Below are positions 1 through 64,000 of a stretch of 64,000 nt of DNA, piece by piece; position 1 is the first letter of the stretch; each line of letters opens with the position of its first letter. The notes under the pieces were generated by a model. The model saw nothing but the letters and a program-made list of their open reading frames with translations. It did no database searches and was not told where the DNA came from. The translations under genes and the position numbers were made by a program. The stretch lies in assembly GCA_943736015.1 (NCBI GenBank), contig OX031059.1, positions 47,813,159 to 47,877,158 of the forward strand. Direction: 5' to 3'. This DNA is from Tridacna crocea (Eukaryota; Mollusca; Bivalvia; Cardiida; Cardiidae).

Positions 1-1175
1 AAAACTCTGGTTGCCATGGCAACCAAAATGGAATTTTTTAGCAAATTCTTTAAAAATCTTCTCCTCTGTAACCGCTCGTCGGATTTTGAAATTATTTCAC
101 AGATATGTTCCTTTGGTGACCCTTTTCAAAAATTGTTTGTGAAATTTTGATCCGTCAAAAATTGTGGCTCTGGTTAATGGGGGCTACTTGCACTATACAG
201 AAATCAAGGAATTCTTTAAAAATCTTCTCCTCTGAAACCGCTGGTCGGATTTTGAAATAATTTCACAGATATGTTCCTTGGGTGACCCTTTTCAAAAACT
301 GTTCGTGAAATTTTGATCCGTCAAAAAATGTGGCTCTGGTGAATGGGAGCTACTTGCACTATACAGAAATCAAGGAATTCTTAAAAAATCTTCTTCTCTG
401 AAACCGCTGGTCAGATTTTGAAATAATTTCACAGATATGTTCCCTGGGTGACCCTTTTCAAAAATGTTCACGAAATTTTGATTTGTCAAGAAATATGGCT
501 CTGGTGAATGGGGGCTACTTGCACTATAGGGAAATGAGGAAATTCTTAAATTTTTTTTTTCTCTGAAACCGATGGTCAGATTTTGAAATAATTTCTCAGG
601 GATGTTCCTTGGGTGACCCTTTTCAAAATGTTTTCGCGAAATTTTGATTGGTCAAGAAATATGGCTCTGGTGAATGGGGGCTACTTGCACTATATGGAAA
701 TGAAGAAATTCCTGAAAATTCTTCTTCTCTGAAACTCCTGGTCAGATTTTAAAATAATTTGACAGGGATGTTCCTTGGATGATCCTTGCTCTTGTGAATG
801 GGAGCTACTTGCACTATATGGACATGATGAAATTCTTAAAAATTCTCTCTCTGTGAAACTCCTGGTCAGATTTAAAAAAAAAAATTCCGAAATGTTCCTT
901 GGGTGACCCTTTTGAAAACTTGTTTGTAAATTTGGTCCATCAAGAAACATGGCTCTCGTGGATGGGGGATACTTGCTCTTATACAGAAATGAAGAATTCT
1001 TAAAAATTCTTCTTTTTGAAACTGATGGTCAGATTTCGAAATGAATTTTACAGGTGACCTTTTGAAAATTGCTTAGCAAAATTATAAATTTGGTTTCAAT
1101 ACCTCAAAAAAAAAAAGGCTATGGTCATCTCAAAAATTCAGGTGAGCGATCCAGGGCCATCTTAGCCCTCTTGTT
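1..1175 (-). repeat. Pearl/Helentron-like element: array of ~163 bp units, cut by the left window edge
   Basis: About seven direct copies of a ~163 bp unit follow one another; each holds TCTGAAACCGCTGGTCAGAT, a GATATGTTCCTTGGGTGACC box and TGGGGGCTACTTGCACTATA. Later units are shorter and more diverged. The array ends near 1175 in GGCCATCTTAGCCCTCTTGT, which read on the - strand is the hairpin-bearing start AACAAGAGGGC... common in bivalve elements. Tandem cores of this size are the hallmark of pearl/HINE elements. The other end is outside the window. Confidence 0.55.
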
Positions 1176-1538
1176 TTCAAAAGTACTGAAGGAAGTGCAC
1201 ACAGAAATGCTTTACACATAGTTAATGTTTTGATATGCCAAGGTTCTTTCCTTAGATACAATGTTAAGAAACCCCTTACCCTTCAAAATAGTAGTAGTAT
1301 ACGGGGATCAGGGTTTTGTTTGTCTTTCTGACTATTTGTATATCCATACGTGTGAATTTTTTATCCATAGTAGTACAGTTTTCAATCAATTTGGCTGATG
1401 ATTTATGGAAACGCACTATCAGTGTAACCATATGAACTTTTGCACCAGCAGTTTTGGTAGTGAGTTGTCAAATGGTCTGAAATTTATGACCCTTTGAATC
1501 CTCAGAATTAAATTTTTAGTTGACTATTTTTGAAGACT
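1176..1538. other. No gene seen
   Basis: AT-rich sequence between the tandem array and the first MITE relic. No open frame or repeat family was recognised here. Confidence 0.5.
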
Positions 1539-1741
1539 GGTTTTTATGGCTCTGAGATAGAAACCTTTTCAAAACCTTGTGGGAAAAGGTGATAGTGCTG
1601 GTAACCAGCATTTCTCCTTTTCCTACAATGTTTTCTATCCTGCTGAAAACAATTTCAATTTTTGAAATGTGTTTATTTTGTCAGCTGCAACTACATTGAA
1701 TATGGACCTGTCCAAAATTTTGTCATTTGGTAAAGAGTTAT
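1539..1741 (+). mobile_element. pal-TTAA MITE, decayed copy
   Basis: The left end is lost, but the 'ggtttttatggctctgagat' arm, the palindrome (stem GTGGGAAAAGG.., centre GCTGGTAACCAGC) and the right terminus TTTGGTAAAGAGTTA remain. Stem arms carry several mismatches, so it is an old copy. Confidence 0.75.
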
Positions 1742-1803
1742 TGTCGTAGCCTTGGCTTTGTCTTCATGCAAAAAGTTTACAATTTTGTAAAATCTGTCAT
1801 TGC

Positions 1804-2034
1804 TTAACCCTTTACCAAACAATCCCTGGTTTTTACGGCTCTGAGTTGGAAGGCTTATTTGAAAACATTGTGGGAAAAGGAGAAAATGCTGGTAACCAGC
1901 ATTTTCTCCTTTTCCCACAATGTTTTCTACCCTGCTGGAAACAAATTTCAATGTTTGAGTTACGTTTATTTTGTCTTCTGCAAGTGCTTTCAATTTGGAC
2001 CAGTTAAAAATCTTGTTGTTTGGGAAAGGGTTAA
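1804..2034 (+). mobile_element. pal-TTAA MITE, full-length copy
   Basis: TTAACCCTTTACCA at the left and TTTGGGAAAGGGTTAA at the right enclose a near-perfect central palindrome. It belongs to the group with the CCCTGGTTTTTA left arm and the CTGGAAACAAATTTC right arm. Confidence 0.92.
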
Positions 2035-2660
2035 AGTTATCAGCTTTAAACTTGGACAAATTGTGTTATATTGAAATGGGAACCCATACATCTGGGACAG
2101 TAAACCATCAGTTTTTGACACAGTTATGCCCCTTTTCCTACTTACAAATTTTCCTGAAAATTAAGTGCCTGCAGTGCCAAGCATGCAGGTCTTTTGTTTT
2201 TCCTGATCCAGTGACAGGTATGTATGTGGCGGAGTTGTGGGGGGGGGGTATTCCTGAGGCTGCAATACTTCTGGTTGACAGGATTGGTTTTCTTAAAATT
2301 TCTGAAAGAATGTAGGCTAAACTGGATTCATGCTTTAGTTAGAGCCCATGTACAAGAAAACTGATGCGTTATGGACTAAGTTACTGACATTCAGCTGATT
2401 CGATAGTATTGGAACTTTAGACAGTGTAAAATGAAAAAGGCCTATAAGGATGAAAGTAAAAGTCCAGTGTTTGTTGGCTGCACAGGTGTTAAAACCAATA
2501 TCTGTTAGGTAATGGGTAAATCTAATATTCATTGAAAAGAAAGATTATACTATGTGTAATACTCTTGCTTCATCCTTTTTTAATGAAATGCTAAATTCTC
2601 TACAATAGTATGTACACACCTGGATCTATAAGTGGTTGAACTTCAAAGCCACCTAAATCT

Positions 2661-2772
2661 TTAACGATAACAAAGTTTCATCGACCCTGAGAAAGAAGCC
2701 TTTTGAAAACATTGTGGGATAAGGACAACATGCTAGTCAGCATTTTCCCTTTTTCTGCAGTGTTTTCTACCT
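2661..2772 (+). mobile_element. pal-TTAA MITE, left part only, decayed
   Basis: The left arm CGACCCTGAGAAAGAAGCC and a mismatched palindrome are present; the right arm is missing after GTTTTCTACCTT. Confidence 0.65.
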
Positions 2773-3002
2773 TGCCTTTGTAATAGAACATTATGATATT
2801 GTCATGCCATTATTTATACCACATTAAGATAGTTGTCTGCATTTTTTTCTTCACTACGAACTAGTTTGAAAATTAGTTGTTTTGTAAAAAGTGACAGAAG
2901 GGTGGGACGTGGGGGAATCTAGGATTTTATTATCCTACCAATCTTAAAAAAAAGATATATTTTAGGATAGATTAAGTCTGAACTGAGCTGGCAATTTTGA
3001 AA

Positions 3003-3297
3003 TTAACCCATTACCAAACAGTCCCTGGTTTTTACAACCCTGAGATAGAAGCCTTTTGGAAACACTGTGGGCAAATGTATTTTTACCAGTTTTCAAATTT
3101 GACTCTGTGTCATGGAGAAAGGGGGTTTCATGTAAAATTCCAACTTTTGCTAAAATCTCCTTCAGTTCCCATCAAAATTTCACACCCACCCTTTTCTCCT
3201 TTGACCACCTGATTTACCAACAACCTTCACTTTTGTAAAAAGAGACTTGTTTGGGGAGCATAATCCATCTATATGTATACACGGCTCCTGTTTATAT
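3003..3297. mobile_element. MITE left end fused to a pearl-like fragment
   Basis: TTAACCCATTACCA and the left arm of a + MITE run to about 3090 and stop inside the palindrome. There the sequence changes to the 'gtgtcatggagaaagggggt' type seen in the 54 kb pearl-like element and ends in GGGGAGCATAA...GGCTCCTGTTT, the same terminal block. One element has interrupted or truncated the other. Confidence 0.6.
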
Positions 3298-5201
3298 ATG
3301 CTGGTACCCTACATGACTTGGAATATGAATACAAAGTCTGCCCTTTGAAAAATTTAGTTCAGAAAGTGATGAATCAGTTCCTTTACCAGCAGACAAAAGT
3401 TTAGACTGATCCACATTGAAAGCACTTGTAGAGGGACAAAAAGTATAGCTGAAATGATTGGGTTTGGTCTTGACAATGTTGTTGAAAATGTGTGAACAGT
3501 AAAAAATCCTGATAATACCAGCACTTTATATCATTTCCCATGTTGTACTCCAAAGGATTCTTTCTTAACTCAAGAGTCATATTAGATGTGGTATTGTTTG
3601 GTGACTGGTTAAAAGTGTGGATTGAAATTTGAGTTAATGAGTCTTATACTGCAACACATTAGAGCAGAGCTATAAATGTTGATGAATCTGAACTACTTTT
3701 ATTGTAGAATGAATAATTAAAAGGACTTTGCTCTAAAATAACCATGCTAATGTAAAATACAGATTGCCATAAACATGGTTTTTTTTAAAAACAGCCATGA
3801 CTTACAATGTGGTCTTATGTCTTCAACATGTTAAATTTTACATACATAATTATGTCCATATTGAAAGCATCATCTTCGTGAGCCAAGGTTACGACCACTA
3901 CGTGGATCTTACCTTGACTGATTGAGCCTGATTTTGAGATTCCTGTGATGCGCCCTCTATTGGATGCTGGTTATTACCCCCCTTTACATCATATTTCTAC
4001 AAGCCAATGAAATATTGTTTTACAAACCGCTTACGAATACACATGAAGCGATAAGCAGACATCCACGTGGGTTTCCATGTTTACCTTCTATTCAAAAGGT
4101 AGAGACCTTATTCTATTTTTATCAAATATGAAATGCAATGAGCGATTTCATTTGTTGCAGTTAGAGCTGGCTGCATCCAATAAAAAAGCGTATCCGGGGA
4201 ATGTAAAAATCAAGCTCGAACTGCCAAGGGTAGAGTAGCGTAATGAATTGTCAGCCTTGGCTTGCGAAGATGTGAAAGCATTTGTCAGCAGTGAATTAGA
4301 TGTGGCTGGAACAAGAGAATATCCTCTTGAAAGGGTAAAAATTTGTTGAAAAAGGGACAAAAAATGCTGGTAATCATGGTTCAAATCACCCCTCCCAAAC
4401 TTGAAAACAGGATTATTTGGGGAAGGATTCGGTAGAGTAGCTGTCAATCAATAGGCATATAATACAAGACAGGCTTATTATGGCTATTCTATGCTGTAGA
4501 ATGCTGTATACATGTATTTTCTATTAGTGACAATGATCCTGATAGGGGTTTTTGACAGGTTGGTTTGAACACAATGCTTGTCTTTTACAGAGTAGTTTAG
4601 ATGCCCTTTCTTCTTACATACTCTGATAATTCAAGCCTTGATTTTGATTGTAGGTGATAGTAGCATAAGTTGTGCTTAGCATCCTAATGATTAATTTTTA
4701 TTCAGCTCGTCTGAGCATGAAGTGCTCAAGTTGAGCTTTTGTGACCAAGCTGTGTTTGGAGTCTTTTGAGTGTGGTACAACATCTATCTTGCAGTCATCA
4801 ACAATTACCTTGAGTGTACTCTGTAGGCCACAGTTTCTATCAGATAATAATGGAAATTGATCAAAATGTTTATCTTGACAGTATTTCAGAGATCTTTGGG
4901 GTTGGATCTCATTGGATCAAAAAAGCCAGTCAGTGGGTCCAAATACATTCTGTCTCCTCCACACAGTTTCACAAACTGTACATGCAGCAAGATAACCAAC
5001 TGGAAGGGGACTCGGTATTGCTCTGCAATACTATCAGAATACTTGTTTTATTACAGTAGCATTTTGATTTGAGAAACTATTTTTAAAGACTTTGTGGTTT
5101 GGTACACAACAGAAAAGCTTCTGGAGTAAATGTTTCAACATCCTGCAGTTGCCTGTCCTTCTGTATCTCTAAATTAATAAGCCACACCAAAAAATTAGAG
5201 A
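3298..5201. other. Upstream flank or intron of FAM110; MITE relics only
   Basis: Two strongly decayed MITE remnants are recognisable (about 3380-3480 and 4245-4440, from GAAAGCACTTG/GAAAGCATTTG and a broken stem). Around 4700-4760 lies an AGCTCGTCTGAGC...GAGCTTTTG segment also seen at 25075. No coding exon could be supported. Confidence 0.5.
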
Positions 5202-5291
5202 TTAAAGAATTTGACATCTTTATCTTGATTCTATTTCATTTGTAATTTAAAGAATTTAACATCTTTATCTTGATTCTGTTTCATTTGTAAT
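5202..5291 (+). repeat. Tandem duplication 2 x 45 bp beside a splice acceptor
   Basis: The unit starting TTAAAGAATTTGACATCTTT occurs at 5202 and again at 5247 with two changes. The second copy ends 27 bases before the FAM110 exon and may supply or disturb its branch-point region. Confidence 0.85.
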
Positions 5292-5318
5292 AATAATGTT
5301 TTTTTTTTCTGTTTTCAG

Positions 5319-5442
5319 CTAACCATCGAAAGAGTGCCGTGGAGTTGCTGGCAGCTTCTAAAGCTGAGTATGTGAAAAGTTCTGAAGTTTTAAATCACAA
5401 ACAGGAATTGAAGCATCCGGAAAACCTGTCTATTGGTAACAG
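5319..5442 (+). CDS. FAM110: FAM110 family protein, internal exon carrying the N-terminal conserved block
   Basis: This exon lies between a polypyrimidine/TTTTCAG acceptor and an AACAG/GTGAGA donor. It holds two bases, 40 codons and two bases, so it starts and ends in mid-codon. The peptide contains SAVELLAASKAEYVKS followed by EVLNHKQE, which matches the N-terminal conserved block of vertebrate FAM110A/B/C (SAVE-L-A-KA-YVKS-EV-N-KQE). FAM110 proteins are small, largely disordered proteins reported at centrosomes and spindle poles; their biochemical role is poorly known. An earlier exon with the start codon and the usual short leader must exist; I could not find it between position 1 and 5318, so it is probably outside the window. 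The exon follows directly on a 2 x 45 bp tandem duplication. Confidence 0.8.
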
Positions 5443-6147
5443 GTGAGACTTAAACTTAGTACATGTACCAGCTTAATAGAATTTTATACTTGTGAGTTTG
5501 AACTCTTTTGCAGATAATTTAGATGATGCTCAAATGATGAGATTTGTCTGTGATATGGAAGAAAGTTCTAAACACAAGAAAATGCTGGTCAAAGTGTGCT
5601 TTATTTTTGGCTTTCTCATCACCTCCTAAAACTGACTTGCAGCAGTCAACTTTGAAAATGTCCATGCACAGCATGAATGGCTTTTGATATAAATATGAAT
5701 ACACATAAAAATGTTGCTGCAAAAACAGAAATTGCTCATTCACTTTTCAGTTTGGCTGCTTTGTGATAGAACATTATGATATTGTAATTGTCCTGTTGTT
5801 GGCAGTGCATTCATTTTGTTCACAACAATAACTTTTTTTCGGATATCTCTATTAATACTTGGTTCATTTTTCTTAAATTGTAGGTCTTCAAAAGAAAAAT
5901 ATAGCTCCTCCTATCCTTTTTAGAAGTTTCCAGAGTTGAGTACGCTAGAATGCAGCTTTGTTTTAAAAATTTTTGTAGGGCATTTCATCAACCTCCTTAC
6001 CCCCATATCCTCATGAACCAACGGCTAGCTATGCCCTTGATGTCCTTGCAACGAACAGATTGAATTCATAAAAGGAAGCTGATCAGTGCCCTCAAAATAG
6101 CAAATAAACAAGTTTAAAAAGCTTTCTACTGTTCAGTTTTACATGGG
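5443..6147. other. FAM110 intron, no feature
   Basis: Plain AT-rich intron sequence. The open frame on the - strand near 5519-5743 has no supporting signal. Confidence 0.5.
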
Positions 6148-6325
6148 TTAACCCTTTACCACACAGCAACATTTTGGAATCATCAGTAGTAAAGGAGGTT
6201 ACAGACAGCAACTCAAATGATTTTCAAATGATAGTATTTGTCCTTGAACAGGTGGAAAACTGTTGGAAAAGAAGAAAATGCTGGTTACCAGCATTTTCTT
6301 CTTTCCCTACTATGTTTTCAATATG
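6148..6325 (-). mobile_element. pal-TTAA MITE, copy lacking its right end
   Basis: TTAACCCTTTACCA starts the copy; the palindrome has centre TGCTGGTTACCAGCA. The terminal arm beyond the stem is missing and the 157 bp duplicated segment of 6354-6680 begins shortly after. Confidence 0.75.
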
Positions 6326-6353
6326 CATCCTGTTCAGCATTATTAGTGTATTA

Positions 6354-6680
6354 TTTAGTGTACATTCAGTTGTATCTTATTTTATGTGAATGCATTTTTC
6401 AGGGCTTTAACCCATTACCACACAATCCCTACTTTTGACGCCCCTGAGAAAGAAGCCTTTTGAAAACACTGTGGGAAAAAGAAAAAATGCTGGTAACCAG
6501 CATTTTCTCCTTTTCCCACAGTGTTTTCTGTCCAAATGCTTTCATTTTGAACCAGTCTAAAATTTTGTCGTGTGGTAAAGAGTTAATAGAGCTTCAGATA
6601 AGAGGAAGTGATGGTATTCTTAAGTTATTATTGCTCTTTGAAACCCTTTGTTGTGTGTACCAATATTAGAATCATATTAA
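6354..6680 (+). repeat. Duplicated segment, copy 1 (filled with a MITE)
   Basis: The sequence TTTAGTGTACATTCAGTTGT... at 6354-6410 continues at 6587-6680, interrupted only by the MITE. The same ~150 bp reads through without interruption at 19003-19153 in the same intron. Outside these limits the two loci do not match. Confidence 0.9.
6407..6586 (+). mobile_element. pal-TTAA MITE, short copy with proven TTAA target
   Basis: TTAACCCATTACCA to GGTAAAGAGTTAA. The right arm is shortened by an internal deletion. The stem carries ACTGTGGG on one side and CCCACAGT on the other, a matched pair of changes. The empty counterpart at 19056-19059 has a single TTAA. Confidence 0.95.
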
Positions 6681-6890
6681 CTCTTTACTCCACAGATACT
6701 CATTTCTACGCACTGCTTGCAGGAGCCTTTGGAAAACATTGTGGTAAAAGGTGAAATTGCTCGTGACGTGCAATTTCACCTTTTGCCACAATGTTTTCTA
6801 CATTATCAAAAGGTGTCATATACACGTAAGAAATGGCTTCATCCTTGCTGTTATTTAGGGTCAGTTAGAGATTATGTGGTGAAGGATTAA
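6677..6890. mobile_element. pal-TTAA MITE, subfamily 2
   Basis: Same TTAACTCTTTACT terminus and layout, but the stem core reads GGTGAAATTGCTCGTGACGT and its inverted partner GCAATTTCACC. The right end GGTGAAGGATTAA is partly decayed. Confidence 0.85.
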
Positions 6891-7094
6891 TGTTGTCTCT
6901 GCATATTTGTCAGATAGTCGATGTGATGGAAACTTTTCATGCAATATGTCCATCAATTCCCGTCCTTTTTTTTTAGCTCAGTTGTTTTTCGTAGAAAATG
7001 TCATGGTTTGTCACACCGATGATGTAGTTGTCCGTTTCATCATGCAATAACTTTGACATTTTCTCATGTCTCAGTTATTACCGAAGACATTTAC

Positions 7095-7325
7095 TTAACT
7101 CTTTACCACACGAGAAAATTTTAGACTTGTCAGAACTGAAAGCATTTGCAGATGACAAAATAAAAGTGACTGAAAATGTGAAATTTGTTTTGTGAAGGGT
7201 TAAAAAAACATTGTGGGAAAAGGAGAAAATGCTGGTTACCAGCATTTTATCCTTTTCCCACAATGTTTTCTAAAGGCTTCTCTCTCAGGGGCGTCAAAAG
7301 TAGGGATTATGTGGTAATGGATTAA
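7095..7325 (-). mobile_element. pal-TTAA MITE, full-length
   Basis: Starts TTAACTCTTTACCA and ends GTGGTAATGGATTAA; centre GGTTACC as expected for this orientation. The terminal TTAA is shared with the next copy. Confidence 0.9.
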
Positions 7326-7549
7326 CTCTTTACCACGCAATCCCAACTTTTAATGACCTTGAGAAAGAAAGCTTTTGAAAACATTGTGGGAAAAGGAGAA
7401 AATGCTGGTAACCAGCATTTTCTCCTTTTCCCACAATGTTTTCTACCCTTCCCAAACCAAGTTTAATGTTTTCAGTCACAGTTATTTTTGTCTTTGCAAA
7501 TGCTTTCAATTTGGACTAGTCTAAAATTTTGTCGTTTGGTAAAGAGTAA
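7322..7549 (+). mobile_element. pal-TTAA MITE, full-length, head-to-head with the previous copy
   Basis: TTAACTCTTTACCA opposite in orientation to the preceding MITE and sharing its TTAA. The stem is perfect over more than 60 bases. The right TTAA has changed to GTAA. Confidence 0.9.
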
Positions 7550-7661
7550 AATGTGGGCTTTTTTTTTTACCATCATGGAGGGACTGTGTATCAGAAGAAT
7601 CCCTTTTGTGGATACAGAATTTTCACTGAAAATGAACTGCAGCTGAGCCTTTGCACCAGAC

Positions 7662-7876
7662 TTACCCTTTCCCAAACAATCCCTGGTTTTTATGACCCTG
7701 AGATAGAAACCTTTTGAAAACACTGTGGGAAAAGGAGAAAATCCTGGTAACCAGCATTTTCTCCTTTTCCCAAAATGTTTTCTACCCTTCTGGAAACAAT
7801 TTTTGAGTTGTGTTTATTTTTTCGTCTGCAAGTGCTTTCAATTTGGACAAGACTAAAATTTTGTCTTAAATGTTAA
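7662..7876 (+). mobile_element. pal-TTAA MITE, diverged ends
   Basis: The left end reads TTACCCTTTCCCA, the stem CACTGTGGG/CCCAAAATG is no longer matched, and the right terminus is decayed to TTGTCTTAAATGTTAA. Confidence 0.8.
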
Positions 7877-8130
7877 AAAGTAATGGCAGCCAAGCTTTGG
7901 CACTGGCATGCAATGCTTTTGTTAGCTCAGTTGTTTTCAGCTCAGTTGTTTTCAGGGAAAACATCACGGTTTTAAATAGCCTGGGATTGTCTGTGTTATT
8001 GTGCAAAAACTTAAAAATCTAATATATCCACCATTATTGAAGATCTTTACTTCAAACTGGGGCTAGCTGTTTACTATCCAAAGGACATTGTCTGCGCATA
8101 CCATGTCTTCAAAGATTAAACCTGTCTGCT
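7877..8130. repeat. Fragment of a dispersed bivalve-type repeat
   Basis: A duplicated GCTCAGTTGTTTTC and the phrase ATTATTGAAGATCTTTACTTCAAACT recur in related form at 6975-7080, 23855-24400 and 38160-38560. Borders are not clear. Confidence 0.4.
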
Positions 8131-9791
8131 GTGACATCACCAATGCCATATGCTAGGGAGGGCTTACACCTCAGTCCTGTGCTGACATCTTAGCTATTTC
8201 CCAAGCCTGTAGGGGCTGTTTTAATAAATGGCCGGTGCATAGGTTACATGCTAGCTGACCTACGTTGAATCAGTCGCACCAGGTAGTGTTTTATTGAGTA
8301 AACTTTTATTGTACATATAGTTTGAAATTCAAAGTAGCCGTTGTTGCGTAAAAAAGTAGTCAAGTTTTGCACCCAGAATTCCCATATTAGATAGATACCG
8401 GTATGTATTGTAGAATGCCATCTAGCGGGAGGCGAGATAATGATTAAAAGGGGAAACCATCCCAGTATGCAGATAATGATAAAAATATTATTGATACAGT
8501 TATACCCCCTTGATCTAGAATTTTCAACAAAAATGAATTCATTTCTAAAAGCAAATAGAGCTGAGCAATGGCACCTGCCTGTGATGCTGTTGTTTTTGTA
8601 TTCCTTTGCTTAGATATTATTTTTCAACAGGACTGTAAAATGTTTTTATTGCAAGAAGACAACCGTTGTAAAGTAGACAAAGAACATGGAGTACTTAGAG
8701 GTTCTTAAGGTTTATATCTTTGAACTTCTGATATAAAGAAAATACATAATTTTATTATGAATTTCTGATGTAACTATGGATTTTGGATTGACAAAGAAGA
8801 ATTACGGAGATTGATAGATAGCAGACTGTTATCCTGTTACTAAACAATGCCATCCCTCAACTCAGAGAAAGAAGGCTAATGCAACAAAGTGGGAGAAAGA
8901 GAAACTGCCGGTGAATCGTGATGAATGTTTCCTTTTCCCATAATGTTTGTTCTCTTTGCATTGAAAGTGAAATTACATCCTTTGAGACACATTAAATTTG
9001 TTTCCTGCCAATGCACGAAATGTGTACAAGTCTAAATTTTTTATCGTCTTTTGTTAGCGTAGAAACTGCACCTCATTGTCTTAGCAGCAGCATTTTCTCC
9101 ATTAACATTATTTTCAACATTTGCAGTCTTGTCCCAGATGAAAGACCAAGGTAATAGGATAAAAGTAGGCTTCCCAGCTGGAGACCACTCAATCAGTGTA
9201 AATAGTTCAGAAAGTTTATTACTTTCTTGAAAAAAAATCAAAGGACTGAAAGTCCTGAAAGCGGATTTGTTGAACGGTTTCAAGCTATGATTTTATGAAA
9301 GAAAATTAAAATCTTTTATGAGTTTTATCACATGTAATACATGTAGATCTATGAAATATAAACAATACATGTAAATAGACTGAGCAAGGACAATGATAGT
9401 CGAAGCTGTTATACCAAGTGTGCTGTACAGCAACTTTTATTTTATTACTGTTTTAGAGCTTTATTTTGATCGGAAGTATACAGTGTTTAAAAAAAAAAGT
9501 GGAGTTGTGGTGTACTAGCTAAAACTTGAAGTAGAATGGTAAATGTGCAAACATGCAGTCACATAAAAGATGTGGTTTAGATTAAACCTATAACATTGTA
9601 CGATCTTGATAAAAGAATATTTTTTCAAGGCTAACATTAGCATAAACAGAAGAAGTTTTAGAGATAATTATGGCTCTATATAAACGATCTGTCTAATTTA
9701 CACTTGTTTATTTCATCAGAAATCTAAGCTCTTCCTTAAACTTTCAGAATCATTCAAACATTTCACATTTTTTTAGCAGAACGGTGTAGTG
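8131..9791. other. FAM110 intron, nothing recognised except a weak MITE relic
   Basis: A much decayed MITE-like stretch (about 8830-9060: CTCAGAGAAAGAAGGC, a broken stem and GTACAAGTCTAAATTTTTT) is the only repeat seen. No exon is supported. Confidence 0.45.
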
Positions 9792-10154
9792 CATCCTCGG
9801 ATACCCCGGGGTTTCCCTATTTGCTACGCTACATCGACCCCTGGGACAATTAGTTGAATTTCCTTCGCTTTACCGCTGGCCGAATGCTGGCTTTTCATTG
9901 GTTCCATCATCATTTTGTGATGGGCGAGTGTACTGTACGCTATGACGTTTCGTATCGATTTTAGGCGGCTCGCTTTACTGCTGGCCGAATGCTGGCTTTT
10001 CATTGGTTCTATCATCATTTTGTGATGGGCGAGTGGACTGTACGGTATGACCCTTCGTATCGATTTTCGGCGGCTGATTCAAAGTTTTATTAGTCAATTG
10101 TCCCAGGGTCGATGTAGCGTAGCAAATAGGGAGACCCTGGGGTATCCGAGGATG
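9792..10154. mobile_element. Foldback MITE of Mutator-like type with 9 bp target duplication
   Basis: The first ~60 bases, beginning CATCCTCGGATACCCC, return as an inverted copy at 10093-10154 with only a few differences. On both sides stands GGTGTAGTG (9783-9791 and 10155-10163), a perfect 9 bp duplication. Long terminal inverted repeats with 8-10 bp duplications are characteristic of the Mutator (MULE) superfamily. The interior is two copies of a 105 bp unit. There is no transposase, so it is non-autonomous. Confidence 0.88.
9866..10075 (+). repeat. Tandem 2 x 105 bp repeat inside the foldback element
   Basis: The unit from CGCTTTACCGCTGGCCGAAT to GGCGGCT occurs twice back to back with few differences, suggesting recent duplication inside the element. 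Confidence 0.9.
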
Positions 10155-10163
10155 GGTGTAGTG

Positions 10164-10874
10164 TAGCTACATGTAAACATACCCGAAAATACAAACATGT
10201 TGAAAATAAACCAAGATGTATTTACATAAGTAAATATTACTTATTTGAAAAATAGATAAAACACTTCAGTTATTGTTGAGTAAGATAAAAAAAAAAACTG
10301 TAGAAAATAAGACAGTTTTTGCCTCAAGGACTAATTATCATGATAACTCTGTAAAAACAAAGTATTAGGGTCTACAATTGTCGATCAGTTTTAGCAAACA
10401 TACACAAACTTGATCAAAGAGTGCAATAAATGCTTAACATTAACTTTCACATGTATGCAATATGAATTTTTTACACCATAATTATTGTTGAACTCTTGAC
10501 ATGAGGACAAAATTTTTGCCTGTCCCAAATTAAAACCAACTATTCAGATTTTCATACTCTGGCCAAACTAAAAAATGACTTGTCACTGGTTTGTATTTGT
10601 AAAGGTTAGAAAATTACAGAAAAAAAAAAGAAATACTGATGTCTTGTTTTCCAACAATGTTTACATGATCCCTTCTACATAGGACTCATAAAACACAGGA
10701 ATCATTGCCTGTTAAAAGGCTAAAAAAAGGAAAATCCTCAAATTCTCCCAATTTAACTTTGTTTGACACAAAATTCATGGGTCAAATACTGGTCACGTTT
10801 GGATAAACCATAAGGCATTCCATCCAAATACTGATTATTATATGTATATATCTGTAACAGTTCTGCTAAATAGT
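10164..10874. other. FAM110 intron, nothing recognised
   Basis: AT-rich, no open frame or repeat family identified. Confidence 0.5.
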
Positions 10875-10942
10875 CCCCCAAGGCTGGGATTGAACCCAGA
10901 ATCTTCAGGTCCCAAGTCAAATGGTCGACCACATTGCTACAA
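10875..10942 (-). mobile_element. tRNA-like SINE head
   Basis: On the - strand GGGTTCAATCCCAGCC is a good B box of an internal RNA polymerase III promoter, preceded by a poor A-box region. It looks like the head of a tRNA-derived SINE rather than a functional tRNA; the body was not recognised. Confidence 0.4.
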
Positions 10943-11329
10943 AAGCTAGTTCTATAGCAAGACAGTATAAGTATCCCCTTATACAAACATAATTAAAATC
11001 AATCTGTGGGATAGACCAGTTTACAACATATCCATGTCTGGTCATGGCATCTGAAGGCTGGATCTGGAGAAAATTTTGATTGGGGTTTATTTTTAACACT
11101 TAAAAGTGTAAATACCAAACACTCTGTGTTAATAATCCTGAAGGAAATAGGCAACTGAAAGCATTATGAGACAAACACAAAATTCTGGAAGGCAGTATTT
11201 TAAGGAAATAGGCAATTCAAAGCATTATAGGATAGAGACAGAATTCTGGTAAGCCATATTTTTTCCTAGGTATTTTCTCTTGTTCAAATACCGGTAGTGT
11301 TTTCAATTATATGAGTGAACTTCAGTTCA

Positions 11330-11540
11330 TGTACAGGTATCTTTTAACTTGTATGGGCAACACCTGAAGCTTTGATGGACAGTGTGTATCAAGATCAGTC
11401 TGCACTGATAATGCATTCTGATCTCTGATCTCCACTGTTCCCTGCTTCATTGTAGATTCATGACCAAATTGTTTCTTGATCTTGCAGAAGGAATGTATTT
11501 TTAGCCTTTGAGACAATGCAATTTATTTGTTTAGCAGTGA
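11330..11540. repeat. Dispersed repeat of the 'dark' GATCAAGATCAGACTGCA family
   Basis: Phrases such as CAGTGTGTATCAAGATCAGT and CTGATCTCCACTGT recur in related form at 14870-15000, 33960-34045, 34960-35030, 35440-35545 and 41800-41880, often with local inverted symmetry. Family and borders are unknown. Confidence 0.45.
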
Positions 11541-11699
11541 AAGAGTTAAAGTGCTTAAAACTTGTCATATGGGAAAGGAATGAACGATGAAATGACATCA
11601 ATTCGATTACCATATTTGCTTAAAAAACAGGAAGTAACTTATGCATAGATGGTTGACATAGTCTAACCTGAACAATCTTACAAAAATTAACTCCCATTT

Positions 11700-11925
11700 A
11701 ATGTGGATCTGGGGTCCTGCATGGCTCACCAGTAAAGTGTAGGTCTTGTTACGTGATGGCCCAGCCTCATTGGATGCACAATGCTTTTTTGCAAGAGTGT
11801 CCTTGGGCAAGACAATGCAGAGCCCTAGCCTAGTACATGTACTACTTAAACCCAGACATACATCAATAAGCTAGCTGTAGCAGTCATATGACAGAAATAA
11901 TGTTGAAAGTGACAGTAAACATCTT
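11700..11925 (+). mobile_element. tRNA-derived SINE, decayed copy
   Basis: GGGGTCCTGCATGGCTCACC, AGTGTCCTTGGGCAAGACA, AGCCTAGCCTAGTAC and CATATGACAGAAATAATGTT follow in the same order as in the well-preserved SINE at 56994. Confidence 0.75.
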
Positions 11926-12062
11926 TTAGTTAATCAAATGTGGATCTAACATTGGCCTGCAAAGTTAAACTTTATCTAACATTTCTGTCAGCCTCACAAA
12001 ATGTAGCTGTTAAATTTTTGAAAACATTGGTAGACCAACAGATTTTCAGTTTTCACTCTTAC

Positions 12063-12289
12063 TTATCTCTTTACCACACAGTCCCGAGTTAACAACTGTG
12101 TGAAAGAAGCCCTTTGAAAACAAAGTGGGAAATGGAGAATATGCTGATAACCAGCATTTTCTCCTTTTCCCACAATGTTTTCTACCCTATTGAAGACATA
12201 TTCCATCATTTGAGCGACATTAGAATTGTCATCTGCAAATGCTTTCAGTTTGGACATGTCCAAAATTTCATTGTGTGGTAAAAAGTTAA
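12063..12289 (+). mobile_element. pal-TTAA MITE, near full-length
   Basis: Left end TTATCTCTTTACCA, right end GTGTGGTAAAAAGTTAA. Stem arms differ at several positions (AAAGTGGGAAATGG against CCTTTTCCCACAAT). Confidence 0.85.
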
Positions 12290-14178
12290 GTCATTTCCCC
12301 CCATCTTATAACACCATTAAGGATACAAGGTAAGTGTGGCTATATCATCCCATTTTGAAAGATGCCCAGAAAAAAACTTTTGAAACCACTTAAATCCAAC
12401 TGGCTGAGGTGCTTTTTGTCTGAGACATTCCTTTAAATAAGATTGAAAATATTAACAGCTCAGCCTAGGTTTGTAAGCATGACTGTGAGCTTATAGATAC
12501 ACTACACATGATGACTTCATCTTTCTTTTCTATAGAATTTTAAGCATTTCTAAATTCATCATTATTCATTATTATGCAAGACTGTTTTAAAAGATTGAAA
12601 CTTCTGTACTCAGACATTAAAGTTTTGATTTTTACAGTAGCATTTTACAATTCTAGCCTAAGTACAACAATTTCTAAACTTTTATATGGTTAGTATAGTT
12701 ATGTAGACTGCAAACAATTCAAATCTAAAACAGTGTGCCTATAAGAATGGAATTTTACTATGTTAGGCAGTCTGATCTTACTCTACCAGTACACCTGTTA
12801 CATACTATACAGACTGTCCCCATTCTGAGGTATAAAGCATGCATTGTTTTGAAACTAGTATGGTTTAGTTAAAAAAAAACACAGCTCTAGTCCTCTTAGG
12901 GTAAAGAAACTGGTATTTTGTATGTAAGTTCTTACTGAAAGTGCATTGTCCTTTCCATAAGTCTTAACACATTGAATCCTTTCAAGGTTCCTCTCAGTTA
13001 CCACACAACTTCACACTATTAATTTAAATGAAATACAAAATCAACCTAGTAACAATAATTTGATTGTTCAGGTACAATGATTTCTTCTTTTCTTTCTCAT
13101 AAGAATGTTCTTGGTTTCATTCCTGGACTCAAAAAATGTTTTGTAATAGTCTGAAAGGTGAAAACTAAGTGATATGTTCAGTAATTTCCAAGACTTAGAC
13201 CATGTGTAATTCATGAATATTGAATGTACCTTTCTTCCTTAAGATAAATGAAAATTTACCTTGTGTCTTCATAAGAAACAAGTCAACAAAATAATGATTG
13301 TACACAAGAAAGTAAGGTCAACTCATGCAGTGCCACAAAATATGAATTTGAAACCTTCAAGAATAATTTGATGTTGACTATTTTCTGGTGTTTACATTAG
13401 TGTCAACACTGTTTCAGTCTTACAATGACAACAATTCATCCATTTGTGTACCTTTTGGGTTTTACTAGGGCTAGGCTGGTTCTGTGCAGTGTCTTATCTA
13501 TTGGCATTCTATAAAATACTGGCATCTAGAAGAGGATAGAACCTGTGATAATCAGTAAGTGGTCATTACTGGTCAGTAGTAGTCGACTTGTAGAGGTCAA
13601 TTGGAAATTTAAATAGTCAGATGAGTTTTAAAACAGCAGTTAGGCTAATTTGTGGATGATTTGTTGTGTGGATTTTTTTTCCTCAGATAACTTTATTTCA
13701 TTAATGTGAAAGAGAGGAGTGGAAAAACTGTTTTGTCCCTGCGAAGGTAACTCACGAGCTGGCCTTTGCCACTTTTCCAAACTGTGTAGAAGTTCCTAAT
13801 AAGGTCTTTAGGTTTCATGTTTGATATCTTAAGTAATTGCTTGATGATAAGGTATTAATTTATCATGACTACATACAAGTCATTATTTCACACTTTGGGA
13901 ATAAAGTCTGGTGTCAAGGATAATACCCCAAATAGGAACACATGATTTGTCCCTTTCGAAGTTAAACTCTTTACCGAATGACAAAATTGTAGGCTGAAAA
14001 ATTGAAATTTTGTTCAGGACAACCTTTTCTGTTGACCAGCATTATGATCAAATAAAAAAGGACCTTGTTAGTAAAGCTATGATACTGATGATAATATGTA
14101 ACAAACTTCATGTACAGGATGTAAGAGAACAGCTTTTACTATCAATTTAGAAACCAGATGGGTATGTAAGCCAGTGAT
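12290..14178. other. FAM110 intron, nothing recognised except a short MITE fragment
   Basis: A fragment AACTCTTTACCGAATGACAA with GAAATTTTGTTCAGGA at about 13964-14030 is the end of a - oriented MITE. The rest shows no gene or known repeat. Confidence 0.5.
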
Positions 14179-14401
14179 TTAACCCATTAACACTCAATCC
14201 TTCCTTTTGACAGCCCTGAGAATGAAGCCTTAAGAAAGCATTGTGGAAAAAGGAGAAAAAGCTGGTAACCAGTATTTTCTCCTTTGCCCACAATATTTTC
14301 TACTCTTCACAGAACAAATTTTTAATTTTCAGTCACTTTTATTTTGTCGTCTGCTTTCGATTTGGACAAGCCTAAAATATTGTCGATTGGTAATGAGTTA
14401 A
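14179..14401 (+). mobile_element. pal-TTAA MITE, full-length
   Basis: TTAACCCATTAACA to GGTAATGAGTTAA with a good stem (AGGAGAAAAAGCTGGTAACC). Confidence 0.88.
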
Positions 14402-15389
14402 TCACGAAATCAAACACTTCAGTCAACCACCAATTGATCACTTGCGACCAGTATTGATCGTTTATAGCCCGTTCCAGTTGCCAGCCAGGTCATTACCCAT
14501 ATTGACCTATTCTTTGCCAACCTTGCACACTATATAACTAAATCATTGCAGGAATAAGTGCAAAAAATATCTGTTGTAGCATTATGAGATAGTAAATATT
14601 TAAACTGGTATAAGGGTTTTTCAGTACATCCAATGATTTTTTTAGTGAATCCATTACTTAAACTCATCACACATCACCGAGCAGAACATAGTCCTTTTTT
14701 TCAATGTGTGAATCCAAGCCCTTGGTACAGCTGAAGGTACTTTTGCAGCCAGAATGGATCAAGATCACACTCAGTGTGACAAGTTGCCATGTAGAGTGAA
14801 ACGTGACTTTAACATAACTAAAATAAAACATTCAAGTTGAATGTACAAATCCAATTATTGCTATTTTGAAGTTAATTCTTTGGGATGAATTCTTTCTTAC
14901 AAGGCAGTATGGATCAAAGATCAGACTGCACTTTCTGTGCAATCTGATCTTAATCAACACTGTCTGCAAAAGGTCCTTGGGTAGCACTTAGCAGCCTAAG
15001 GGTTAATACTTAATAGTAGTGTGTCACTCTTTAAAAGTTTAAAAATTATATAGGCATACTTTCATGCTAAGGTTTGAATTACATAAAACAAAGTCACCGT
15101 CTTAATATGGGTTGAGCAGCAGTTCATAATAAGAATTTAAAGAAGTAAAAATAGTTATATAACTTGCTCTGTAAATGCACTTCTAATTCACAGGATCAAA
15201 GCTATATTATAGATGTCAAATCTATATGTTTAACAAGAAAGACGTATAAATGCATTCCTGTGGATCCGTTATCATAAATTTATCAACAAATTCAGCATTT
15301 CTTCTTTTTTTTTCTGAAAAGTCACAAAATAAAATTCAAGGTATCAGAGGGACTATAAATGGAGTTTACATCTTGAAGACAAATTGTAA
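14402..15389. other. FAM110 intron with a dispersed repeat
   Basis: Two related segments near 14740-14800 and 14890-15002 belong to the GATCAAGATCAGACTGCA family described at 11330. Otherwise nothing recognised. Confidence 0.4.
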
Positions 15390-16200
15390 GCCAGTCTGAG
15401 TCCTTTAGGCTTCACGTAAATGGGTGTCTAGTTCGCTATGCAAGACACGAATTTCCATCAAAAACCTTCAATTAAATTCGTGTCCCGGGTTCGTACTTGA
15501 TCGGGGCCGTTCGTAAATAAAATATTTCTTACCGTTGATGACAAGAGAGAAATACTGGTTCCAGGCGTTTCCACTACAAGATGCATATAAATCAAACATT
15601 AATTTTTTGGATAGACTGCACGACCTCCATTCTATAAAACGTTCTGCAAAAATGTTTCAAACGATTCGGAAATTCATCGATATAGCGCCTAGTCCGCTAA
15701 CTGGGACTGGTCGACTTTATGGGTACTGTGAATTTGTTATCGAAGCAATTTAAATTATTTATGGCCAAATTTTAGCAGGCTATCTGAACAGTAAAAGATT
15801 TTTGATATAAGACATGGTTGAAAATGTGACTTTATTGAGGAAAAACTGCTTAATCTTCTTGTTTATTTGGCAGCGGACGATAGACAAGTTGTGAATGAAA
15901 GTTGTTGAATGAAAACGAGGGTACTAGTGTAAACAATGTTCATACGCTACATTTTGAAAAAATAAAAGAACAAACTTTGTTCCAGTATTTAAAGTATTTC
16001 AGATTGACAATTTTTTAGTTTTGGCGAAATTTCGATAAAGAATTCATCCTTAATTTGTATGGTTTGTTCAGGGTCAGAGTTGAACTGATTTGTAGGTCTC
16101 CGTTATTCGCCCAAATCACCAGCCATGCAAAACTGAAAGTAAGTGCGCATGCGTCGTTACGGATAATGTATTTGGTTCCGGTCAAAAACTATCACAGATA
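15390..16200. promoter_or_regulatory. CpG-richer island within the long FAM110 intron, possible internal promoter
   Basis: CpG is much more frequent here than in the surrounding introns. Near 16143 stands TGCGCATGCGTC, a match to the NRF1 palindrome (TGCGCATGCGC), which is typical of animal promoters. An open frame at 15535-15753 has no recognisable product. An alternative FAM110 promoter or an unrelated small gene are both possible; neither is shown. Confidence 0.3.
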
Positions 16201-16306
16201 GCAAATCCGCTAAAAAGATCAAAAGAACTACAACAATTATTCCCTGGAGATAACAACTTGCAATCTTTTCTTGAAATAGTACCTCATCACTGAAATTTAA
16301 ACCTTC

Positions 16307-16535
16307 TTAACTCTTTACCACATAGCAGAATTTTAGACTGGTCCAAATTTCAAGCATTTGCAGGCGACAAAATAAATGTGAATCAAAAATTGAAATTTTA
16401 TGAGGAAAGGGTAGAAAACATTTTGGGAAAAGGAGAAAATGCTGGTTACCAGCATTTTCTTCTTTTCCCACAATGTTTTCAAAGGCTTTCTTTTTCAGGG
16501 TTGTTAAAAGTGGGGATTGTGTGGTAAAGAGTTAA
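16307..16535 (-). mobile_element. pal-TTAA MITE, full-length
   Basis: TTAACTCTTTACCA to GTGGTAAAGAGTTAA, centre GGTTACC. Shares its last TTAA with the next partial copy. Confidence 0.92.
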
Positions 16536-16650
16536 CTCTTTACCAGACAATAAAGATTTAACCTGGTCAAAACTGAATGCATTTTCAGACCACAGATTAT
16601 TTGTCACTCAATTAATAATGAAATTTTACTTTGAAAGGATAAAAACATGG
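16532..16650 (-). mobile_element. pal-TTAA MITE, truncated
   Basis: Terminal part TTAACTCTTTACCA and CTGGTCAAAACTGAATGCAT; breaks off before the palindrome. A similar fragment lies at 16722-16800. Confidence 0.7.
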
Positions 16651-16927
16651 ATAGTAAACTGGCTGCTACTTTATAACTAGATATTGTCCTGATGGCAGCA
16701 GAGGCTAAGCAAACAAATTTACCCTTAACCAGACAATTTTAGACTCTTCTAAATTCAAGTAATATCTACAAAGTATTCGAACCTTGAAGTTGATTATTTG
16801 TGAATAGAGAAAAGAGGTTCAGCATTGATTACATCATAAAAAGCATTAGTCCAGACTGCATTGTCAGAATTTGTTTGCAGATCAGAAAGTTCATTGGAAA
16901 TCAATGTCTCTCTTTCCCTCCCAACTC

Positions 16928-17154
16928 TTAACCCTTAACCAAACAATCATGTTTTTTATGACTCCACTGAGGAAAGCTTTCGAAAACATGGTGGGAAAAG
17001 GAGAAAATGCTGGTAGCATTTTCTCTCCTTTTCCCACCAAGCTTTCACTGTTTCAGTGACAAGTTCCGTTATCTGAGGAACATGTGAATTATTGTCTGTA
17101 CAAGATTTGAATTTGAACTGGTCTTGTATTTTATATTGTGGCAAAGGGTGATTA
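16928..17154 (+). mobile_element. pal-TTAA MITE with shortened stem tip
   Basis: TTAACCCTTAACCA start; the hairpin tip is reduced to GAAAATGCTGGTAGCATTTTC, a smaller but still symmetrical centre. Right terminus GGCAAAGGGTGA is decayed. Confidence 0.82.
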
Positions 17155-17469
17155 GCTGTTTCCTGGTTGAATGATGCAACCATTTTCCTGTGTTCAACTA
17201 TTACTTTACCAGTTGTTTTAATCATTACCTTTTGGAGAGGAATTTTTTGTGGGATAGCATTTTTTCAGAAAACATTACAGCAAGAGCAGAATGTATAAAT
17301 TAGCACAAGTGGTTTCTCTGTTTGCAAATGTATTTGAGCTACACTTTAGCAAAAGGGAGCTAAATGTGTGTTTCATGATACTAGGCATCATGGACCTATA
17401 CTGAGTAAAGTCGATTTAATCTAACAACTGACTGAATCATGAGGTAAACTTGTCCTTGAACATGCAGAA

Positions 17470-17720
17470 AATTATTCTTAAGCTTAAAGTTTCGACCAAG
17501 GTTATCCACCGAGGACTGCACAGGCTGACCTGGGTTGATACGTTTAGCAGATGCGATAAGCTTTCTTTGCACAGTGCATGACTCATATTATGGCTTGCAA
17601 CACACGAAAAGGGACATTCAGACATTTGCATAAATTATCGTCTCAGATCAGCTTGTGCAGTCTGCACAGGCTAATCTGAAACATCATTTTCCGTTTTTAT
17701 GTAATTTTCTGTTTTGTGAA
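17470..17720. repeat. Dispersed repeat with GTGCAGTCTGCACAGGCTAA motif
   Basis: The phrases GACTGCACAGGCTGACCTGG and CAGTCTGCACAGGCTAATCT are typical of an abundant bivalve repeat with inner symmetry; related pieces occur at 23280-23405 and 29870-29940. Class unknown. Confidence 0.5.
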
Positions 17721-17857
17721 AGTCTACTGTATATAACAAGATCTGATGTAGTCGTAAAGTATCGTCTTGAATTAGCCTGCACGGACAGCATATGATTTAG
17801 CATTACACTACGCCAATGTCCGAATGCCTCATATGGCGTTGGTGCAAGCTGTATTAA

Positions 17858-18075
17858 ACCTTTTTCAAAATTTCATGTTTTTCCACCTTGGAGGAAGAAA
17901 CCTCATAAAAACATTATGGATAAAAAGAAAGGAAAAGATGCCGGAAGTCAACATTTCCTCTTTTTTACACAATGTTTTGTACCCCTCTCAAGGACAAATC
18001 TTATCATTTTAGCCATGTTTAAATGGTTGTCTCCAAATGCTTTTAATTTGGATCATTCTAAAAATTGTTGCTTGG
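17858..18075 (+). mobile_element. pal-TTAA MITE, decayed
   Basis: GGAGGAAGAAACC, a broken stem (ATTATGGATAAAAAG / TTTTTTACACAATG) and the right arm AATGCTTTTAATTTGGATCA remain. Confidence 0.65.
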
Positions 18076-18229
18076 TTTATATCCTCAGTTTACTTCAAAA
18101 ACCTCCCTAAAAACAGCTTGGTTCCAGCTGGAGTTACGGAAGTTTTTGAAGTAAACAGACAATCTGTAAGCTTTGGTTGTTGCTGATCATTCATATTTTA
18201 CAAGAAAACATTTCAAGTGATCTACTGCA

Positions 18230-18693
18230 TTAATTCTTTACCAAACAGTAGTAACTTAGACTTGTCCAAATTCAAAGCCATTTGCAGACAACTAATCAAA
18301 TGTGGCTCAAATAATGAAATTTGTCTCCAGAAAGGACTAGAAAACATTGTTGAAAAAGGAGAAAATGCTAGTTATTAGCCTTTGACCTTTGTCCTTTTTC
18401 CCAGATGTTTTCAGAAGGCTTCTTCCACAGGTTGGTTAACCCTTTACCTGATATGTCAATTTGAGGCTCTTCCATTTCAGCAGCAAATAATGATATGATG
18501 TCAAAAATACGGACAAATGAGGATACAAATATCTGATTGAGTGCAAAACAATGTGGGAAAAGGAGAAATTGCTCATTATGAGCAATTTCTCCTTTTCCCA
18601 CAATGTTTTCAAAAGCTGTCTGTTTTTGATAAGTCAAAATGAGTATCTATGGAGTAATGGGTTAAAACAAGGTATTGTTTGGTAAAGAGTTAA
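18230..18693 (-). mobile_element. pal-TTAA MITE interrupted by a second MITE
   Basis: Starts TTAATTCTTTACCA and ends TTTGGTAAAGAGTTAA. Its inner TTAA, normally part of the ...CGTTAAAAG... arm, is duplicated on both sides of the inserted copy at 18440-18661. Confidence 0.88.
18436..18665. mobile_element. pal-TTAA MITE subfamily 2, nested
   Basis: TTAACCCTTTACC to GGAGTAATGGGTTAA. The stem is perfect: GGGAAAAGGAGAAATTGCTC, short tip, then the inverse. It sits in a TTAA of the older MITE. Confidence 0.92.
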
Positions 18694-19002
18694 TTTTGTT
18701 CTCACGAAATAAAGAGTGAAATGATTGCATGTTTGTGAGTAATTCTTCTGCAATAGTTTTGGTGAATAATTGGTTACTGCTGTGCTTTGAGGTTGTTGAG
18801 GATAATTCAGTTAGAGATACATATATGTGCTACTAGACCAAGATAATTTTTTTGTGAACAAACATTGTGAGGGAGAGTTCATTTATAATATGATTTTATA
18901 GGAGATATCTGCACAGTGTGTGACGCTTTATGGTTCATTTTTGGATTTCAAAGATAAAGCAATCCGAGTATTTGTAAGGCAACTATTATCCATAAGACTG
19001 TT
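18694..19002. other. FAM110 intron, nothing recognised
   Basis: No open frame or repeat family identified. Confidence 0.5.
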
Positions 19003-19153
19003 TTTAGTGTACATTCAGTTGTATCTTATTTTATGTGAATGCATTTTTCAGGGCTTTAATAGAGCTCCAGGTAAGAGGAAGTGATGGTATTCTTAAGTTA
19101 TTATTGCTCTTTGAAACCCTTTGTTGTGTGTACTCATATTAGAATCATATTAA
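19003..19153 (+). repeat. Duplicated segment, copy 2 (empty site)
   Basis: Uninterrupted counterpart of 6354-6680. Where copy 1 carries a MITE, this copy has only GCTTTAATAGAGC with one TTAA (19056-19059). Confidence 0.9.
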
Positions 19154-19340
19154 GACAATTCTAATGAGTGCACGCCACATAGGGTTTAGCGGAGAATAAT
19201 TAATATTTTCAATTTTGAAATCAAAATCACCCCCTTTACCTAGAGCTCTGGGGCTAGATATAAATCTAATATGAATGTATCAGTGTATCAAAATTACAAT
19301 AGTTGAAATTAATTTTGTCTCATGTAAGTAGAATCATTTA

Positions 19341-19566
19341 TTGAACTCATTATCACACAATACAGACTTTTACAGACCCTGAGAAAGAGACCTTTGAAAA
19401 CATTGTGGAAAAGGGAAAAATGCTGGTATCCAGCATTTTCTCCTTTTTCCACCATGCTTTTTAACTTTTCCAAAACAATTTTCAATTTTCCAGACATGTA
19501 AATATGTCATCTGCAAATGCTTTCAATTTGTACCCATCTATAACCTTGTTGTTTGGTAAAGAGATA
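19341..19566 (+). mobile_element. pal-TTAA MITE, near full-length
   Basis: TTGAACTCATTATCACACAA to TTTGGTAAAGAGATA; the centre TGCTGGTATCCAGCA is an altered tip. Confidence 0.82.
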
Positions 19567-19576
19567 AGAAAATATG

Positions 19577-19726
19577 ATTTGGTAACCAGCATCTTCTCCT
19601 TTTCCCACTATGTTTTCCACCCTTCCCAATATATATATATCAATTTTCAAGTCACATTTACTTTGTTGTCTGCAGATGCTTTCAGTTTTGATAAGTCTAA
19701 AATTTTGCGGTTTGGTAAAGAGTTAA
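19577..19726 (+). mobile_element. pal-TTAA MITE, right part from the hairpin centre onward
   Basis: Begins exactly near the hairpin centre (GGTAACCAGC) and runs to GGTTTGGTAAAGAGTTAA. Loss of one half at the centre suggests breakage at the hairpin. Confidence 0.82.
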
Positions 19727-19829
19727 TGCATAAAACAAAATTGTATATACATGCGTGTTTGAAGTTACACAGTATGATTGACCATTAGGCTTTTATAAAT
19801 CTATTTCTCTACTTTTGTTTTACTTTTAG

Positions 19830-20260
19830 TGATGTCATTTCCCTCTGCATTTCTCCAATTCGACATTCAGGACTTGAGGATGTAGCTGTACACCTGAAAG
19901 ATAACAATACCAGAAGGACCTCAGAGGATAGGGGTCAGAGTTCAACATTCCATGATAATAACAATACTGTAAAAAATGGACCAATATGTGACCATGACCA
20001 TACAGCAAATATTAGCATTCCAGTAGATAAAACACAGCTGTCCGGCAGTTCTGAGTCACAAAGTTGTAAGAAAAGTAGCCTATCCAAGAGTCCAGACAAC
20101 AGTGGATTAAATGTGCCTGATACACCTCCAAAACTTCCCCCTAGACCTGTGATACCTCCAAGGCCTGGAAAGACTGTGAAATCCTTGTCTCCACCTCCAA
20201 CTGGACCTAAACCCGTGACTCCTCCTAAACCTGCCCCCAGAACTCCAGTTCAAACACCAG
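19830..20260 (+). CDS. FAM110: FAM110 family protein, internal exon with proline-rich tract
   Basis: The acceptor is TACTTTTAG and the donor CCAG/GTGAGA. One base completes the split serine codon from the previous exon, 143 codons follow, and one base is carried to the next exon, so the phases fit on both sides. The first ~90 codons are polar and low in conservation. The last ~50 form a run of PxxP motifs (PPKLPPRP, PPRPGK, PPPTGPKP, PPKPAPRTP), typical of SH3-domain ligands. FAM110 members carry shorter proline-rich stretches here, so an expanded SH3-binding region is an inference. It is separated from the first visible exon by a 14.4 kb intron full of MITEs. Confidence 0.8.
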
Positions 20261-20456
20261 GTGAGATTATTCTTAAGCTCTACTGGCTTCCTGTCTTGTT
20301 TAAGCAGGAAAGTCTGCATTTGTGTCCAGATCTTTGTGAAAATTGCACAGTTTCTTTATCTCATCAATAGCTTGAACCATTTTCAATAATAAGAACAACA
20401 AAATCATCATCATATGAAAGACTTCAGCCTCAGCAAACATGTACATAAATGTATGT

Positions 20457-20667
20457 AACTTTTTATCACACAATCCTGAGTTTTAAAAACCCCCGAGGAA
20501 AAACCCTTTGGAAAACATATTTGGAACAGGAGAAAATGTTGGAGACCATTAAGTATTCTACCTGTTTTGGTATATATCTATTCATTTTGAGTATCATTTT
20601 ATTTTGTTGTCTGCAAATACTTCCAGTGTGGACCAATCTAAAATTTTGTTGTGTGGTAAAGACTTAA
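20457..20667 (+). mobile_element. pal-TTAA MITE with most of the second stem arm lost
   Basis: Left arm CACACAATCCTGAG and one stem arm are present; the other arm is reduced to ATTAAGTATTCTACC. It lies in FAM110 intron 2 and ends GTGTGGTAAAGACTTAA. Confidence 0.78.
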
Positions 20668-20757
20668 AATTATTAGCAAGAGCAATTTCTCACTACCTGT
20701 CCACAATAGTCATATGTGCATAAAAGATTTAACGTTTACATTTTGAATTTCATTTAG

Positions 20758-21623
20758 GCAAGCCTGCTCCTCCCCCACGACCAAGTCGTAAACCAGTGGT
20801 GAATATACCACTTTCTACTGATACAGTTGACTCTGCAACAGGGACGATGGCTACAAACGACAAGTTTTTATCATCGGGAAATGGTATTACTGCAAGCAGC
20901 CCAGAAATCAAAATAAAAAGGTTCTCGTCAGTATCAGCTGGTGCAGCTATATCGATGGCAAGAGAGCATCAGAACAGGGACACTGGTTCCCCTGGTAACA
21001 GACCTTCATCCACATCTAGTGGTCAAAGTTACGATTCTAGACACAGCATGAGTTCCCAAAATGAACCTATGATGAAACCTCTTTGTGCTAATAATTTAAG
21101 TGTTTCTGTGGGTGTATTGGCAGAGAGACACAGATCTCCATTGCCCAAACCCCGCATGGGAAAGCAGCTAGAGGAACCAGAACTCCCCCCAAGACGTCAG
21201 TTGCATAGATCCCATTCTGATCTCAGTAGTTGCAGACATTCCAGGACCAGTTCAGACTTTTCAGATCTGAGTTCCAGATTATCAAGAACAAGTACTGAAG
21301 TGGAGAGATTTTTTAATGAAATGGGAATTGACAAAACTGTTTTAGAACCCATGAGAAAGCTTGCTGAGACAAAGACGAAAGACTTCCTAGATAGTCTGAG
21401 TTCACTTGATTCTTTAAGTGGGCGGAGTCTCAGTAGTCGTCTCTCTAACAATGATCTGGAAAAAGCACCTATGGAAAGTGAGCAAGATTTGATGGAAAGA
21501 AGTACAGCATCAGGGACTACATCTGTTGTAGAGCGTAATGCTCGTATTATAAAATGGCTGTGCAATGTAAAGAAAGCAAGAACAGACAGAAAACCATCAG
21601 AGAAAGGTGCAGGGAAGTCTTGA
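20758..21623 (+). CDS. FAM110: FAM110 family protein, last exon with both C-terminal conserved motifs and the stop
   Basis: The acceptor CATTTAG opens the exon; two bases complete a glycine codon, then 287 codons run to a TGA. The proline-rich tract of the previous exon continues (PAPPPRPSRKP), followed by serine-rich sequence. Near exon codon 180 lies VERFFNEMGIDKTVLE and near codon 258 VERNARIIKWLCNVKKAR; with the upstream RSHSDLSS box these are the family's C-terminal landmarks, in the expected order. The three visible exons give about 472 residues, a little longer than vertebrate members (roughly 300-370). FAM110 genes are usually nearly intronless in the coding part in vertebrates, so three or more coding exons is a difference. 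The opposite-strand open frame across this exon is a shadow. Confidence 0.88.
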
Positions 21624-21734
21624 AAATTGTTCTGTACAGAATTAGTTATGTGCTTTTATTGCATGTATCGACTTGACAGAACAACATAACAATGGACCAA
21701 AGACAACATATCTAAATATCATGTAGTGAGCAAA

Positions 21735-21740
21735 AATAAA
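21735..21740 (+). promoter_or_regulatory. FAM110: Probable polyadenylation signal of the FAM110 gene
   Basis: An AATAAA lies about 112 bases after the stop codon and about 50 bases before the next MITE. Cleavage shortly after it would keep that MITE out of the transcript. This rests on motif and position only. Confidence 0.5.
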
Positions 21741-21791
21741 TCCACTTATGTAGCCATATACATATGATACCACGTTCTGATGATAGGGGGC

Positions 21792-22020
21792 TTAACTCTT
21801 TACCACACAATCCCGACTTTTAATGACCCTGAGAAAGAAACCTATAGAAAACATTGTGGGAAAAGGAGAAAATGCTGGTAACCAGCATTTTCTTCTTTTC
21901 CCACAATGTTTTCTACCCTTCCCAGACCAAATTTCAATTTTTCAGTCACCTTCAATTTGTTGTCTACAAATGCTTTCAATTTGGACCAGTCTAAAATTTT
22001 CTCGAATTGTAAGAAGTTAA
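21792..22020 (+). mobile_element. pal-TTAA MITE, full-length, just 3' of FAM110
   Basis: TTAACTCTTTACCA left; stem perfect except CTTCTTTTCC; right end TTGTAAGAAGTTAA. Confidence 0.9.
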
Positions 22021-22265
22021 TTCATCTCTGTGATGCTTTATACCATGAAAGTAATCACAATTAGGGATCCATAAAAATCATGTTGTGTTAGAACCGACTA
22101 AATCAAGTGGTAGTATGATCAATGGATTTGCAGAAAAATCACAAATAGAGCAAAATATTTTGACTCATGTCAGCGTGCACAACCGGGTAAACTGATATGA
22201 ATCAATATGTTTTGCAGTTGCATTGAACCCCCTTTTCACAGAGCATGGCTCATATATTTACTTTC

Positions 22266-22445
22266 TTAACCCATTACCATACAATCCCTAAGAAAGAAGC
22301 CTGTAGAAAACATTGTGGGAAAAGGAGAAAATCCTGGTAACCAGCATTTTCTCCTTTTCCCACAATGTTTTCTACCCTTCACAAAACAAATTTCAAAATT
22401 TCAGTCAGTTTTATTTTGTCGTCTGCAAATGCTTTCAATTTTATG
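22266..22445 (+). mobile_element. pal-TTAA MITE lacking its right terminus
   Basis: TTAACCCATTACCA, a shortened left arm, near-perfect stem, right arm to GCAAATGCTTTCAATTTTAT. Confidence 0.82.
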
Positions 22446-22449
22446 AAGA

Positions 22450-22920
22450 AAATGGCACTATTCATGTATTTAAATTGAACTACTCTGTGCCAAGTTTTAT
22501 ATTCTTGCGCTAAAGCCTGGGACCTTTCGGAGGTTCATGAATTTATCAGTGTCATTGACGACCCACTTTTTTTGAAAAGGGCCGAGTTATTACACTTGAA
22601 ATTACGTTTTTCAGTCTGTCTGGCTTTATTTGCGATAAAAGAGCATATAATCATTGCTTTTTCTGTTTGTATGTGGTTAGGACAGAGAACATAGTAATGA
22701 TATTCCAAAGCGTTTGAAGCATTGTCAAGCTAAAAACATCCGGGATATTCCGGCAAAATTTAAGCGGGAACTACTTGAACTCAATCTCTTTCTACTGTTG
22801 TGTACCTAAACGCGATGGAGTATTAGATTCATGGTACAAAATAAGATACATGGTTATCAAAATTCAATCTTGAACTCATTGTGGTATTGTCTTCGACAAA
22901 TACCACAAAAATCTCAAGAT
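22450..22920. other. Intergenic, nothing recognised
   Basis: Slightly CpG-richer sequence without open frame or repeat that I know. Confidence 0.45.
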
Positions 22921-22924
22921 TTAT

Positions 22925-23118
22925 TGACGCTAAAGAGGGAGGCCTTTGAGTAAGCTAGAAAAGAGGAAACTGCCTGTAACCAGTACATGTATTTTCTCCT
23001 TTTCCAACAATTTTTTTCTATATTTGCATAGAACATAATTTGATGTACATCTAAGTTTTCGTCCGCAAATGCTTTCATAATGAAATAGTTTACAATTTTG
23101 TCATCTTGTAAAGGTTAA
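22925..23118 (+). mobile_element. pal-TTAA MITE, decayed
   Basis: Recognisable by GAAACTGCCTGTAACCAGT, TTTTCTCCTTTTCCAACAA, GTCCGCAAATGCTTTC and the end GTAAAGGTTAA. Confidence 0.7.
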
Positions 23119-23440
23119 AGTGATTACTATGAAGGCTTTTTATAAAAGTAACTTTACCTCTTAACCAACTGAAGACTTTTTTTTCCCCATGTTACTGCAG
23201 ACCTGTTGTTTTCCATTCAGTATAATGCAGGGTTGGAAAATGCTGTTTTTTTCGTGACATGTTTACGGCATAGTTCATATGGCAAAAAGGGACCATCTAG
23301 GATCTGCAAAAAATGTCAACCATGTTAGACTGCGCAAATTGGGCAGGCTGTCCAAGGTTGACACTTTTCGCTTTTATGATATTTTCTGTGTGAAAAGTGG
23401 CCATTCTGACTAACTATACAATCATTTTTGAGCTATCAAT

Positions 23441-23668
23441 TTAACCCTTTCCCAAACAAGCCCTGGTTTTTATGTGTCTGCAGTAAAAGCCTTTTAAAAA
23501 CAGTGTGGGAAAAGGAGAAATTGCTTGTAACAGGCAATTTCTCCTTTTCCTACACAGTTTTCTACCCTTTTTGAGAACTTTCTGCCACTTTCTCCAAATC
23601 CAAAATAGTCGTCTGCAAACTGTTTCGGTTTGGAAGAGTCCAAAATTCGTCATTTGGGAAAAGGTTAA
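23441..23668 (+). mobile_element. pal-TTAA MITE, subfamily 2-like tip
   Basis: TTAACCCTTTCCCA to TTTGGGAAAAGGTTAA. Hairpin tip GGAGAAATTGCTTGTAACAG / GCAATTTCTCC combines the AATTGC core with a GTAAC centre. Confidence 0.9.
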
Positions 23669-23789
23669 ATAAACCCACACTATCGTCGATTTTTGTTTTA
23701 TCTAATGAAATACGGAATTCCCAGATTGTCCTTTTTTGAGTGACAGGTCACATATGTATTTTAAATCTCGGCAGTGTTCTGAAGAAAAC

Positions 23790-24400
23790 ATTTAGATACT
23801 GTAATAGCCATGTCCTTGTCTGCATCTTGTAAAAGTTTTACATTTTATAATATCTCTGTCATTACTCTAAGATATTTACTTCAAACTTACAGTAGATTTT
23901 GGCTATGGAAAGGGAATCCATAATACAAATGAATTCAACAGTCTGAAATATTTTTGAAACAGTCATGCCTCTTATTCTACTTAGTATTTGTCATGCGAAA
24001 ATATGGACAGTTTAGAATATCTCTGTCATTACTGAAGATATTTACTTCAAACTCAGAATATCAAACTATCAAAAGGGAACTTTACACAACAAAGGCAAAG
24101 AACTTATTGGACATTTTGACTATCAAAAGGGGGAATCCATAAAACAAATGAATTCAACAATCTGAAATATTTTTTAAACAATTAGGACCCTTATTCGACT
24201 TATAAATTCAATGGAAAATTTGGACATTTTAGAATATCTCTCTCTTTGCTGAAGTCAAGATATTTACTTCAAACTCAGAATATCACACTGTCAAAAGGGG
24301 AACCCCACACAACAAAGGCAGGTGAACTTCAAAATATTTTTGACACAGTTAAGCTCTTTTTTGGACTTAGAATCTGTTTTACAATTTAAAACTAGCATTT
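23790..24400 (+). repeat. Tandem repeat of ~220-230 bp units (dispersed bivalve-type repeat)
   Basis: The block TATCAAAAGGGGAATCCATA, AATGAATTCAACA, TCTGAAATATTTTT and GATATTTACTTCAAACTCAG recurs about two and a half times. Related single units are at 7980, 38160-38560 and 40340-40640. Confidence 0.7.
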
Positions 24401-24437
24401 TATATAATCATTACTAAAGATTGTACTTAGGAATAGT

Positions 24438-24575
24438 CTGAAGTATTCTCCTTTTCCTACTGTGTTTTCTACACTTTTGGAAATTTTTTTTAATTTTTGA
24501 CTTATGTTTATTTGTTATCTCTAAGTGCTTTCAATTTGGATCTGTCTAAAATTTTGTCGTTTGGTAAAGAGTTAA
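24438..24575 (+). mobile_element. pal-TTAA MITE, right half
   Basis: From one stem arm (CTCCTTTTCCTACTGTG) through AGTGCTTTCAATTTGGATCT to TTTGGTAAAGAGTTAA. Confidence 0.78.
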
Positions 24576-25069
24576 GGAATAGTACATATACTTTTGTATC
24601 AGTAGTTTCTAATGGTGCTAGCTATATTTGCATCAAGAGCTTCCTGTATGATGTGATTGAATGTTACAATTTCTATACAAAGACAAAATTTAGGCTTGTT
24701 CTTAATGAAAATGTATACATGTACAAAATATGATTTGGCATGTAACTTAAATGTAGATCACATGATATAGCTTATGTATGAAAAATGGAAAAATATTGTT
24801 GTAAAACAAGATACTGTCAGATTAATAGTTTTTCCCTATATTTCCACAACCTTTCTTATAGCTTTCTCTAACACTGTCATTCAAACACAGAATTACTTGA
24901 TGAAAGGTGAAGATATGTAGATAGATACCTAGATAAATTTTCAGACATTTTATCATGCATTGCTAAAGCTAGTGCCTTCAGTGTTTGTGTTGCTCTTAAC
25001 ATACACCTTTTTGATACATTTATTTATCTGCTTTGTGTTACAATTCCTTATTTTTTAATGTTTTTTTTT

Positions 25070-25990
25070 TTCAGCTCGCCTGAGCTTTTGTGCTCGGTCA
25101 AAGCTTTTATCCGTTGTATGTTGTCCGAATTACAAAACTTCTCAAAATCTTTACTAGATGATCACGTTTCAATGACCCTTAAGAAAACATTGTCGAAAAA
25201 GGAGGAAAGCTGGCAACTGATTCATATAATGTGAAAGATGGCATATGGGTCTACATGAAATGAAAAATTTGAAAAATCTTCTTGGCTAAAACCAGAACAT
25301 CTAGAGTTGTGGTAATTATGATACCTTTAACTTTACCCTGGTGTCACATTGGATTTTTCTGGTCTGAAACAATCTGGCGTTAGGCCATGGTAATTTTTAA
25401 AGCATCAACTGTTGCTACCCTACTTGGAGTCAAAAATATGTCTATCACTGGGACCATCCATTCCTTATGGAAATGCAGTGGGAAAATTTTAAAAGTTTTT
25501 CTTTCTGATATCCCGAGACCTGGAGTGATGTTTTGTGTGTAGCTCAATCTAGTCACTATTGATTAATGTTGCTCAATTTCTTGGGCCAAAGATAATCTGT
25601 TTCATATACATGTAGATTTACACACCAGATTTGTATAGAGGAAAGTTTGAGTTTGATTTGCCTTACCCCAAAGCTTAGGGTATTGACTTTTTGTTATGTC
25701 CTTGGCATTAGAGATACCCCAAGCCTTGGCAGAGGGCTATATTTACTTCACAGATAGACACTTTTTTGAGAAAAACTTTTTACATAGTATTTTACATGCA
25801 AACTGTTAGGATCTTTTTTGTATTTAATTGCCATGCCTAGAGCTTGGAAAGGCCATGTGAAGCATCAGCTGTGGATCCTTTAGCTCTTCACCTGTGGGAA
25901 GAAATTAAAATTGATATACATGTAATTATATTGAAGCATACGCTGAAGACAATTTGATGCGTTCTAAATTATAGGATTTTTGTCTTTGGC
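25070..25990. repeat. Diverged dispersed repeat region
   Basis: Starts AGCTCGCCTGAGCTTTTGTG, similar to 4705-4760. It holds phrases such as GGGCCAAAGATAATCTG and CCAAAGCTTAGGGTATTG, unlike host coding sequence. No open frame; a decayed tandem or Helentron-like element is my best guess. Confidence 0.35.
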
Positions 25991-26000
25991 CCATGAGTAA

Positions 26001-26205
26001 TCCTTAGGGGTAAAGGAGAAATGCTTGTTACCAACATTTCCTTTTTTTCCAACAGTGTTTTCAAAAGCTTGCCCGTTTCAGATCATTAAACACAGGATTG
26101 TGGAGGAAAAGGTTACTGTATTCCTTTGCTAATTGACAACAATTCTTCCTTTTCCCACAATGTTTTTTAAAAGCTAATTTGAAAGTTTGGGATTAGGTGG
26201 AAAAG
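26001..26205 (-). mobile_element. pal-TTAA MITE remnants
   Basis: GTAAAGGAGAAATGCTTGTT with inverse ACATTTCC, CAAAAGCTTGCCC and GGATTGTGGAGGAAAAGGTTA, followed by a second end fragment at 26145-26205. Confidence 0.6.
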
Positions 26206-26217
26206 AGATCATTTTGT

Positions 26218-26443
26218 TTTACCCTTTACCAAACACTCCCTGGTTTTTTATGATCCTTAGGTAAAAGCCTTTTGCAAACATTGTGGGAAAAGGAGAAAAT
26301 GCTGGTAACCCAGCATTTTCTCCTTTTCCCATAATGTTTTTTACCCTCTGGAGACAAATTTCAAGTTTTGAGCTATTTTGTCGTCTACAAGTGCTATCAA
26401 TTTGAACCAGTCTAAATTTTTTCTTCGTTTGGTAAAGGGTTAA
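26218..26443 (+). mobile_element. pal-TTAA MITE, full-length
   Basis: Left end TTTACCCTTTACCA, right end GTTTGGTAAAGGGTTAA; the tip has one extra base (GGTAACCCAGC). Confidence 0.88.
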
Positions 26444-26465
26444 CCATTTTTCCTGTGCAAGAGCC

Positions 26466-26661
26466 TTAAACTCTTTACCAAATAGCAAAATTCTAGACTG
26501 GTCGAAAGCATTTGCAGACGACAAAATTAACAAAACTAAAAAAAATTGAAACTTCTTTTAAGAGGGTGCTGATTACAAGCATTTTCTCCTTTTCCCACAG
26601 TGTTTTCAAAAGGCTTCTTCCTCAGAGTCGTTAAAACCTGGGACTGTTTGGTAAAGAGTTG
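26466..26661 (-). mobile_element. pal-TTAA MITE lacking one stem arm
   Basis: TTAAACTCTTTACCA, GTCGAAAGCATTTGCAGACG, then only one arm of the stem from GGGTGCTGATTACAAGC; ends TTTGGTAAAGAGTTG. Confidence 0.8.
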
Positions 26662-27155
26662 TGCTTCTGAAAACAAACAATGGAGAAATGTTCAGAAAGA
26701 CCTTATATTTATGCTTACATACTTTTCTTTTTAACAATGTCTTGATTTTTTTTCTGTCTGTTTTCATCATCTCATTCTAGTGAATGAATAGATCCTCCTT
26801 TTACATGCTTAAATTTAATTTATTGGCTTGCGTAAAATGTATACTGTATATCACAAATGATTTTCAATTATTTTCTTTTTTGACTGTGACGTCACATTGC
26901 TATGTCTTATGTATAAGAAATTTACCTGCGTCTTTTAAGCAAATGATATTTTGAAAAATATATGAATATTCTTTACAACATGAAAATTCTCAACAAATGC
27001 ATAGCTCAAGTACAAACTGCATGTGGCACAATTGGAACCTATCTAGAGATCCTCATTATTTGAGCTTTAAAAGACCCAACACTATAACCACTGAACTAAA
27101 GAGAACTCTGTCTAACACATTTGATAAATCATGATTTTTTCCTGGAGGAATCTAT
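26662..27155. other. Intergenic, nothing recognised
   Basis: AT-rich without supported feature. Confidence 0.5.
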
Positions 27156-27384
27156 TTAACCCATTCCCAAACGACAAAACTTTGGACCAGTCCAAATTGA
27201 CGGCACTTGCAGACGACAAAATAAACGTAACCAAAAAATTGAAATTTGTTTCCAGCATGGTAGAAAACATTGTTGGAAAAGGAGAAAATGCTGGTTACCA
27301 GCATTTTCTCCTTTTCTCACAATTTTTTCTACAGGCGCCTTTCTCAAGGGCGTCAAATGTTGGGATTGTGTGGTAATGGGTTAA
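27156..27384 (-). mobile_element. pal-TTAA MITE, full-length
   Basis: TTAACCCATTCCCA to GTGGTAATGGGTTAA; centre GGTTACC; stem nearly intact. Confidence 0.92.
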
Positions 27385-28039
27385 TAAGAAAGGAGTGATC
27401 TCTCCCAACTGCATTGCTGTAGATTATGGTTTCAAAATAATTGCCTTTTACTTCTCCGAGTTGTGCTGGAAATAAAATTGTGAAAATGTTGTTTTTTTTC
27501 TTTTGCAGATTAGTAAATTTAGCTTTGTAAATTCGTAAAGGATCAGCTGTAACATTTAGTTTGTTGAAAAGTATTTTGGGTATTAAAAACTGAAGGCTGC
27601 TCATTGAAATGTATTTTGCTGAAAAAGAATCATGCAGCAAGATTCTGGCTTGATGGGAAATAACTCTTGCTGTCTTATTCTTTTTAGTAGTGATGGCATG
27701 ACTTCTCATGAAATATCTCAACCCTCTTGTCTTGATTTAAACAAGTGACAAACAAGGGAAGAAAATGGAAATACTGTACATGTATCTGCTTTTTTTTAAC
27801 AGTATAGGAATCACTGTAAAAGAAATTGTAGCAGGGGAAAAATTTCAACTGCTTACTTCAAGCACCAAGTCCTCTTTTTACAGTAAGTAGTCTTATGCAG
27901 CACAAGAATACATGCAGTTGTTTTTATGCAGTATTGGGTTGAATCAAACACTATCATGTGATATTTTAACATGTTGTTGAATGAAGATATACATATTTGA
28001 ATGGAATTTTTTGTACAGTGACCAATGTATCATAATTAT
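27385..28039. other. Intergenic, nothing recognised
   Basis: The - strand frame at 27353-27721 begins in the preceding MITE and has no support as a gene. Confidence 0.5.
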
Positions 28040-28253
28040 TTGTTTACCACACAATTTTTTGTTTTATAAGACCCTTATGGCTTTTAGAAAGCATTGTGGG
28101 CAAATTAGAAGATGCTGCAGGTCTTCCTTTTCCACCATATTTTTACTCTTCTACAGAAAATCTCATAAATCAATTGGAGAAACATCTCTCATATACATGT
28201 AAATGCTTTCAATTTGGACTAGTCTAATATCTTGATGTCTGACAGAGAGTTAA
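28040..28253 (+). mobile_element. pal-TTAA MITE, decayed
   Basis: GTTTACCACACAAT, AAGACCCTTATGGC, a collapsed stem, then AATGCTTTCAATTTGGACTA and GACAGAGAGTTAA. Confidence 0.72.
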
Positions 28254-28382
28254 ATATGCCTTTTATTTTGCCCCTATCTGGTTTTGGCTCTTTAAAAATT
28301 GATATACTTCTTTTCATTTCTAAGACTGTTATGTTTTTGTAAGCAGAGAAATTACAATTTCTCGTTGTGTCTGAATTCTTGT

Positions 28383-29560
28383 TATACCCCCCAAAACTCT
28401 GTTTGGGGGGTATATAGGAGTAAGCTTGTCGGTCAGTCCGTCGGTCGGTCGGTCTGTAGCTTTTTGTCCGCTCTATTTCTCATAAACTACTGGACGAATT
28501 TTATTCAAACTTCACAGGTAAACTCGGTATCAAGCAGAGATGTGCATATGAAATGTTGGTTATGGTTCATTGATTTTTCACCGAGTTATGGCCCTTTCAT
28601 GAAATTTCTTGTCCGCTCTTTTTCTCGTCAACTATTTCACAGATTTGGTTGAAACTACAGAAATAGACTTAGTATAAAGCAGAGATGTGCATATCCTATT
28701 TTGGTTATGGTTTATTTAGGTTTCATAGAGTTATGGCCCTTTGATGATTCTGGACAAATTTCTTTTTCATACTTGAATTTTGTCCGGAACATATCTCCAG
28801 AACTATACTAGCTAGGGTAATGAAATTTCATGGGTGGATAGATCTCATCGAGGGGGAGTGCAGTGCATAGGAATCATAACTCTTGCTAGCTTAATTTTTG
28901 AGTAACTGCCCTTTGATTTTTTTTTATACTTGAATTTTGTCCGGAGCGTATCTCCAAAACTATACTAGCTAGGGTTATGAAATTTCATGGGTGGATAGAT
29001 CTCACCAAGGGGGAGTGCAGTGCTCAGGAATTATAACTCTTGCTTGCTTAATTTTTGAGTTATTGCCCTTTTGTTTTTTAATACTTGAATTTGGTCCAGA
29101 GCGCATCTCCAAAACTATACTAGCTAGGGTTATGAAATTTCATGGGTGGATAGATCTCACCAAGGGGGAGTGCAGTGCACAGGTATCATAACTCCAGCCT
29201 GCTTAATTTTTGAGTTACTGCCCTTTGTCGTTTTTAATACTTTAATTTGGTCCGGTGAATATCTCCAAAACTATACTAGCTAGGGTTATGAAATTTCATG
29301 GGTGGATAGATCTCATCAAGGGGAGTGCAGAGCATAGGAATCATAACTCTTGCTTCCTTTATTTTTGAGTTGTTGCCCTTTGTTGTTTTTCATACTTGAA
29401 TTTTGTCCGGAGCGTATCTCCAAAACTATACTAGCTAGGGTTATGAAATTTCATGGATGGATAGATCTCATCAAGGGGGAGTGCAGTGCACAGGAATCAT
29501 AACTCTTGCTTAATTTTTGAGTTATTGCCCTTTGTCGCTTTTCATACTTGAATTTGGTCC
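28383..29560 (-). mobile_element. Pearl/Helentron-like element with ~140 bp tandem core
   Basis: A hairpin with 13 bp perfect arms (TATACCCCCCAAA / TTTGGGGGGTATA, 28383-28414) is followed by a GTCGGTCGGTCGG microsatellite and by about six direct units near 28770-29560, each with ATCTCCAAAACTATACTAGC and TTTCATGGGTGGATAGATCT. The open frames inside come from these units. Orientation follows the convention hairpin = 3' end, an inference. Confidence 0.65.
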
Positions 29561-29569
29561 GGTGTATGC

Positions 29570-30308
29570 CCCAGCTACAATTTGCCGCTCATGTTCAACT
29601 CTTACTTTTGTACTCAACCATTCTGCATTCTGTGACAAAGACCTGTTTGGTGGCAAGGAGCTGGTGGAGGGTATGATCACGTTGAGTGATAGCTCTAGTT
29701 TCTTTATTAGTAGAAGTAGCAGTATTGCAAATACATAAACTAATATTTCTGAAGGATGCTGTAATCAGCAAGTATGCAATGTTAGCAATTAGTACAGATT
29801 CAAAAGAATCTCATTAAATGAGGTATGCTATTTAAATGGGGGGCTTAGTGCATCTGCAAAAAAAAGTATCCACTCGGGTCAGAGCTTACAGGCTGACCTG
29901 TGCTGAAACTTTTTCCTATTGGTCAATTTTGGTCATTAAGTTATCATTTCTTATAAGATAATCTTAGTATATCACAATCTCTAGATGGATCATGCAGTGT
30001 TTTCCAGTGTTTATATGCTTATCCTGGGCTATATTATCAACTCTGGATAAAATTGAAGTTTTTACTAGATTTTATTTGTAATCACTTTTGTTACTGTTTG
30101 ATTATGCATTTTGTTATGTTTCTTGTTTGTAAATAATAGTACTTTGTTACATGTAAACAGTCAAATATTATTACTGCAAAAAAAAGATGCAATTAAAATT
30201 TACTAACAGACTTGACTTTTTCACCCTCTGTTCATAGACTGTCATAAACCAAACCTAAAATATACAAGACATAAAACTTTACTAAGCAATCCCAAGTTTG
30301 TACAACCT
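29570..30308. other. Intergenic, nothing recognised except a short dispersed-repeat piece
   Basis: A piece at about 29870-29940 (ACAGGCTGACCTGTGCTGAA) resembles the repeat at 17470. Confidence 0.45.
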
Positions 30309-30535
30309 TTAACCCATTACCACACAATCCCTACTTTTGACGCCCCTGAGAAAGAAGCCTTTAGAAAACATTGTGGGAAAAGGAGAAAATGCTGGTAACC
30401 AGCATTTTCTCCTTTTCCCAAAGTGTTTTCTTACCTTCACAAAACAAATTTCCAATTTTCAGTCACTTTTGTTTTGTCATCTGCAAATGCTTTCAATTTG
30501 GACCACTAAAATATCGTCGTTAGGTAATGGGTTAA
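30309..30535 (+). mobile_element. pal-TTAA MITE, full-length
   Basis: TTAACCCATTACCA to TTAGGTAATGGGTTAA; typical young left arm CACAATCCCTACTTTTGACG. Confidence 0.92.
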
Positions 30536-30660
30536 GGAGAGGGAGAAAATGCTTGTAACCTTACCAGCATTTTGTCTCTTTTCCCTTCATGTTTTCCAAC
30601 ATACCTAAGACAAATACAATTATTTTGATGTGTATTTAATTTGTCTTAAAATACTTCCAA
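30536..30660 (+). mobile_element. pal-TTAA MITE fragment
   Basis: GGGAGAAAATGCTTGTAACC with a short insertion at the tip, an imperfect second arm and a decayed right arm. Confidence 0.6.
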
Positions 30661-30683
30661 AATGGATTAGCTTTAAGGCTTTT

Positions 30684-31636
30684 TATACGCCCGAAGGGTC
30701 GTATTATGTTATACCCCCGGTAGTCCGTCCGTCAGCAATTTGTTGTGTGTGCAACTCCTCCTACAGTTTCCATCGGAATTATTTGAAACTTGCCACAATG
30801 AATCTCCATGATGTTTAGTTGTGCTCCTGGGTCTTAGAATTTGGATTGCTGTTTGCGTTCCGAAATTATCTGCCCTTGATTTCTAAAGGAAACAACTTTA
30901 AAATTTGAATTTTTGTCAAGGCCATAACTCTCATACTATAAAAGGTATCAACTTGAAACTACATACACTGATAGAACACATTATGGAGAAGTGCAGTGCA
31001 CATGAACCATAACTTTGCCACCTTTATTTTTTGAGTTACTGCCCTTTGTTAATTTTCAGTTTGAATTTTTGTCCAGGCCAAAACTTCTAAACTATAAAGC
31101 TATTAACTTGGAACTTCATACGTTGATAGAACCCATTGTGGAGAAGTGCATTGCATATGAACTGTAACTCTGCCACCTTTATTTTTTTAGTTATTGCCCT
31201 TTGTAAATTTTCAGTTTGAATTTTTGTAAAGATCATAACTTCCAAACTTCAAAATCCATCATCTTGAAAATTCAAAGACTAATAGAACACATTATGAAGA
31301 AGTGCATTGCACAAGAACCATAACTCTGCCATCCTTCTTTTTTGAGTTATTGCCCTTTGTTAGTTTCCACTTTGAATTTTCGTCTGGGCCATAATTTCTA
31401 AAATATAAAAGATATGATCATGGACCTTCAAAGACTGATAGAACACCTTGTGGATAAGAGCAAATCACAAAATTTGTAACTTTGCCACCCTTATTTTTTT
31501 AGTTATTGCTCTTTAATATTTTTCACATATCATGGAGAATAACTACTCTTCATTCATGGCCCATCCGTCAATGCTGCTCATTTCACTGACAAGCCCCTTC
31601 AGGCGTATATGCGCCGCTCTGCGAAGCTCTTGTTTT
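30684..31636 (-). mobile_element. Pearl/Helentron-like element with ~165 bp tandem core
   Basis: Hairpin ATACGCCCGAAGGGTCGTAT, a short GTCCGTCCGTC tract, then about four to five units near 30800-31520 carrying AGTTATTGCCCTTTGTTA, GGCCATAACTTCTAAACTAT and GATAGAACACATTATGGAGA. It closes with CGTATATGCGCCGCTCTGCG and AAGCTCTTGTTTT, the shared AACAAGAG terminus seen from the other strand. Confidence 0.68.
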
Positions 31637-31651
31637 ATACCTTTCTAGGAG

Positions 31652-31882
31652 TTAAGTCTTTACCAAACCACAAAATTTTAGACTGGTCCAAATTGAAAGC
31701 ATTTGCATACCTCAAAATAAAAGTGACTAAATATCTGAAATTTGTATAGGGAAGGGCAGAAAATATTGTGGGGAAAAGGAGAAAATGCTGGTAACCAGCA
31801 TTTTCTCATTTTCCCACAATGTTTTCAAAAGACTTCTTTCTCAGGGTTTTTTAAAAGTTGGGATTGTGTGGGAAAGGTTTAA
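31652..31882 (-). mobile_element. pal-TTAA MITE with inverted centre
   Basis: TTAAGTCTTTACCA to GGGAAAGGTTTAA. Arms show - orientation, yet the tip is GGTAACC, the + version. Shares a TTAA with the next copy. Confidence 0.9.
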
Positions 31883-32110
31883 CTCTTTACCACACAATCC
31901 CAACTTTTAACGACTCTGAGAAAGAACGCTTTCGAAAAAATTGTGTGAAAAGGAGAAAATGCCGGTAACCAGCATTTTCTCCTTTTCCCACAATGTTTTC
32001 TACTCTGCTGGAAACCAATTTCACATTTTTTTGATTTTTGCTTATTTTGTCGTCTGCAAATGCTTTCAATTTGGACTAGTCTAAAATTTTGTGGTTTGGT
32101 AAAGAGTTAA
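31879..32110 (+). mobile_element. pal-TTAA MITE, full-length, head-to-head partner
   Basis: TTAACTCTTTACCA to GTTTGGTAAAGAGTTAA; centre GGTAACC. Confidence 0.92.
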
Positions 32111-32166
32111 AAGTAGCCCTGGAGGTTATGTCTCGACAAAAGCAACTACCCTTGTGCACACTGCCT

Positions 32167-32366
32167 AGCCCTTTACCAAACAACATATTCCAAAGGGATG
32201 TTAAAATATGGCACTCTGTGTTAGACAACAATTTCCAAAATTTTTACAAATTTACAAATTCAATGATAGGGTATAAAAATTTGGGGAAAATGGACAAAAT
32301 GCTGGCTAGTAGGATTTTGTACAATATATTTAAAGGGGTGTAAACATTGGTTGTTTGGTAAAGAAC
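32167..32366. mobile_element. pal-TTAA MITE, badly decayed
   Basis: Ends AGCCCTTTACCAAACAACA and TTGTTTGGTAAAGAACTA survive; the stem is reduced to ATGGACAAAATGCTGGCTAG. Confidence 0.6.
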
Positions 32367-32593
32367 TACTCCTTACCACAGGAGAAAAATTTATACTGGT
32401 CCAAATTGAAAGTATTTACAGACGACAAAATAAAGGTGACTGAAAAATTGAAATTTGTTCTGGAAAGGGTAGAAAACACTGTGGGAAAAGGAGAAAATGC
32501 TGGTTACCAGCATTTTCTCCTTTTCCCACAGTATTTTCAAAAGGCTTCTTTTTCAGGGGCGTCAAAAGTAGGGATTGTGTGGTAATGGGTTAA
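32366..32593 (-). mobile_element. pal-TTAA MITE, full-length
   Basis: Left end CTCCTTACCACAGG, right end GTGGTAATGGGTTAA. Stem arms carry the matched pair ACTGTGGG / CCCACAGT; tip GGTTACC. Confidence 0.9.
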
Positions 32594-32745
32594 CCCTCTA
32601 CCAAACAAATCCTGGTCTTTATGACCCTGAGATAGAACACTTTTAAAAACATTGTGGGTAAAGGAGAAAATGCTGGTAACCAGCATTTTCTGCAAATTAA
32701 TGCTTCCAGTTTGGTCTAAGATTATGTTGTTTGATAAAGAGTTAA
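32590..32745 (+). mobile_element. pal-TTAA MITE with deletion of one stem arm
   Basis: TTAACCCTCTACCA, intact first arm to CAGCATTTTCTGC, then directly the right arm; ends TTTGATAAAGAGTTAA. Confidence 0.85.
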
Positions 32746-32837
32746 ATCTTGACAAGATGACAAACTTTTTTTCAATAGTATAGAAAGCATTTGTGGGCAA
32801 CGATTTACATGTGGCTTAAGTTATGGGACTTCTCCTT

Positions 32838-32960
32838 TGACAGGTAGAAATTATTGTGGGAATAGAAGGAAATATCTATATCTACCATTTTCTCTCTGTT
32901 CCACAATGTATCAAAGGCCTTCTTCTCAGGGTAACGATAGTGGAGGATTTTGGTCAGTGA
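32838..32960 (-). mobile_element. pal-TTAA MITE, decayed core
   Basis: TAGAAATTATTGTGGGAATA and TTTTCTCTCTGTTCCACAAT flank an unmatched centre; the terminal arms are mostly lost. Confidence 0.5.
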
Positions 32961-33022
32961 TGATCCCACGCCCTTTCATTTACAATAATTTGGATCAGTT
33001 GTTGGATTCAGCAGAATCATAA

Positions 33023-33041
33023 AAACAACAACAACAACAAA
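33023..33041 (+). repeat. (CAA)n microsatellite
   Basis: Five to six CAA/ACA units in an A-rich run. Confidence 0.8.
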
Positions 33042-33429
33042 AAGTGCCATGATTGTCTTTGAGCAAAACAACACGTAATTAACTTGATTACTGCATAAGA
33101 CTGCATTCAATATTATGTTCATATACAGAGGATTGATTTTATCTTACGAGTCAGCAGACCAATAAATGATATGAACGAGTAATTTTGGATTTGTCAATGA
33201 TATCAGCCATGCCCTATAAAAAAGAGGTTTAGTGCACCTGCCAGAAATACCATGTTGAAAATGGCATTAAACCAAAGCAAAACAGTAATCTTTCATAGAG
33301 AGAGTGGGGAAAAAAATTAATAAGCCATCATAAAAACTATTCCATTCGCTCTTTCAGATAACACTTTACCAAACTTTTTGATGCAGATGCAGCTTGACCT
33401 AATTAAAAGTTTATTATCCATAGTTTAGT
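33042..33429. other. Intergenic, nothing recognised
   Basis: No supported feature. Confidence 0.5.
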
Positions 33430-33647
33430 TTAACTCTACCACATGACAAAAATGTAGACTTTTCCAAATTGAAAGCATTTGCAGATGACAATTTCAACAT
33501 GAATGAAGTAATGAAATTTGTATTTGAAAGAAAACATGCAAACATTTGGAAATGCTTCTTACCAGCATTTTCTCCTTTTTACACATTTTTAAAAGGCGCT
33601 TTACTTAGGGTTGTTAAAACCCTGTGATTTTGTGGTAAAGAGTTCAA
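33430..33647 (-). mobile_element. pal-TTAA MITE, diverged
   Basis: TTAACTCTACCACATG start and TTTGTGGTAAAGAGTTCAA end; stem shortened to one good arm. Confidence 0.8.
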
Positions 33648-33779
33648 CATATTTATTTTACATTGAATAAGAAACAAGCTCATATAACTTGTACTAATCT
33701 CTTTCTTTTCTGCTACCTGGGAACTACACCAGTACTTGCACCAAATGTGTGGACCAATGAACAATCCCAAATTTGACAC

Positions 33780-33840
33780 TTGCTCCCAGGTATCAAACTC
33801 AGGACCGTATGGTTACCACGCTGATGCTCTACCTCACATT
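33780..33840 (-). mobile_element. tRNA-like SINE head
   Basis: On the - strand GGTAGAGCATCAGCGTGG is a good A box and GAGTTTGATACCTGGG a weaker B box, with tRNA spacing. It is probably a SINE head; no body recognised. Confidence 0.4.
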
Positions 33841-34044
33841 TTGAGCACAGCACTATTGTCCATTGAGCATTATGTTAAACCCAACAGATATTCTCAGCCT
33901 AGAAATGAAGCTAAAATTGTTGCAATTTCAACCATAGTATCATCCAGAATGTCTTGGCAAAGCTGACAGTGTAGATCAAAGATCAGCCTGTTTGTTAAGA
34001 GTTATCTGCTCTTGCTCTACACTGACCAAAAGGCAACCAAGTCC

Positions 34045-34268
34045 TTAAACCGTTTATCAAACAAAAAAATGTCAGGTTTGTCCAAATCTAAAGCAGACAA
34101 CAGAATAAAAGTGACTGAAAATTTGAAATTTGTTTTGTGAAGGGTAGAAAACACTGTGGGAAAAGGAGAAAATGCTGGTAACCAGCATTTTCTCCTTTTC
34201 CCACAATGTTTTCTGAAGGCTTTTTTCTCAGGGTCGTCAAAAGAAGGGATTGTGTGGTAATGGGTTAA
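34045..34268 (-). mobile_element. pal-TTAA MITE with inverted centre
   Basis: TTAAACCGTTTATCA start, GTGGTAATGGGTTAA end. - oriented arms but GGTAACC tip; the stem has one unmatched position (ACTGTGGG / CCCACAAT). Confidence 0.87.
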
Positions 34269-34574
34269 GAATCGAGATTTGAGGAAAGGTTAATATCTTT
34301 TTTGGATGGTATTATAAACGAGGAAAAAACACCAATTGTGTGTAACATGAAATGGGATATCTGTAACCTTTCTTTGTGCACTAGCCTCCTATCTTCACAT
34401 CCATGCCTCCTTTCACATGCTTTACTCTTATCTTTATAGCGACATACTTTCATATTTATAAACATTAGATGGCATTTGACAATACTGTGGCATCTATATT
34501 TGCCACAATGTTTGGTGAGATACCTTTCAGTGAAAGATGATAACAAGACATAAATAACAGGAAATGTAACAACT

Positions 34575-34803
34575 TTAACCCATTACCAAATGACAATATT
34601 TTAGACTGGTCTAAATTGAAAGCATTTGCAGACAACAAAATAAAAGTGAGTGAAAATTTGAAATTTGTTTTGGGAAGGATAGAAAACATTGTGGGAAAAG
34701 GAGAAAATGCTGGTTACCAGCATTTTCTCCTTTTCCCACAATGTTTTCTAAAGGCTTCTTTCTCAGGGGCGTCAAAAGTAGGGATTGTGTGGTAATGGGT
34801 AAA
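34575..34803 (-). mobile_element. pal-TTAA MITE, full-length
   Basis: TTAACCCATTACCA to GTGGTAATGGGTAAA with a perfect stem and GGTTACC tip; one of the youngest-looking copies. Confidence 0.93.
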
Positions 34804-36718
34804 TAGGGTTTTGTTTTGTTAACTCTCTAACTTGTACATAAAAATAACAAAAGGTTTTTTAACAAGATAATAACAATTCACATGTAAACATATGTCATAA
34901 ATAAAGTCATAGAGAGCCCAAATGTGAATACTGGGATTCTCAGCAAGCTCTTTGACTAGAAAATGGTACAAACAATGGTCAGTATAGACCCAAAGCTCAG
35001 AATGCAGTCTGATAACCAATGGCTACCTCAAATAGAAACCATAAAAATGCCAAATAATATAAAATTGCCAAGTTAGATCTCAAACCCTAACTGTAGACAA
35101 GAGAGACTGAGGCAATCACTGTTTCAACCTCAGTTTTTACCTACAACAAAGTACTCTTACAGTCCATACTGGCTGCAGTCTATCGCATTGTAAGAGTGTA
35201 AATGGTTATTCACCCTCCTTGAACACATCATTTATATTTGAGTTCAGAGATTTGAACATAGCAGCAGTTAGATTATAATGTATCTTAGCATAACAACACC
35301 AACGGTTATTCTCTGTATGTGAAGACTTCATCCATAAACTATTTCATAAACTCAACAGATATTTCAAGCTTATGGTAAAAATCTCATATTATTAGTACAT
35401 GTTTCAGAGTTCTTTATAAATAAATCTCACCATACTGGGCAGTGCAGATTCAAGACCAGACTGCACATTCTGTAAAGTCTAATATAAATCAACACTGGCC
35501 ATGGAAATGCACTGAGTCGCACTTACATGTCGCTGCCTTTGGGGTAAATACATGTATACTAAATACAGTCATATGTAAGTAGTTCAATAAATTGACTTTT
35601 GTAAGAAATGTGGCATGAAAGTAATTCCATACCATTAACCTTTAGAATGCCATACCCAACATACTTTTTTGACAATGTCAGTTATACTCTTATCAGTATC
35701 TACGAATTTTTTTGCAAGAGAGAATTTCCTCACTTCTAGTTTTCGGTAGATTTGGTCACATGAACAAAATTATTGGTAAAATTCCCCTAAACAAAAGTGG
35801 ATGCACATAACATTTCAGCACAAGTGGTCAAATAGTTCCTCCTGAGGGGATATTTGGAACTGGTTGACAGAATGACAAAAAAAACAACTGTAAATGATCA
35901 CAGTAGCTCACCTTGCACACTACATGCCCAGGTGGGCTAAACTTGCAAAATAATTATAAGTACAATAACAATTTCATTGATAGAGAAATCATACTGGAAA
36001 AAAATGTTGTATTTGTGAATCTGTAAATAAAACAACAAAATGAAGAATCTCTATCATTCTCCTAGAGATATGACTCTTTTTCTGAAAATGAGGACTTCCT
36101 TATTTACATTTGTCCATGGGGGATCTGTCCTAAGGGCCTTTTGTCCCACACCCATAGTTTACAGATCTTTCCCAGGAGTACTGGTAGTTGAGGAAGCAAT
36201 TTGAAAGAATATTGTGTTTAGTACTGATAAAGAAATACCCAGTATGTGAATGCATGGACTGGTGCTCTTGCCAGTAAGCTGCAAGTGTTGAAAACAAGTT
36301 TTGATATCACACAGAACTACAATAATCCTAAAAAAAACACACACAAATAATCATACATCTGAATACAGTGCTAGAGTTTGATAACACTGGAAAATTTCAA
36401 TCAAATTAGTCAGTATGAACAATACTTGTACATTAACATAAAGATTTCTAACAAATGACTTCAAAGTCAGTAGATTCCAAGAAATATAAAAACTTTGTAG
36501 ATGTATTAACATACATTTAACTGTTGAAGGAAAATCAACTGATATAAAATTTCACACATATCAAAGCCAAAAAAATAACCTAAATATACCTTTAAGTTCC
36601 CCGTAGCAGGTGATACATGTCTTTAACACAGCCTGCACATATCTCAGCTAGACCCAAAAACAAACTAAAACAGAACATGTGTGCTACTTTTCTACTTCAC
36701 AATTCTTTTTGTACCCAT
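34804..36718. other. Intergenic, almost no repeats
   Basis: The longest stretch without a MITE on this side. Pieces at 34960-35030 and 35440-35545 belong to the GATCAAGATCAGACTGCA family. The small - strand frames have no support. Confidence 0.45.
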
Positions 36719-37090
36719 TTAACTTGATGCCAGACAACAAAATTTTAGACTGTCCTGATAGAAAGTTACAAATAAGAAGTGCATTATGATGACTGCAGAA
36801 TTTGTCTGAAAGGATACGAAATACTGTGGAAACTGAAGAAAATGCGTCCATAATGATTAAAAAAAAACCTTTAGGGTCTAAAAACTTGGGATTAACATAT
36901 TACCACCTTCAGGCAATTTTTTCAACTCACTGTAGACTAGTTTCAAAAAACAAATGCTCAAACGTGAAAAATCTGTTTTACCAACAGATAGAAATACATG
37001 TACATGTATCATAATTTGAACCACATTTAATCTGTCTTCTGCAAACGCTTTCAGTTTAGGTGAGTGTAAAATGTTATTGTTTGATAAAGC
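36719..37090. mobile_element. Two decayed pal-TTAA MITEs end to end
   Basis: A - oriented remnant (TTAACTTGATGCCAGACAAC, ACAAAATTTTAGACTG) runs to about 36890, and a + oriented one from TTAACATATTACCACC to GCAAACGCTTTCAGTTTAGG and TTGTTTGATAAAG. Both have lost the palindrome. Confidence 0.62.
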
Positions 37091-37260
37091 CCCTGTCACA
37101 CCAAATTAGTTTCTAGAACGCCTACAGCCCGTCCTGACATAATCGAAAAGGGGTTATGGTCAGGGTAGAACATGTCATTTTAGCCCGATAATGAAGCCTC
37201 TGTCTCACCAAACTAGGTCTTACGAAGTCTTATCCACTAAAATCATAAAACAGCTGTGGT
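37085..37260. repeat. Dispersed repeat with duplicated CTGTCACACCAAA / CTGTCTCACCAAA
   Basis: Two related phrases, GCCCCTGTCACACCAAATTA and GCCTCTGTCTCACCAAACTA, lie about 100 bases apart, each before a TTTCTAGAACG/TCTTACGAAG segment. The family was not recognised. Confidence 0.4.
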
Positions 37261-37472
37261 TGGATAGAACATATCATTTCAGTCTGTAAAATGTAAAAGC
37301 ACTGCCAATTGATGCCAAACTGTGCTGCATCTGCAATAGACTTGAAGTAGTATGGCAGTTCCATTTTAAGCACATTGTCACTTCTAATTACAGGACGGGA
37401 TGAACAGCAAAAAATTTTGAGCAGACTCAAAATTTAGGAGCACCTTTCCAATCCTAGCCATCCATTAAGTTT

Positions 37473-37701
37473 TTAACTCTTTACCAAACAACAAAATTCT
37501 AGACCAATTGAAGTTGAAAGCATTTGCAGACAACACAATAAATGTGACTGAAAATTTAAAATTTTGTTTGGGAAGGGTAGAAAACATTGTGGGAAATGGA
37601 GAAAATGCTGGTTACCAGCATTTTCTCCATTTCCCACAATGTTTTCATAAGGCTTTTTTCTCAGGGTCGTTAAAAGTTGGGATTGTGTTGTAAAGAGTTA
37701 A
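37473..37701 (-). mobile_element. pal-TTAA MITE with co-varied stem
   Basis: TTAACTCTTTACCA to TTGTAAAGAGTTAA. Both arms carry the same change: GGGAAATGGAG faces CTCCATTTCCC, where other copies have GGGAAAAGGAG / CTCCTTTTCCC. Confidence 0.93.
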
Positions 37702-37909
37702 ACAGATCGCAAAAGGTTGCCACTCCCAACTGAACACATTTTAAGTCTGTTTGGCAACAATTTTCAAAACAGAGTGAGAACTAGTTTGGTGAGACGGGTA
37801 TATAAAGATTTAATATACATTGAAAAGTGAAGCATTGCATGTTCCTACCTCTGCATACTTATACCTTAACAATTTCACCTGTATCCACATCCTTAGAGTG
37901 GAACTACAT

Positions 37910-38125
37910 TTAGCCCTTCACCACACCATTCTGAGTTCTAATGACCTTGAGGATGTAGGCCTTTGAAAACATTTTGATTAACTCATTACCAAAAAACAAA
38001 ATTTTTGGCTTGTCCAAATCGAAAACATTTGCAGACGACAAAATAAAAGTGACTGAAAACTTTAAATTTATTTTGTAAAGGATAGAAAACATTGTGTGAA
38101 AAGGAGAAAATGCTGTGAAAACATG
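37910..38125. mobile_element. Two truncated pal-TTAA MITEs
   Basis: A + left end (CCCTTCACCACACCATTC to GAAAACATTTTGA) meets at TTAA (37978-37981) a - oriented copy that stops at the hairpin centre (GAGAAAATGCTG). Confidence 0.78.
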
Positions 38126-38159
38126 CTTATGGTGCTTTTCATTTGTAATGTTTATTCCA

Positions 38160-38560
38160 CAGATAACAAAGAGTAATCAGTACCTCTTTGCTTAAAATAT
38201 CTTAGACCTCTTAGATATACATTATAAGTCGTGCAAATAGTCCAAAATGTTTTGCCGGAAATATTTTGTGTAATATCTTGTAAGAGCATCACAATGCTCT
38301 GCTGCAACGGCTTGATTTTCTGTGAAAATTTTAAGTTGAAAAAGGGGGTATAACTGTATAAAATACTTTGATAGTCATCTTCCCTGTTGTATAGCTTTTC
38401 ATCCTGATAAGAACTGATCAGAGTTCCAAGTAAATAGTCTTCAGCCATAATGGAGGTATTACAAAATGTCAAACTTTTTCCACAATTATGATGCAGATGA
38501 CAAAACTAGGGCTATAATAATACCCCAACATTTTCTTCAGAATCAGGCAGGCTTAAAATA
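38160..38560 (-). repeat. Dispersed bivalve-type repeat downstream of the RAD51AP2-like gene
   Basis: On the - strand: TTGGGGTATTATTATAGCCC, a CATCTGCATCATAATTG segment, AAAAAGTTTGACATTTTGTA and ATGGCTGAAGACTATTTACT. A second member lies at 40340-40640 in an intron of the gene. The open frame here is repeat sequence. Confidence 0.6.
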
Positions 38561-38801
38561 TAGGTACAAAATAGGTTGCATTTTCAAGGTACCTGTATTC
38601 TGATTCTGATGTACATGGTCCGGAAAAAGGGATAAGAAGCTCAACCAGTATTTACCCTTTTTCTCACAATTAAAAAGCATATTCCATCTGTTGACAGTGT
38701 TGAGTCATATCTCATTTGATGTCTGCATAATTATGCTTTGAGTCGGGACTGTTGTCTGGTAACAAATAGATGTTCAGAACATAGCAACAGCTGATCCAGT
38801 C
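38561..38801. other. 3' flank of the RAD51AP2-like gene
   Basis: Contains a decayed MITE core (GGAAAAAGGGATAAGAAGCT, TTTACCCTTTTTCTCACAAT). No AATAAA on the - strand was seen within this stretch, so the 3' end of the transcript is unknown. Confidence 0.45.
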
Positions 38802-39022
38802 TTATTGTGTTATGGATTCTTTAGGTTTATGCAAATGAACTAAAGACTGCTTTCTTGAAAGTCCAAGCCTAAGTGGTTTTCTAGATGTTTTTAAAGGAAT
38901 GATCTTCACAACTTGATCCTCCAGGTCAAGCTCCGGGGATGATGAAACAATGCTGCTATCAAGATCACATGATGGTGCATACCTCCATTCAAAACAGCTT
39001 TTATTGGTGACATCAGCTTGAC
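38802..39022 (-). CDS. RAD51AP2: RAD51AP2-like protein, last exon with RAD51-binding C-terminus
   Basis: On the - strand GCTGTACAG/GT opens the exon; two bases complete a Gly codon, 72 codons and a TAA follow. The end of the protein reads PLKTSRKPLRLGLSRK and then SLVHLHKP. The pattern PLKT, basic-Pro-hydrophobic-Arg, GLSR and Leu-His-x-Pro is the C-terminal RAD51-interaction motif shared by RAD51AP1 and RAD51AP2; the PLKT and the Lys after GLSR are closer to RAD51AP2. Such proteins bind the RAD51 recombinase and help strand exchange; RAD51AP2 is reported as meiosis-specific in vertebrates. The visible exons give about 945 residues against ~1,160 in human. The second half of the motif is diverged (basic residues between SRK and LH are missing), so RAD51 binding would need testing. 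No close polyadenylation signal was found. Confidence 0.75.
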
Positions 39023-39517
39023 CTGTACAGCAATTACAAAAGAAAATAAAAAGGTGAATGACTATTATAAAGTATAATAAATACAAAGTTTCAGTCTACT
39101 GCCAAAGGTCATTCTAATTTCATGTTCCATGACCATCCATCTGGTTGGGTCACAAAGAACATCTTCTAGTGAATCTGAAGGCCAGTGTAGACTAGTTTAC
39201 AAATAAGGCTCCTGAAAATTCAAATAGGCAATAATTAGCTTACACCAGAAATGCAAATAAATATGCATTATGGATTACTACACTAATACTGGTGAAACAT
39301 CTTGGAAGAAAATATCTGTCCATTATTAGCAAATATTCCCCGGCCACAATGTTTTTTAGACTAGCTTTGTACAAAAGTCATTTGCAGGAAGTTATATGCC
39401 ATTCATAATTCTGAAAGTTATCCTTCAAAACTGTATTAAATCATCCAAAAAGAACAACACTTTACTAACAAATTTTGACTAATAGTTGTGCTAGAAAACA
39501 ACAATGAAAGAATGTAC

Positions 39518-39592
39518 CTGTTTTTTCAATCTGTTTGCACAAAGGTCTGTCTTTCTCATCATACATATCCATATCACATGCATACATCTTTG
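39518..39592 (-). CDS. RAD51AP2: RAD51AP2-like protein, 75 bp exon
   Basis: On the - strand ACATTTTCAG opens and ACAG/GTACAT closes an exon of two bases, 24 codons and one base. The split codons join to Ala upstream and Gly downstream without a stop. The peptide (KMYACDMDMYDEKDRPL...) is acidic and not recognised on its own. The donor is weaker than the others of this gene. It is supported mainly by phase fit between neighbours. Confidence 0.6.
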
Positions 39593-39744
39593 CTGAAAAT
39601 GTGACAATAAGGAATAATCACTTGCAAATGTAATTACTTTTTCAATAATTATCTCCCGCAAGGACAAACCTATATGAATTGGGCATTCTAGGTACTGAAC
39701 CACACTACCTTATGAGATGACAATCAGTGCAGCCAATTTCAAAG

Positions 39745-39920
39745 TACAACAAGAGCCATGTTGACATGGCCTCCCTTGCCGAATATGAAGTAATACAGCA
39801 TATTAATATTTATCATGTACAGCAAAATGATGTCATGGCAGGCTGGTAGATCTTTGAAGAATATTACAAGTGCAGACCACAACTGGAGGTAAATGGTAAA
39901 TGTATATATACATACATGTT
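39745..39920 (+). repeat. Short Helentron-like end, + orientation
   Basis: ACAACAAGAGCCATGTTGACATGGCC has the AACAAGAG start followed by a hairpin (GCCATG...CATGGC), like the ends at 1175 and 31636. The body after it was not recognised. Confidence 0.4.
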
Positions 39921-40099
39921 ATATAGATAGATTATCGGGTTAAAAAGGGATATAATTTGGCTGAAATATAATCTTGAATGATAAACGATAATCTTGAATA
40001 TATACGTGGTTGTGCACATACTTTCTCACCAACAGATTTTTCTTAAAATTTCCGAAGTTATAGTATTTATAATTCTAAACAATAAGTGAACATAAAAAT

Positions 40100-40260
40100 A
40101 GTACCTATCCATGCTAATTTCATCAGAAAACACTGTTGAAGGAAAAAAATAGGATAATAGCTCAGTGGACATAGTGGGAAAGGAAAAATTGTTCAATAGG
40201 AGTGATTTCTCCTTTTCCAAACATAATTTTCAAAGTGGAAACAGCTACACTTCCACAGCT
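40100..40260. mobile_element. pal-TTAA MITE subfamily 2 remnant
   Basis: AGTGGGAAAGGAAAAATTGT and GATTTCTCCTTTTCCAAACA are the two stem arms, no longer matched at the tip; ends lost. Confidence 0.6.
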
Positions 40261-40299
40261 GTAAATTTCCTGTCCTTGTTTCCTTATCTCGTTTTGTAA

Positions 40300-40640
40300 C
40301 TCTGTGTCAGCATCATTTCAATTATTTCACAGCAAAAGTTAAAAGATCCATTTTTTTCTCTTCACCAATTGTTTCAGTGCATACATAGGTGCACTTGATT
40401 CAATATCCATGACCAAAAATACATCTACAGTAGGATAAGCACAAACATTTGTCATATATGTTGATAACTCTTCAATAAGTTCCACTTTTATAGAGAAAAA
40501 CTTGTCCAGTTTTACATGAATATCTGCAGTAATCACATGCATATTAATATTAAAAAAATGTCAAACTTTTGGAAAGTGTCATGATAATGGCAATGCAGAT
40601 GACGGCAGGGCTAAAGCAATACCCCAAAGCTTTTTTAAAA
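40300..40640 (-). repeat. Dispersed bivalve-type repeat in an intron of the RAD51AP2-like gene
   Basis: On the - strand GGGGTATTGCTTTAGCCCTG, CCGTCATCTGCATTGCC and ACACTTTCCAAAAGTTTGAC, matching the arrangement at 38160-38560. Confidence 0.6.
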
Positions 40641-40686
40641 AAAGCCTAGCTATTAATGAAAAAGAAGCTAATGACAGTTTACTCAC

Positions 40687-40791
40687 CATTTGATTCACAG
40701 TCTGAATTACAGGTTCCTGTATCTGTTCTCTCAATACCATCATTTGGCACAATTTGATCTATAGACTCGTCGATGTAATGGTCAAGTTCAC
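40687..40791 (-). CDS. RAD51AP2: RAD51AP2-like protein, small exon
   Basis: On the - strand CCTTTACAG/GT opens and AATG/GTGAGT closes an exon of two bases, 34 codons and one base. Its phases match the large exon before it and the 75 bp exon after it. The peptide begins ELDHYIDESIDQIVP and is as acidic and polar as the large exon. No domain is recognised. The call rests on good splice sites and on phase agreement across four exons. Confidence 0.68.
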
Positions 40792-41108
40792 CTGTAAAGG
40801 CATTAGAGAGAGAAAACCCTAGTACGAAATTCATGAAATCGACATTTTTAAGTGAGAATATATATTTTAGCTCAATCTTCCACCACAGGCACCCCCCCAC
40901 CACCCACAAAAAATTACTATGAATAAAGCCTTTTGAAATATTCGACAGCACAACATGAAAATAACTTACAGCATTTAATGTAATGCTTATGCTTTTCATT
41001 GTTTAAAGTCTGCATCTACATAAATTTCAGTAATCCTTAGCTGAAATTGTAAATGATGGATGTAACAGGCTAATTTTATGGCCCATAGGAAACTAAGAGT
41101 CAGTGGGA

Positions 41109-41315
41109 TTAACTCTTTTCCACATAATCCCGACTTATAACAACCCGTAAAGAAAAGCCTTTTGAAACCATTGAGTGAAAAGGAGAAAATGCTGGTAACC
41201 AGCATTTTCTCCTTTTCACACAATGTTTTCTACCCAATAAGAGATAGAAATCACCAGTTTAGCAACATTTGTTGTCTGCAAATGCTTTCAATTTGTTCCG
41301 GTCAAAAACTTTTAA
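41109..41315 (+). mobile_element. pal-TTAA MITE in a RAD51AP2-like intron
   Basis: TTAACTCTTTTCCA start; the stem GAGTGAAAAGGAG faces CTCCTTTTCACAC, a largely matched change. The right end is replaced by GTCAAAAACTTTTAAC. Confidence 0.85.
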
Positions 41316-41498
41316 CAAAAGCATATATTCTTTTATATATTTCTTTTATATATATGGAAAACAACATTCAGACAGAAGTCATTGCTTTTTTCCATAACTT
41401 TAAACTGCAATGGGGTAATAAGTCATACTAATATCTTACATTTTTGTATGGAAAGAAGGCAGTATTCGTTGCTGTTAAGGATACATACCTACTACATT

Positions 41499-41724
41499 TT
41501 CAGTTACCACACAAGAAAATTTTAGACTGGTTCAAATTGAAAGCATTTGCAGAGGACAAAATAAAGGTGACTGAAAATTTGAAAACTGATCTGGGAAGGA
41601 TAGAAAACACTGTGGGAAAAGGAGAAAATGCTGGTTACCAGCATTTTCTCCTTTTCCTACAGTATTTTCAAAAGGCTTCTTTCTCAGGGGCGTCAAAAGT
41701 AAGGATTGTGTAGTAATGGGTTAA
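41499..41724 (-). mobile_element. pal-TTAA MITE, nearly full-length
   Basis: TCAGTTACCACACAAGAAAA to GTAGTAATGGGTTAA. Stem ACTGTGGG faces CCTACAGT; tip GGTTACC. Confidence 0.88.
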
Positions 41725-42204
41725 GTTTTAACAATGCAGTTAAGATTTTGGTCCTCTAAAATGTCTATTTTATTTAATTTGCAGGCTATTTGTTAACCCT
41801 TGGGGTGCTAACCACAGCTTTTGTGGACAGTGTAGATCAAGCTGAGATGGCATTCTGATTTTGGATCTATATTTATAAGTAATTCATTCTTTTATTAATT
41901 ATTTGTAGAACATCTTAATGAAACTGTATATTATCCTTTTCTTCAGGGGCTAGGTTTGGGTGATTTCCTTGATTTGTGATAATTTTTTTGTAAGTTTAAT
42001 ATCAGCCTTGAAGATATGACACATTCATCGCACAGGCCATTGTTAAATAACCTAGAAATAGTACAAGTGGCACAAGGGAGAGAGCATGGAAAATACTTTT
42101 CTTGAATAATGTAGACAAATTCAGGGAAAAAGCCACAACAGTGTTTTCAATGACTATTAACTGTGAGGCTTTAAAAAAGTTGTATTTATTTAACTCTTTC
42201 TTGT

Positions 42205-42315
42205 TAGAAAAGGAGAAGGTGCTGGTTACCAGCATTTTCTCCTGTTCCCACTATGTTTTCAGAAGCCTTCTTCCTCTGGGATGTAAAAACCAAGGATGAT
42301 TTGGTTAAGGGTTAA
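42205..42315 (-). mobile_element. pal-TTAA MITE, half copy
   Basis: Starts in the stem (AGAAAAGGAGAAGGTGCTGG), tip GGTTACC, then CTTCTTCCTCTGGGATGTAA and TTTGGTTAAGGGTTAA. Confidence 0.8.
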
Positions 42316-42370
42316 AAAAGTGTTCAAAATTATGCTCTGTACAACAAACTTACTACAATGCACTACTTAC

Positions 42371-44809
42371 TGAAATCTAAGTCCAAGTCAGCTCTACTAT
42401 TGTTCATGACTATGTCTCTCTTTTTTGCATTTCTAGCCTCATCTATAACTGGTGTATCAACTTCTTCAGCCACTTCGCTTAAGAGCATGTTATTAACGTT
42501 TTCATCTTGTATTGCTTGTATTTCACACACATAGTTGATACTTTTCACAGATGTTTGACTGTTACAAGGTGTTTCAACTTCATTAAGAGCTCCATCAAAA
42601 ACAAACCCTATGCTGCTGCCTTGTGATGTCTGTGACAAATGATTTGTTGCAGTGATAAACCCTGGATAATTAACCTGCTCAGTTTGGATCCAGGCTTTTG
42701 CTTCTGAAGGTAACAACTTATTTTCATTAATATCAAGTAGTTGTCTTACATCATTACAACAATCTTCAGACACTTTTGGACTGACATCGTCTGGGTAAAT
42801 TTCAAAGGTTTTATTGGCAGACAAATGTCCATCTAGCACCACAGAATTATATGTTTCTCTGATCTCTTGCATAATGTGTGTGTTTTGATAGACAGCTTGA
42901 GACATGTCAGAATTTGTTTGTTTTTCCTGATTTATCCTAATTCCATTGAAAGCATTGGTAGACGAACCTGGAATTAAGTTGCTCCATAATACATTTTCTT
43001 CAGTGTGGTCTAAAGCCTTACATGCCAACATTCTAAGCTGAGATGGATGTTGTAATGTAATACTGGTAGGGTCAAATTGCTTTAAATCTCCAAACTTGAT
43101 AGTCTTTGAAGCAGGGCATTCATTTTCTTGTCTAGAATGCAGTAGTTTCCTCTTCTTTTTTCTAGTACCTTCATTTATATTTTCTGTTCTTTTGCTGCCT
43201 TCATTTAAGAGCTCAATGCACTCTACACTATTTTCCTTGCTATGTACCTCTGACAAAGCATTTAATGATCTGGAGGTTGCATGTTGGTTTTCAACAGGGC
43301 TGCCTTCAGAAACAGGTTCTGCCATTTTTTGACTTTTGTTCTTTACATGATCAATTCCATCTTCAGGTGATACATCTTCTCGAATTAATGCTGTACCACA
43401 TTTATACTCTGTTATTTCTACAGTGTCTGTTATCTTTAATGTTAAGGCACATTCACTGTGTGAAAACATATGAACCTCTGATTTTATTTCAGAATGTTCT
43501 GTGGACAAAATAGGTGCTGATTCCATAAATAAATCTGGTGACCTATCAAGACCAGACTGAATATCTGGAGCTCTGCAAAATACTTCCTGTAATGGAATAA
43601 AACTTCTCATGTTATTGTAACTTCTGTTTGCCAAAACAACTCCTGTACCATCACAGAATGCCCTTGAATACACATCTGAATCATGGAATAGATCATCCTC
43701 ATTAATTACATCTGTACTGACACTTGATGTTTCTTTACAAAGCTTTGGCAGAAGTTTTAAAGCTCCAACACCATCAATATCATTTGTGATTTTTTCATGG
43801 TAGTTTTCATTTTTACCTAATATATTGCTAGTGAATTCAGAAGAAGCTTCTGTGTTCTTCCTCCAATCTCTCTGGATAGTCTTTTCTGCATCAAATACGA
43901 CCTGTTGATGGAGTTTTTCATTCTCATCTACCATATCAGTAGTTGTTTTAGCAATGACCCCTGTGTTCTGTCCATCATCTATCTGGATTGAAGCTTTCAG
44001 ACTTGAGTTAACAGGATTTGTACCTTTATCACTTATATCTGTAATACCAGAATTATCTTTTTGTGAGTAAAGTACCTCAGAAGTATCCTCATCAATAGGC
44101 TCTTCAAATTTTCTTCCTTCCTCTTTTGTCTTTTCTGTATCTGTGTTATGACTTTCAACTTCATCACCCTGTACAAATGTAAGATTCTTCCTGTTCTCAT
44201 TAAAACCTTCAGGTTCCTCATCCAACAACAACTGAGTACTTTCTGAGGACTGAAATGGACTTTCTGAATACTCATAGAATACTGCTATAGGAGAATTAAA
44301 ATGGACTATCTCTGGCTCTCTTCCCAGAGGCACAGTTTGGCTGTCAACAGAATCATTAGGTCTTTCTCTAACAGCTGAAGATAATTCCAATGAAGCAGAT
44401 TCATTCTGTGCAGAAATGTTGAAATTGTCATTACAGGGTAACAACTGTAGAGCTTTTGCAAATACATTTTTTACTTCAGATACCGTACCATAAGATGAAT
44501 ATTGATATTCATTAACTATCTGGGGCATGGCTAATTTTGGTTGCTTCTCTTTCTCCAATAAGTCAGCCAACACATCAGTCTCTGAACAGCAAACATTTTC
44601 CAAATTGTCCTCTGTCTCATCTCTGTTATTGGTGTTGTTTTCATTTTGGTCCACACTATCATTTAGTATATGATGATCTACTGTCAATTCACATGATTCG
44701 TTCCTCACAATATGGTCAACTATAAGATCTAAAATTTGCTTTATCCCAGTTTCACAAGGTGGTTGGAAATTATGGAAAACCATTGTACATGAAAGAAGGA
44801 GAGTTTGGT
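42371..44809 (-). CDS. RAD51AP2: RAD51AP2-like protein, large central exon (812 codons)
   Basis: Read on the - strand, the acceptor TCTAATTTCAG begins the exon and TTTCA/GTAAGT ends it. It holds two bases, 812 complete codons and one base (phase 1 on both sides). It is by far the longest open frame in the window and is uninterrupted. The product is rich in Glu, Asp, Ser, Asn and Thr, with no membrane segment or recognisable globular domain. A basic cluster (RKKKRKLLHSR, about codon 550) is a likely nuclear localisation signal. Identification comes from the last exon, not from this one; RAD51AP2 genes are known for one very large exon coding for poorly conserved sequence, which fits. The open frame continues ~30 codons upstream of the acceptor, but that part is pyrimidine-tract sequence and is not included. 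Confidence 0.78.
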
Positions 44810-45041
44810 CTGAAATTAGAAAAAAAAAAGGAAAGAAACTTGAAGTCATATTTTTAACAGTCTTTTTCATCTTATTAATGATGGGAAATTTCATTTCCTC
44901 CAAATATTGTATTTCTCATTTGTGTCTAAAGCCATCCTACAAACTGAATCCATTCCTGTATATTGTTTTTGCCCTCATGATGCAATCAACCAGAAAACAG
45001 GGGATACCAGATCTACTCCAGAGTCATTAGATTTGATGCCC

Positions 45042-45269
45042 TTAACCCTTTACCACACAATGACAACTTTTGACGGTCCTTGGAAATAAGCCTTTTGAAA
45101 ACATTGTGGGAAAAGAGAAAATGCTGGTTAATAGCATATTCTCCTTTTCCCAAAATGTTTTCTATCTTTTCAATAAACAGTTGCAACATTTGAGCCACAC
45201 TGAAATTGTTGTCTGCAAATGCTTTCAATTTGAAAAGGGCTAAAATTTTGTCATCTGGTAAAGGGTTAA
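45042..45269 (+). mobile_element. pal-TTAA MITE, full-length
   Basis: TTAACCCTTTACCA to TCTGGTAAAGGGTTAA; tip changed to GCTGGTTAATAGCA. It lies in the presumed first intron of the RAD51AP2-like gene. Confidence 0.88.
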
Positions 45270-45980
45270 GTCATTCAGCTTCTCTATCATTAACGTCTTT
45301 CATATAAATAAATGCAGTTTCTTCCAGCTTTAGCATGTTGTCTGTCACTTCAAATCTTTATCACAATCATTTTCAATCTTCATAGGTATAATTCTTCAGA
45401 ATTCTACATTGACTATGGAGATACCATTGTTTGTTTATATGAAATGATGCCTTTCATTCATCTGGATTTTTTTATTTGGTGCATCACCATGCTCTACCCT
45501 GTGTAACAAATATTGATACTGGGACAGCAGATCTGTAAAGTGCATTTTTCTGTTTCTCTAGTCTGACATTCGTAGCTTAATCTGACAAATTTGTATAGCT
45601 GTAGAGTCAATGTGTGTAACAAGATGTTAAATTCATGGTTTTTCTTCCAAGCTGAATGTTGTGGGCACTCATCAGAACTGTTTATGGTGTTTTATGGCGC
45701 ATCGACAGCTAAAGTCATTTAGCGCGCAATAAAGAAGTAATGAAAGAAAAGGATAGGATGTAGGAATATGTAAGTTATAAGTATAATTTTGATGAAAGAT
45801 GTGTTAGGAAATAATCCTATATAAATGATGATAGAATAAATATATAGTCATAAAAAGAATAATCTAAAAATGAATAAAAGGTATAAAAAAGTATCACGAT
45901 TTCCTATAAGGTTAAAATTTTCTTGAGAAAAGCTATGTAACTGAATAGATTGACAACCTTTCTGGTATGCCTTGAAAGTA
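45270..45980. other. Presumed intron 1 of the RAD51AP2-like gene, small repeat piece only
   Basis: GGTGTTTTATGGCGCATCGA near 45688 looks like a SINE tail fragment on the - strand. Nothing else recognised. Confidence 0.4.
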
Positions 45981-46305
45981 AGGGAGACTGGGGTAAACTG
46001 GGATATGGGACATGTGGGATTTTTGGTTCTTTAGGTGATTGTATTTTAACCTGAATCACACAGAAAATTTATCCTTCCAAGACCCTCCCTCCACAAAAGT
46101 TTCATGGTGGCAAGGTGAAGAAAAAAAAATTTGTTGAGTAAAATGTAATTCCCATGATATCTGAAAGTAAAATCTAGAAAAATGCTATACTGTCTTCAAA
46201 GTCTTTGAACTAATGTATTCTCTGTAATATGTTATGAGTTAAAAATGTTGTGTTATAGATATTTCCTTTAATTTGTAATATAAATATTTGCTAGGCCATG
46301 TTTAC

Positions 46306-46853
46306 TTAAAGGTGGCCCTTCAGATTTTGGGACGAAAATTTAACAAAAGTGCAAAAAAAATCACCGTTATACTCCCAAAGCCTTTTAATTTTCATTCATA
46401 AAACGCCAGTAGTCGAAAACCGTCCGACAACACGAGAAATTAGAGACTTACTACGGCCCAGGTTGACACCAACAGGAGACACATTCTATTTTTAGATGAT
46501 CAATTCGCTCATTTACATACAGGAATACACAGAAGAAGCTTCAAACATAGCGTCCGAAGAAGACATTATGGAAAATAAGTATTACATGTTTGTTATGATA
46601 GGGAATTTAAGCGTTATGAGTCACATGTCAGTCACTTGACATTCCCACAATGCTTTATTGATTTTGGCGCGAAATCTAAAAATACCTTAAAAGGCTACAT
46701 AGCCTTTTAAGGGAATACCATCAAAAAATTTTTTTTTTGTAATTTTATGAATCTTAATTATTGATGATTTGTATTATTTTTTCATACGAATTTCAGTGAT
46801 ATATATATTTTCTAATTTGGTGAGATGTAAAAATTCTAAATACCCACCTTTAA
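46306..46853 (+). mobile_element. TTAA-flanked ~540 bp element, uninterrupted copy
   Basis: TTAA/AGGTGGCCCTTCAGATTTTG at the left and TACCCACCT/TTAA at the right, so AGGTGG is the inverted terminus and TTAA the target. It matches 52427-53830 almost throughout and has no coding capacity. The site GCGTTATGAGTCAC is intact here. Confidence 0.88.
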
Positions 46854-46904
46854 TGAATTGTCAGCGAAATAGATGAGGATGGGTGGGGTACTCTGGGACA
46901 CTGT

Positions 46905-47075
46905 CATACTGTCTCAAATTGAAAGAGGTTGCAGACGACAAGGGATTTTAAAGATATTGATAGTCTGGAAAGCATAGTGGCAAAAGGTGAAATTGCTTGC
47001 AGCGAGCAATCTCACCTTTTGCCACAATGTTTTCTAGAGCTATCTCTCTTCAATGGGTTCAAAATGAGCATTGGG
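46905..47075. mobile_element. pal-TTAA MITE subfamily 2
   Basis: GTTGCAGACGACAAG and a strong stem, GTGGCAAAAGGTGAAATTGC against GCAATCTCACC and TTTTGCCAC. Both arms have GGCAAAAGG / CCTTTTGCC, another matched change. Ends are decayed. Confidence 0.82.
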
Positions 47076-47249
47076 ATAAATATAGGCCTATTAGTCATTT
47101 GTTATAGTCACTTGGAAGTACTTGTCTTGCAAATGTTTATAAATGGTTACTTTTAACATCCACTTAGTTATCTTTTTTTTTCATATTTCATTATAAATCA
47201 CTAAAATCTATTGTGTGTAATGAAATAACATGTAAATGAATGTTTTGGT

Positions 47250-47465
47250 GAATACTCATTACCAGATGACAAAATTTTGGCTTGTCCTGATTGATAGTAT
47301 TTGGTGGAAAACAAAATTTTAATGATGTGTGGGTAAAGAGTTTGCATTTTTTTTCTGGAAAGGGGAATATTCTCGTTATGAGCATTTTCTACTTTTTCCA
47401 GAGTGTTTTCAAAAGCTTTCTACCTTAGGGCCTAAAAAGCCAGGGCTTATCTGGGAAAGGATTAA
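47250..47465 (-). mobile_element. pal-TTAA MITE, diverged
   Basis: ACTCATTACCAGATGACAAA, a stem with an altered tip (TCTCGTTATGAGCA), end TCTGGGAAAGGATTAA. Confidence 0.75.
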
Positions 47466-47507
47466 TGAATTCAAGTGAAGTTGTTTGTCATCTAACTTAC
47501 ACAAATT

Positions 47508-47599
47508 GTGAACCTACTATTAATAACCTCAATATGGTAATTTTCATCAAATGGTGAACCTACTTTTAATAACCTCATTATGGTAATTTTTATCAAATT
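47508..47599 (+). repeat. Tandem duplication 2 x 46 bp
   Basis: GTGAACCTACTATTAATAAC... occurs at 47508 and 47554 with four or five changes. Confidence 0.85.
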
Positions 47600-47937
47600 T
47601 TCAGTTCTTGTGAAATGTTGAATAAACTTTTTTGCCTTCAACTTTATTGCAAAGAGGAAAACTACAGGTGTCCAAATATACCCCAACTTGTCCCACTGTA
47701 TCCCATGTGGTGTCCCAGAGTGCCCCATGTATGGGACACTTTCTTGACAATATTTTCTCGACAATATCTGGATGAATATTTCTTTGTCTATTCAAATGCT
47801 AGAGATTATATTAGACACCTATTACATCTTAATCATAGTGTTCTTTTCATACAAAAAATATTATTTCGATCATGTGTACAAATTAGTACCCAAACAGAAA
47901 AATGTAATTTTGTCCCAGAGTACCTCGGTCTCCCCTA

Positions 47938-49169
47938 CCCACAACATTGGGTTTCAAGGACAAACTGAGAATTTAGCATTCAGTTATACTCAGTTGTCTG
48001 GAGCACCAATTGATCCTTACATGGTGTTAACTTTCAGACTGAAGGTAGGACACATTTTCAAACAATATATAAGGTTATGATTAATAAAATTCTATTAATG
48101 TTGACAGACTCTCGCCATATGACTGTAACCTGACTTTAGATTAGAGATACAGGTAACACTTTGCATCAGTATTTTTACCCCAATGGTTACAGATACAAAA
48201 TTCAGACTTGTTCAAATCTTGGAATTTTTTACATTAACAAAATATTGTAAAACTGACCTGTAATTGATAAACTATGGAAAATCTTACCGAAAAACCTTTA
48301 ATTAACCTTACAGTTTAGCAAAGGATAGAGAATAATGTGTATTGAGATACTGAGTGCAGCTGAGCAAAGTATTATGTATTGGACGATACATTAATATGAG
48401 GCACTATGAAAGACCAAATATCTACATGATAAATAAAACAAACAAACAAACAAACAAACAAAAAAACATATTCATATTTCAAATGATGTTAAACGATAAC
48501 TTATGTTCATGAACCACAAGACCTTCAGTCTGAAAGTGTGCTCCTATGCTATTTTTGTTATTTCTCTCCACAAATTTGCTATTTTTGTTATTTGCGGACA
48601 CAAATAATAAGATAGCATCGGGGCAAACTCTCAGACTGAAGGCAGAACATCTGGAGAAGATGACCGATTCCATGATGTAGGTCTCGTTCAAAATTCAAAT
48701 CGAAACATAAAACACTACATTCAACGAAGTTCCGTTACGAAAAGATACAATTTATGACGTTGCTATTTAAACTGCATTGTTTTAGGAATCAGAATGAAGG
48801 CTAATGCTTTCAAAGTAAAAAAAAATATTGCATTTCCGAAAAATATGTTATGTCCGGTTATAGCTTGGAAGATGTTGCAGACGACAAATGATGTCTTAGA
48901 GTTATTCATTAAATTTGCATGTAGTGTCAACCATTTCGCAGAACTGGTAAACATTTCAATCTTTTTAACATAAAAAAAAAGTTTTAAATCCTGCATAAAG
49001 CTTACTATAAGAATCGGTATCGATATTTATCGATACGATCCAGCAGACTTAATCTAAATCGAAAGTAGGAATACTGCTGTCTCGTTTTCACGAGACTTTG
49101 CCATTACTAATTAATTTTCTTTCTTTAAATCTTCCGAGCCTATCATAGAATAATTATTATACAAAAAAA
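47938..49169. other. Presumed intron 1 of the RAD51AP2-like gene
   Basis: An inverted pair of CTTTCAGACTGAAGGT (48028 and, reversed, near 48520) and a further CTCAGACTGAAGGC at 48630 suggest a decayed inverted-repeat element. A MITE-like piece (TTGCAGACGACAAATGATG) is at 48873. No exon supported. Confidence 0.4.
48433..48466 (+). repeat. (AAAC)n microsatellite
   Basis: About seven CAAA units. Confidence 0.9.
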
Positions 49170-49258
49170 TTATAAAGCATTATCAAATATATCAATAAAT
49201 GGTTCATCATCAGATGACTTTGACCTACTTTCCTTATTTGGAAGTGACGTCCATTCAC

Positions 49259-49427
49259 CCGGAAGTAAGTAAACTTGACAAGATCCAGGAAAGAAAGTCC
49301 TGATTTGTGGGATTCTGAAGTTAGACCGTGACGACGTTTTGACATTTACAGCTTCTTTGAGGTATGTCACGTACAAGAATTTTTTCATATTATCAAATTT
49401 GCAGTATGTTATATGACTTCCATGCAT
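49259..49427 (-). CDS. Possible first exon of the RAD51AP2-like gene, or a small separate open frame
   Basis: On the - strand an ATG at 49427 opens a frame of 85 codons whose composition differs from the AT-rich repeats around it. After CTTCCG there is a CCGG/GTGAAT donor that would leave one G, exactly what the large exon at 44809 needs (G + AC = Asp). The resulting N-terminus would contain NFRIPQIRTFFPGSCQVYLLP. Without splicing the frame runs on to a stop at 49170 through a polar tail (SRSKSSDDEPFIDIFDNAL). I cannot decide between a first exon, a terminal exon of another gene and chance. An in-frame stop lies about 80 bases upstream of the ATG. Confidence 0.35.
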
Positions 49428-49800
49428 ATTTTTAACTGAAGGCGGGTGGATATGACGTGTTTTAAAGTTCGGACGGTATAGTAAACGGATATTAAAAATA
49501 TTGCGGTTTCTTGTCTAGTTTAGCAGATTGCTACTACTGACTTTTTCAAGAGTCCGATTCTTAGCATGCGAATTGTAAATTATTCATTTTAAATCTTGAT
49601 GAACATTTATTAGGATCGAAAGCATAACTTCATTCAAAAACCATAGAGAAAGGAGATTTTTTTTTCAAAAAATCTCCCTTTGCCATCATTTTTTAAAAGT
49701 AGCCTACTTTATTGGTAATACCATAAATGTAAAGTAGCTGAAATTATGAAAGCATTATACAGGGAAAGTTTTGGAGAATTGATCAGTTTTCCAGTGTTCA

Positions 49801-50028
49801 TTAACTCTCTACCAAACAATTCCTGGTTTTTATGACCCGTAATGGAAGCCTTTTGAAAACATTGTTGGAAAAGTAGATAATGCTGTTAATCAGCATTTAC
49901 TCCTTTTCCCACAATGTTTTCTACCCGACTGGAAACAAATTTCAATTTTTGAGTTACATTTATTTTGACATCTGCAAGTGCTTTCCATTTGGACCAGTCT
50001 AAAATTTTGTTGTTTGGTAAAGATTTAA
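49801..50028 (+). mobile_element. pal-TTAA MITE, full-length
   Basis: TTAACTCTCTACCA to TTTGGTAAAGATTTAA with a moderately mismatched stem (GTTGGAAAAGTAGATAATGC). Confidence 0.88.
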
Positions 50029-50194
50029 TTTAAATGCTAATGGACAGCTTCATTTGATGATTTACCCCTTGGTCCCTCAATAGTTCTATAGTGGACCAGC
50101 CTTATCATACAAAGAAGAGATATGTTCTTCAAAAAATTTACTATCCTGATATGTGGATATGTGGGATAGATAAGAATCTTTAGAAAGTTTTGCT

Positions 50195-50345
50195 AAAACT
50201 GAAGCCATTTGTACTAGAAAAATTAAATGTGGCCTAGAGGCAATTAATGATGACCTTGAAACCATTTTTTTTTTTTTTTTTGAAGATGGAAGAAAATGCT
50301 TGTTACTAGGATTTTCTCCTTTTTCCACAATCTTTTCATTTAATT
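50195..50345 (-). mobile_element. pal-TTAA MITE, decayed
   Basis: GAAGCCATTTGTACTAGAAA, AGAAAATGCTTGTTACTAGG, TTTCTCCTTTTTCCACAATC. A long T-run lies in the middle. Confidence 0.6.
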
Positions 50346-51508
50346 TTTCTTCCCATCATCACCATGGCAGGATATGCTCGAAGTTGTCAATTTTTTGACA
50401 ATTATTCCAAATGTTTGTGGTCATTTAGAAATGTATGTGAAATCCTTATAATTAATGAGATCAGGTTTTCTGGTTCAAAAATAGATGCTAAACCAGGACA
50501 CTGCCAGTCAGCTTTGATCTTCACATCAACTGTCAGATGGTTATGAGATACAATGGGTTCAAGTTTACCCAGCTAGAATGTGCAGAATTTTTTTCCCTCT
50601 AAGTTGCTTTGTATCAGAAATGTTGCTCATGGCTAAAGGTGCTGTTTCAGGTAATTGTGCAGAAAATTAATTTTATATCTGGTTATTTACAGACTGTAGC
50701 AGCTAACACTGTGGGAAAAGGAGATACTGCTTAGTAGAGGCATTTTTCTTTCTTTTTCCACAGTGTTTGTTAAACCTTGTAGCATTATCTCTGTGAAAAA
50801 TTATAGTATTCTATAAAAACAGTTTAGCTACCAAATTTTGCTTAGATTTTGGAACTGTAAAAAAAGTTTGTTTTTTCTGTGTCCCAGTAAATGGGTCTAC
50901 TGAAAATAATTATGTTGTCAGCTGTCCCAAATGTTATTGTTAAACAAGACGAGCTGTCATACTGTAAGTCACTGACCACTAACCAGTCGGAATATTGGGG
51001 TGATTAAATATTGCTACGTCATTGATTTAAATTTATAGACTAAGATCATTTGCATATTGGTTTATTTTTAGACAGATTGGAATTCCAGTTGTCAATTTGT
51101 GCACTAAGAGTTTAAAACTCTGCTTTTTCTGGTTACTTGAGGTGAAGGATGTGAATTCCACTCTGACAAGTACCTGCTTGGCTTGTTCTCAAATTTGATT
51201 GGTTCATCGATCTTCAATTGATAACTCAGTTAGGCTAAAATGCTGTGTCTTGATTTCTATTTATAAATAACAAACTTGACTGATATTCAAAAACACATGT
51301 ATGTCAACTCTATGTCAACTTCTGATGTACATGTATATGTTATGTCCCTTGTATACAAGTTTATCACACCCTTTTTATACTTATATTGAATTTTTTTTCT
51401 GAACTGGGGTTTGAAATAGTCTGTGAAATAGTCTGATGATCGGGTCTTTGCCTTGAATTTTGAAACCCCACTGTAATCGGGAGGGTTGGAAAACATGCTA
51501 ATGTGTGT
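50346..51508. other. Intergenic, one short hairpin relic
   Basis: CACTGTGGGAAAAGGAGATA and TTCTTTTTCCACAGTGTT (50708-50768) are the stem arms of a MITE whose ends are gone. Nothing else recognised. Confidence 0.5.
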
Positions 51509-51734
51509 TTAACTCTTTACCAAATGACAAAATTCAGGCCTAGACCAAATTCAATACATTTGCAGGCAACATATTGAACATAGCTAAACAGACAATTTCT
51601 ATATGTGATATGGTAGATAACATTGTGGGAAAAGGAGAAAATGCTGGTCAGCATTTTCTCCTTTTCCCATAATGTTTTCAAAGGACTTCTTCCCCAGGGT
51701 CATTAAAACTCGGGATTGTGTGGTAAAGAGTTGA
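51509..51734 (-). mobile_element. pal-TTAA MITE with shortened tip
   Basis: TTAACTCTTTACCA to TGTGGTAAAGAGTTGA; the tip is trimmed to AATGCTGGTCAGCATT, leaving the rest of the stem intact. Confidence 0.9.
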
Positions 51735-51899
51735 ATGAAATTGCTTGAAATAAACGCTTGTAAACAAAGGGTATCAAACAGATTTTTTTTTTTCTAAATT
51801 GATTTTCACTGTCCCATTTCTTTGGAACAAAAACATACCGATCTTGCCATGTGATTTTTAGTATGGCCCAATCTTTGGGTCATGAAAAATGATTATTTT

Positions 51900-52352
51900 C
51901 ACAATTTTTGATGGTGTCTCCGTCCAAAGCCAATTCTCCTAAACCCCTGGACCAAATTTTATGAAACTTCATATCTGAATTCCATGGAACAATGAGCAAA
52001 TACCTCCTTCTCTGTTTCTCAATTTGAGGCCATGTCACGGAAAAAGGGGGCTTCACGAAAAAAAAAAACGTTTTTCACTAATAGCTCCTACATCAGTGCT
52101 CAAAACTTCGTGAAATTTCAAATCTGAACTGGTTGGAATGTTGCCCATAACCTATTTCCCGCTTTCTTAATGACAGGCTGTGTTACGGAAGAAGGGGGCT
52201 TCATGTTAAAATTTGCTTTTCTCTGTTATCTCCTACATTGATGCTCAAAAGTTCATGAAATTTGAAATCTGAACTTGTTGGAACATTTCATACATTTTAT
52301 GACAAGCAATTGCTTGGGGAGCATAACCTGTCTATGAAGGCTCTTGTTTTTT
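51900..52352 (-). mobile_element. Pearl/Helentron-like element, short copy
   Basis: Units with GTTACGGAAGAAGGGGGCTT, CTCCTACATTGATGCTCAAA and AAATCTGAACTTGTTGGAAC, closing with GGGGAGCATAACCTGTCTAT and GGCTCTTGTTTTT. Same family as the element at 54393-55613. Confidence 0.6.
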
Positions 52353-52426
52353 TGGCATCAAAGCACAGTCAGAGGTTAACTCTGTTGAAGTGTATTTGAT
52401 TTTTTTTGCTCATGATTGGTTGAAAG

Positions 52427-53830
52427 TTAACGGTGGCCCTTCAGATTTTGGGACGAAAATTTTACAAAAGTGCAAAAAAATCATCCTTTTACTCCCAAAG
52501 CCTTTTAATTTTCATTCATAAAACCCCAGTAGTCGAAAACCGTCCGACATTACGAGAAATTAGAGATTGACTACGGCCCAGGTTGACACATTCTATTTTT
52601 AGATGATCAATTCGCCCATTTACTTACAAGAATACACAAAAGAAGCTTCAAACATACATCCAAAGAAGACATTATGGAAAATAATCATTACATGTTTGTT
52701 ATGATAGGGAATTTAAGCGTTATGAGTAGTGGTGAAACGGTTTACCGATATACCGATTAACCGCGGTTTGTTCAAAGAAAAAGCCGAAACTGGTACGATT
52801 TTTACCGTATCGGTATTTCTTCAATATGTCAACTTCTCGTAATTGCATTAGAAAGTCCGGTTTTCCCAAAAATTTGGTCAGAAATCGATCGTTTTTCAAC
52901 AATCTGAAACATTTACGAAACTCGAAAGCGAAATTTGTTTATTTTTTCTACAGGCGGTGTCACCGGTGTTAAGGTAAAATTATGACCGCCTCAAATTCGC
53001 CGCGGGTACGAACTTCAAATAACCGTCGACCGTATTACTGATTTTGGACCAACAGAGTTTGTTATTCATTTCCTATAACTTTGCTCACACTTATTTCGCG
53101 TTTTTTCTCCCGGTAGATAAGCGGGAAAGTATTTGTGTTTAACAGAGTTAGTTAGTGCATTGCACTGTCTTCTCTGTTGAGCTCCCAAAGTTCGGTATAG
53201 TAGCCCTGACTGGTTTCTACATAAACAAGTGCGCCCTCTGAGCGAGTGTTCAGTAGGCCTATTGCTTGTGACTTTTTGTCAGCACTGAGGGCTTCTCTGG
53301 GTGCTGACAAGGTTGACATGCTAATATTTTTGAAAAAGAACATGACTTGAAATGTCACCAAGTCATTTACTTGTTTCTATGGATAAATCTTAATTTCTTT
53401 GTCATTTCAGTCTAGTCTGTGTTAAAGACTAGTCAATTTTTTTTAGCATATGCAACCCTAACAGCGACTACAAGTGGTCAGATATGCTAAATGTCAGCAT
53501 ATAGAGCGTATTGCAATACGTATTGCAATACGGGTCAGCCGTATTGCAATATATTGCAATACGCTTTTTACCGTATTGTTTCACCCCTAGTTATGAGTCA
53601 CGTGCCAGTCACATGACATTCCCACAATGCTTTATTGATTTTTGGCGCGAAATCTAAAAATGGCTTAAGAGGCTACGTAGCCTTTTAAGGGAATACCATC
53701 AAAAAAATTTTTTTTGTAATTTTATGAATCTTAATTATTGATGTTTTGTATTATTTTTTCATATGAATTTCAGTGATATATATATTTTTTAATTTGGTGA
53801 GATGAGAAAGTTCTAAATACCCACCTTTAA
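52427..53830 (+). mobile_element. TTAA-flanked ~525 bp element split by an hAT-like insertion
   Basis: TTAA/CGGTGGCCCTTCAGATTTTG to TACCCACCT/TTAA. Removing 52727-53589 and one copy of GTTATGAG leaves the same sequence as 46306-46853. Confidence 0.9.
52727..53589. mobile_element. hAT-like non-autonomous element (863 bp)
   Basis: Flanked by the 8 bp duplication GTTATGAG (52719-52726, 53590-53597), which is single in the paralogous site near 46614. Ends are TAGTGGTGAAACGG and the inverse of TAGGGGTGAAACAATACGG. Eight-base duplications with a TAGGGGTG-type terminus fit the hAT superfamily. Subterminal CGTATTGCAATACG repeats near the right end may be transposase binding sites. The 69-codon frame at 53361-53152 is not recognisable as transposase. 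Confidence 0.88.
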
Positions 53831-53848
53831 CTAAAAATTTCTTTCAGC

Positions 53849-54076
53849 TTAATCCTTTACCAAACAGTAAAACTTTAGACTGGTCCAAATTCAAAGCACT
53901 TGCAGACAACAAGATATATGCAACTAAATATTGAAATTTGTTTCCAGCAGGGTAGAAAACATGGTGAGAAAAGGAGAAAATGCTGGTTGCTAGCATTTTC
54001 TCCTTTTCCCACAATTTTTTCAAAAGGTTTCAAACTGAGGGTCATAAAAACAAGGGATTGTTTGGTAAAGGGTTAA
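53849..54076 (-). mobile_element. pal-TTAA MITE, full-length
   Basis: TTAATCCTTTACCA to TTTGGTAAAGGGTTAA; tip GCTGGTTGCTAGC slightly altered. Confidence 0.88.
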
Positions 54077-54167
54077 AACAGATTTGGTTTCTACTTCTTT
54101 TGTGTAAGAAAAGATCATGTTAAAAAGAAAACCTTGAGGAATGAAACTGTAATTCATTACTGATAAT

Positions 54168-54225
54168 GTATAAATTTCTCAAAATAATTGTTAAGTGTAT
54201 AAATTTCTCAAAATAATTGTTAAGT
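54168..54225 (+). repeat. Tandem duplication 2 x 29 bp
   Basis: TGTATAAATTTCTCAAAATA... appears twice without a difference, so the duplication is recent. Confidence 0.92.
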
Positions 54226-54392
54226 CCAAATGCACAAAGTCTTGTTGAATTGATTTCCCTAATTTTCCCCAACATACTTTATGATGGAGTAGGCTTTGTG
54301 ACCAGATTTTGATAAGTACGGTATTAAATCTTACTTCATACTGTTTCTTGTTATTTTACGAGATCTTTTTTAAACAAATGTGCAGTTAATTT

Positions 54393-55613
54393 TATGCTCC
54401 GCGAAGGGCGAGCATATAGTCGCCGCTTCGTCTGTCCGTCCGTCCTTCCGTCGGTCTGTCCGTCCGTCCGAAGCGATTTCTCCACCCTTGGACCAAATTG
54501 GATGAAACTTCATATATGAACTCCTTAGGGTAACGCGCCGATATAACTTTCCCGGATTTTCAATTTGACCCCGTGTCATGGAAAAAAGGGGCTTAATGCA
54601 AAATTGCAATTTTTACCAGTATCTCATTCAGTTTTTGTCAGAATATCATGAAACTTCATGGTTATATTGTTTATGGAAAGTTTTAGCATGTGCCCTTGCT
54701 ATTTTTAATCTGGGCATTTTTTAAGTTGACGTTCTGTCATGGAAAAAGGGGGCTCCTTGCAAAATTCTAATTTTTACTAATATTTCATTCAGTTTTGGTC
54801 AAAATTTCATTATACTTCATGGTTATATTGTTTTTTCAAGGTTTCACCATGTGCTCTTGTTTCTTTATCTATGTGTTTTTCAATTTGACCCTCTGTCATG
54901 GAAAAAGGGGGTTTCTTGTAAAATGAAAAAGGGGCCCTAATGCAAAATTGCAATTTTTACTAATATCTTGTTCAGTTTTTGTCAACATTTCATGGTTATA
55001 TCTTGTTTTACAAGTTTCAACATGTGCCCGTTGTTTTTGCAATCTATGAATTATTAATGCGCAAATACGTCTTTCCTGGTTTCTCAAATTAAGGCTGCAT
55101 CACGGAAAAAGGGGACTTCATGGAAAAAATTGTTTTTCACTAGGTTTTATCAGTGCTCAAAACTTTGTGAAATTTCAAATCTGAACTTGTTGGAACGTTG
55201 CCCAGGTACCTCTCTTCCTTTTTCTCAATTTCAGGCTGCGTCTCGGAAAAAGGGGGCTTCATGTAAAAAATTGTTTTATGTAATATTTAATACATGACAG
55301 CTCAAAATTTTATGAAATTTCGAATTTTGATTTATTATTAAAAAATGCCACAAACCACACACCCGTTGTATTTATTGCAATGATCCAATATTGTCTTACG
55401 GGAAAAGGGGGCTTAAAGGGGGTTTATTGGGCTTATTGACCTCTATAAGTTTGTGTTGGCTATCTCTAAGATAGTAATTGCCTTTTCACTTCAAATTTTG
55501 GGGGGCATGAACAGGTTCTTTTAGGATAAAAGAAGTGAATTTATATTAATTTCTTATATTTTATGACAATCACTTGTTCGGGGAGCATAACCTGTCTCTG
55601 ACGGCTCTTGTTT
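54393..55613 (-). mobile_element. Pearl/Helentron-like element, longest copy
   Basis: Hairpin TATGCTC...GAGCATA (54393-54416), then a GTCCGTCCGTCC-type microsatellite, then diverged repeats of GTCATGGAAAAAGGGGGCTT with CAGTTTTTGTCA and TCATGGTTATATTG, and the terminal block CGGGGAGCATAACCTGTCTC ... GGCTCTTGTTTT. No Rep/helicase frame is present. Confidence 0.68.
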
Positions 55614-55837
55614 TCTGTAGGTTACCTTTTACCTCAATAGAACTTTTTTTTAAAATTTATTATATTAATATGCTCTTTAAAAAAACTTTTCCATATTATG
55701 AGCTGTATCTGATTGTCTTTATTACTCCTACATTCAAAAATATCATTTTCCTAGATGAGTGTTATTATTTTAGAGTTGTCTTAAGATTGCAGATTTTGTG
55801 AGGAATAGATTTAACTTCCTTGTGGAGTAATCATTGG

Positions 55838-56068
55838 TTAACTCATTACCAAATGACAATATTTTTGCCCTGTCCAAATCGAAAGCAATTGCAGATGAGA
55901 AAATAAAGGTGAGTGAAAATTCAAGATTTGTTTCGTGAAGGGCAGAAAACAAACATTGTCGGAAAAAAGAAAATGCTGGTTAGTGGTTACCAGCATTTTC
56001 TCCTATTTTTTCTAGAGGCTTCTTTTTCAAGGTTGTCAAAAGTACTGGTTTATGTGGTAATGGGTTAA
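55838..56068 (-). mobile_element. pal-TTAA MITE, diverged
   Basis: TTAACTCATTACCA to TGTGGTAATGGGTTAA. One stem arm is shortened and the tip has an extra GGTTAGT before GGTTACC. Confidence 0.87.
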
Positions 56069-56132
56069 GTCATTGGGTGAATTGGTTTCTTTTTATAATA
56101 GAAATTCTAGAGTGTTTTTAGTAAGCTGTTAC

Positions 56133-56337
56133 TTAACTCTTTACCAAACGACAAAACTTTAGACTGGTCCAAATGGAAAGCACTAGCAGATGACAAAATA
56201 AATTGCACCTCAAAACTTGAAATTTGTTTCCAGCAGGGTAGGACACATTGTGGGGAAAAGAGAAAATGCAGATACAATGTTTTCAAAGGCTTTTATTAGA
56301 GTCGTAAAAACCAGGGATTGTCATGGTAAAGGGTTAA
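56133..56337 (-). mobile_element. pal-TTAA MITE that has lost its palindrome
   Basis: TTAACTCTTTACCA to CATGGTAAAGGGTTAA. Between ACACATTGTGGGGAAAAGAG and CAATGTTTTC only a few bases remain of the tip and second arm. Confidence 0.88.
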
Positions 56338-56497
56338 TTAACAATCAGAGAAAACACAGGATTTATATTGGAATGATCATAATCATAGTTACACCAATTC
56401 TTTAAAAAGAAATATAAAGAAAAGCTTATCAGTAAATAGGCTGACTCGCTGGTTATATTTGGCTAACCGTACAATTCTTGGGCATGTGACAGACAAG

Positions 56498-56690
56498 TCT
56501 TTACCAAATTAACCAATTGCCAATCAACCTTGAAAAGAAAACCTTTTGAAAACAGAAAAGCAGAAAATGCTGGTAATAAGTCCAAAACCAATTCAATTTT
56601 ATGGGACATGTTTAACTTTTTGTCTGCAAGTGCTTTTAGATTAACATGGGACAAGTTTAAAATTTTGTCGTCATTAGCAAACTAGGAAGT
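56498..56690 (+). mobile_element. pal-TTAA MITE, decayed
   Basis: TCTTTACCAAATTAACC, AACCTTTTGAAAACAG, one stem arm to AAAATGCTGGTAATAAG, then the right arm GTCTGCAAGTGCTTTTAGAT. Confidence 0.65.
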
Positions 56691-56764
56691 ACAATTTTTA
56701 AGAAATTTTTTGGTCAGGATTATTTGAAATGAGAAATCTAACACTTGTATCATTTGTTTTGCAT

Positions 56765-56941
56765 TTAACCCTTTCCCACACAGTCCCAACTTTTAATGAC
56801 CCTGAATGGGAAGGCTTCTGAAAACAATGTTGTCTACCCTGCTGGAAACAAATTTCAATTTTTGAGTTGCATTTATTTTTTCATCTGCAAGTGCTTTACA
56901 TTTGGACCAGTCTAAAATTTTGTGTTTTAGTAAAGGGTTAA
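56765..56941 (+). mobile_element. pal-TTAA MITE with clean loss of the palindrome
   Basis: TTAACCCTTTCCCA to AGTAAAGGGTTAA; left arm GAAAACAATGTTGTCTACC joins directly to the right arm, so nearly the whole stem is missing while both ends are intact. Shares its TTAA with the next copy. Confidence 0.88.
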
Positions 56942-57393
56942 CTCTTTTCCTCATAAAATTTAGTCTCCAAATTGAAAGTATTCACAAGTTACAGGGGTCC
57001 TGTGTGGCTCAGTGGTAAAGTGCAGGACTCGTAACCTGGAGGTCCCAGGTCGAGCCTCGCTGGCTCCACTGGGTTTTTTTCACAGGAGTGTCCTTGGGCA
57101 AGACACTTCAGAGCCTAGCCTAGTACTGGTGAAACCCAGGAAACATTAATATGTGAACTGTCGCCGTGATATGACTGAAACACTGTTGAAAGCGGCGTAA
57201 AACACCATTAAAAAAAACACAAGTTACAAAATAATGTGACTGTAAAGCTGAAATTCATTTTGCAAAGGCTAAAAAACATTCTAGAAAAAGGAGAAAATGC
57301 TGGCTACCAGCTTTTTTTCCTTTTTCCATAATGTTTTCAAAGAGCTTTTTCTTTGGGTTTGTTAAAAGATGGGATTGTGTGGTAAGGTGTTAA
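56938..57393 (-). mobile_element. pal-TTAA MITE interrupted by a SINE
   Basis: TTAACTCTTTTCCTC to TGTGGTAAGGTGTTAA. The arm reads AATTGAAAGTATTCACAAGT before and ACAAAATAATGTGACTG after the SINE, matching the uninterrupted arm of other copies. Confidence 0.87.
56994..57217 (+). mobile_element. tRNA-derived SINE with 11 bp target duplication
   Basis: The head GTGGCTCAGTGGTAAAGTGC (A box) and GAGGTCCCAGGTCGAGCCT (B box) is tRNA-like. The body has TGTCCTTGGGCAAGACACTT and AGCCTAGCCTAGTACTGGTG, the 3' part GATATGACTGAAACACTGTT and GGCGTAAAACACC, then an A-rich tail. CACAAGTTACA flanks it at 56983-56993 and 57218-57228. Relatives are at 11700 and 59885. Confidence 0.92.
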
Positions 57394-57520
57394 AGTGCAC
57401 TCACCAGTAACAATTGTTGGTAAAATTTTAAGTCATTACAGTCAGCGCACTTATTTGTCAACATTTGCCTAAAGTGTAAAGCAGTAGGCGAGATAAGAAG
57501 GGATAAGTATTTTATAATTA

Positions 57521-57742
57521 TTAACTCTTTACCAAACAACAAAATTTTGGACTTAACCAAAATGAAAGCATTTGCAGACGACAAAGTAAACTAAGCTCAA
57601 ATGATGATTTCTGTTATGGATAGGTAGAAAATGTCGTTGGAAAAAGAGAAAATGCTGGTAACCAGCATATTTTCCTTTTACCACAATGTTTTCAAAAGCC
57701 GCCTTCTTCATAAGGAGTCGGGATTGTGTGGTAAATGGTTGA
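57521..57742 (-). mobile_element. pal-TTAA MITE with inverted centre
   Basis: TTAACTCTTTACCA to TGTGGTAAATGGTTGA; - oriented arms with a GGTAACC tip. Confidence 0.87.
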
Positions 57743-58095
57743 GGAAGAATTTCCTGATTCACAGCAATGGTGAAAATTTAAGATCGGACTACACTGTGCT
57801 ATCTAACATTGAATTAATCTCATCCTGCTGATTTTACCAAACTGAAGATGAGCACGCTATCTGAATAACCTTAGGTGACTGCTGGCCTAAAAGATTGGAC
57901 AACATGAAATATTCAGTGTGACAGGTGATGTACCGTTTAATTTGTATTTTGAAAAGGCTCTTACAAAAACTCATTGCCAAGTTTTTGCTCTCATTATGGC
58001 TGAACATTTCCTTTCATGTATCAAGCAGAAAGGTCGTAGAAGAACTGATAAAAAAATATTTTAAAGCTGACCTGAATTCATATGGAATTTCATCC
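57743..58095. other. Intergenic, nothing recognised
   Basis: No supported gene; a short piece at 57770-57850 resembles the GATCAAGATCAGACTGCA family. Confidence 0.45.
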
Positions 58096-58314
58096 ACATC
58101 ACAATCCCTACTTTTGACGCCCCCGAGAAAGAAGGCTTTAGAAAACATTGTGGGAAAAGGAGAAAATGCTGGTAACCAGCATTTTCTCCTTTTCCCACAA
58201 TGTTTTCTACCCTTCACGAAACAAATTTCAATTTTTCAGTCACCTTTATTTTGTCGTCTGCAAATTCTTTGAATTTGGACCAGTCTAAAATTTTCTTGTG
58301 TGGTAAAGAGTTAA
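58096..58314 (+). mobile_element. pal-TTAA MITE, left TIR missing
   Basis: Begins at CACATCACAATCCCTACTTT; the stem is perfect; ends TGTGGTAAAGAGTTAA. Confidence 0.9.
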
Positions 58315-58750
58315 TCTGCTAGTTTGCTACAATTTTGGGAAAATTTATAAACACTGTTAGAAATTTGGTGCCAATAAGACAAAGGGTCTGATTGTAGAGA
58401 AATTAAGTACCTTCCAAACATCAAATCGATAAAGTATCTTGAGATTAACCGATTTGTTTTTTTTTTGAAAATCAATTGAATTTAACTGAAAGAACTTGAA
58501 CACAAGGCTTGTTGTATTATTTAGAGGATCTAGAACAACATAAGATAGCATTTGTAGATCAAGATCAGACTATGTCTGAACCACATTTTGTTATTCTGTG
58601 TATGTTTTCAATTTTTCACATAGTGTAATTTGTAAGAGAGATTTGCAGCAGGGGACACAATCTTATAAGTTAAGACTTAGTGTCCTACTCAATATTCAGC
58701 AAAATTTTCTGGATCTTGGGACATTGTTTGTATTGACCCTAATTATATGA
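58315..58750. other. Intergenic, nothing recognised
   Basis: AT-rich, no supported feature. Confidence 0.5.
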
Positions 58751-58872
58751 TTAAACCATTACCACAGAATCCCAAGACAAAGGTTTTTGAAAATAATGCA
58801 AAAAAGGAGAAATTGAATCATAATCTTTTCCCACATTTCCTACTCTATCAAATTCAGAAGCTACTATTTAAT
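58751..58872 (+). mobile_element. pal-TTAA MITE, decayed, right part lost
   Basis: TTAAACCATTACCACAGAATCCC, GCAAAAAAGGAGAAATTG, TCTTTTCCCACATTTCC. Confidence 0.6.
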
Positions 58873-59100
58873 AGGTTACAACACAACAAAATTTAAGACT
58901 GGTTCAAATTGAAAGCATTTGCAGACGACAAAATAAAAGTGACTGAAATTTTGAAGTTTGTTTTTGGAAGGGAAGAAAACATTGTTGGAAAAGGAGAAAA
59001 TGCTGGTTATCAGCATTTTATCCTTTTCCCACAATGTTTTCTGAATTAAGGCTTCTTTCTCAGGGTCGTTAAAAGTCGGGATTGTGTGGTAATGGCTTGA
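58873..59100 (-). mobile_element. pal-TTAA MITE, full-length with diverged end
   Basis: AGGTTACAACACAACAAAAT in place of the usual terminus; good stem with GGTTATC tip; ends TGTGGTAATGGCTTGA. Confidence 0.85.
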
Positions 59101-59322
59101 CAGGTTACAACACAACAAAATGGTAGACTTGTCAAAATTCAAAGCATAATTACAGATGAAAATTTAAATGTGGCTCACGTGATAGAATTCGTTTTTGATG
59201 GGGTAAAAAACTTTGTTGGAAAGGAGGAAGTAATTGGGACCACCATTTTCTTATATTCCCACAATGATTTTGAAAGTTTCTGTCTCAAGATTGTTAAAAC
59301 TCAGGATCCTTGTGGTAGATGG
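59098..59322 (-). mobile_element. pal-TTAA MITE, diverged, directly following
   Basis: Starts with the same unusual AGGTTACAACACAACAAAAT as the copy before it, so the two may descend from a tandem duplication. Stem largely unmatched. Confidence 0.78.
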
Positions 59323-59518
59323 TAAACTCTTTTCAACACAACCCAAACTTTTAACGACCCTGAGAAAAAAGCCTATAGAAAAAATTATGGGAATTTTTTC
59401 CACAATATTTTCTACACTGTCAAAGTCGGAAATCATCATATTACCAAAATTTAATTTGTTGTCTGCATATGCTTTGAATTAGGACAGTCCAAAAATTTGT
59501 TGTTTGGTAAAGAGTTAA
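59322..59518 (+). mobile_element. pal-TTAA MITE with deleted hairpin tip
   Basis: GTAAACTCTTTTCAACACAA start, CGACCCTGAGAAAAAAGCC, then only AAATTATGGGAATTTTTTCC as hairpin; ends TTTGGTAAAGAGTTAA. Confidence 0.82.
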
Positions 59519-59884
59519 GCAAAATTTAGTTTTAGTGGCCTTGCAAAGGCTTTATGAAAGAGGTTTTGCATTTTTTTTTCTGAAGAAAACAAGACAGTAT
59601 GTATTGTGACTCCAGTAAGTAACACAGTTCATTATCTAATTAAATGTCTCACTTATTTTGTAATTTTATATCCATGTGAAAGTTCTCATGTAGACAAACA
59701 ATGGATCATTTCAAGGACTGTAATTTCAACCAAAAAAGGTTTGAAGTAATGTTCTCATAGCATTAGGCTCTCTCAAACCCATTCATGTGTTGATATTTTA
59801 CAGATCAAGATGGAGGAAGGTTGGTTGTTTGACATTTATATGTTCTTCTGTTAGTAGTCACCTTGATTGATTCGTTGATTGATT
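59519..59884. other. Intergenic, nothing recognised
   Basis: No supported feature. Confidence 0.5.
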
Positions 59885-60065
59885 GAATTGTGTTTTATAG
59901 TGCTTTCAGTATTATTTCAGTCATATCATGGTGATAGTTCACATTTTCTTGTATAAAATACCTGGTTTCACCAGTACAAGGCCAGGCTTGAACTGTCTTT
60001 CTCAAGGAAACACCAACAGAAATCCAAGTAGATCCAGTGAGGCTCAGACCAGGGCTTTACCCATG
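59885..60065 (-). mobile_element. tRNA-derived SINE, truncated at its head
   Basis: Reading the - strand: AGCCTGGCCTTGTACTGGTG, GTGAACTATCACCATGATAT, GACTGAAATAATACTGAAAG, then ATAAAACACAATTC and a tail of ATCA-like units. It is the same family as 56994; the tRNA-like head is missing beyond about 60065. Confidence 0.78.
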
Positions 60066-61317
60066 CATTTTGGGAAAAGGCCCCTTGCCAAAATAGAAAA
60101 AAAAAACAAAGACAAAATGCTAAATTGGGAACTAAACATAAAAAGATTTTTAACATATCAAACCTTACAATAAACTACTGAATCAATACTGTTTTTTCCC
60201 CAAACTTCTTTCTTTTTTGGTGGATGTACTGTCTTTGTTCTTACATACTAGTCCAGTCTCTAAGCTGTAAGACACCCCATCCTCAACCCCGTTAAGTAGG
60301 AATTTTTAATTCTCTGATAAAGATACATGTTTTTCAGGTGAATAAACAGAATAATTTCCTGTCTAATTTTCTATATTGTGTGAATGCAAATCAGCTGATA
60401 TTAAAGGCATTATCAAGACTAAATAAGACTGATTGAAGAGCTTCTGATCGTTTGAGGTCTTTTTGGCAATGTTTTGTCATGTGTTTTCGTGTTTTTATTC
60501 CCATGGCAATTAATCTTCAAAAACAATTTTTTGTGTGTTTTGACACATATAGAAAGATTGATAACTTGTCATTTTTTGAGGCAGATATAATAGATTATTG
60601 AAAGAAACCTGTTAAAAATTAATTGTGATGAGGAAACTTCATAGATAGCGGCTGATGACAAGCTTTGCTCACAAATTACATAGACGTCATTCTTTGCTAA
60701 GACAAAGACGAAGCACAACCACTCGAAATTTGAGAAAAAAAAAATCATGGTCTAGATTAGGTCGGGTATTTTTCGTAACTTGTTCCTGATTCAGGACTTA
60801 GTTCAGGAGCTGGGTTCTTTGTTTTTGCTTTACGAAACTCTGCTTCGCTGTATATTAGGTGAGGCGGATGCCTGGAAGTTAACATGCAATTTTTACGATA
60901 TATAGAAGGGTTTATAGCCAGATGATCAAGTCAATGCTTGAATCTATTGAACATTAATAATAGGTACACAGTCTATATTTCATTTGCTCCCAAATAGTTT
61001 GTACCTACAATACAACGATTGTCAACTTCCTGCTTGAACACTGGTTAGTACCGGCAAATTTGTGTGTCAGGTAAAGTCCTTGCTGATACATCAGACTAGT
61101 TTCTTTTTATAGCGTCTACTTGGGAAATTTGTTTCATGGAATTGGGAAAAAATACTCTATTTGCGATTGGGAATGGAGCCGAAATTCGGCCCCTCAGGAA
61201 AGGATGAAAAATCCCTTGCAAATCCACGGCCATCAGGTCACAGGTCATGTACTCTAACCCTGAGCCACACTGGATTGGTGTTCTCTTTTTCATACAGCCT
61301 CTTTAAAACAACACTAC
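60066..61317. other. Intergenic, nothing recognised
   Basis: A stretch without MITEs. Around 60650-60870 CpG is somewhat higher, and near 61150-61270 lies a piece with a tRNA-like flavour (AGGTCACAGGTCATGTACTC). No gene supported. Confidence 0.4.
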
Positions 61318-61544
61318 TTACCCTTTACCACACAATTCTGACCTTGAACTATCTACGATAGAAGGCTTCAGAAAACGTTGTGGGAAAAGGAGAAAATGCT
61401 GGTAACCAGCATTTTCTACCTTTTCTAACAATGTTTTCTACCCTTCCAACAACATATTTCAATCTTTGAGCTAACTTATTTTATTGTCTGTAAATGCTTT
61501 CAATTTGGACAGATTTGAAATTTTGTCTTTTGGTGCAGAGTTAA
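61318..61544 (+). mobile_element. pal-TTAA MITE, full-length
   Basis: Left end TTACCCTTTACCA, right end TTTGGTGCAGAGTTAA, tip GGTAACC. Confidence 0.88.
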
Positions 61545-61549
61545 ATGAC

Positions 61550-61770
61550 ACCTTTATCAAATAATCCAGCTGTGTTTATGACCTTGAAGAAGGACTTTTG
61601 AAAACTTTGAAAAAAGAACTCGTGTTAAGCAGCATTTCGTTTTTCTCCTACAATATATCTTATTTTTGTAAATCCCATCAGTTTGCACCACATTAAAATT
61701 TGATTTGTTGTCAAAATATCTGATGATGTGTTCAATATGCACAGGTCTATAATTTGTTTTTCTGTAATCA
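61550..61770 (+). mobile_element. pal-TTAA MITE, decayed
   Basis: TTTATGACCTTGAAGAAGGA, CTTTTGAAAACTTTG, GCAGCATTTCGTTTTTCTCC; ends unclear. Confidence 0.55.
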
Positions 61771-61800
61771 CTTTACACTTTAACAGAAAATATCAGTCTT

Positions 61801-62029
61801 TTAACCCATTACCACACAATCCCTACTTTTGACACCCCTGAGAAAAAAGCCTTTAGAAAACATTGTGGGAAAAGGAGAAAATGCTGGTAACCAGCATTTT
61901 CTCCTTTCCCCACAATGTTTTCTACCCTTCACAGAACAAATTTCAAATTTTCAGTTGCTTTTATTTTGTCGTCTGCAAAAGCTTTTGATTTGGACAAACC
62001 CAAAATTTTGTCGTTTGGTAATGAGTTAA
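61801..62029 (+). mobile_element. pal-TTAA MITE, full-length, young
   Basis: TTAACCCATTACCA to GTTTGGTAATGAGTTAA with a near-perfect stem. Shares its TTAA with the next copy in the same orientation. Confidence 0.93.
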
Positions 62030-62239
62030 TTCATTATTGCACAATCCCAACTTTTATCGACCCTGAGAAAAAAAAACTTTGAAAATGTTGTAGGAAATGG
62101 AGAAAATGCTGGTAACCAGCATTTTCTCCTTTTCCCACCATGTTTTCTACCTTATCCAAATCAAATTTCAAATTTTGATACACATTTATTTTGTCGTCTG
62201 CAAATGCTTTCAAAATTTTGTCGTTTGGTTGAGAGATAA
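62026..62239 (+). mobile_element. pal-TTAA MITE, head-to-tail partner
   Basis: TTAATTCATTATTGCACAATCCC start. One arm is GGAAATGGAG while the partner remains CTCCTTTTCC, an unmatched version of the change seen at 37473. Ends TTTGGTTGAGAGATAA. Confidence 0.87.
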
Positions 62240-62427
62240 CAATCCATAGTGACCAGTGTTTTTTCTCATCTTCACAATATATATGTTTCTTTTCTTTCAA
62301 AAGAAGAATTTTGGATTTTCAAACATGTTGGCTTAATTTCTCCAAAAGAAATTCATTTTGGTCAGTCTAAGATTTTCTGACAAAGACTTAGTAGAATAGG
62401 CTGTTTGAAACCTGTACGAGACATGAT

Positions 62428-62656
62428 TTAGCTCTGTACCATGCTACAAAATTTTACACAATTTCAAATAGAAAGCATTTGCTGATGATAAAATTCAGAC
62501 TTAAAAATTGAAATTTCTCATGTGAAAGTAGAAAACATTTGTTGGAAAAGGAGAAAATGCTGGTTCCCTGTATTTTATCCTTTTCCCACACGAAAGATTT
62601 TTAAAATGCTTCTGTCTTGTTGTCATTAGAATTTTGATTGTGTGGTAAAGGTTTTT
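62428..62656 (-). mobile_element. pal-TTAA MITE, diverged
   Basis: TTAGCTCTGTACCATGC start, stem GTTGGAAAAGGAGAAAATGC with a diverged partner, end TGTGGTAAAGG. Confidence 0.78.
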
Positions 62657-62712
62657 AAAACTTATTACCTCCTGCAGCAAACATGAAGCGGACAACATTT
62701 GAAATACCAATG

Positions 62713-62940
62713 TTAACCCATTACCACACAATTCCTACTTTTAACGACCCTGAGAAAGAAGCCTTTTGAAAACACTGTGGGAAAAGGAGAAAATGCTGGT
62801 AACCAGCATTTTCTCCTTTTCCCACAGTGTTTTTTACCCTTCCTAAACCAAATTTTAATTTTCAGTCACCTTTATTTTGTCGTCTGCAAATGCTTTCAAT
62901 TTGGACCAGTCTAAAATCTTCTCATGTGGTAAAGAGTTAA
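62713..62940 (+). mobile_element. pal-TTAA MITE, full-length, young, matched stem change
   Basis: TTAACCCATTACCA to TGTGGTAAAGAGTTAA. The stem is perfect including the pair ACTGTGGG / CCCACAGT. Confidence 0.95.
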
Positions 62941-63201
62941 TAATGACCCAGAATCTGATCTTTGTCTATGCTCTCTGTAAATTAAACTGTAGTGGATCTT
63001 TGACTCATGAATAAGGACTGAAAAGGCATTCTTCAAGTCAACTGTAGATGTGGAGCAAATATCATGTAATTATGCAGTTTGGTTATTTATGCATCATCAT
63101 TTATTATCTGAAATGTCAAACACTGCCCTTGTTTTAAAATATGCTGTAATTTGGCTTTATGGCTCTAGATAGAACTATTAATCATTCATTCTATCATGAT
63201 C

Positions 63202-63635
63202 TTAACCCTTTCCCAAGCAATTCTGTTTTTAAATGACTTGGAGGAAGAAGGTTTTAGAAACATTCTGGGAAAAGGAGAAAATGCTGATAATCAGCATAAA
63301 ACTCAATTTCCCATATTGAAAAAAAAAGTTAAATGAACTGAGCCTATGGTATAGTCCATAAATATTTTCAGTTTGGACAAGTCTTAACTCTTTCTCAAAT
63401 TATATTATTTTAGAACATTCCAATCAGAAAGCACTTGCAGACAGCAACATTTATATGGCATATAATGGGATGTTTATATGATGATATAGAAAATATGGTG
63501 GGAAATGGATAAAATGCTGGTTACCATCATTATCTTCTTTTCCCACTATGTTTTCAAAAGGCCTTCATTCTCAGGGTCGTTAGATCTTGTGATTGTGTGG
63601 TAAAGGGTTAAAGTTTTTTGTCTGGTAAAGTGTGA
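63202..63635 (+). mobile_element. pal-TTAA MITE interrupted by another MITE
   Basis: TTAACCCTTTCCCA start; the right arm CAGTTTGGACAAGTC stops at TTAA (63384) and resumes after the inserted copy as AGTTTTTTGTCTGGTAAAGT, where intact copies read TCTAAAATTTTGTCG. Confidence 0.85.
63384..63611 (-). mobile_element. pal-TTAA MITE, nested
   Basis: TTAACTCTTTCTCA to TGTGGTAAAGGGTTAA, GGTTACC tip (GCTGGTTACCATCAT), inserted in the right arm of the MITE around it. Confidence 0.87.
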
Positions 63636-63936
63636 ACCCCAAAAGTGCCTTTAGAAACTCAAGTTGCATTTTAAGACTTTTCAGGATCAGAATGTAAGAA
63701 AGCTGCAGTCAGATCTGTAATTTATTCTGTTAGTTTTAAAAGATATTCTGGTAAAAAACAGTCAAGATGTTGCAACATTTGATTTTCTTTCTGATTATCA
63801 GTGTCTGGTTAGGATTTGAAAGAAAATGGGGGACTGTCCCCCATCACTCTTAAAAGTTTTGGGGATTCCTGAAAACTATGGGGGACCAGAATCATCTTCA
63901 AAAAGAAACAGGGCTAATCTCTTTTGGATCATTCAT
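63636..63936. other. Intergenic, nothing recognised
   Basis: No supported feature. Confidence 0.5.
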
Positions 63937-64000
63937 TTAACCCATTACCACACAATCCCTACTTTTAACGCCCCTGAGAAAGAAGCCTTTTGAAAACACT
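63937..64000 (+). mobile_element. pal-TTAA MITE cut by the window edge
   Basis: TTAACCCATTACCACACAATCCC and GCCCCTGAGAAAGAAGCC followed by the first bases of the stem. Confidence 0.9.

Follow-up and report, generated by a model that had tools for sequence, protein, structure and literature searches.

The element that dominates the 64-kb window analysed here (the whole stretch, C4:47813159-47877158, from the giant clam Tridacna crocea) is a MITE of about 229 bp that is very probably a non-autonomous member of the piggyBac superfamily; this, together with the mechanism set out below, is the best explanation of the data as a whole. At the sequence level, piggyBac membership is shown by the TTAA duplication, the CYCWTTACCA TIR and two transposase-bearing relatives. 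A piggyBac MITE is a known kind of element, but this one is exceptional in number.

Architecture and target site of the MITE

Using a profile built from 27 full-length copies, we found 89 chained copies, 45 of them spanning both ends (Table 1); the MITE occupies 16,480 bp, or 25.8% of the window, while the profile had 0 matches in Markov control sequence (3 x 64 kb). Palindrome cores (29 bp, at most 3 mismatches) occur 34 times, against 0 in 100 shuffles. The original prediction had recognised the family plan, and the three copies that it named (34575-34803, 61801-62029 and 62713-62940) are all full length; its figure of 75-80 copies was slightly low, and its spacing of one per ~0.8 kb becomes one per 0.72 kb when measured. 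In the consensus we recover the layout that it described, namely TTAA, inverted termini of ~10 bp and an off-centre palindrome of ~67 bp: the palindrome spans consensus positions 108-174, with 107 bp on its left and 55 bp on its right, and is exact over 33 bp on either side of a single central base, and its centre falls at 141 of 229.

The MITE is short and has no coding capacity. Arm divergence by codon position (0.184/0.210/0.201) carries no coding signal, and the left-arm ORF was rejected as a gene on this ground; in 23 of 87 copies a frame stays open over 60 codons, as a chance ORF might. The whole window had 0 Rfam matches at gathering score.

Termini were scored in 96 distinct full-length copies, from the window plus fetched loci. 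TTAA is present at the left in 75, at the right in 71 and at both ends in 58 of these. The TIR is 10 bp long. An exact C[CT]C[AT]TTACCA stands at 45 of the left ends and 49 of the right, so the terminus first proposed, CTCTTTACCA, is one among several forms; the commonest begin C[CT]C. A terminal CC[C/T]T motif has been given as a general piggyBac hallmark (PMC2872659). Here it is found at only 14/96 left and 37/96 right ends, a point against the classification, though a transposase-bearing partner, L051, also has CTCTTT at its end, so this family does not keep strictly to the motif.

One MITE (L023:844-1070) is inserted within an element of another piggyBac family, and all eight gapless empty paralogues of this site read one TTAA (96.8-99.1% identity); a ninth, gapped paralogue (L015, 93%) has no TTAA there, and in a second empty-site case (L025:3350-3578) the 5 gapless paralogues read TTTA. 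Comparison of filled and empty sites shows that the TTAA target is duplicated upon insertion.

These features bear on the classification of the repeat as a SINE, a Helitron or satellite-like DNA, which automatic giant clam annotation might imply: one repeat table has large SINE and rolling-circle shares (PMC11700175), and 'DNA, Unknown' makes up 34.9% in that of PMC10858879. Given the TTAA duplication with empty sites, the TIRs on both ends and the dispersed distribution in both orientations (42 + / 47 - in the window), we consider such a classification scarcely credible.

Eleven abutting pairs are seen among the 89 copies, and the window holds 518 TTAA sites. Homing to existing copies was considered and rejected, as the number of such pairs is, by rough reckoning, about that of random TTAA targeting.

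Table 1. MITE copies of the window that reach both ends, in window coordinates, with the parts of one exemplar. Copies other than the exemplar were delimited by the profile; the other 44 of the 89 chained copies do not reach both ends.
Feature	Position	Strand	Remark
Exemplar full-length copy	34575..34803	+	right TSD = TAAA
Exemplar left TIR CCCATTACCA	34579..34588	+	
Exemplar left arm	34589..34679	+	clear relative in partner elements not found
Exemplar perfect palindrome	34680..34750	+	35-nt arms, one central base; consensus 67 bp
Exemplar right arm	34751..34789	+	reverse complement contains CTTTTGACGCCCCT, shared with the left end of a partner
Exemplar right TIR TGGTAATGGG	34790..34799	+	
Copy	1805..2034	-	
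Copy	6407..6586	-	two pieces, part of interior gone
Copy	7095..7324	+	TTAA common to 7323..7549 copy
Copy	7323..7549	-	adjoins 7095..7324 copy
Copy	10491..10721	+	decayed
Copy	12064..12289	-	
Copy	14180..14401	-	
Copy	16307..16534	+	adjoins 16532-16650
Copy	16929..17149	-	
Copy	18436..18692	+	adjoins 18230-18438
Copy	19343..19567	-	
Copy	20456..20667	-	
Copy	21793..22020	-	
Copy	22901..23116	-	
Copy	23442..23668	-	
Copy	26220..26443	-	
Copy	26469..26660	+	
Copy	27156..27383	+	
Copy	28043..28253	-	
Copy	30310..30535	-	
Copy	31652..31881	+	adjoins 31880..32110 copy
Copy	31880..32110	-	
Copy	32167..32363	+	decayed
Copy	32368..32592	+	no. 1 of three abutting
Copy	32590..32745	-	no. 2 of three abutting
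Copy	33431..33645	+	
Copy	34048..34267	+	
Copy	37473..37700	+	
Copy	45043..45269	-	
Copy	47254..47464	+	
Copy	49802..50028	-	
Copy	51509..51733	+	
Copy	53849..54075	+	
Copy	55838..56067	+	
Copy	56133..56336	+	
Copy	56765..56941	-	two pieces
Copy	57521..57741	+	
Copy	59325..59518	-	
Copy	61320..61544	-	
Copy	61802..62029	-	named in original prediction; adjoins 62028..62239 copy
Copy	62028..62239	-	
Copy	62429..62653	+	
Copy	62714..62940	-	named in original prediction
Copy	63384..63610	+	

Transposase-bearing partners

None of the listed matches to the piggyBac transposase domain (PF13843) lies inside the window, in keeping with the original prediction, and its guess at piggyBac from the TTAA targets is now supported by a piggyBac-like gene with matching termini on other chromosomes, in elements of 7.2 kb (L039/L043) and 6.4 kb (L051, on C7). 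The partner transposase has an uninterrupted domain covering all 349 positions of PF13843 (1-349, E 2.6e-88) and matches piggyBat (PDB 9c0f, E 9e-40) and piggyBac (PDB 6x67, E 4e-36), the homology covering the DDE domain and, for piggyBat, running through the C-terminal region. The bounds of the partners come from comparing the C5 and C10 copies, plus L051. The central ~4.1 kb of the 7.2-kb partner recurs at 99.5-99.98% on C3, C5, C9, C10 and C15; the near-identical copies read to their ends are those on C5 and C10, and the left TTAA of the C10 copy is not intact. Pieces of L051 are 70-73% identical to the 7.2-kb partner.

Both partners carry TTAA and TIRs similar to those of the MITE, and their left ends contain three or four 35-bp repeats. 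The MITE arms, originally described as two unrelated sequences, are indeed non-palindromic, but the right arm matches the end of an autonomous element: the right 38 bp of the MITE and the left end of L051 are identical at 34/38 positions, with a score of 56, where the best of 2000 Markov null sequences reached 26. The right end of the MITE is the partner left end shortened to its first 35-bp repeat. The left end has only the TIR in common with the partners. Apart from nested MITE copies, the partners contain no clear relative of either the left arm or the palindrome, the best being 13 bp at E 0.014, and the MITE is therefore not a simple internal deletion. By analogy with piggyBat, whose left end also has repeated motifs, three in number (PMC11707139), the 35-bp repeats are putative transposase-binding sites. 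The end and repeat sequences differ between the two systems, as does the repeat spacing (44 bp in piggyBat vs 35 bp in the clam partners; PMC11707139), and piggyBac and piggyBat are autonomous, whereas the clam MITE carries no gene.

The partner transposase, the shared termini and the single-TTAA empty sites together identify the element as a piggyBac MITE. Most probably, the partner transposase would bind both MITE ends, and cut and paste the MITE into TTAA. That a different TTAA transposase moves it, either of another piggyBac family or of Kolobok, appears improbable. The 30 loci read, from 118 transposase matches, do include putative piggyBac ends of five or more other types, and related ends can be acted on by transposases; these ends, whose bounds are provisional, read CCCTTTATATAC, CCCTWGTCATGC, CCCTTTCAGCGC, CCCATTTATGCC or CCCTCTAGA, while a CTTTT-ACG-CCC motif at the same spacing, together with the TIR, was found, among the elements whose ends were read, only in L039 and L051. 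Kolobok uses TTAA as well, but its ends are AG (PMC6004289), unlike the C[CT]C of the clam MITE. The Xenopus T2-MITE/Kolobok system is similar in its abundant MITE and TTAA target, and differs in its AG/AGGRR ends and transposase superfamily (PMC6004289).

Conservation of the palindrome

The palindrome has diverged less than the arms (ratio 0.38, 95% 0.33-0.44), and similarly so without CG/TG/CA sites. The ratio stays at ~0.35-0.5 across most arm distances; in the 8 closest pairs (arm distance <0.05) the palindrome distance equals the arm distance (ratio 1.03), although these pairs are few and are thought to include duplicates of one element. Internal branches measure 0.309 for the palindrome vs 1.736 for the arms (0.18 of arms), and terminal branches 6.53 vs 12.2. 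The shortened terminal branches, along with a slope of 0.44 for palindrome on arm divergence, are not predicted by source-level selection alone. Scored for spacer inversion, which would turn the central T to A, the central base in 58 oriented intact cores is T in 53, A in 4 and G in 1, a site at which parsimony on the near-star tree is unreliable.

Genome-wide, mirror double changes number 186 vs 42.9 expected at one site (4.3-fold) and 17 vs 0.96 at the other (17.7-fold), compared to 1.6 and 2.3 for non-mirror controls, and at both sites the excess is ~1.6-2.1% of single changes, despite a 6.7-fold difference in single counts. This excess, the shorter terminal branches and the steady ratio would agree with a functionless palindrome inherited from a founder and maintained solely by mutual templating of its arms, through cruciforms or replication template switching, which would erase post-insertion mutations; such homogenisation has been described (PMC8794818; PMC8604942). 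We nevertheless find this doubtful. Over 34 palindrome positions in 96 copies there are 39 paired double changes vs 385 single-arm breaks; at so low a frequency, correction could halve divergence only with a strong bias towards the old state. Moreover, the internal branches, which represent source copies, are the most reduced, and the closest 8 pairs, few as they are, show no reduction.

We favour a palindrome that would act as a cis element which successful source copies must retain, most likely a symmetric site for the transposase or a host protein, or else an extruded hairpin joining the ends. After insertion, its arms may occasionally be copied onto each other, in a manner like replication template switching, as the counts suggest; such copying looks too rare to explain the conservation alone. 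The palindrome is conserved and partly self-homogenising, and would help the MITE in one of these ways. We tentatively speculate that it could be a new kind of MITE enhancer, symmetric, required for very high transposition, and kept perfect by source-copy selection plus arm-to-arm template switching.

Abundance and relation to known MITEs

In the 1.05-Gb assembly the palindrome core has 504,001 matches at up to 3 mismatches, and the exact core 31-mer has 183,553, with 0 for the reversed-pattern control of each; a left-arm stretch of the same length as the core has 264,718, in line with the conservation of the palindrome. That the family dominates the window is true but an understatement, as the genome is alike in density (0.48 cores per kb vs 0.53 in the window). 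Scaling up from core counts, we put the family at ~1.3-1.4 million copies and its share of the genome at ~23%; taken alone, six fixed samples of 10 kb give a mean share of 14%. To our knowledge, the counted cores exceed those of any described MITE family. IMG/VR viral contigs had 0 exact matches to the core 31-mer, and a viral carrier was thus not seen there. Whole-length foldback MITEs can form a strong hairpin, as the clam MITE can; in the latter, only the off-centre internal block is palindromic.

The closest system is that of the CMITEs of Acropora corals, which are likewise piggyBac-type MITEs with TTAA and variable TIRs, with an internal region of unknown origin more conserved than the ends, with tandem arrays, and with one family that has ends in common with a piggyBac element (PMC2872659). 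They differ in being ~100 bp long, around an internal sequence of ~75 bp, with ~1,600 copies in A. millepora by the authors' estimate, vs 229 bp and >500,000 counted cores here; the conserved region of the clam MITE is a 67-bp palindrome, whereas the sections covered of the CMITE paper mention none and its text does not contain the word 'palindromic' (PMC2872659). With this near precedent, the view that the layout matches no named family stands in the literature covered on palindromic piggyBac MITEs, very high-copy MITEs and Tridacna repeats, Repbase, Dfam and most subscription papers aside; nor were the palindrome and peptide strings found in the literature text searched.

A MITE family that by scaling fills roughly one quarter of its animal host's genome would account for much of the unclassified giant clam repeat. 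With transposase-bearing partners known, the link between MITE and transposase is directly testable, and the palindrome provides a conserved internal MITE element with a testable function. With half a million dispersed copies, palindrome-arm correction becomes measurable in one genome, both in how fast it proceeds and in which direction; if the enhancer reading is true, the ~500,000 dispersed, near-identical copies would allow quasi-palindrome correction in an animal to be assayed naturally and across the whole genome.

Copies of the element in the window and genome

The element that recurs through the window is a piggyBac MITE, exceptional in number and with a conserved palindrome. The palindrome core, GAGAAAATGCTGGTWACCAGCATTTTCTC, matches the window 34 times at ≤3 mismatches and was absent from 100 shuffles. 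With the copy at 34575-34803 as query, blastn gave 27 full-length copies, whose alignment yielded a first consensus and profile; the profile finds 89 chained copies in the window (16,480 bp, 25.8%), 45 of them reaching both ends, and gave no match on Markov sequence. With the loci fetched from the Tridacna crocea assembly there are 109 full-length copies, 96 distinct in sequence, and the 229-bp consensus built from them has TTAA at each end. The palindrome occupies consensus positions 108-174 and is exact for 33 bp either side of base 141, with flanks (ends included) of 107 bp on the left vs 55 bp on the right; the 34575 copy forms a much more stable fold than its shuffles (z -10.2 as single-stranded DNA, z -11.3 as RNA). 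Aligning full-length copies thus bears out the original prediction of a TTAA family with a nearly perfect, off-centre palindrome of about 67 bp, while its count of 75-80 copies rises to 89 by profile.

A search of the host genome (1,048,827,098 bases, 31 contigs), as had been proposed, found the family throughout: the exact palindrome 31-mer occurs 183,553 times and a 29-mer at ≤3 mismatches 504,001 times, with 0 for both reversed controls. Core density is 0.48 per kb genome-wide vs 0.53 per kb in the window. Six samples of 10 kb, each from a different chromosome and at a fixed round coordinate, were searched at a slightly looser E-value than the window; they gave 47 profile matches and 17 cores, with a cover of 7.7-22.1% (mean 14.1%). 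Since cover per core is alike in the window (16,480/34 = 485 bp) and, at that looser E-value, in the samples (8,430/17 = 496 bp), the genome-wide core count can be scaled arithmetically to an estimated ~245-250 Mb, or ~23% of the genome, and copies per core (89/34 to 47/17) to an estimated ~1.3-1.4 million copies. The sample mean lies below the scaled cover because the six stretches are core-poor (0.28 per kb) compared to the genome average. A published giant clam repeat table lists "DNA, Unknown" at 34.9%, and the part of it available to us has no piggyBac row (PMC10858879, Table 4).

Likely partners with a transposase

Searching the assembly with PF13843 gave 118 matches, of which 30 transposase loci were read; none of those listed falls inside the window, as the original prediction had it. 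Five of the 30 (L017-L021) are mutually 99.5-99.98% identical across 4.1 kb; they carry identical nested MITE copies in identical places, amplified together with the element. Longer stretches of the partner copies on chromosomes C5 and C10 (L039, L042-L044) are 99.96% identical over 6.9 kb, their agreement ending on the right at ...TGGTAATGAGTTAA and on the left at CCATTACCG, where C5 reads TTAACCCATTACCG and the C10 copy lacks the full left TTAA. A further element on C7 (L051), bounded by TTAACTCTTTCCCACA and TGTGGGAAAGAGTTAA, has both ends in common with the C5/C10 partner and is 70-73% identical to it in pieces. The 486-aa transposase frame of L039 matches the whole of PF13843 as well as piggyBat and piggyBac in the PDB, and contains the aligned motifs SVDE, YFDN and GGVDLHDQ, which we take to represent the catalytic aspartates.

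The right end of the MITE is identical to the left end of L051 at 34/38 positions; over 45 positions the agreement is 35/45 with L051 vs 31/45 with L039. The unit matched is repeated at 35-bp spacing in both partners, a likeness, here at the level of sequence, to piggyBat, whose repeated left-end motifs are described as transposase sites (PMC11707139). The MITE left end has the TIR alone in common with either partner (scores 16-26; maximum 26 among 2000 Markov sequences), and its left arm and palindrome have no clear match in them outside nested MITE copies. These nested copies lie outside the main coding exon. The TTAA targets had suggested piggyBac, and the search for such a gene has now supplied transposase-bearing elements with a TIR in common; elements of the L039/L051 type are likely the partners of the MITE.

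Conservation and divergence of the palindrome

Among 87 of the 96 copies (near-duplicates and gappy rows dropped), divergence in the palindrome is 0.38 of that in the arms (95% 0.33-0.44) and similar without CG/TG/CA sites; divergence is lowest in the 67-bp segment that begins at position 107, one base ahead of the palindrome. Genome-wide, a left-arm stretch of the same length, among the better conserved parts of that arm, is found 264,718 times at ≤3 mismatches vs 504,001 for the core. Branch lengths on a fixed tree sum to 0.309 for the palindrome vs 1.736 for the arms on internal branches, and to 6.53 vs 12.2 on terminal ones. When copies are binned by arm divergence, divergence in the palindrome increases with a slope of 0.44 and an intercept near zero, and the pairwise palindrome/arm ratio among the 96 copies is 0.35-0.52, with 1.03 for the 8 closest pairs; on the slope, terminal-branch and pairwise figures, constraint at the level of source copies alone misfits some of the numbers. 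The nearest precedent is the coral CMITEs, in which, their authors likewise suspect, transposition is helped by a conserved internal region (PMC2872659).

Paired double changes in the two palindrome arms number 31 (permutation mean 10.1, maximum 21), although 10 of them lie at one position, perhaps the signature of a single subfamily, and unpaired doubles too exceed their mean (15 vs 10.1, maximum 20). Two sites were followed genome-wide, with the 183,553 unchanged cores as the reference. At a distance of 3 from the centre, G>A (singles 2,875 and 2,741) gave 186 mirror doubles vs 42.9 expected, and at a distance of 10, A>G (singles 405 and 436) gave 17 vs 0.96; the controls gave 21 vs 12.9 for non-mirror positions in opposite arms and 29 vs 12.85 within one arm. 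After this roughly two-fold background, the mirror excess amounts at each site to ~1.8% of singles (1.6-2.1% across the two controls). It fits rare copying from arm to arm, or may reflect compensated source lineages.

Sufficient flank for an empty-site test was available for 93 of the 96 distinct copies, and two cases were left once matches had to be gapless and to lie outside MITE sequence. L023:844-1070 has eight gapless empty paralogues, each of which reads one TTAA, and, among the matches listed, a ninth (L015, 93%, gapped) without TTAA at the site; L025:3350-3578 has five gapless ones reading TTTA and, among the matches listed, two more with a 1-bp gap. In both cases the MITE sits in a copy of another piggyBac family, with flanks that differ from the paralogues by ~1-3%, so the insertions are young; yet relative to the consensus the two MITEs carry changes at 9/133 and 16/133 sites of the arms (2/65 and 4/67 in the palindrome). 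Therefore, on these two cases, much arm divergence predates insertion, inherited from different source copies.

Other piggyBac lineages and window features

At least five more putative piggyBac end types were seen (CCCTTTATATAC, CCCTWGTCATGC, CCCTTTCAGCGC, CCCATTTATGCC, CCCTCTAGA). In comparisons over ~120-bp pieces, most CCCTTTATATAC-type copies reach 97-99% identity, which suggests that several young piggyBac lineages are present in the genome. The 9.9 kb around another piggyBac family (L040, C18:19002200-19012100) shows a single, short MITE match right at its end, in contrast to the other stretches compared alongside.

Further features of the window and fetched loci
Feature	Position	Strand	Remarks
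Loci with further putative piggyBac end types	L003, L005-L015, L022-L025, L027, L030		Adjoin intact or near-intact transposase frames
Four tandem arrays	43-787, 28763-29562, 30904-31525, 54557-54924		Period 155-166 bp
FAM110-like gene	20796-21623		FAM110_C domain, E 9e-21
Open frame, 846 aa	42363-44903	minus	No Pfam match at E 0.01
tRNA-Trp prediction	3106-3188		ARAGORN
ORF across MITE	1691-2059	MITE plus	Chance open frame

The units of the four arrays look different by eye. The tRNA-Trp prediction has no Rfam match at the gathering score and is thus perhaps a tRNA-like fragment. The chance frame on the MITE plus strand reads ENIVGKGENAGYQHFLLFPQCF through the palindrome; the palindrome and peptide strings had no occurrence in the literature searched by string. 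Similar peptides presumably occur in predicted proteins of other animals and, if so, would be a lead to relatives of the MITE elsewhere.
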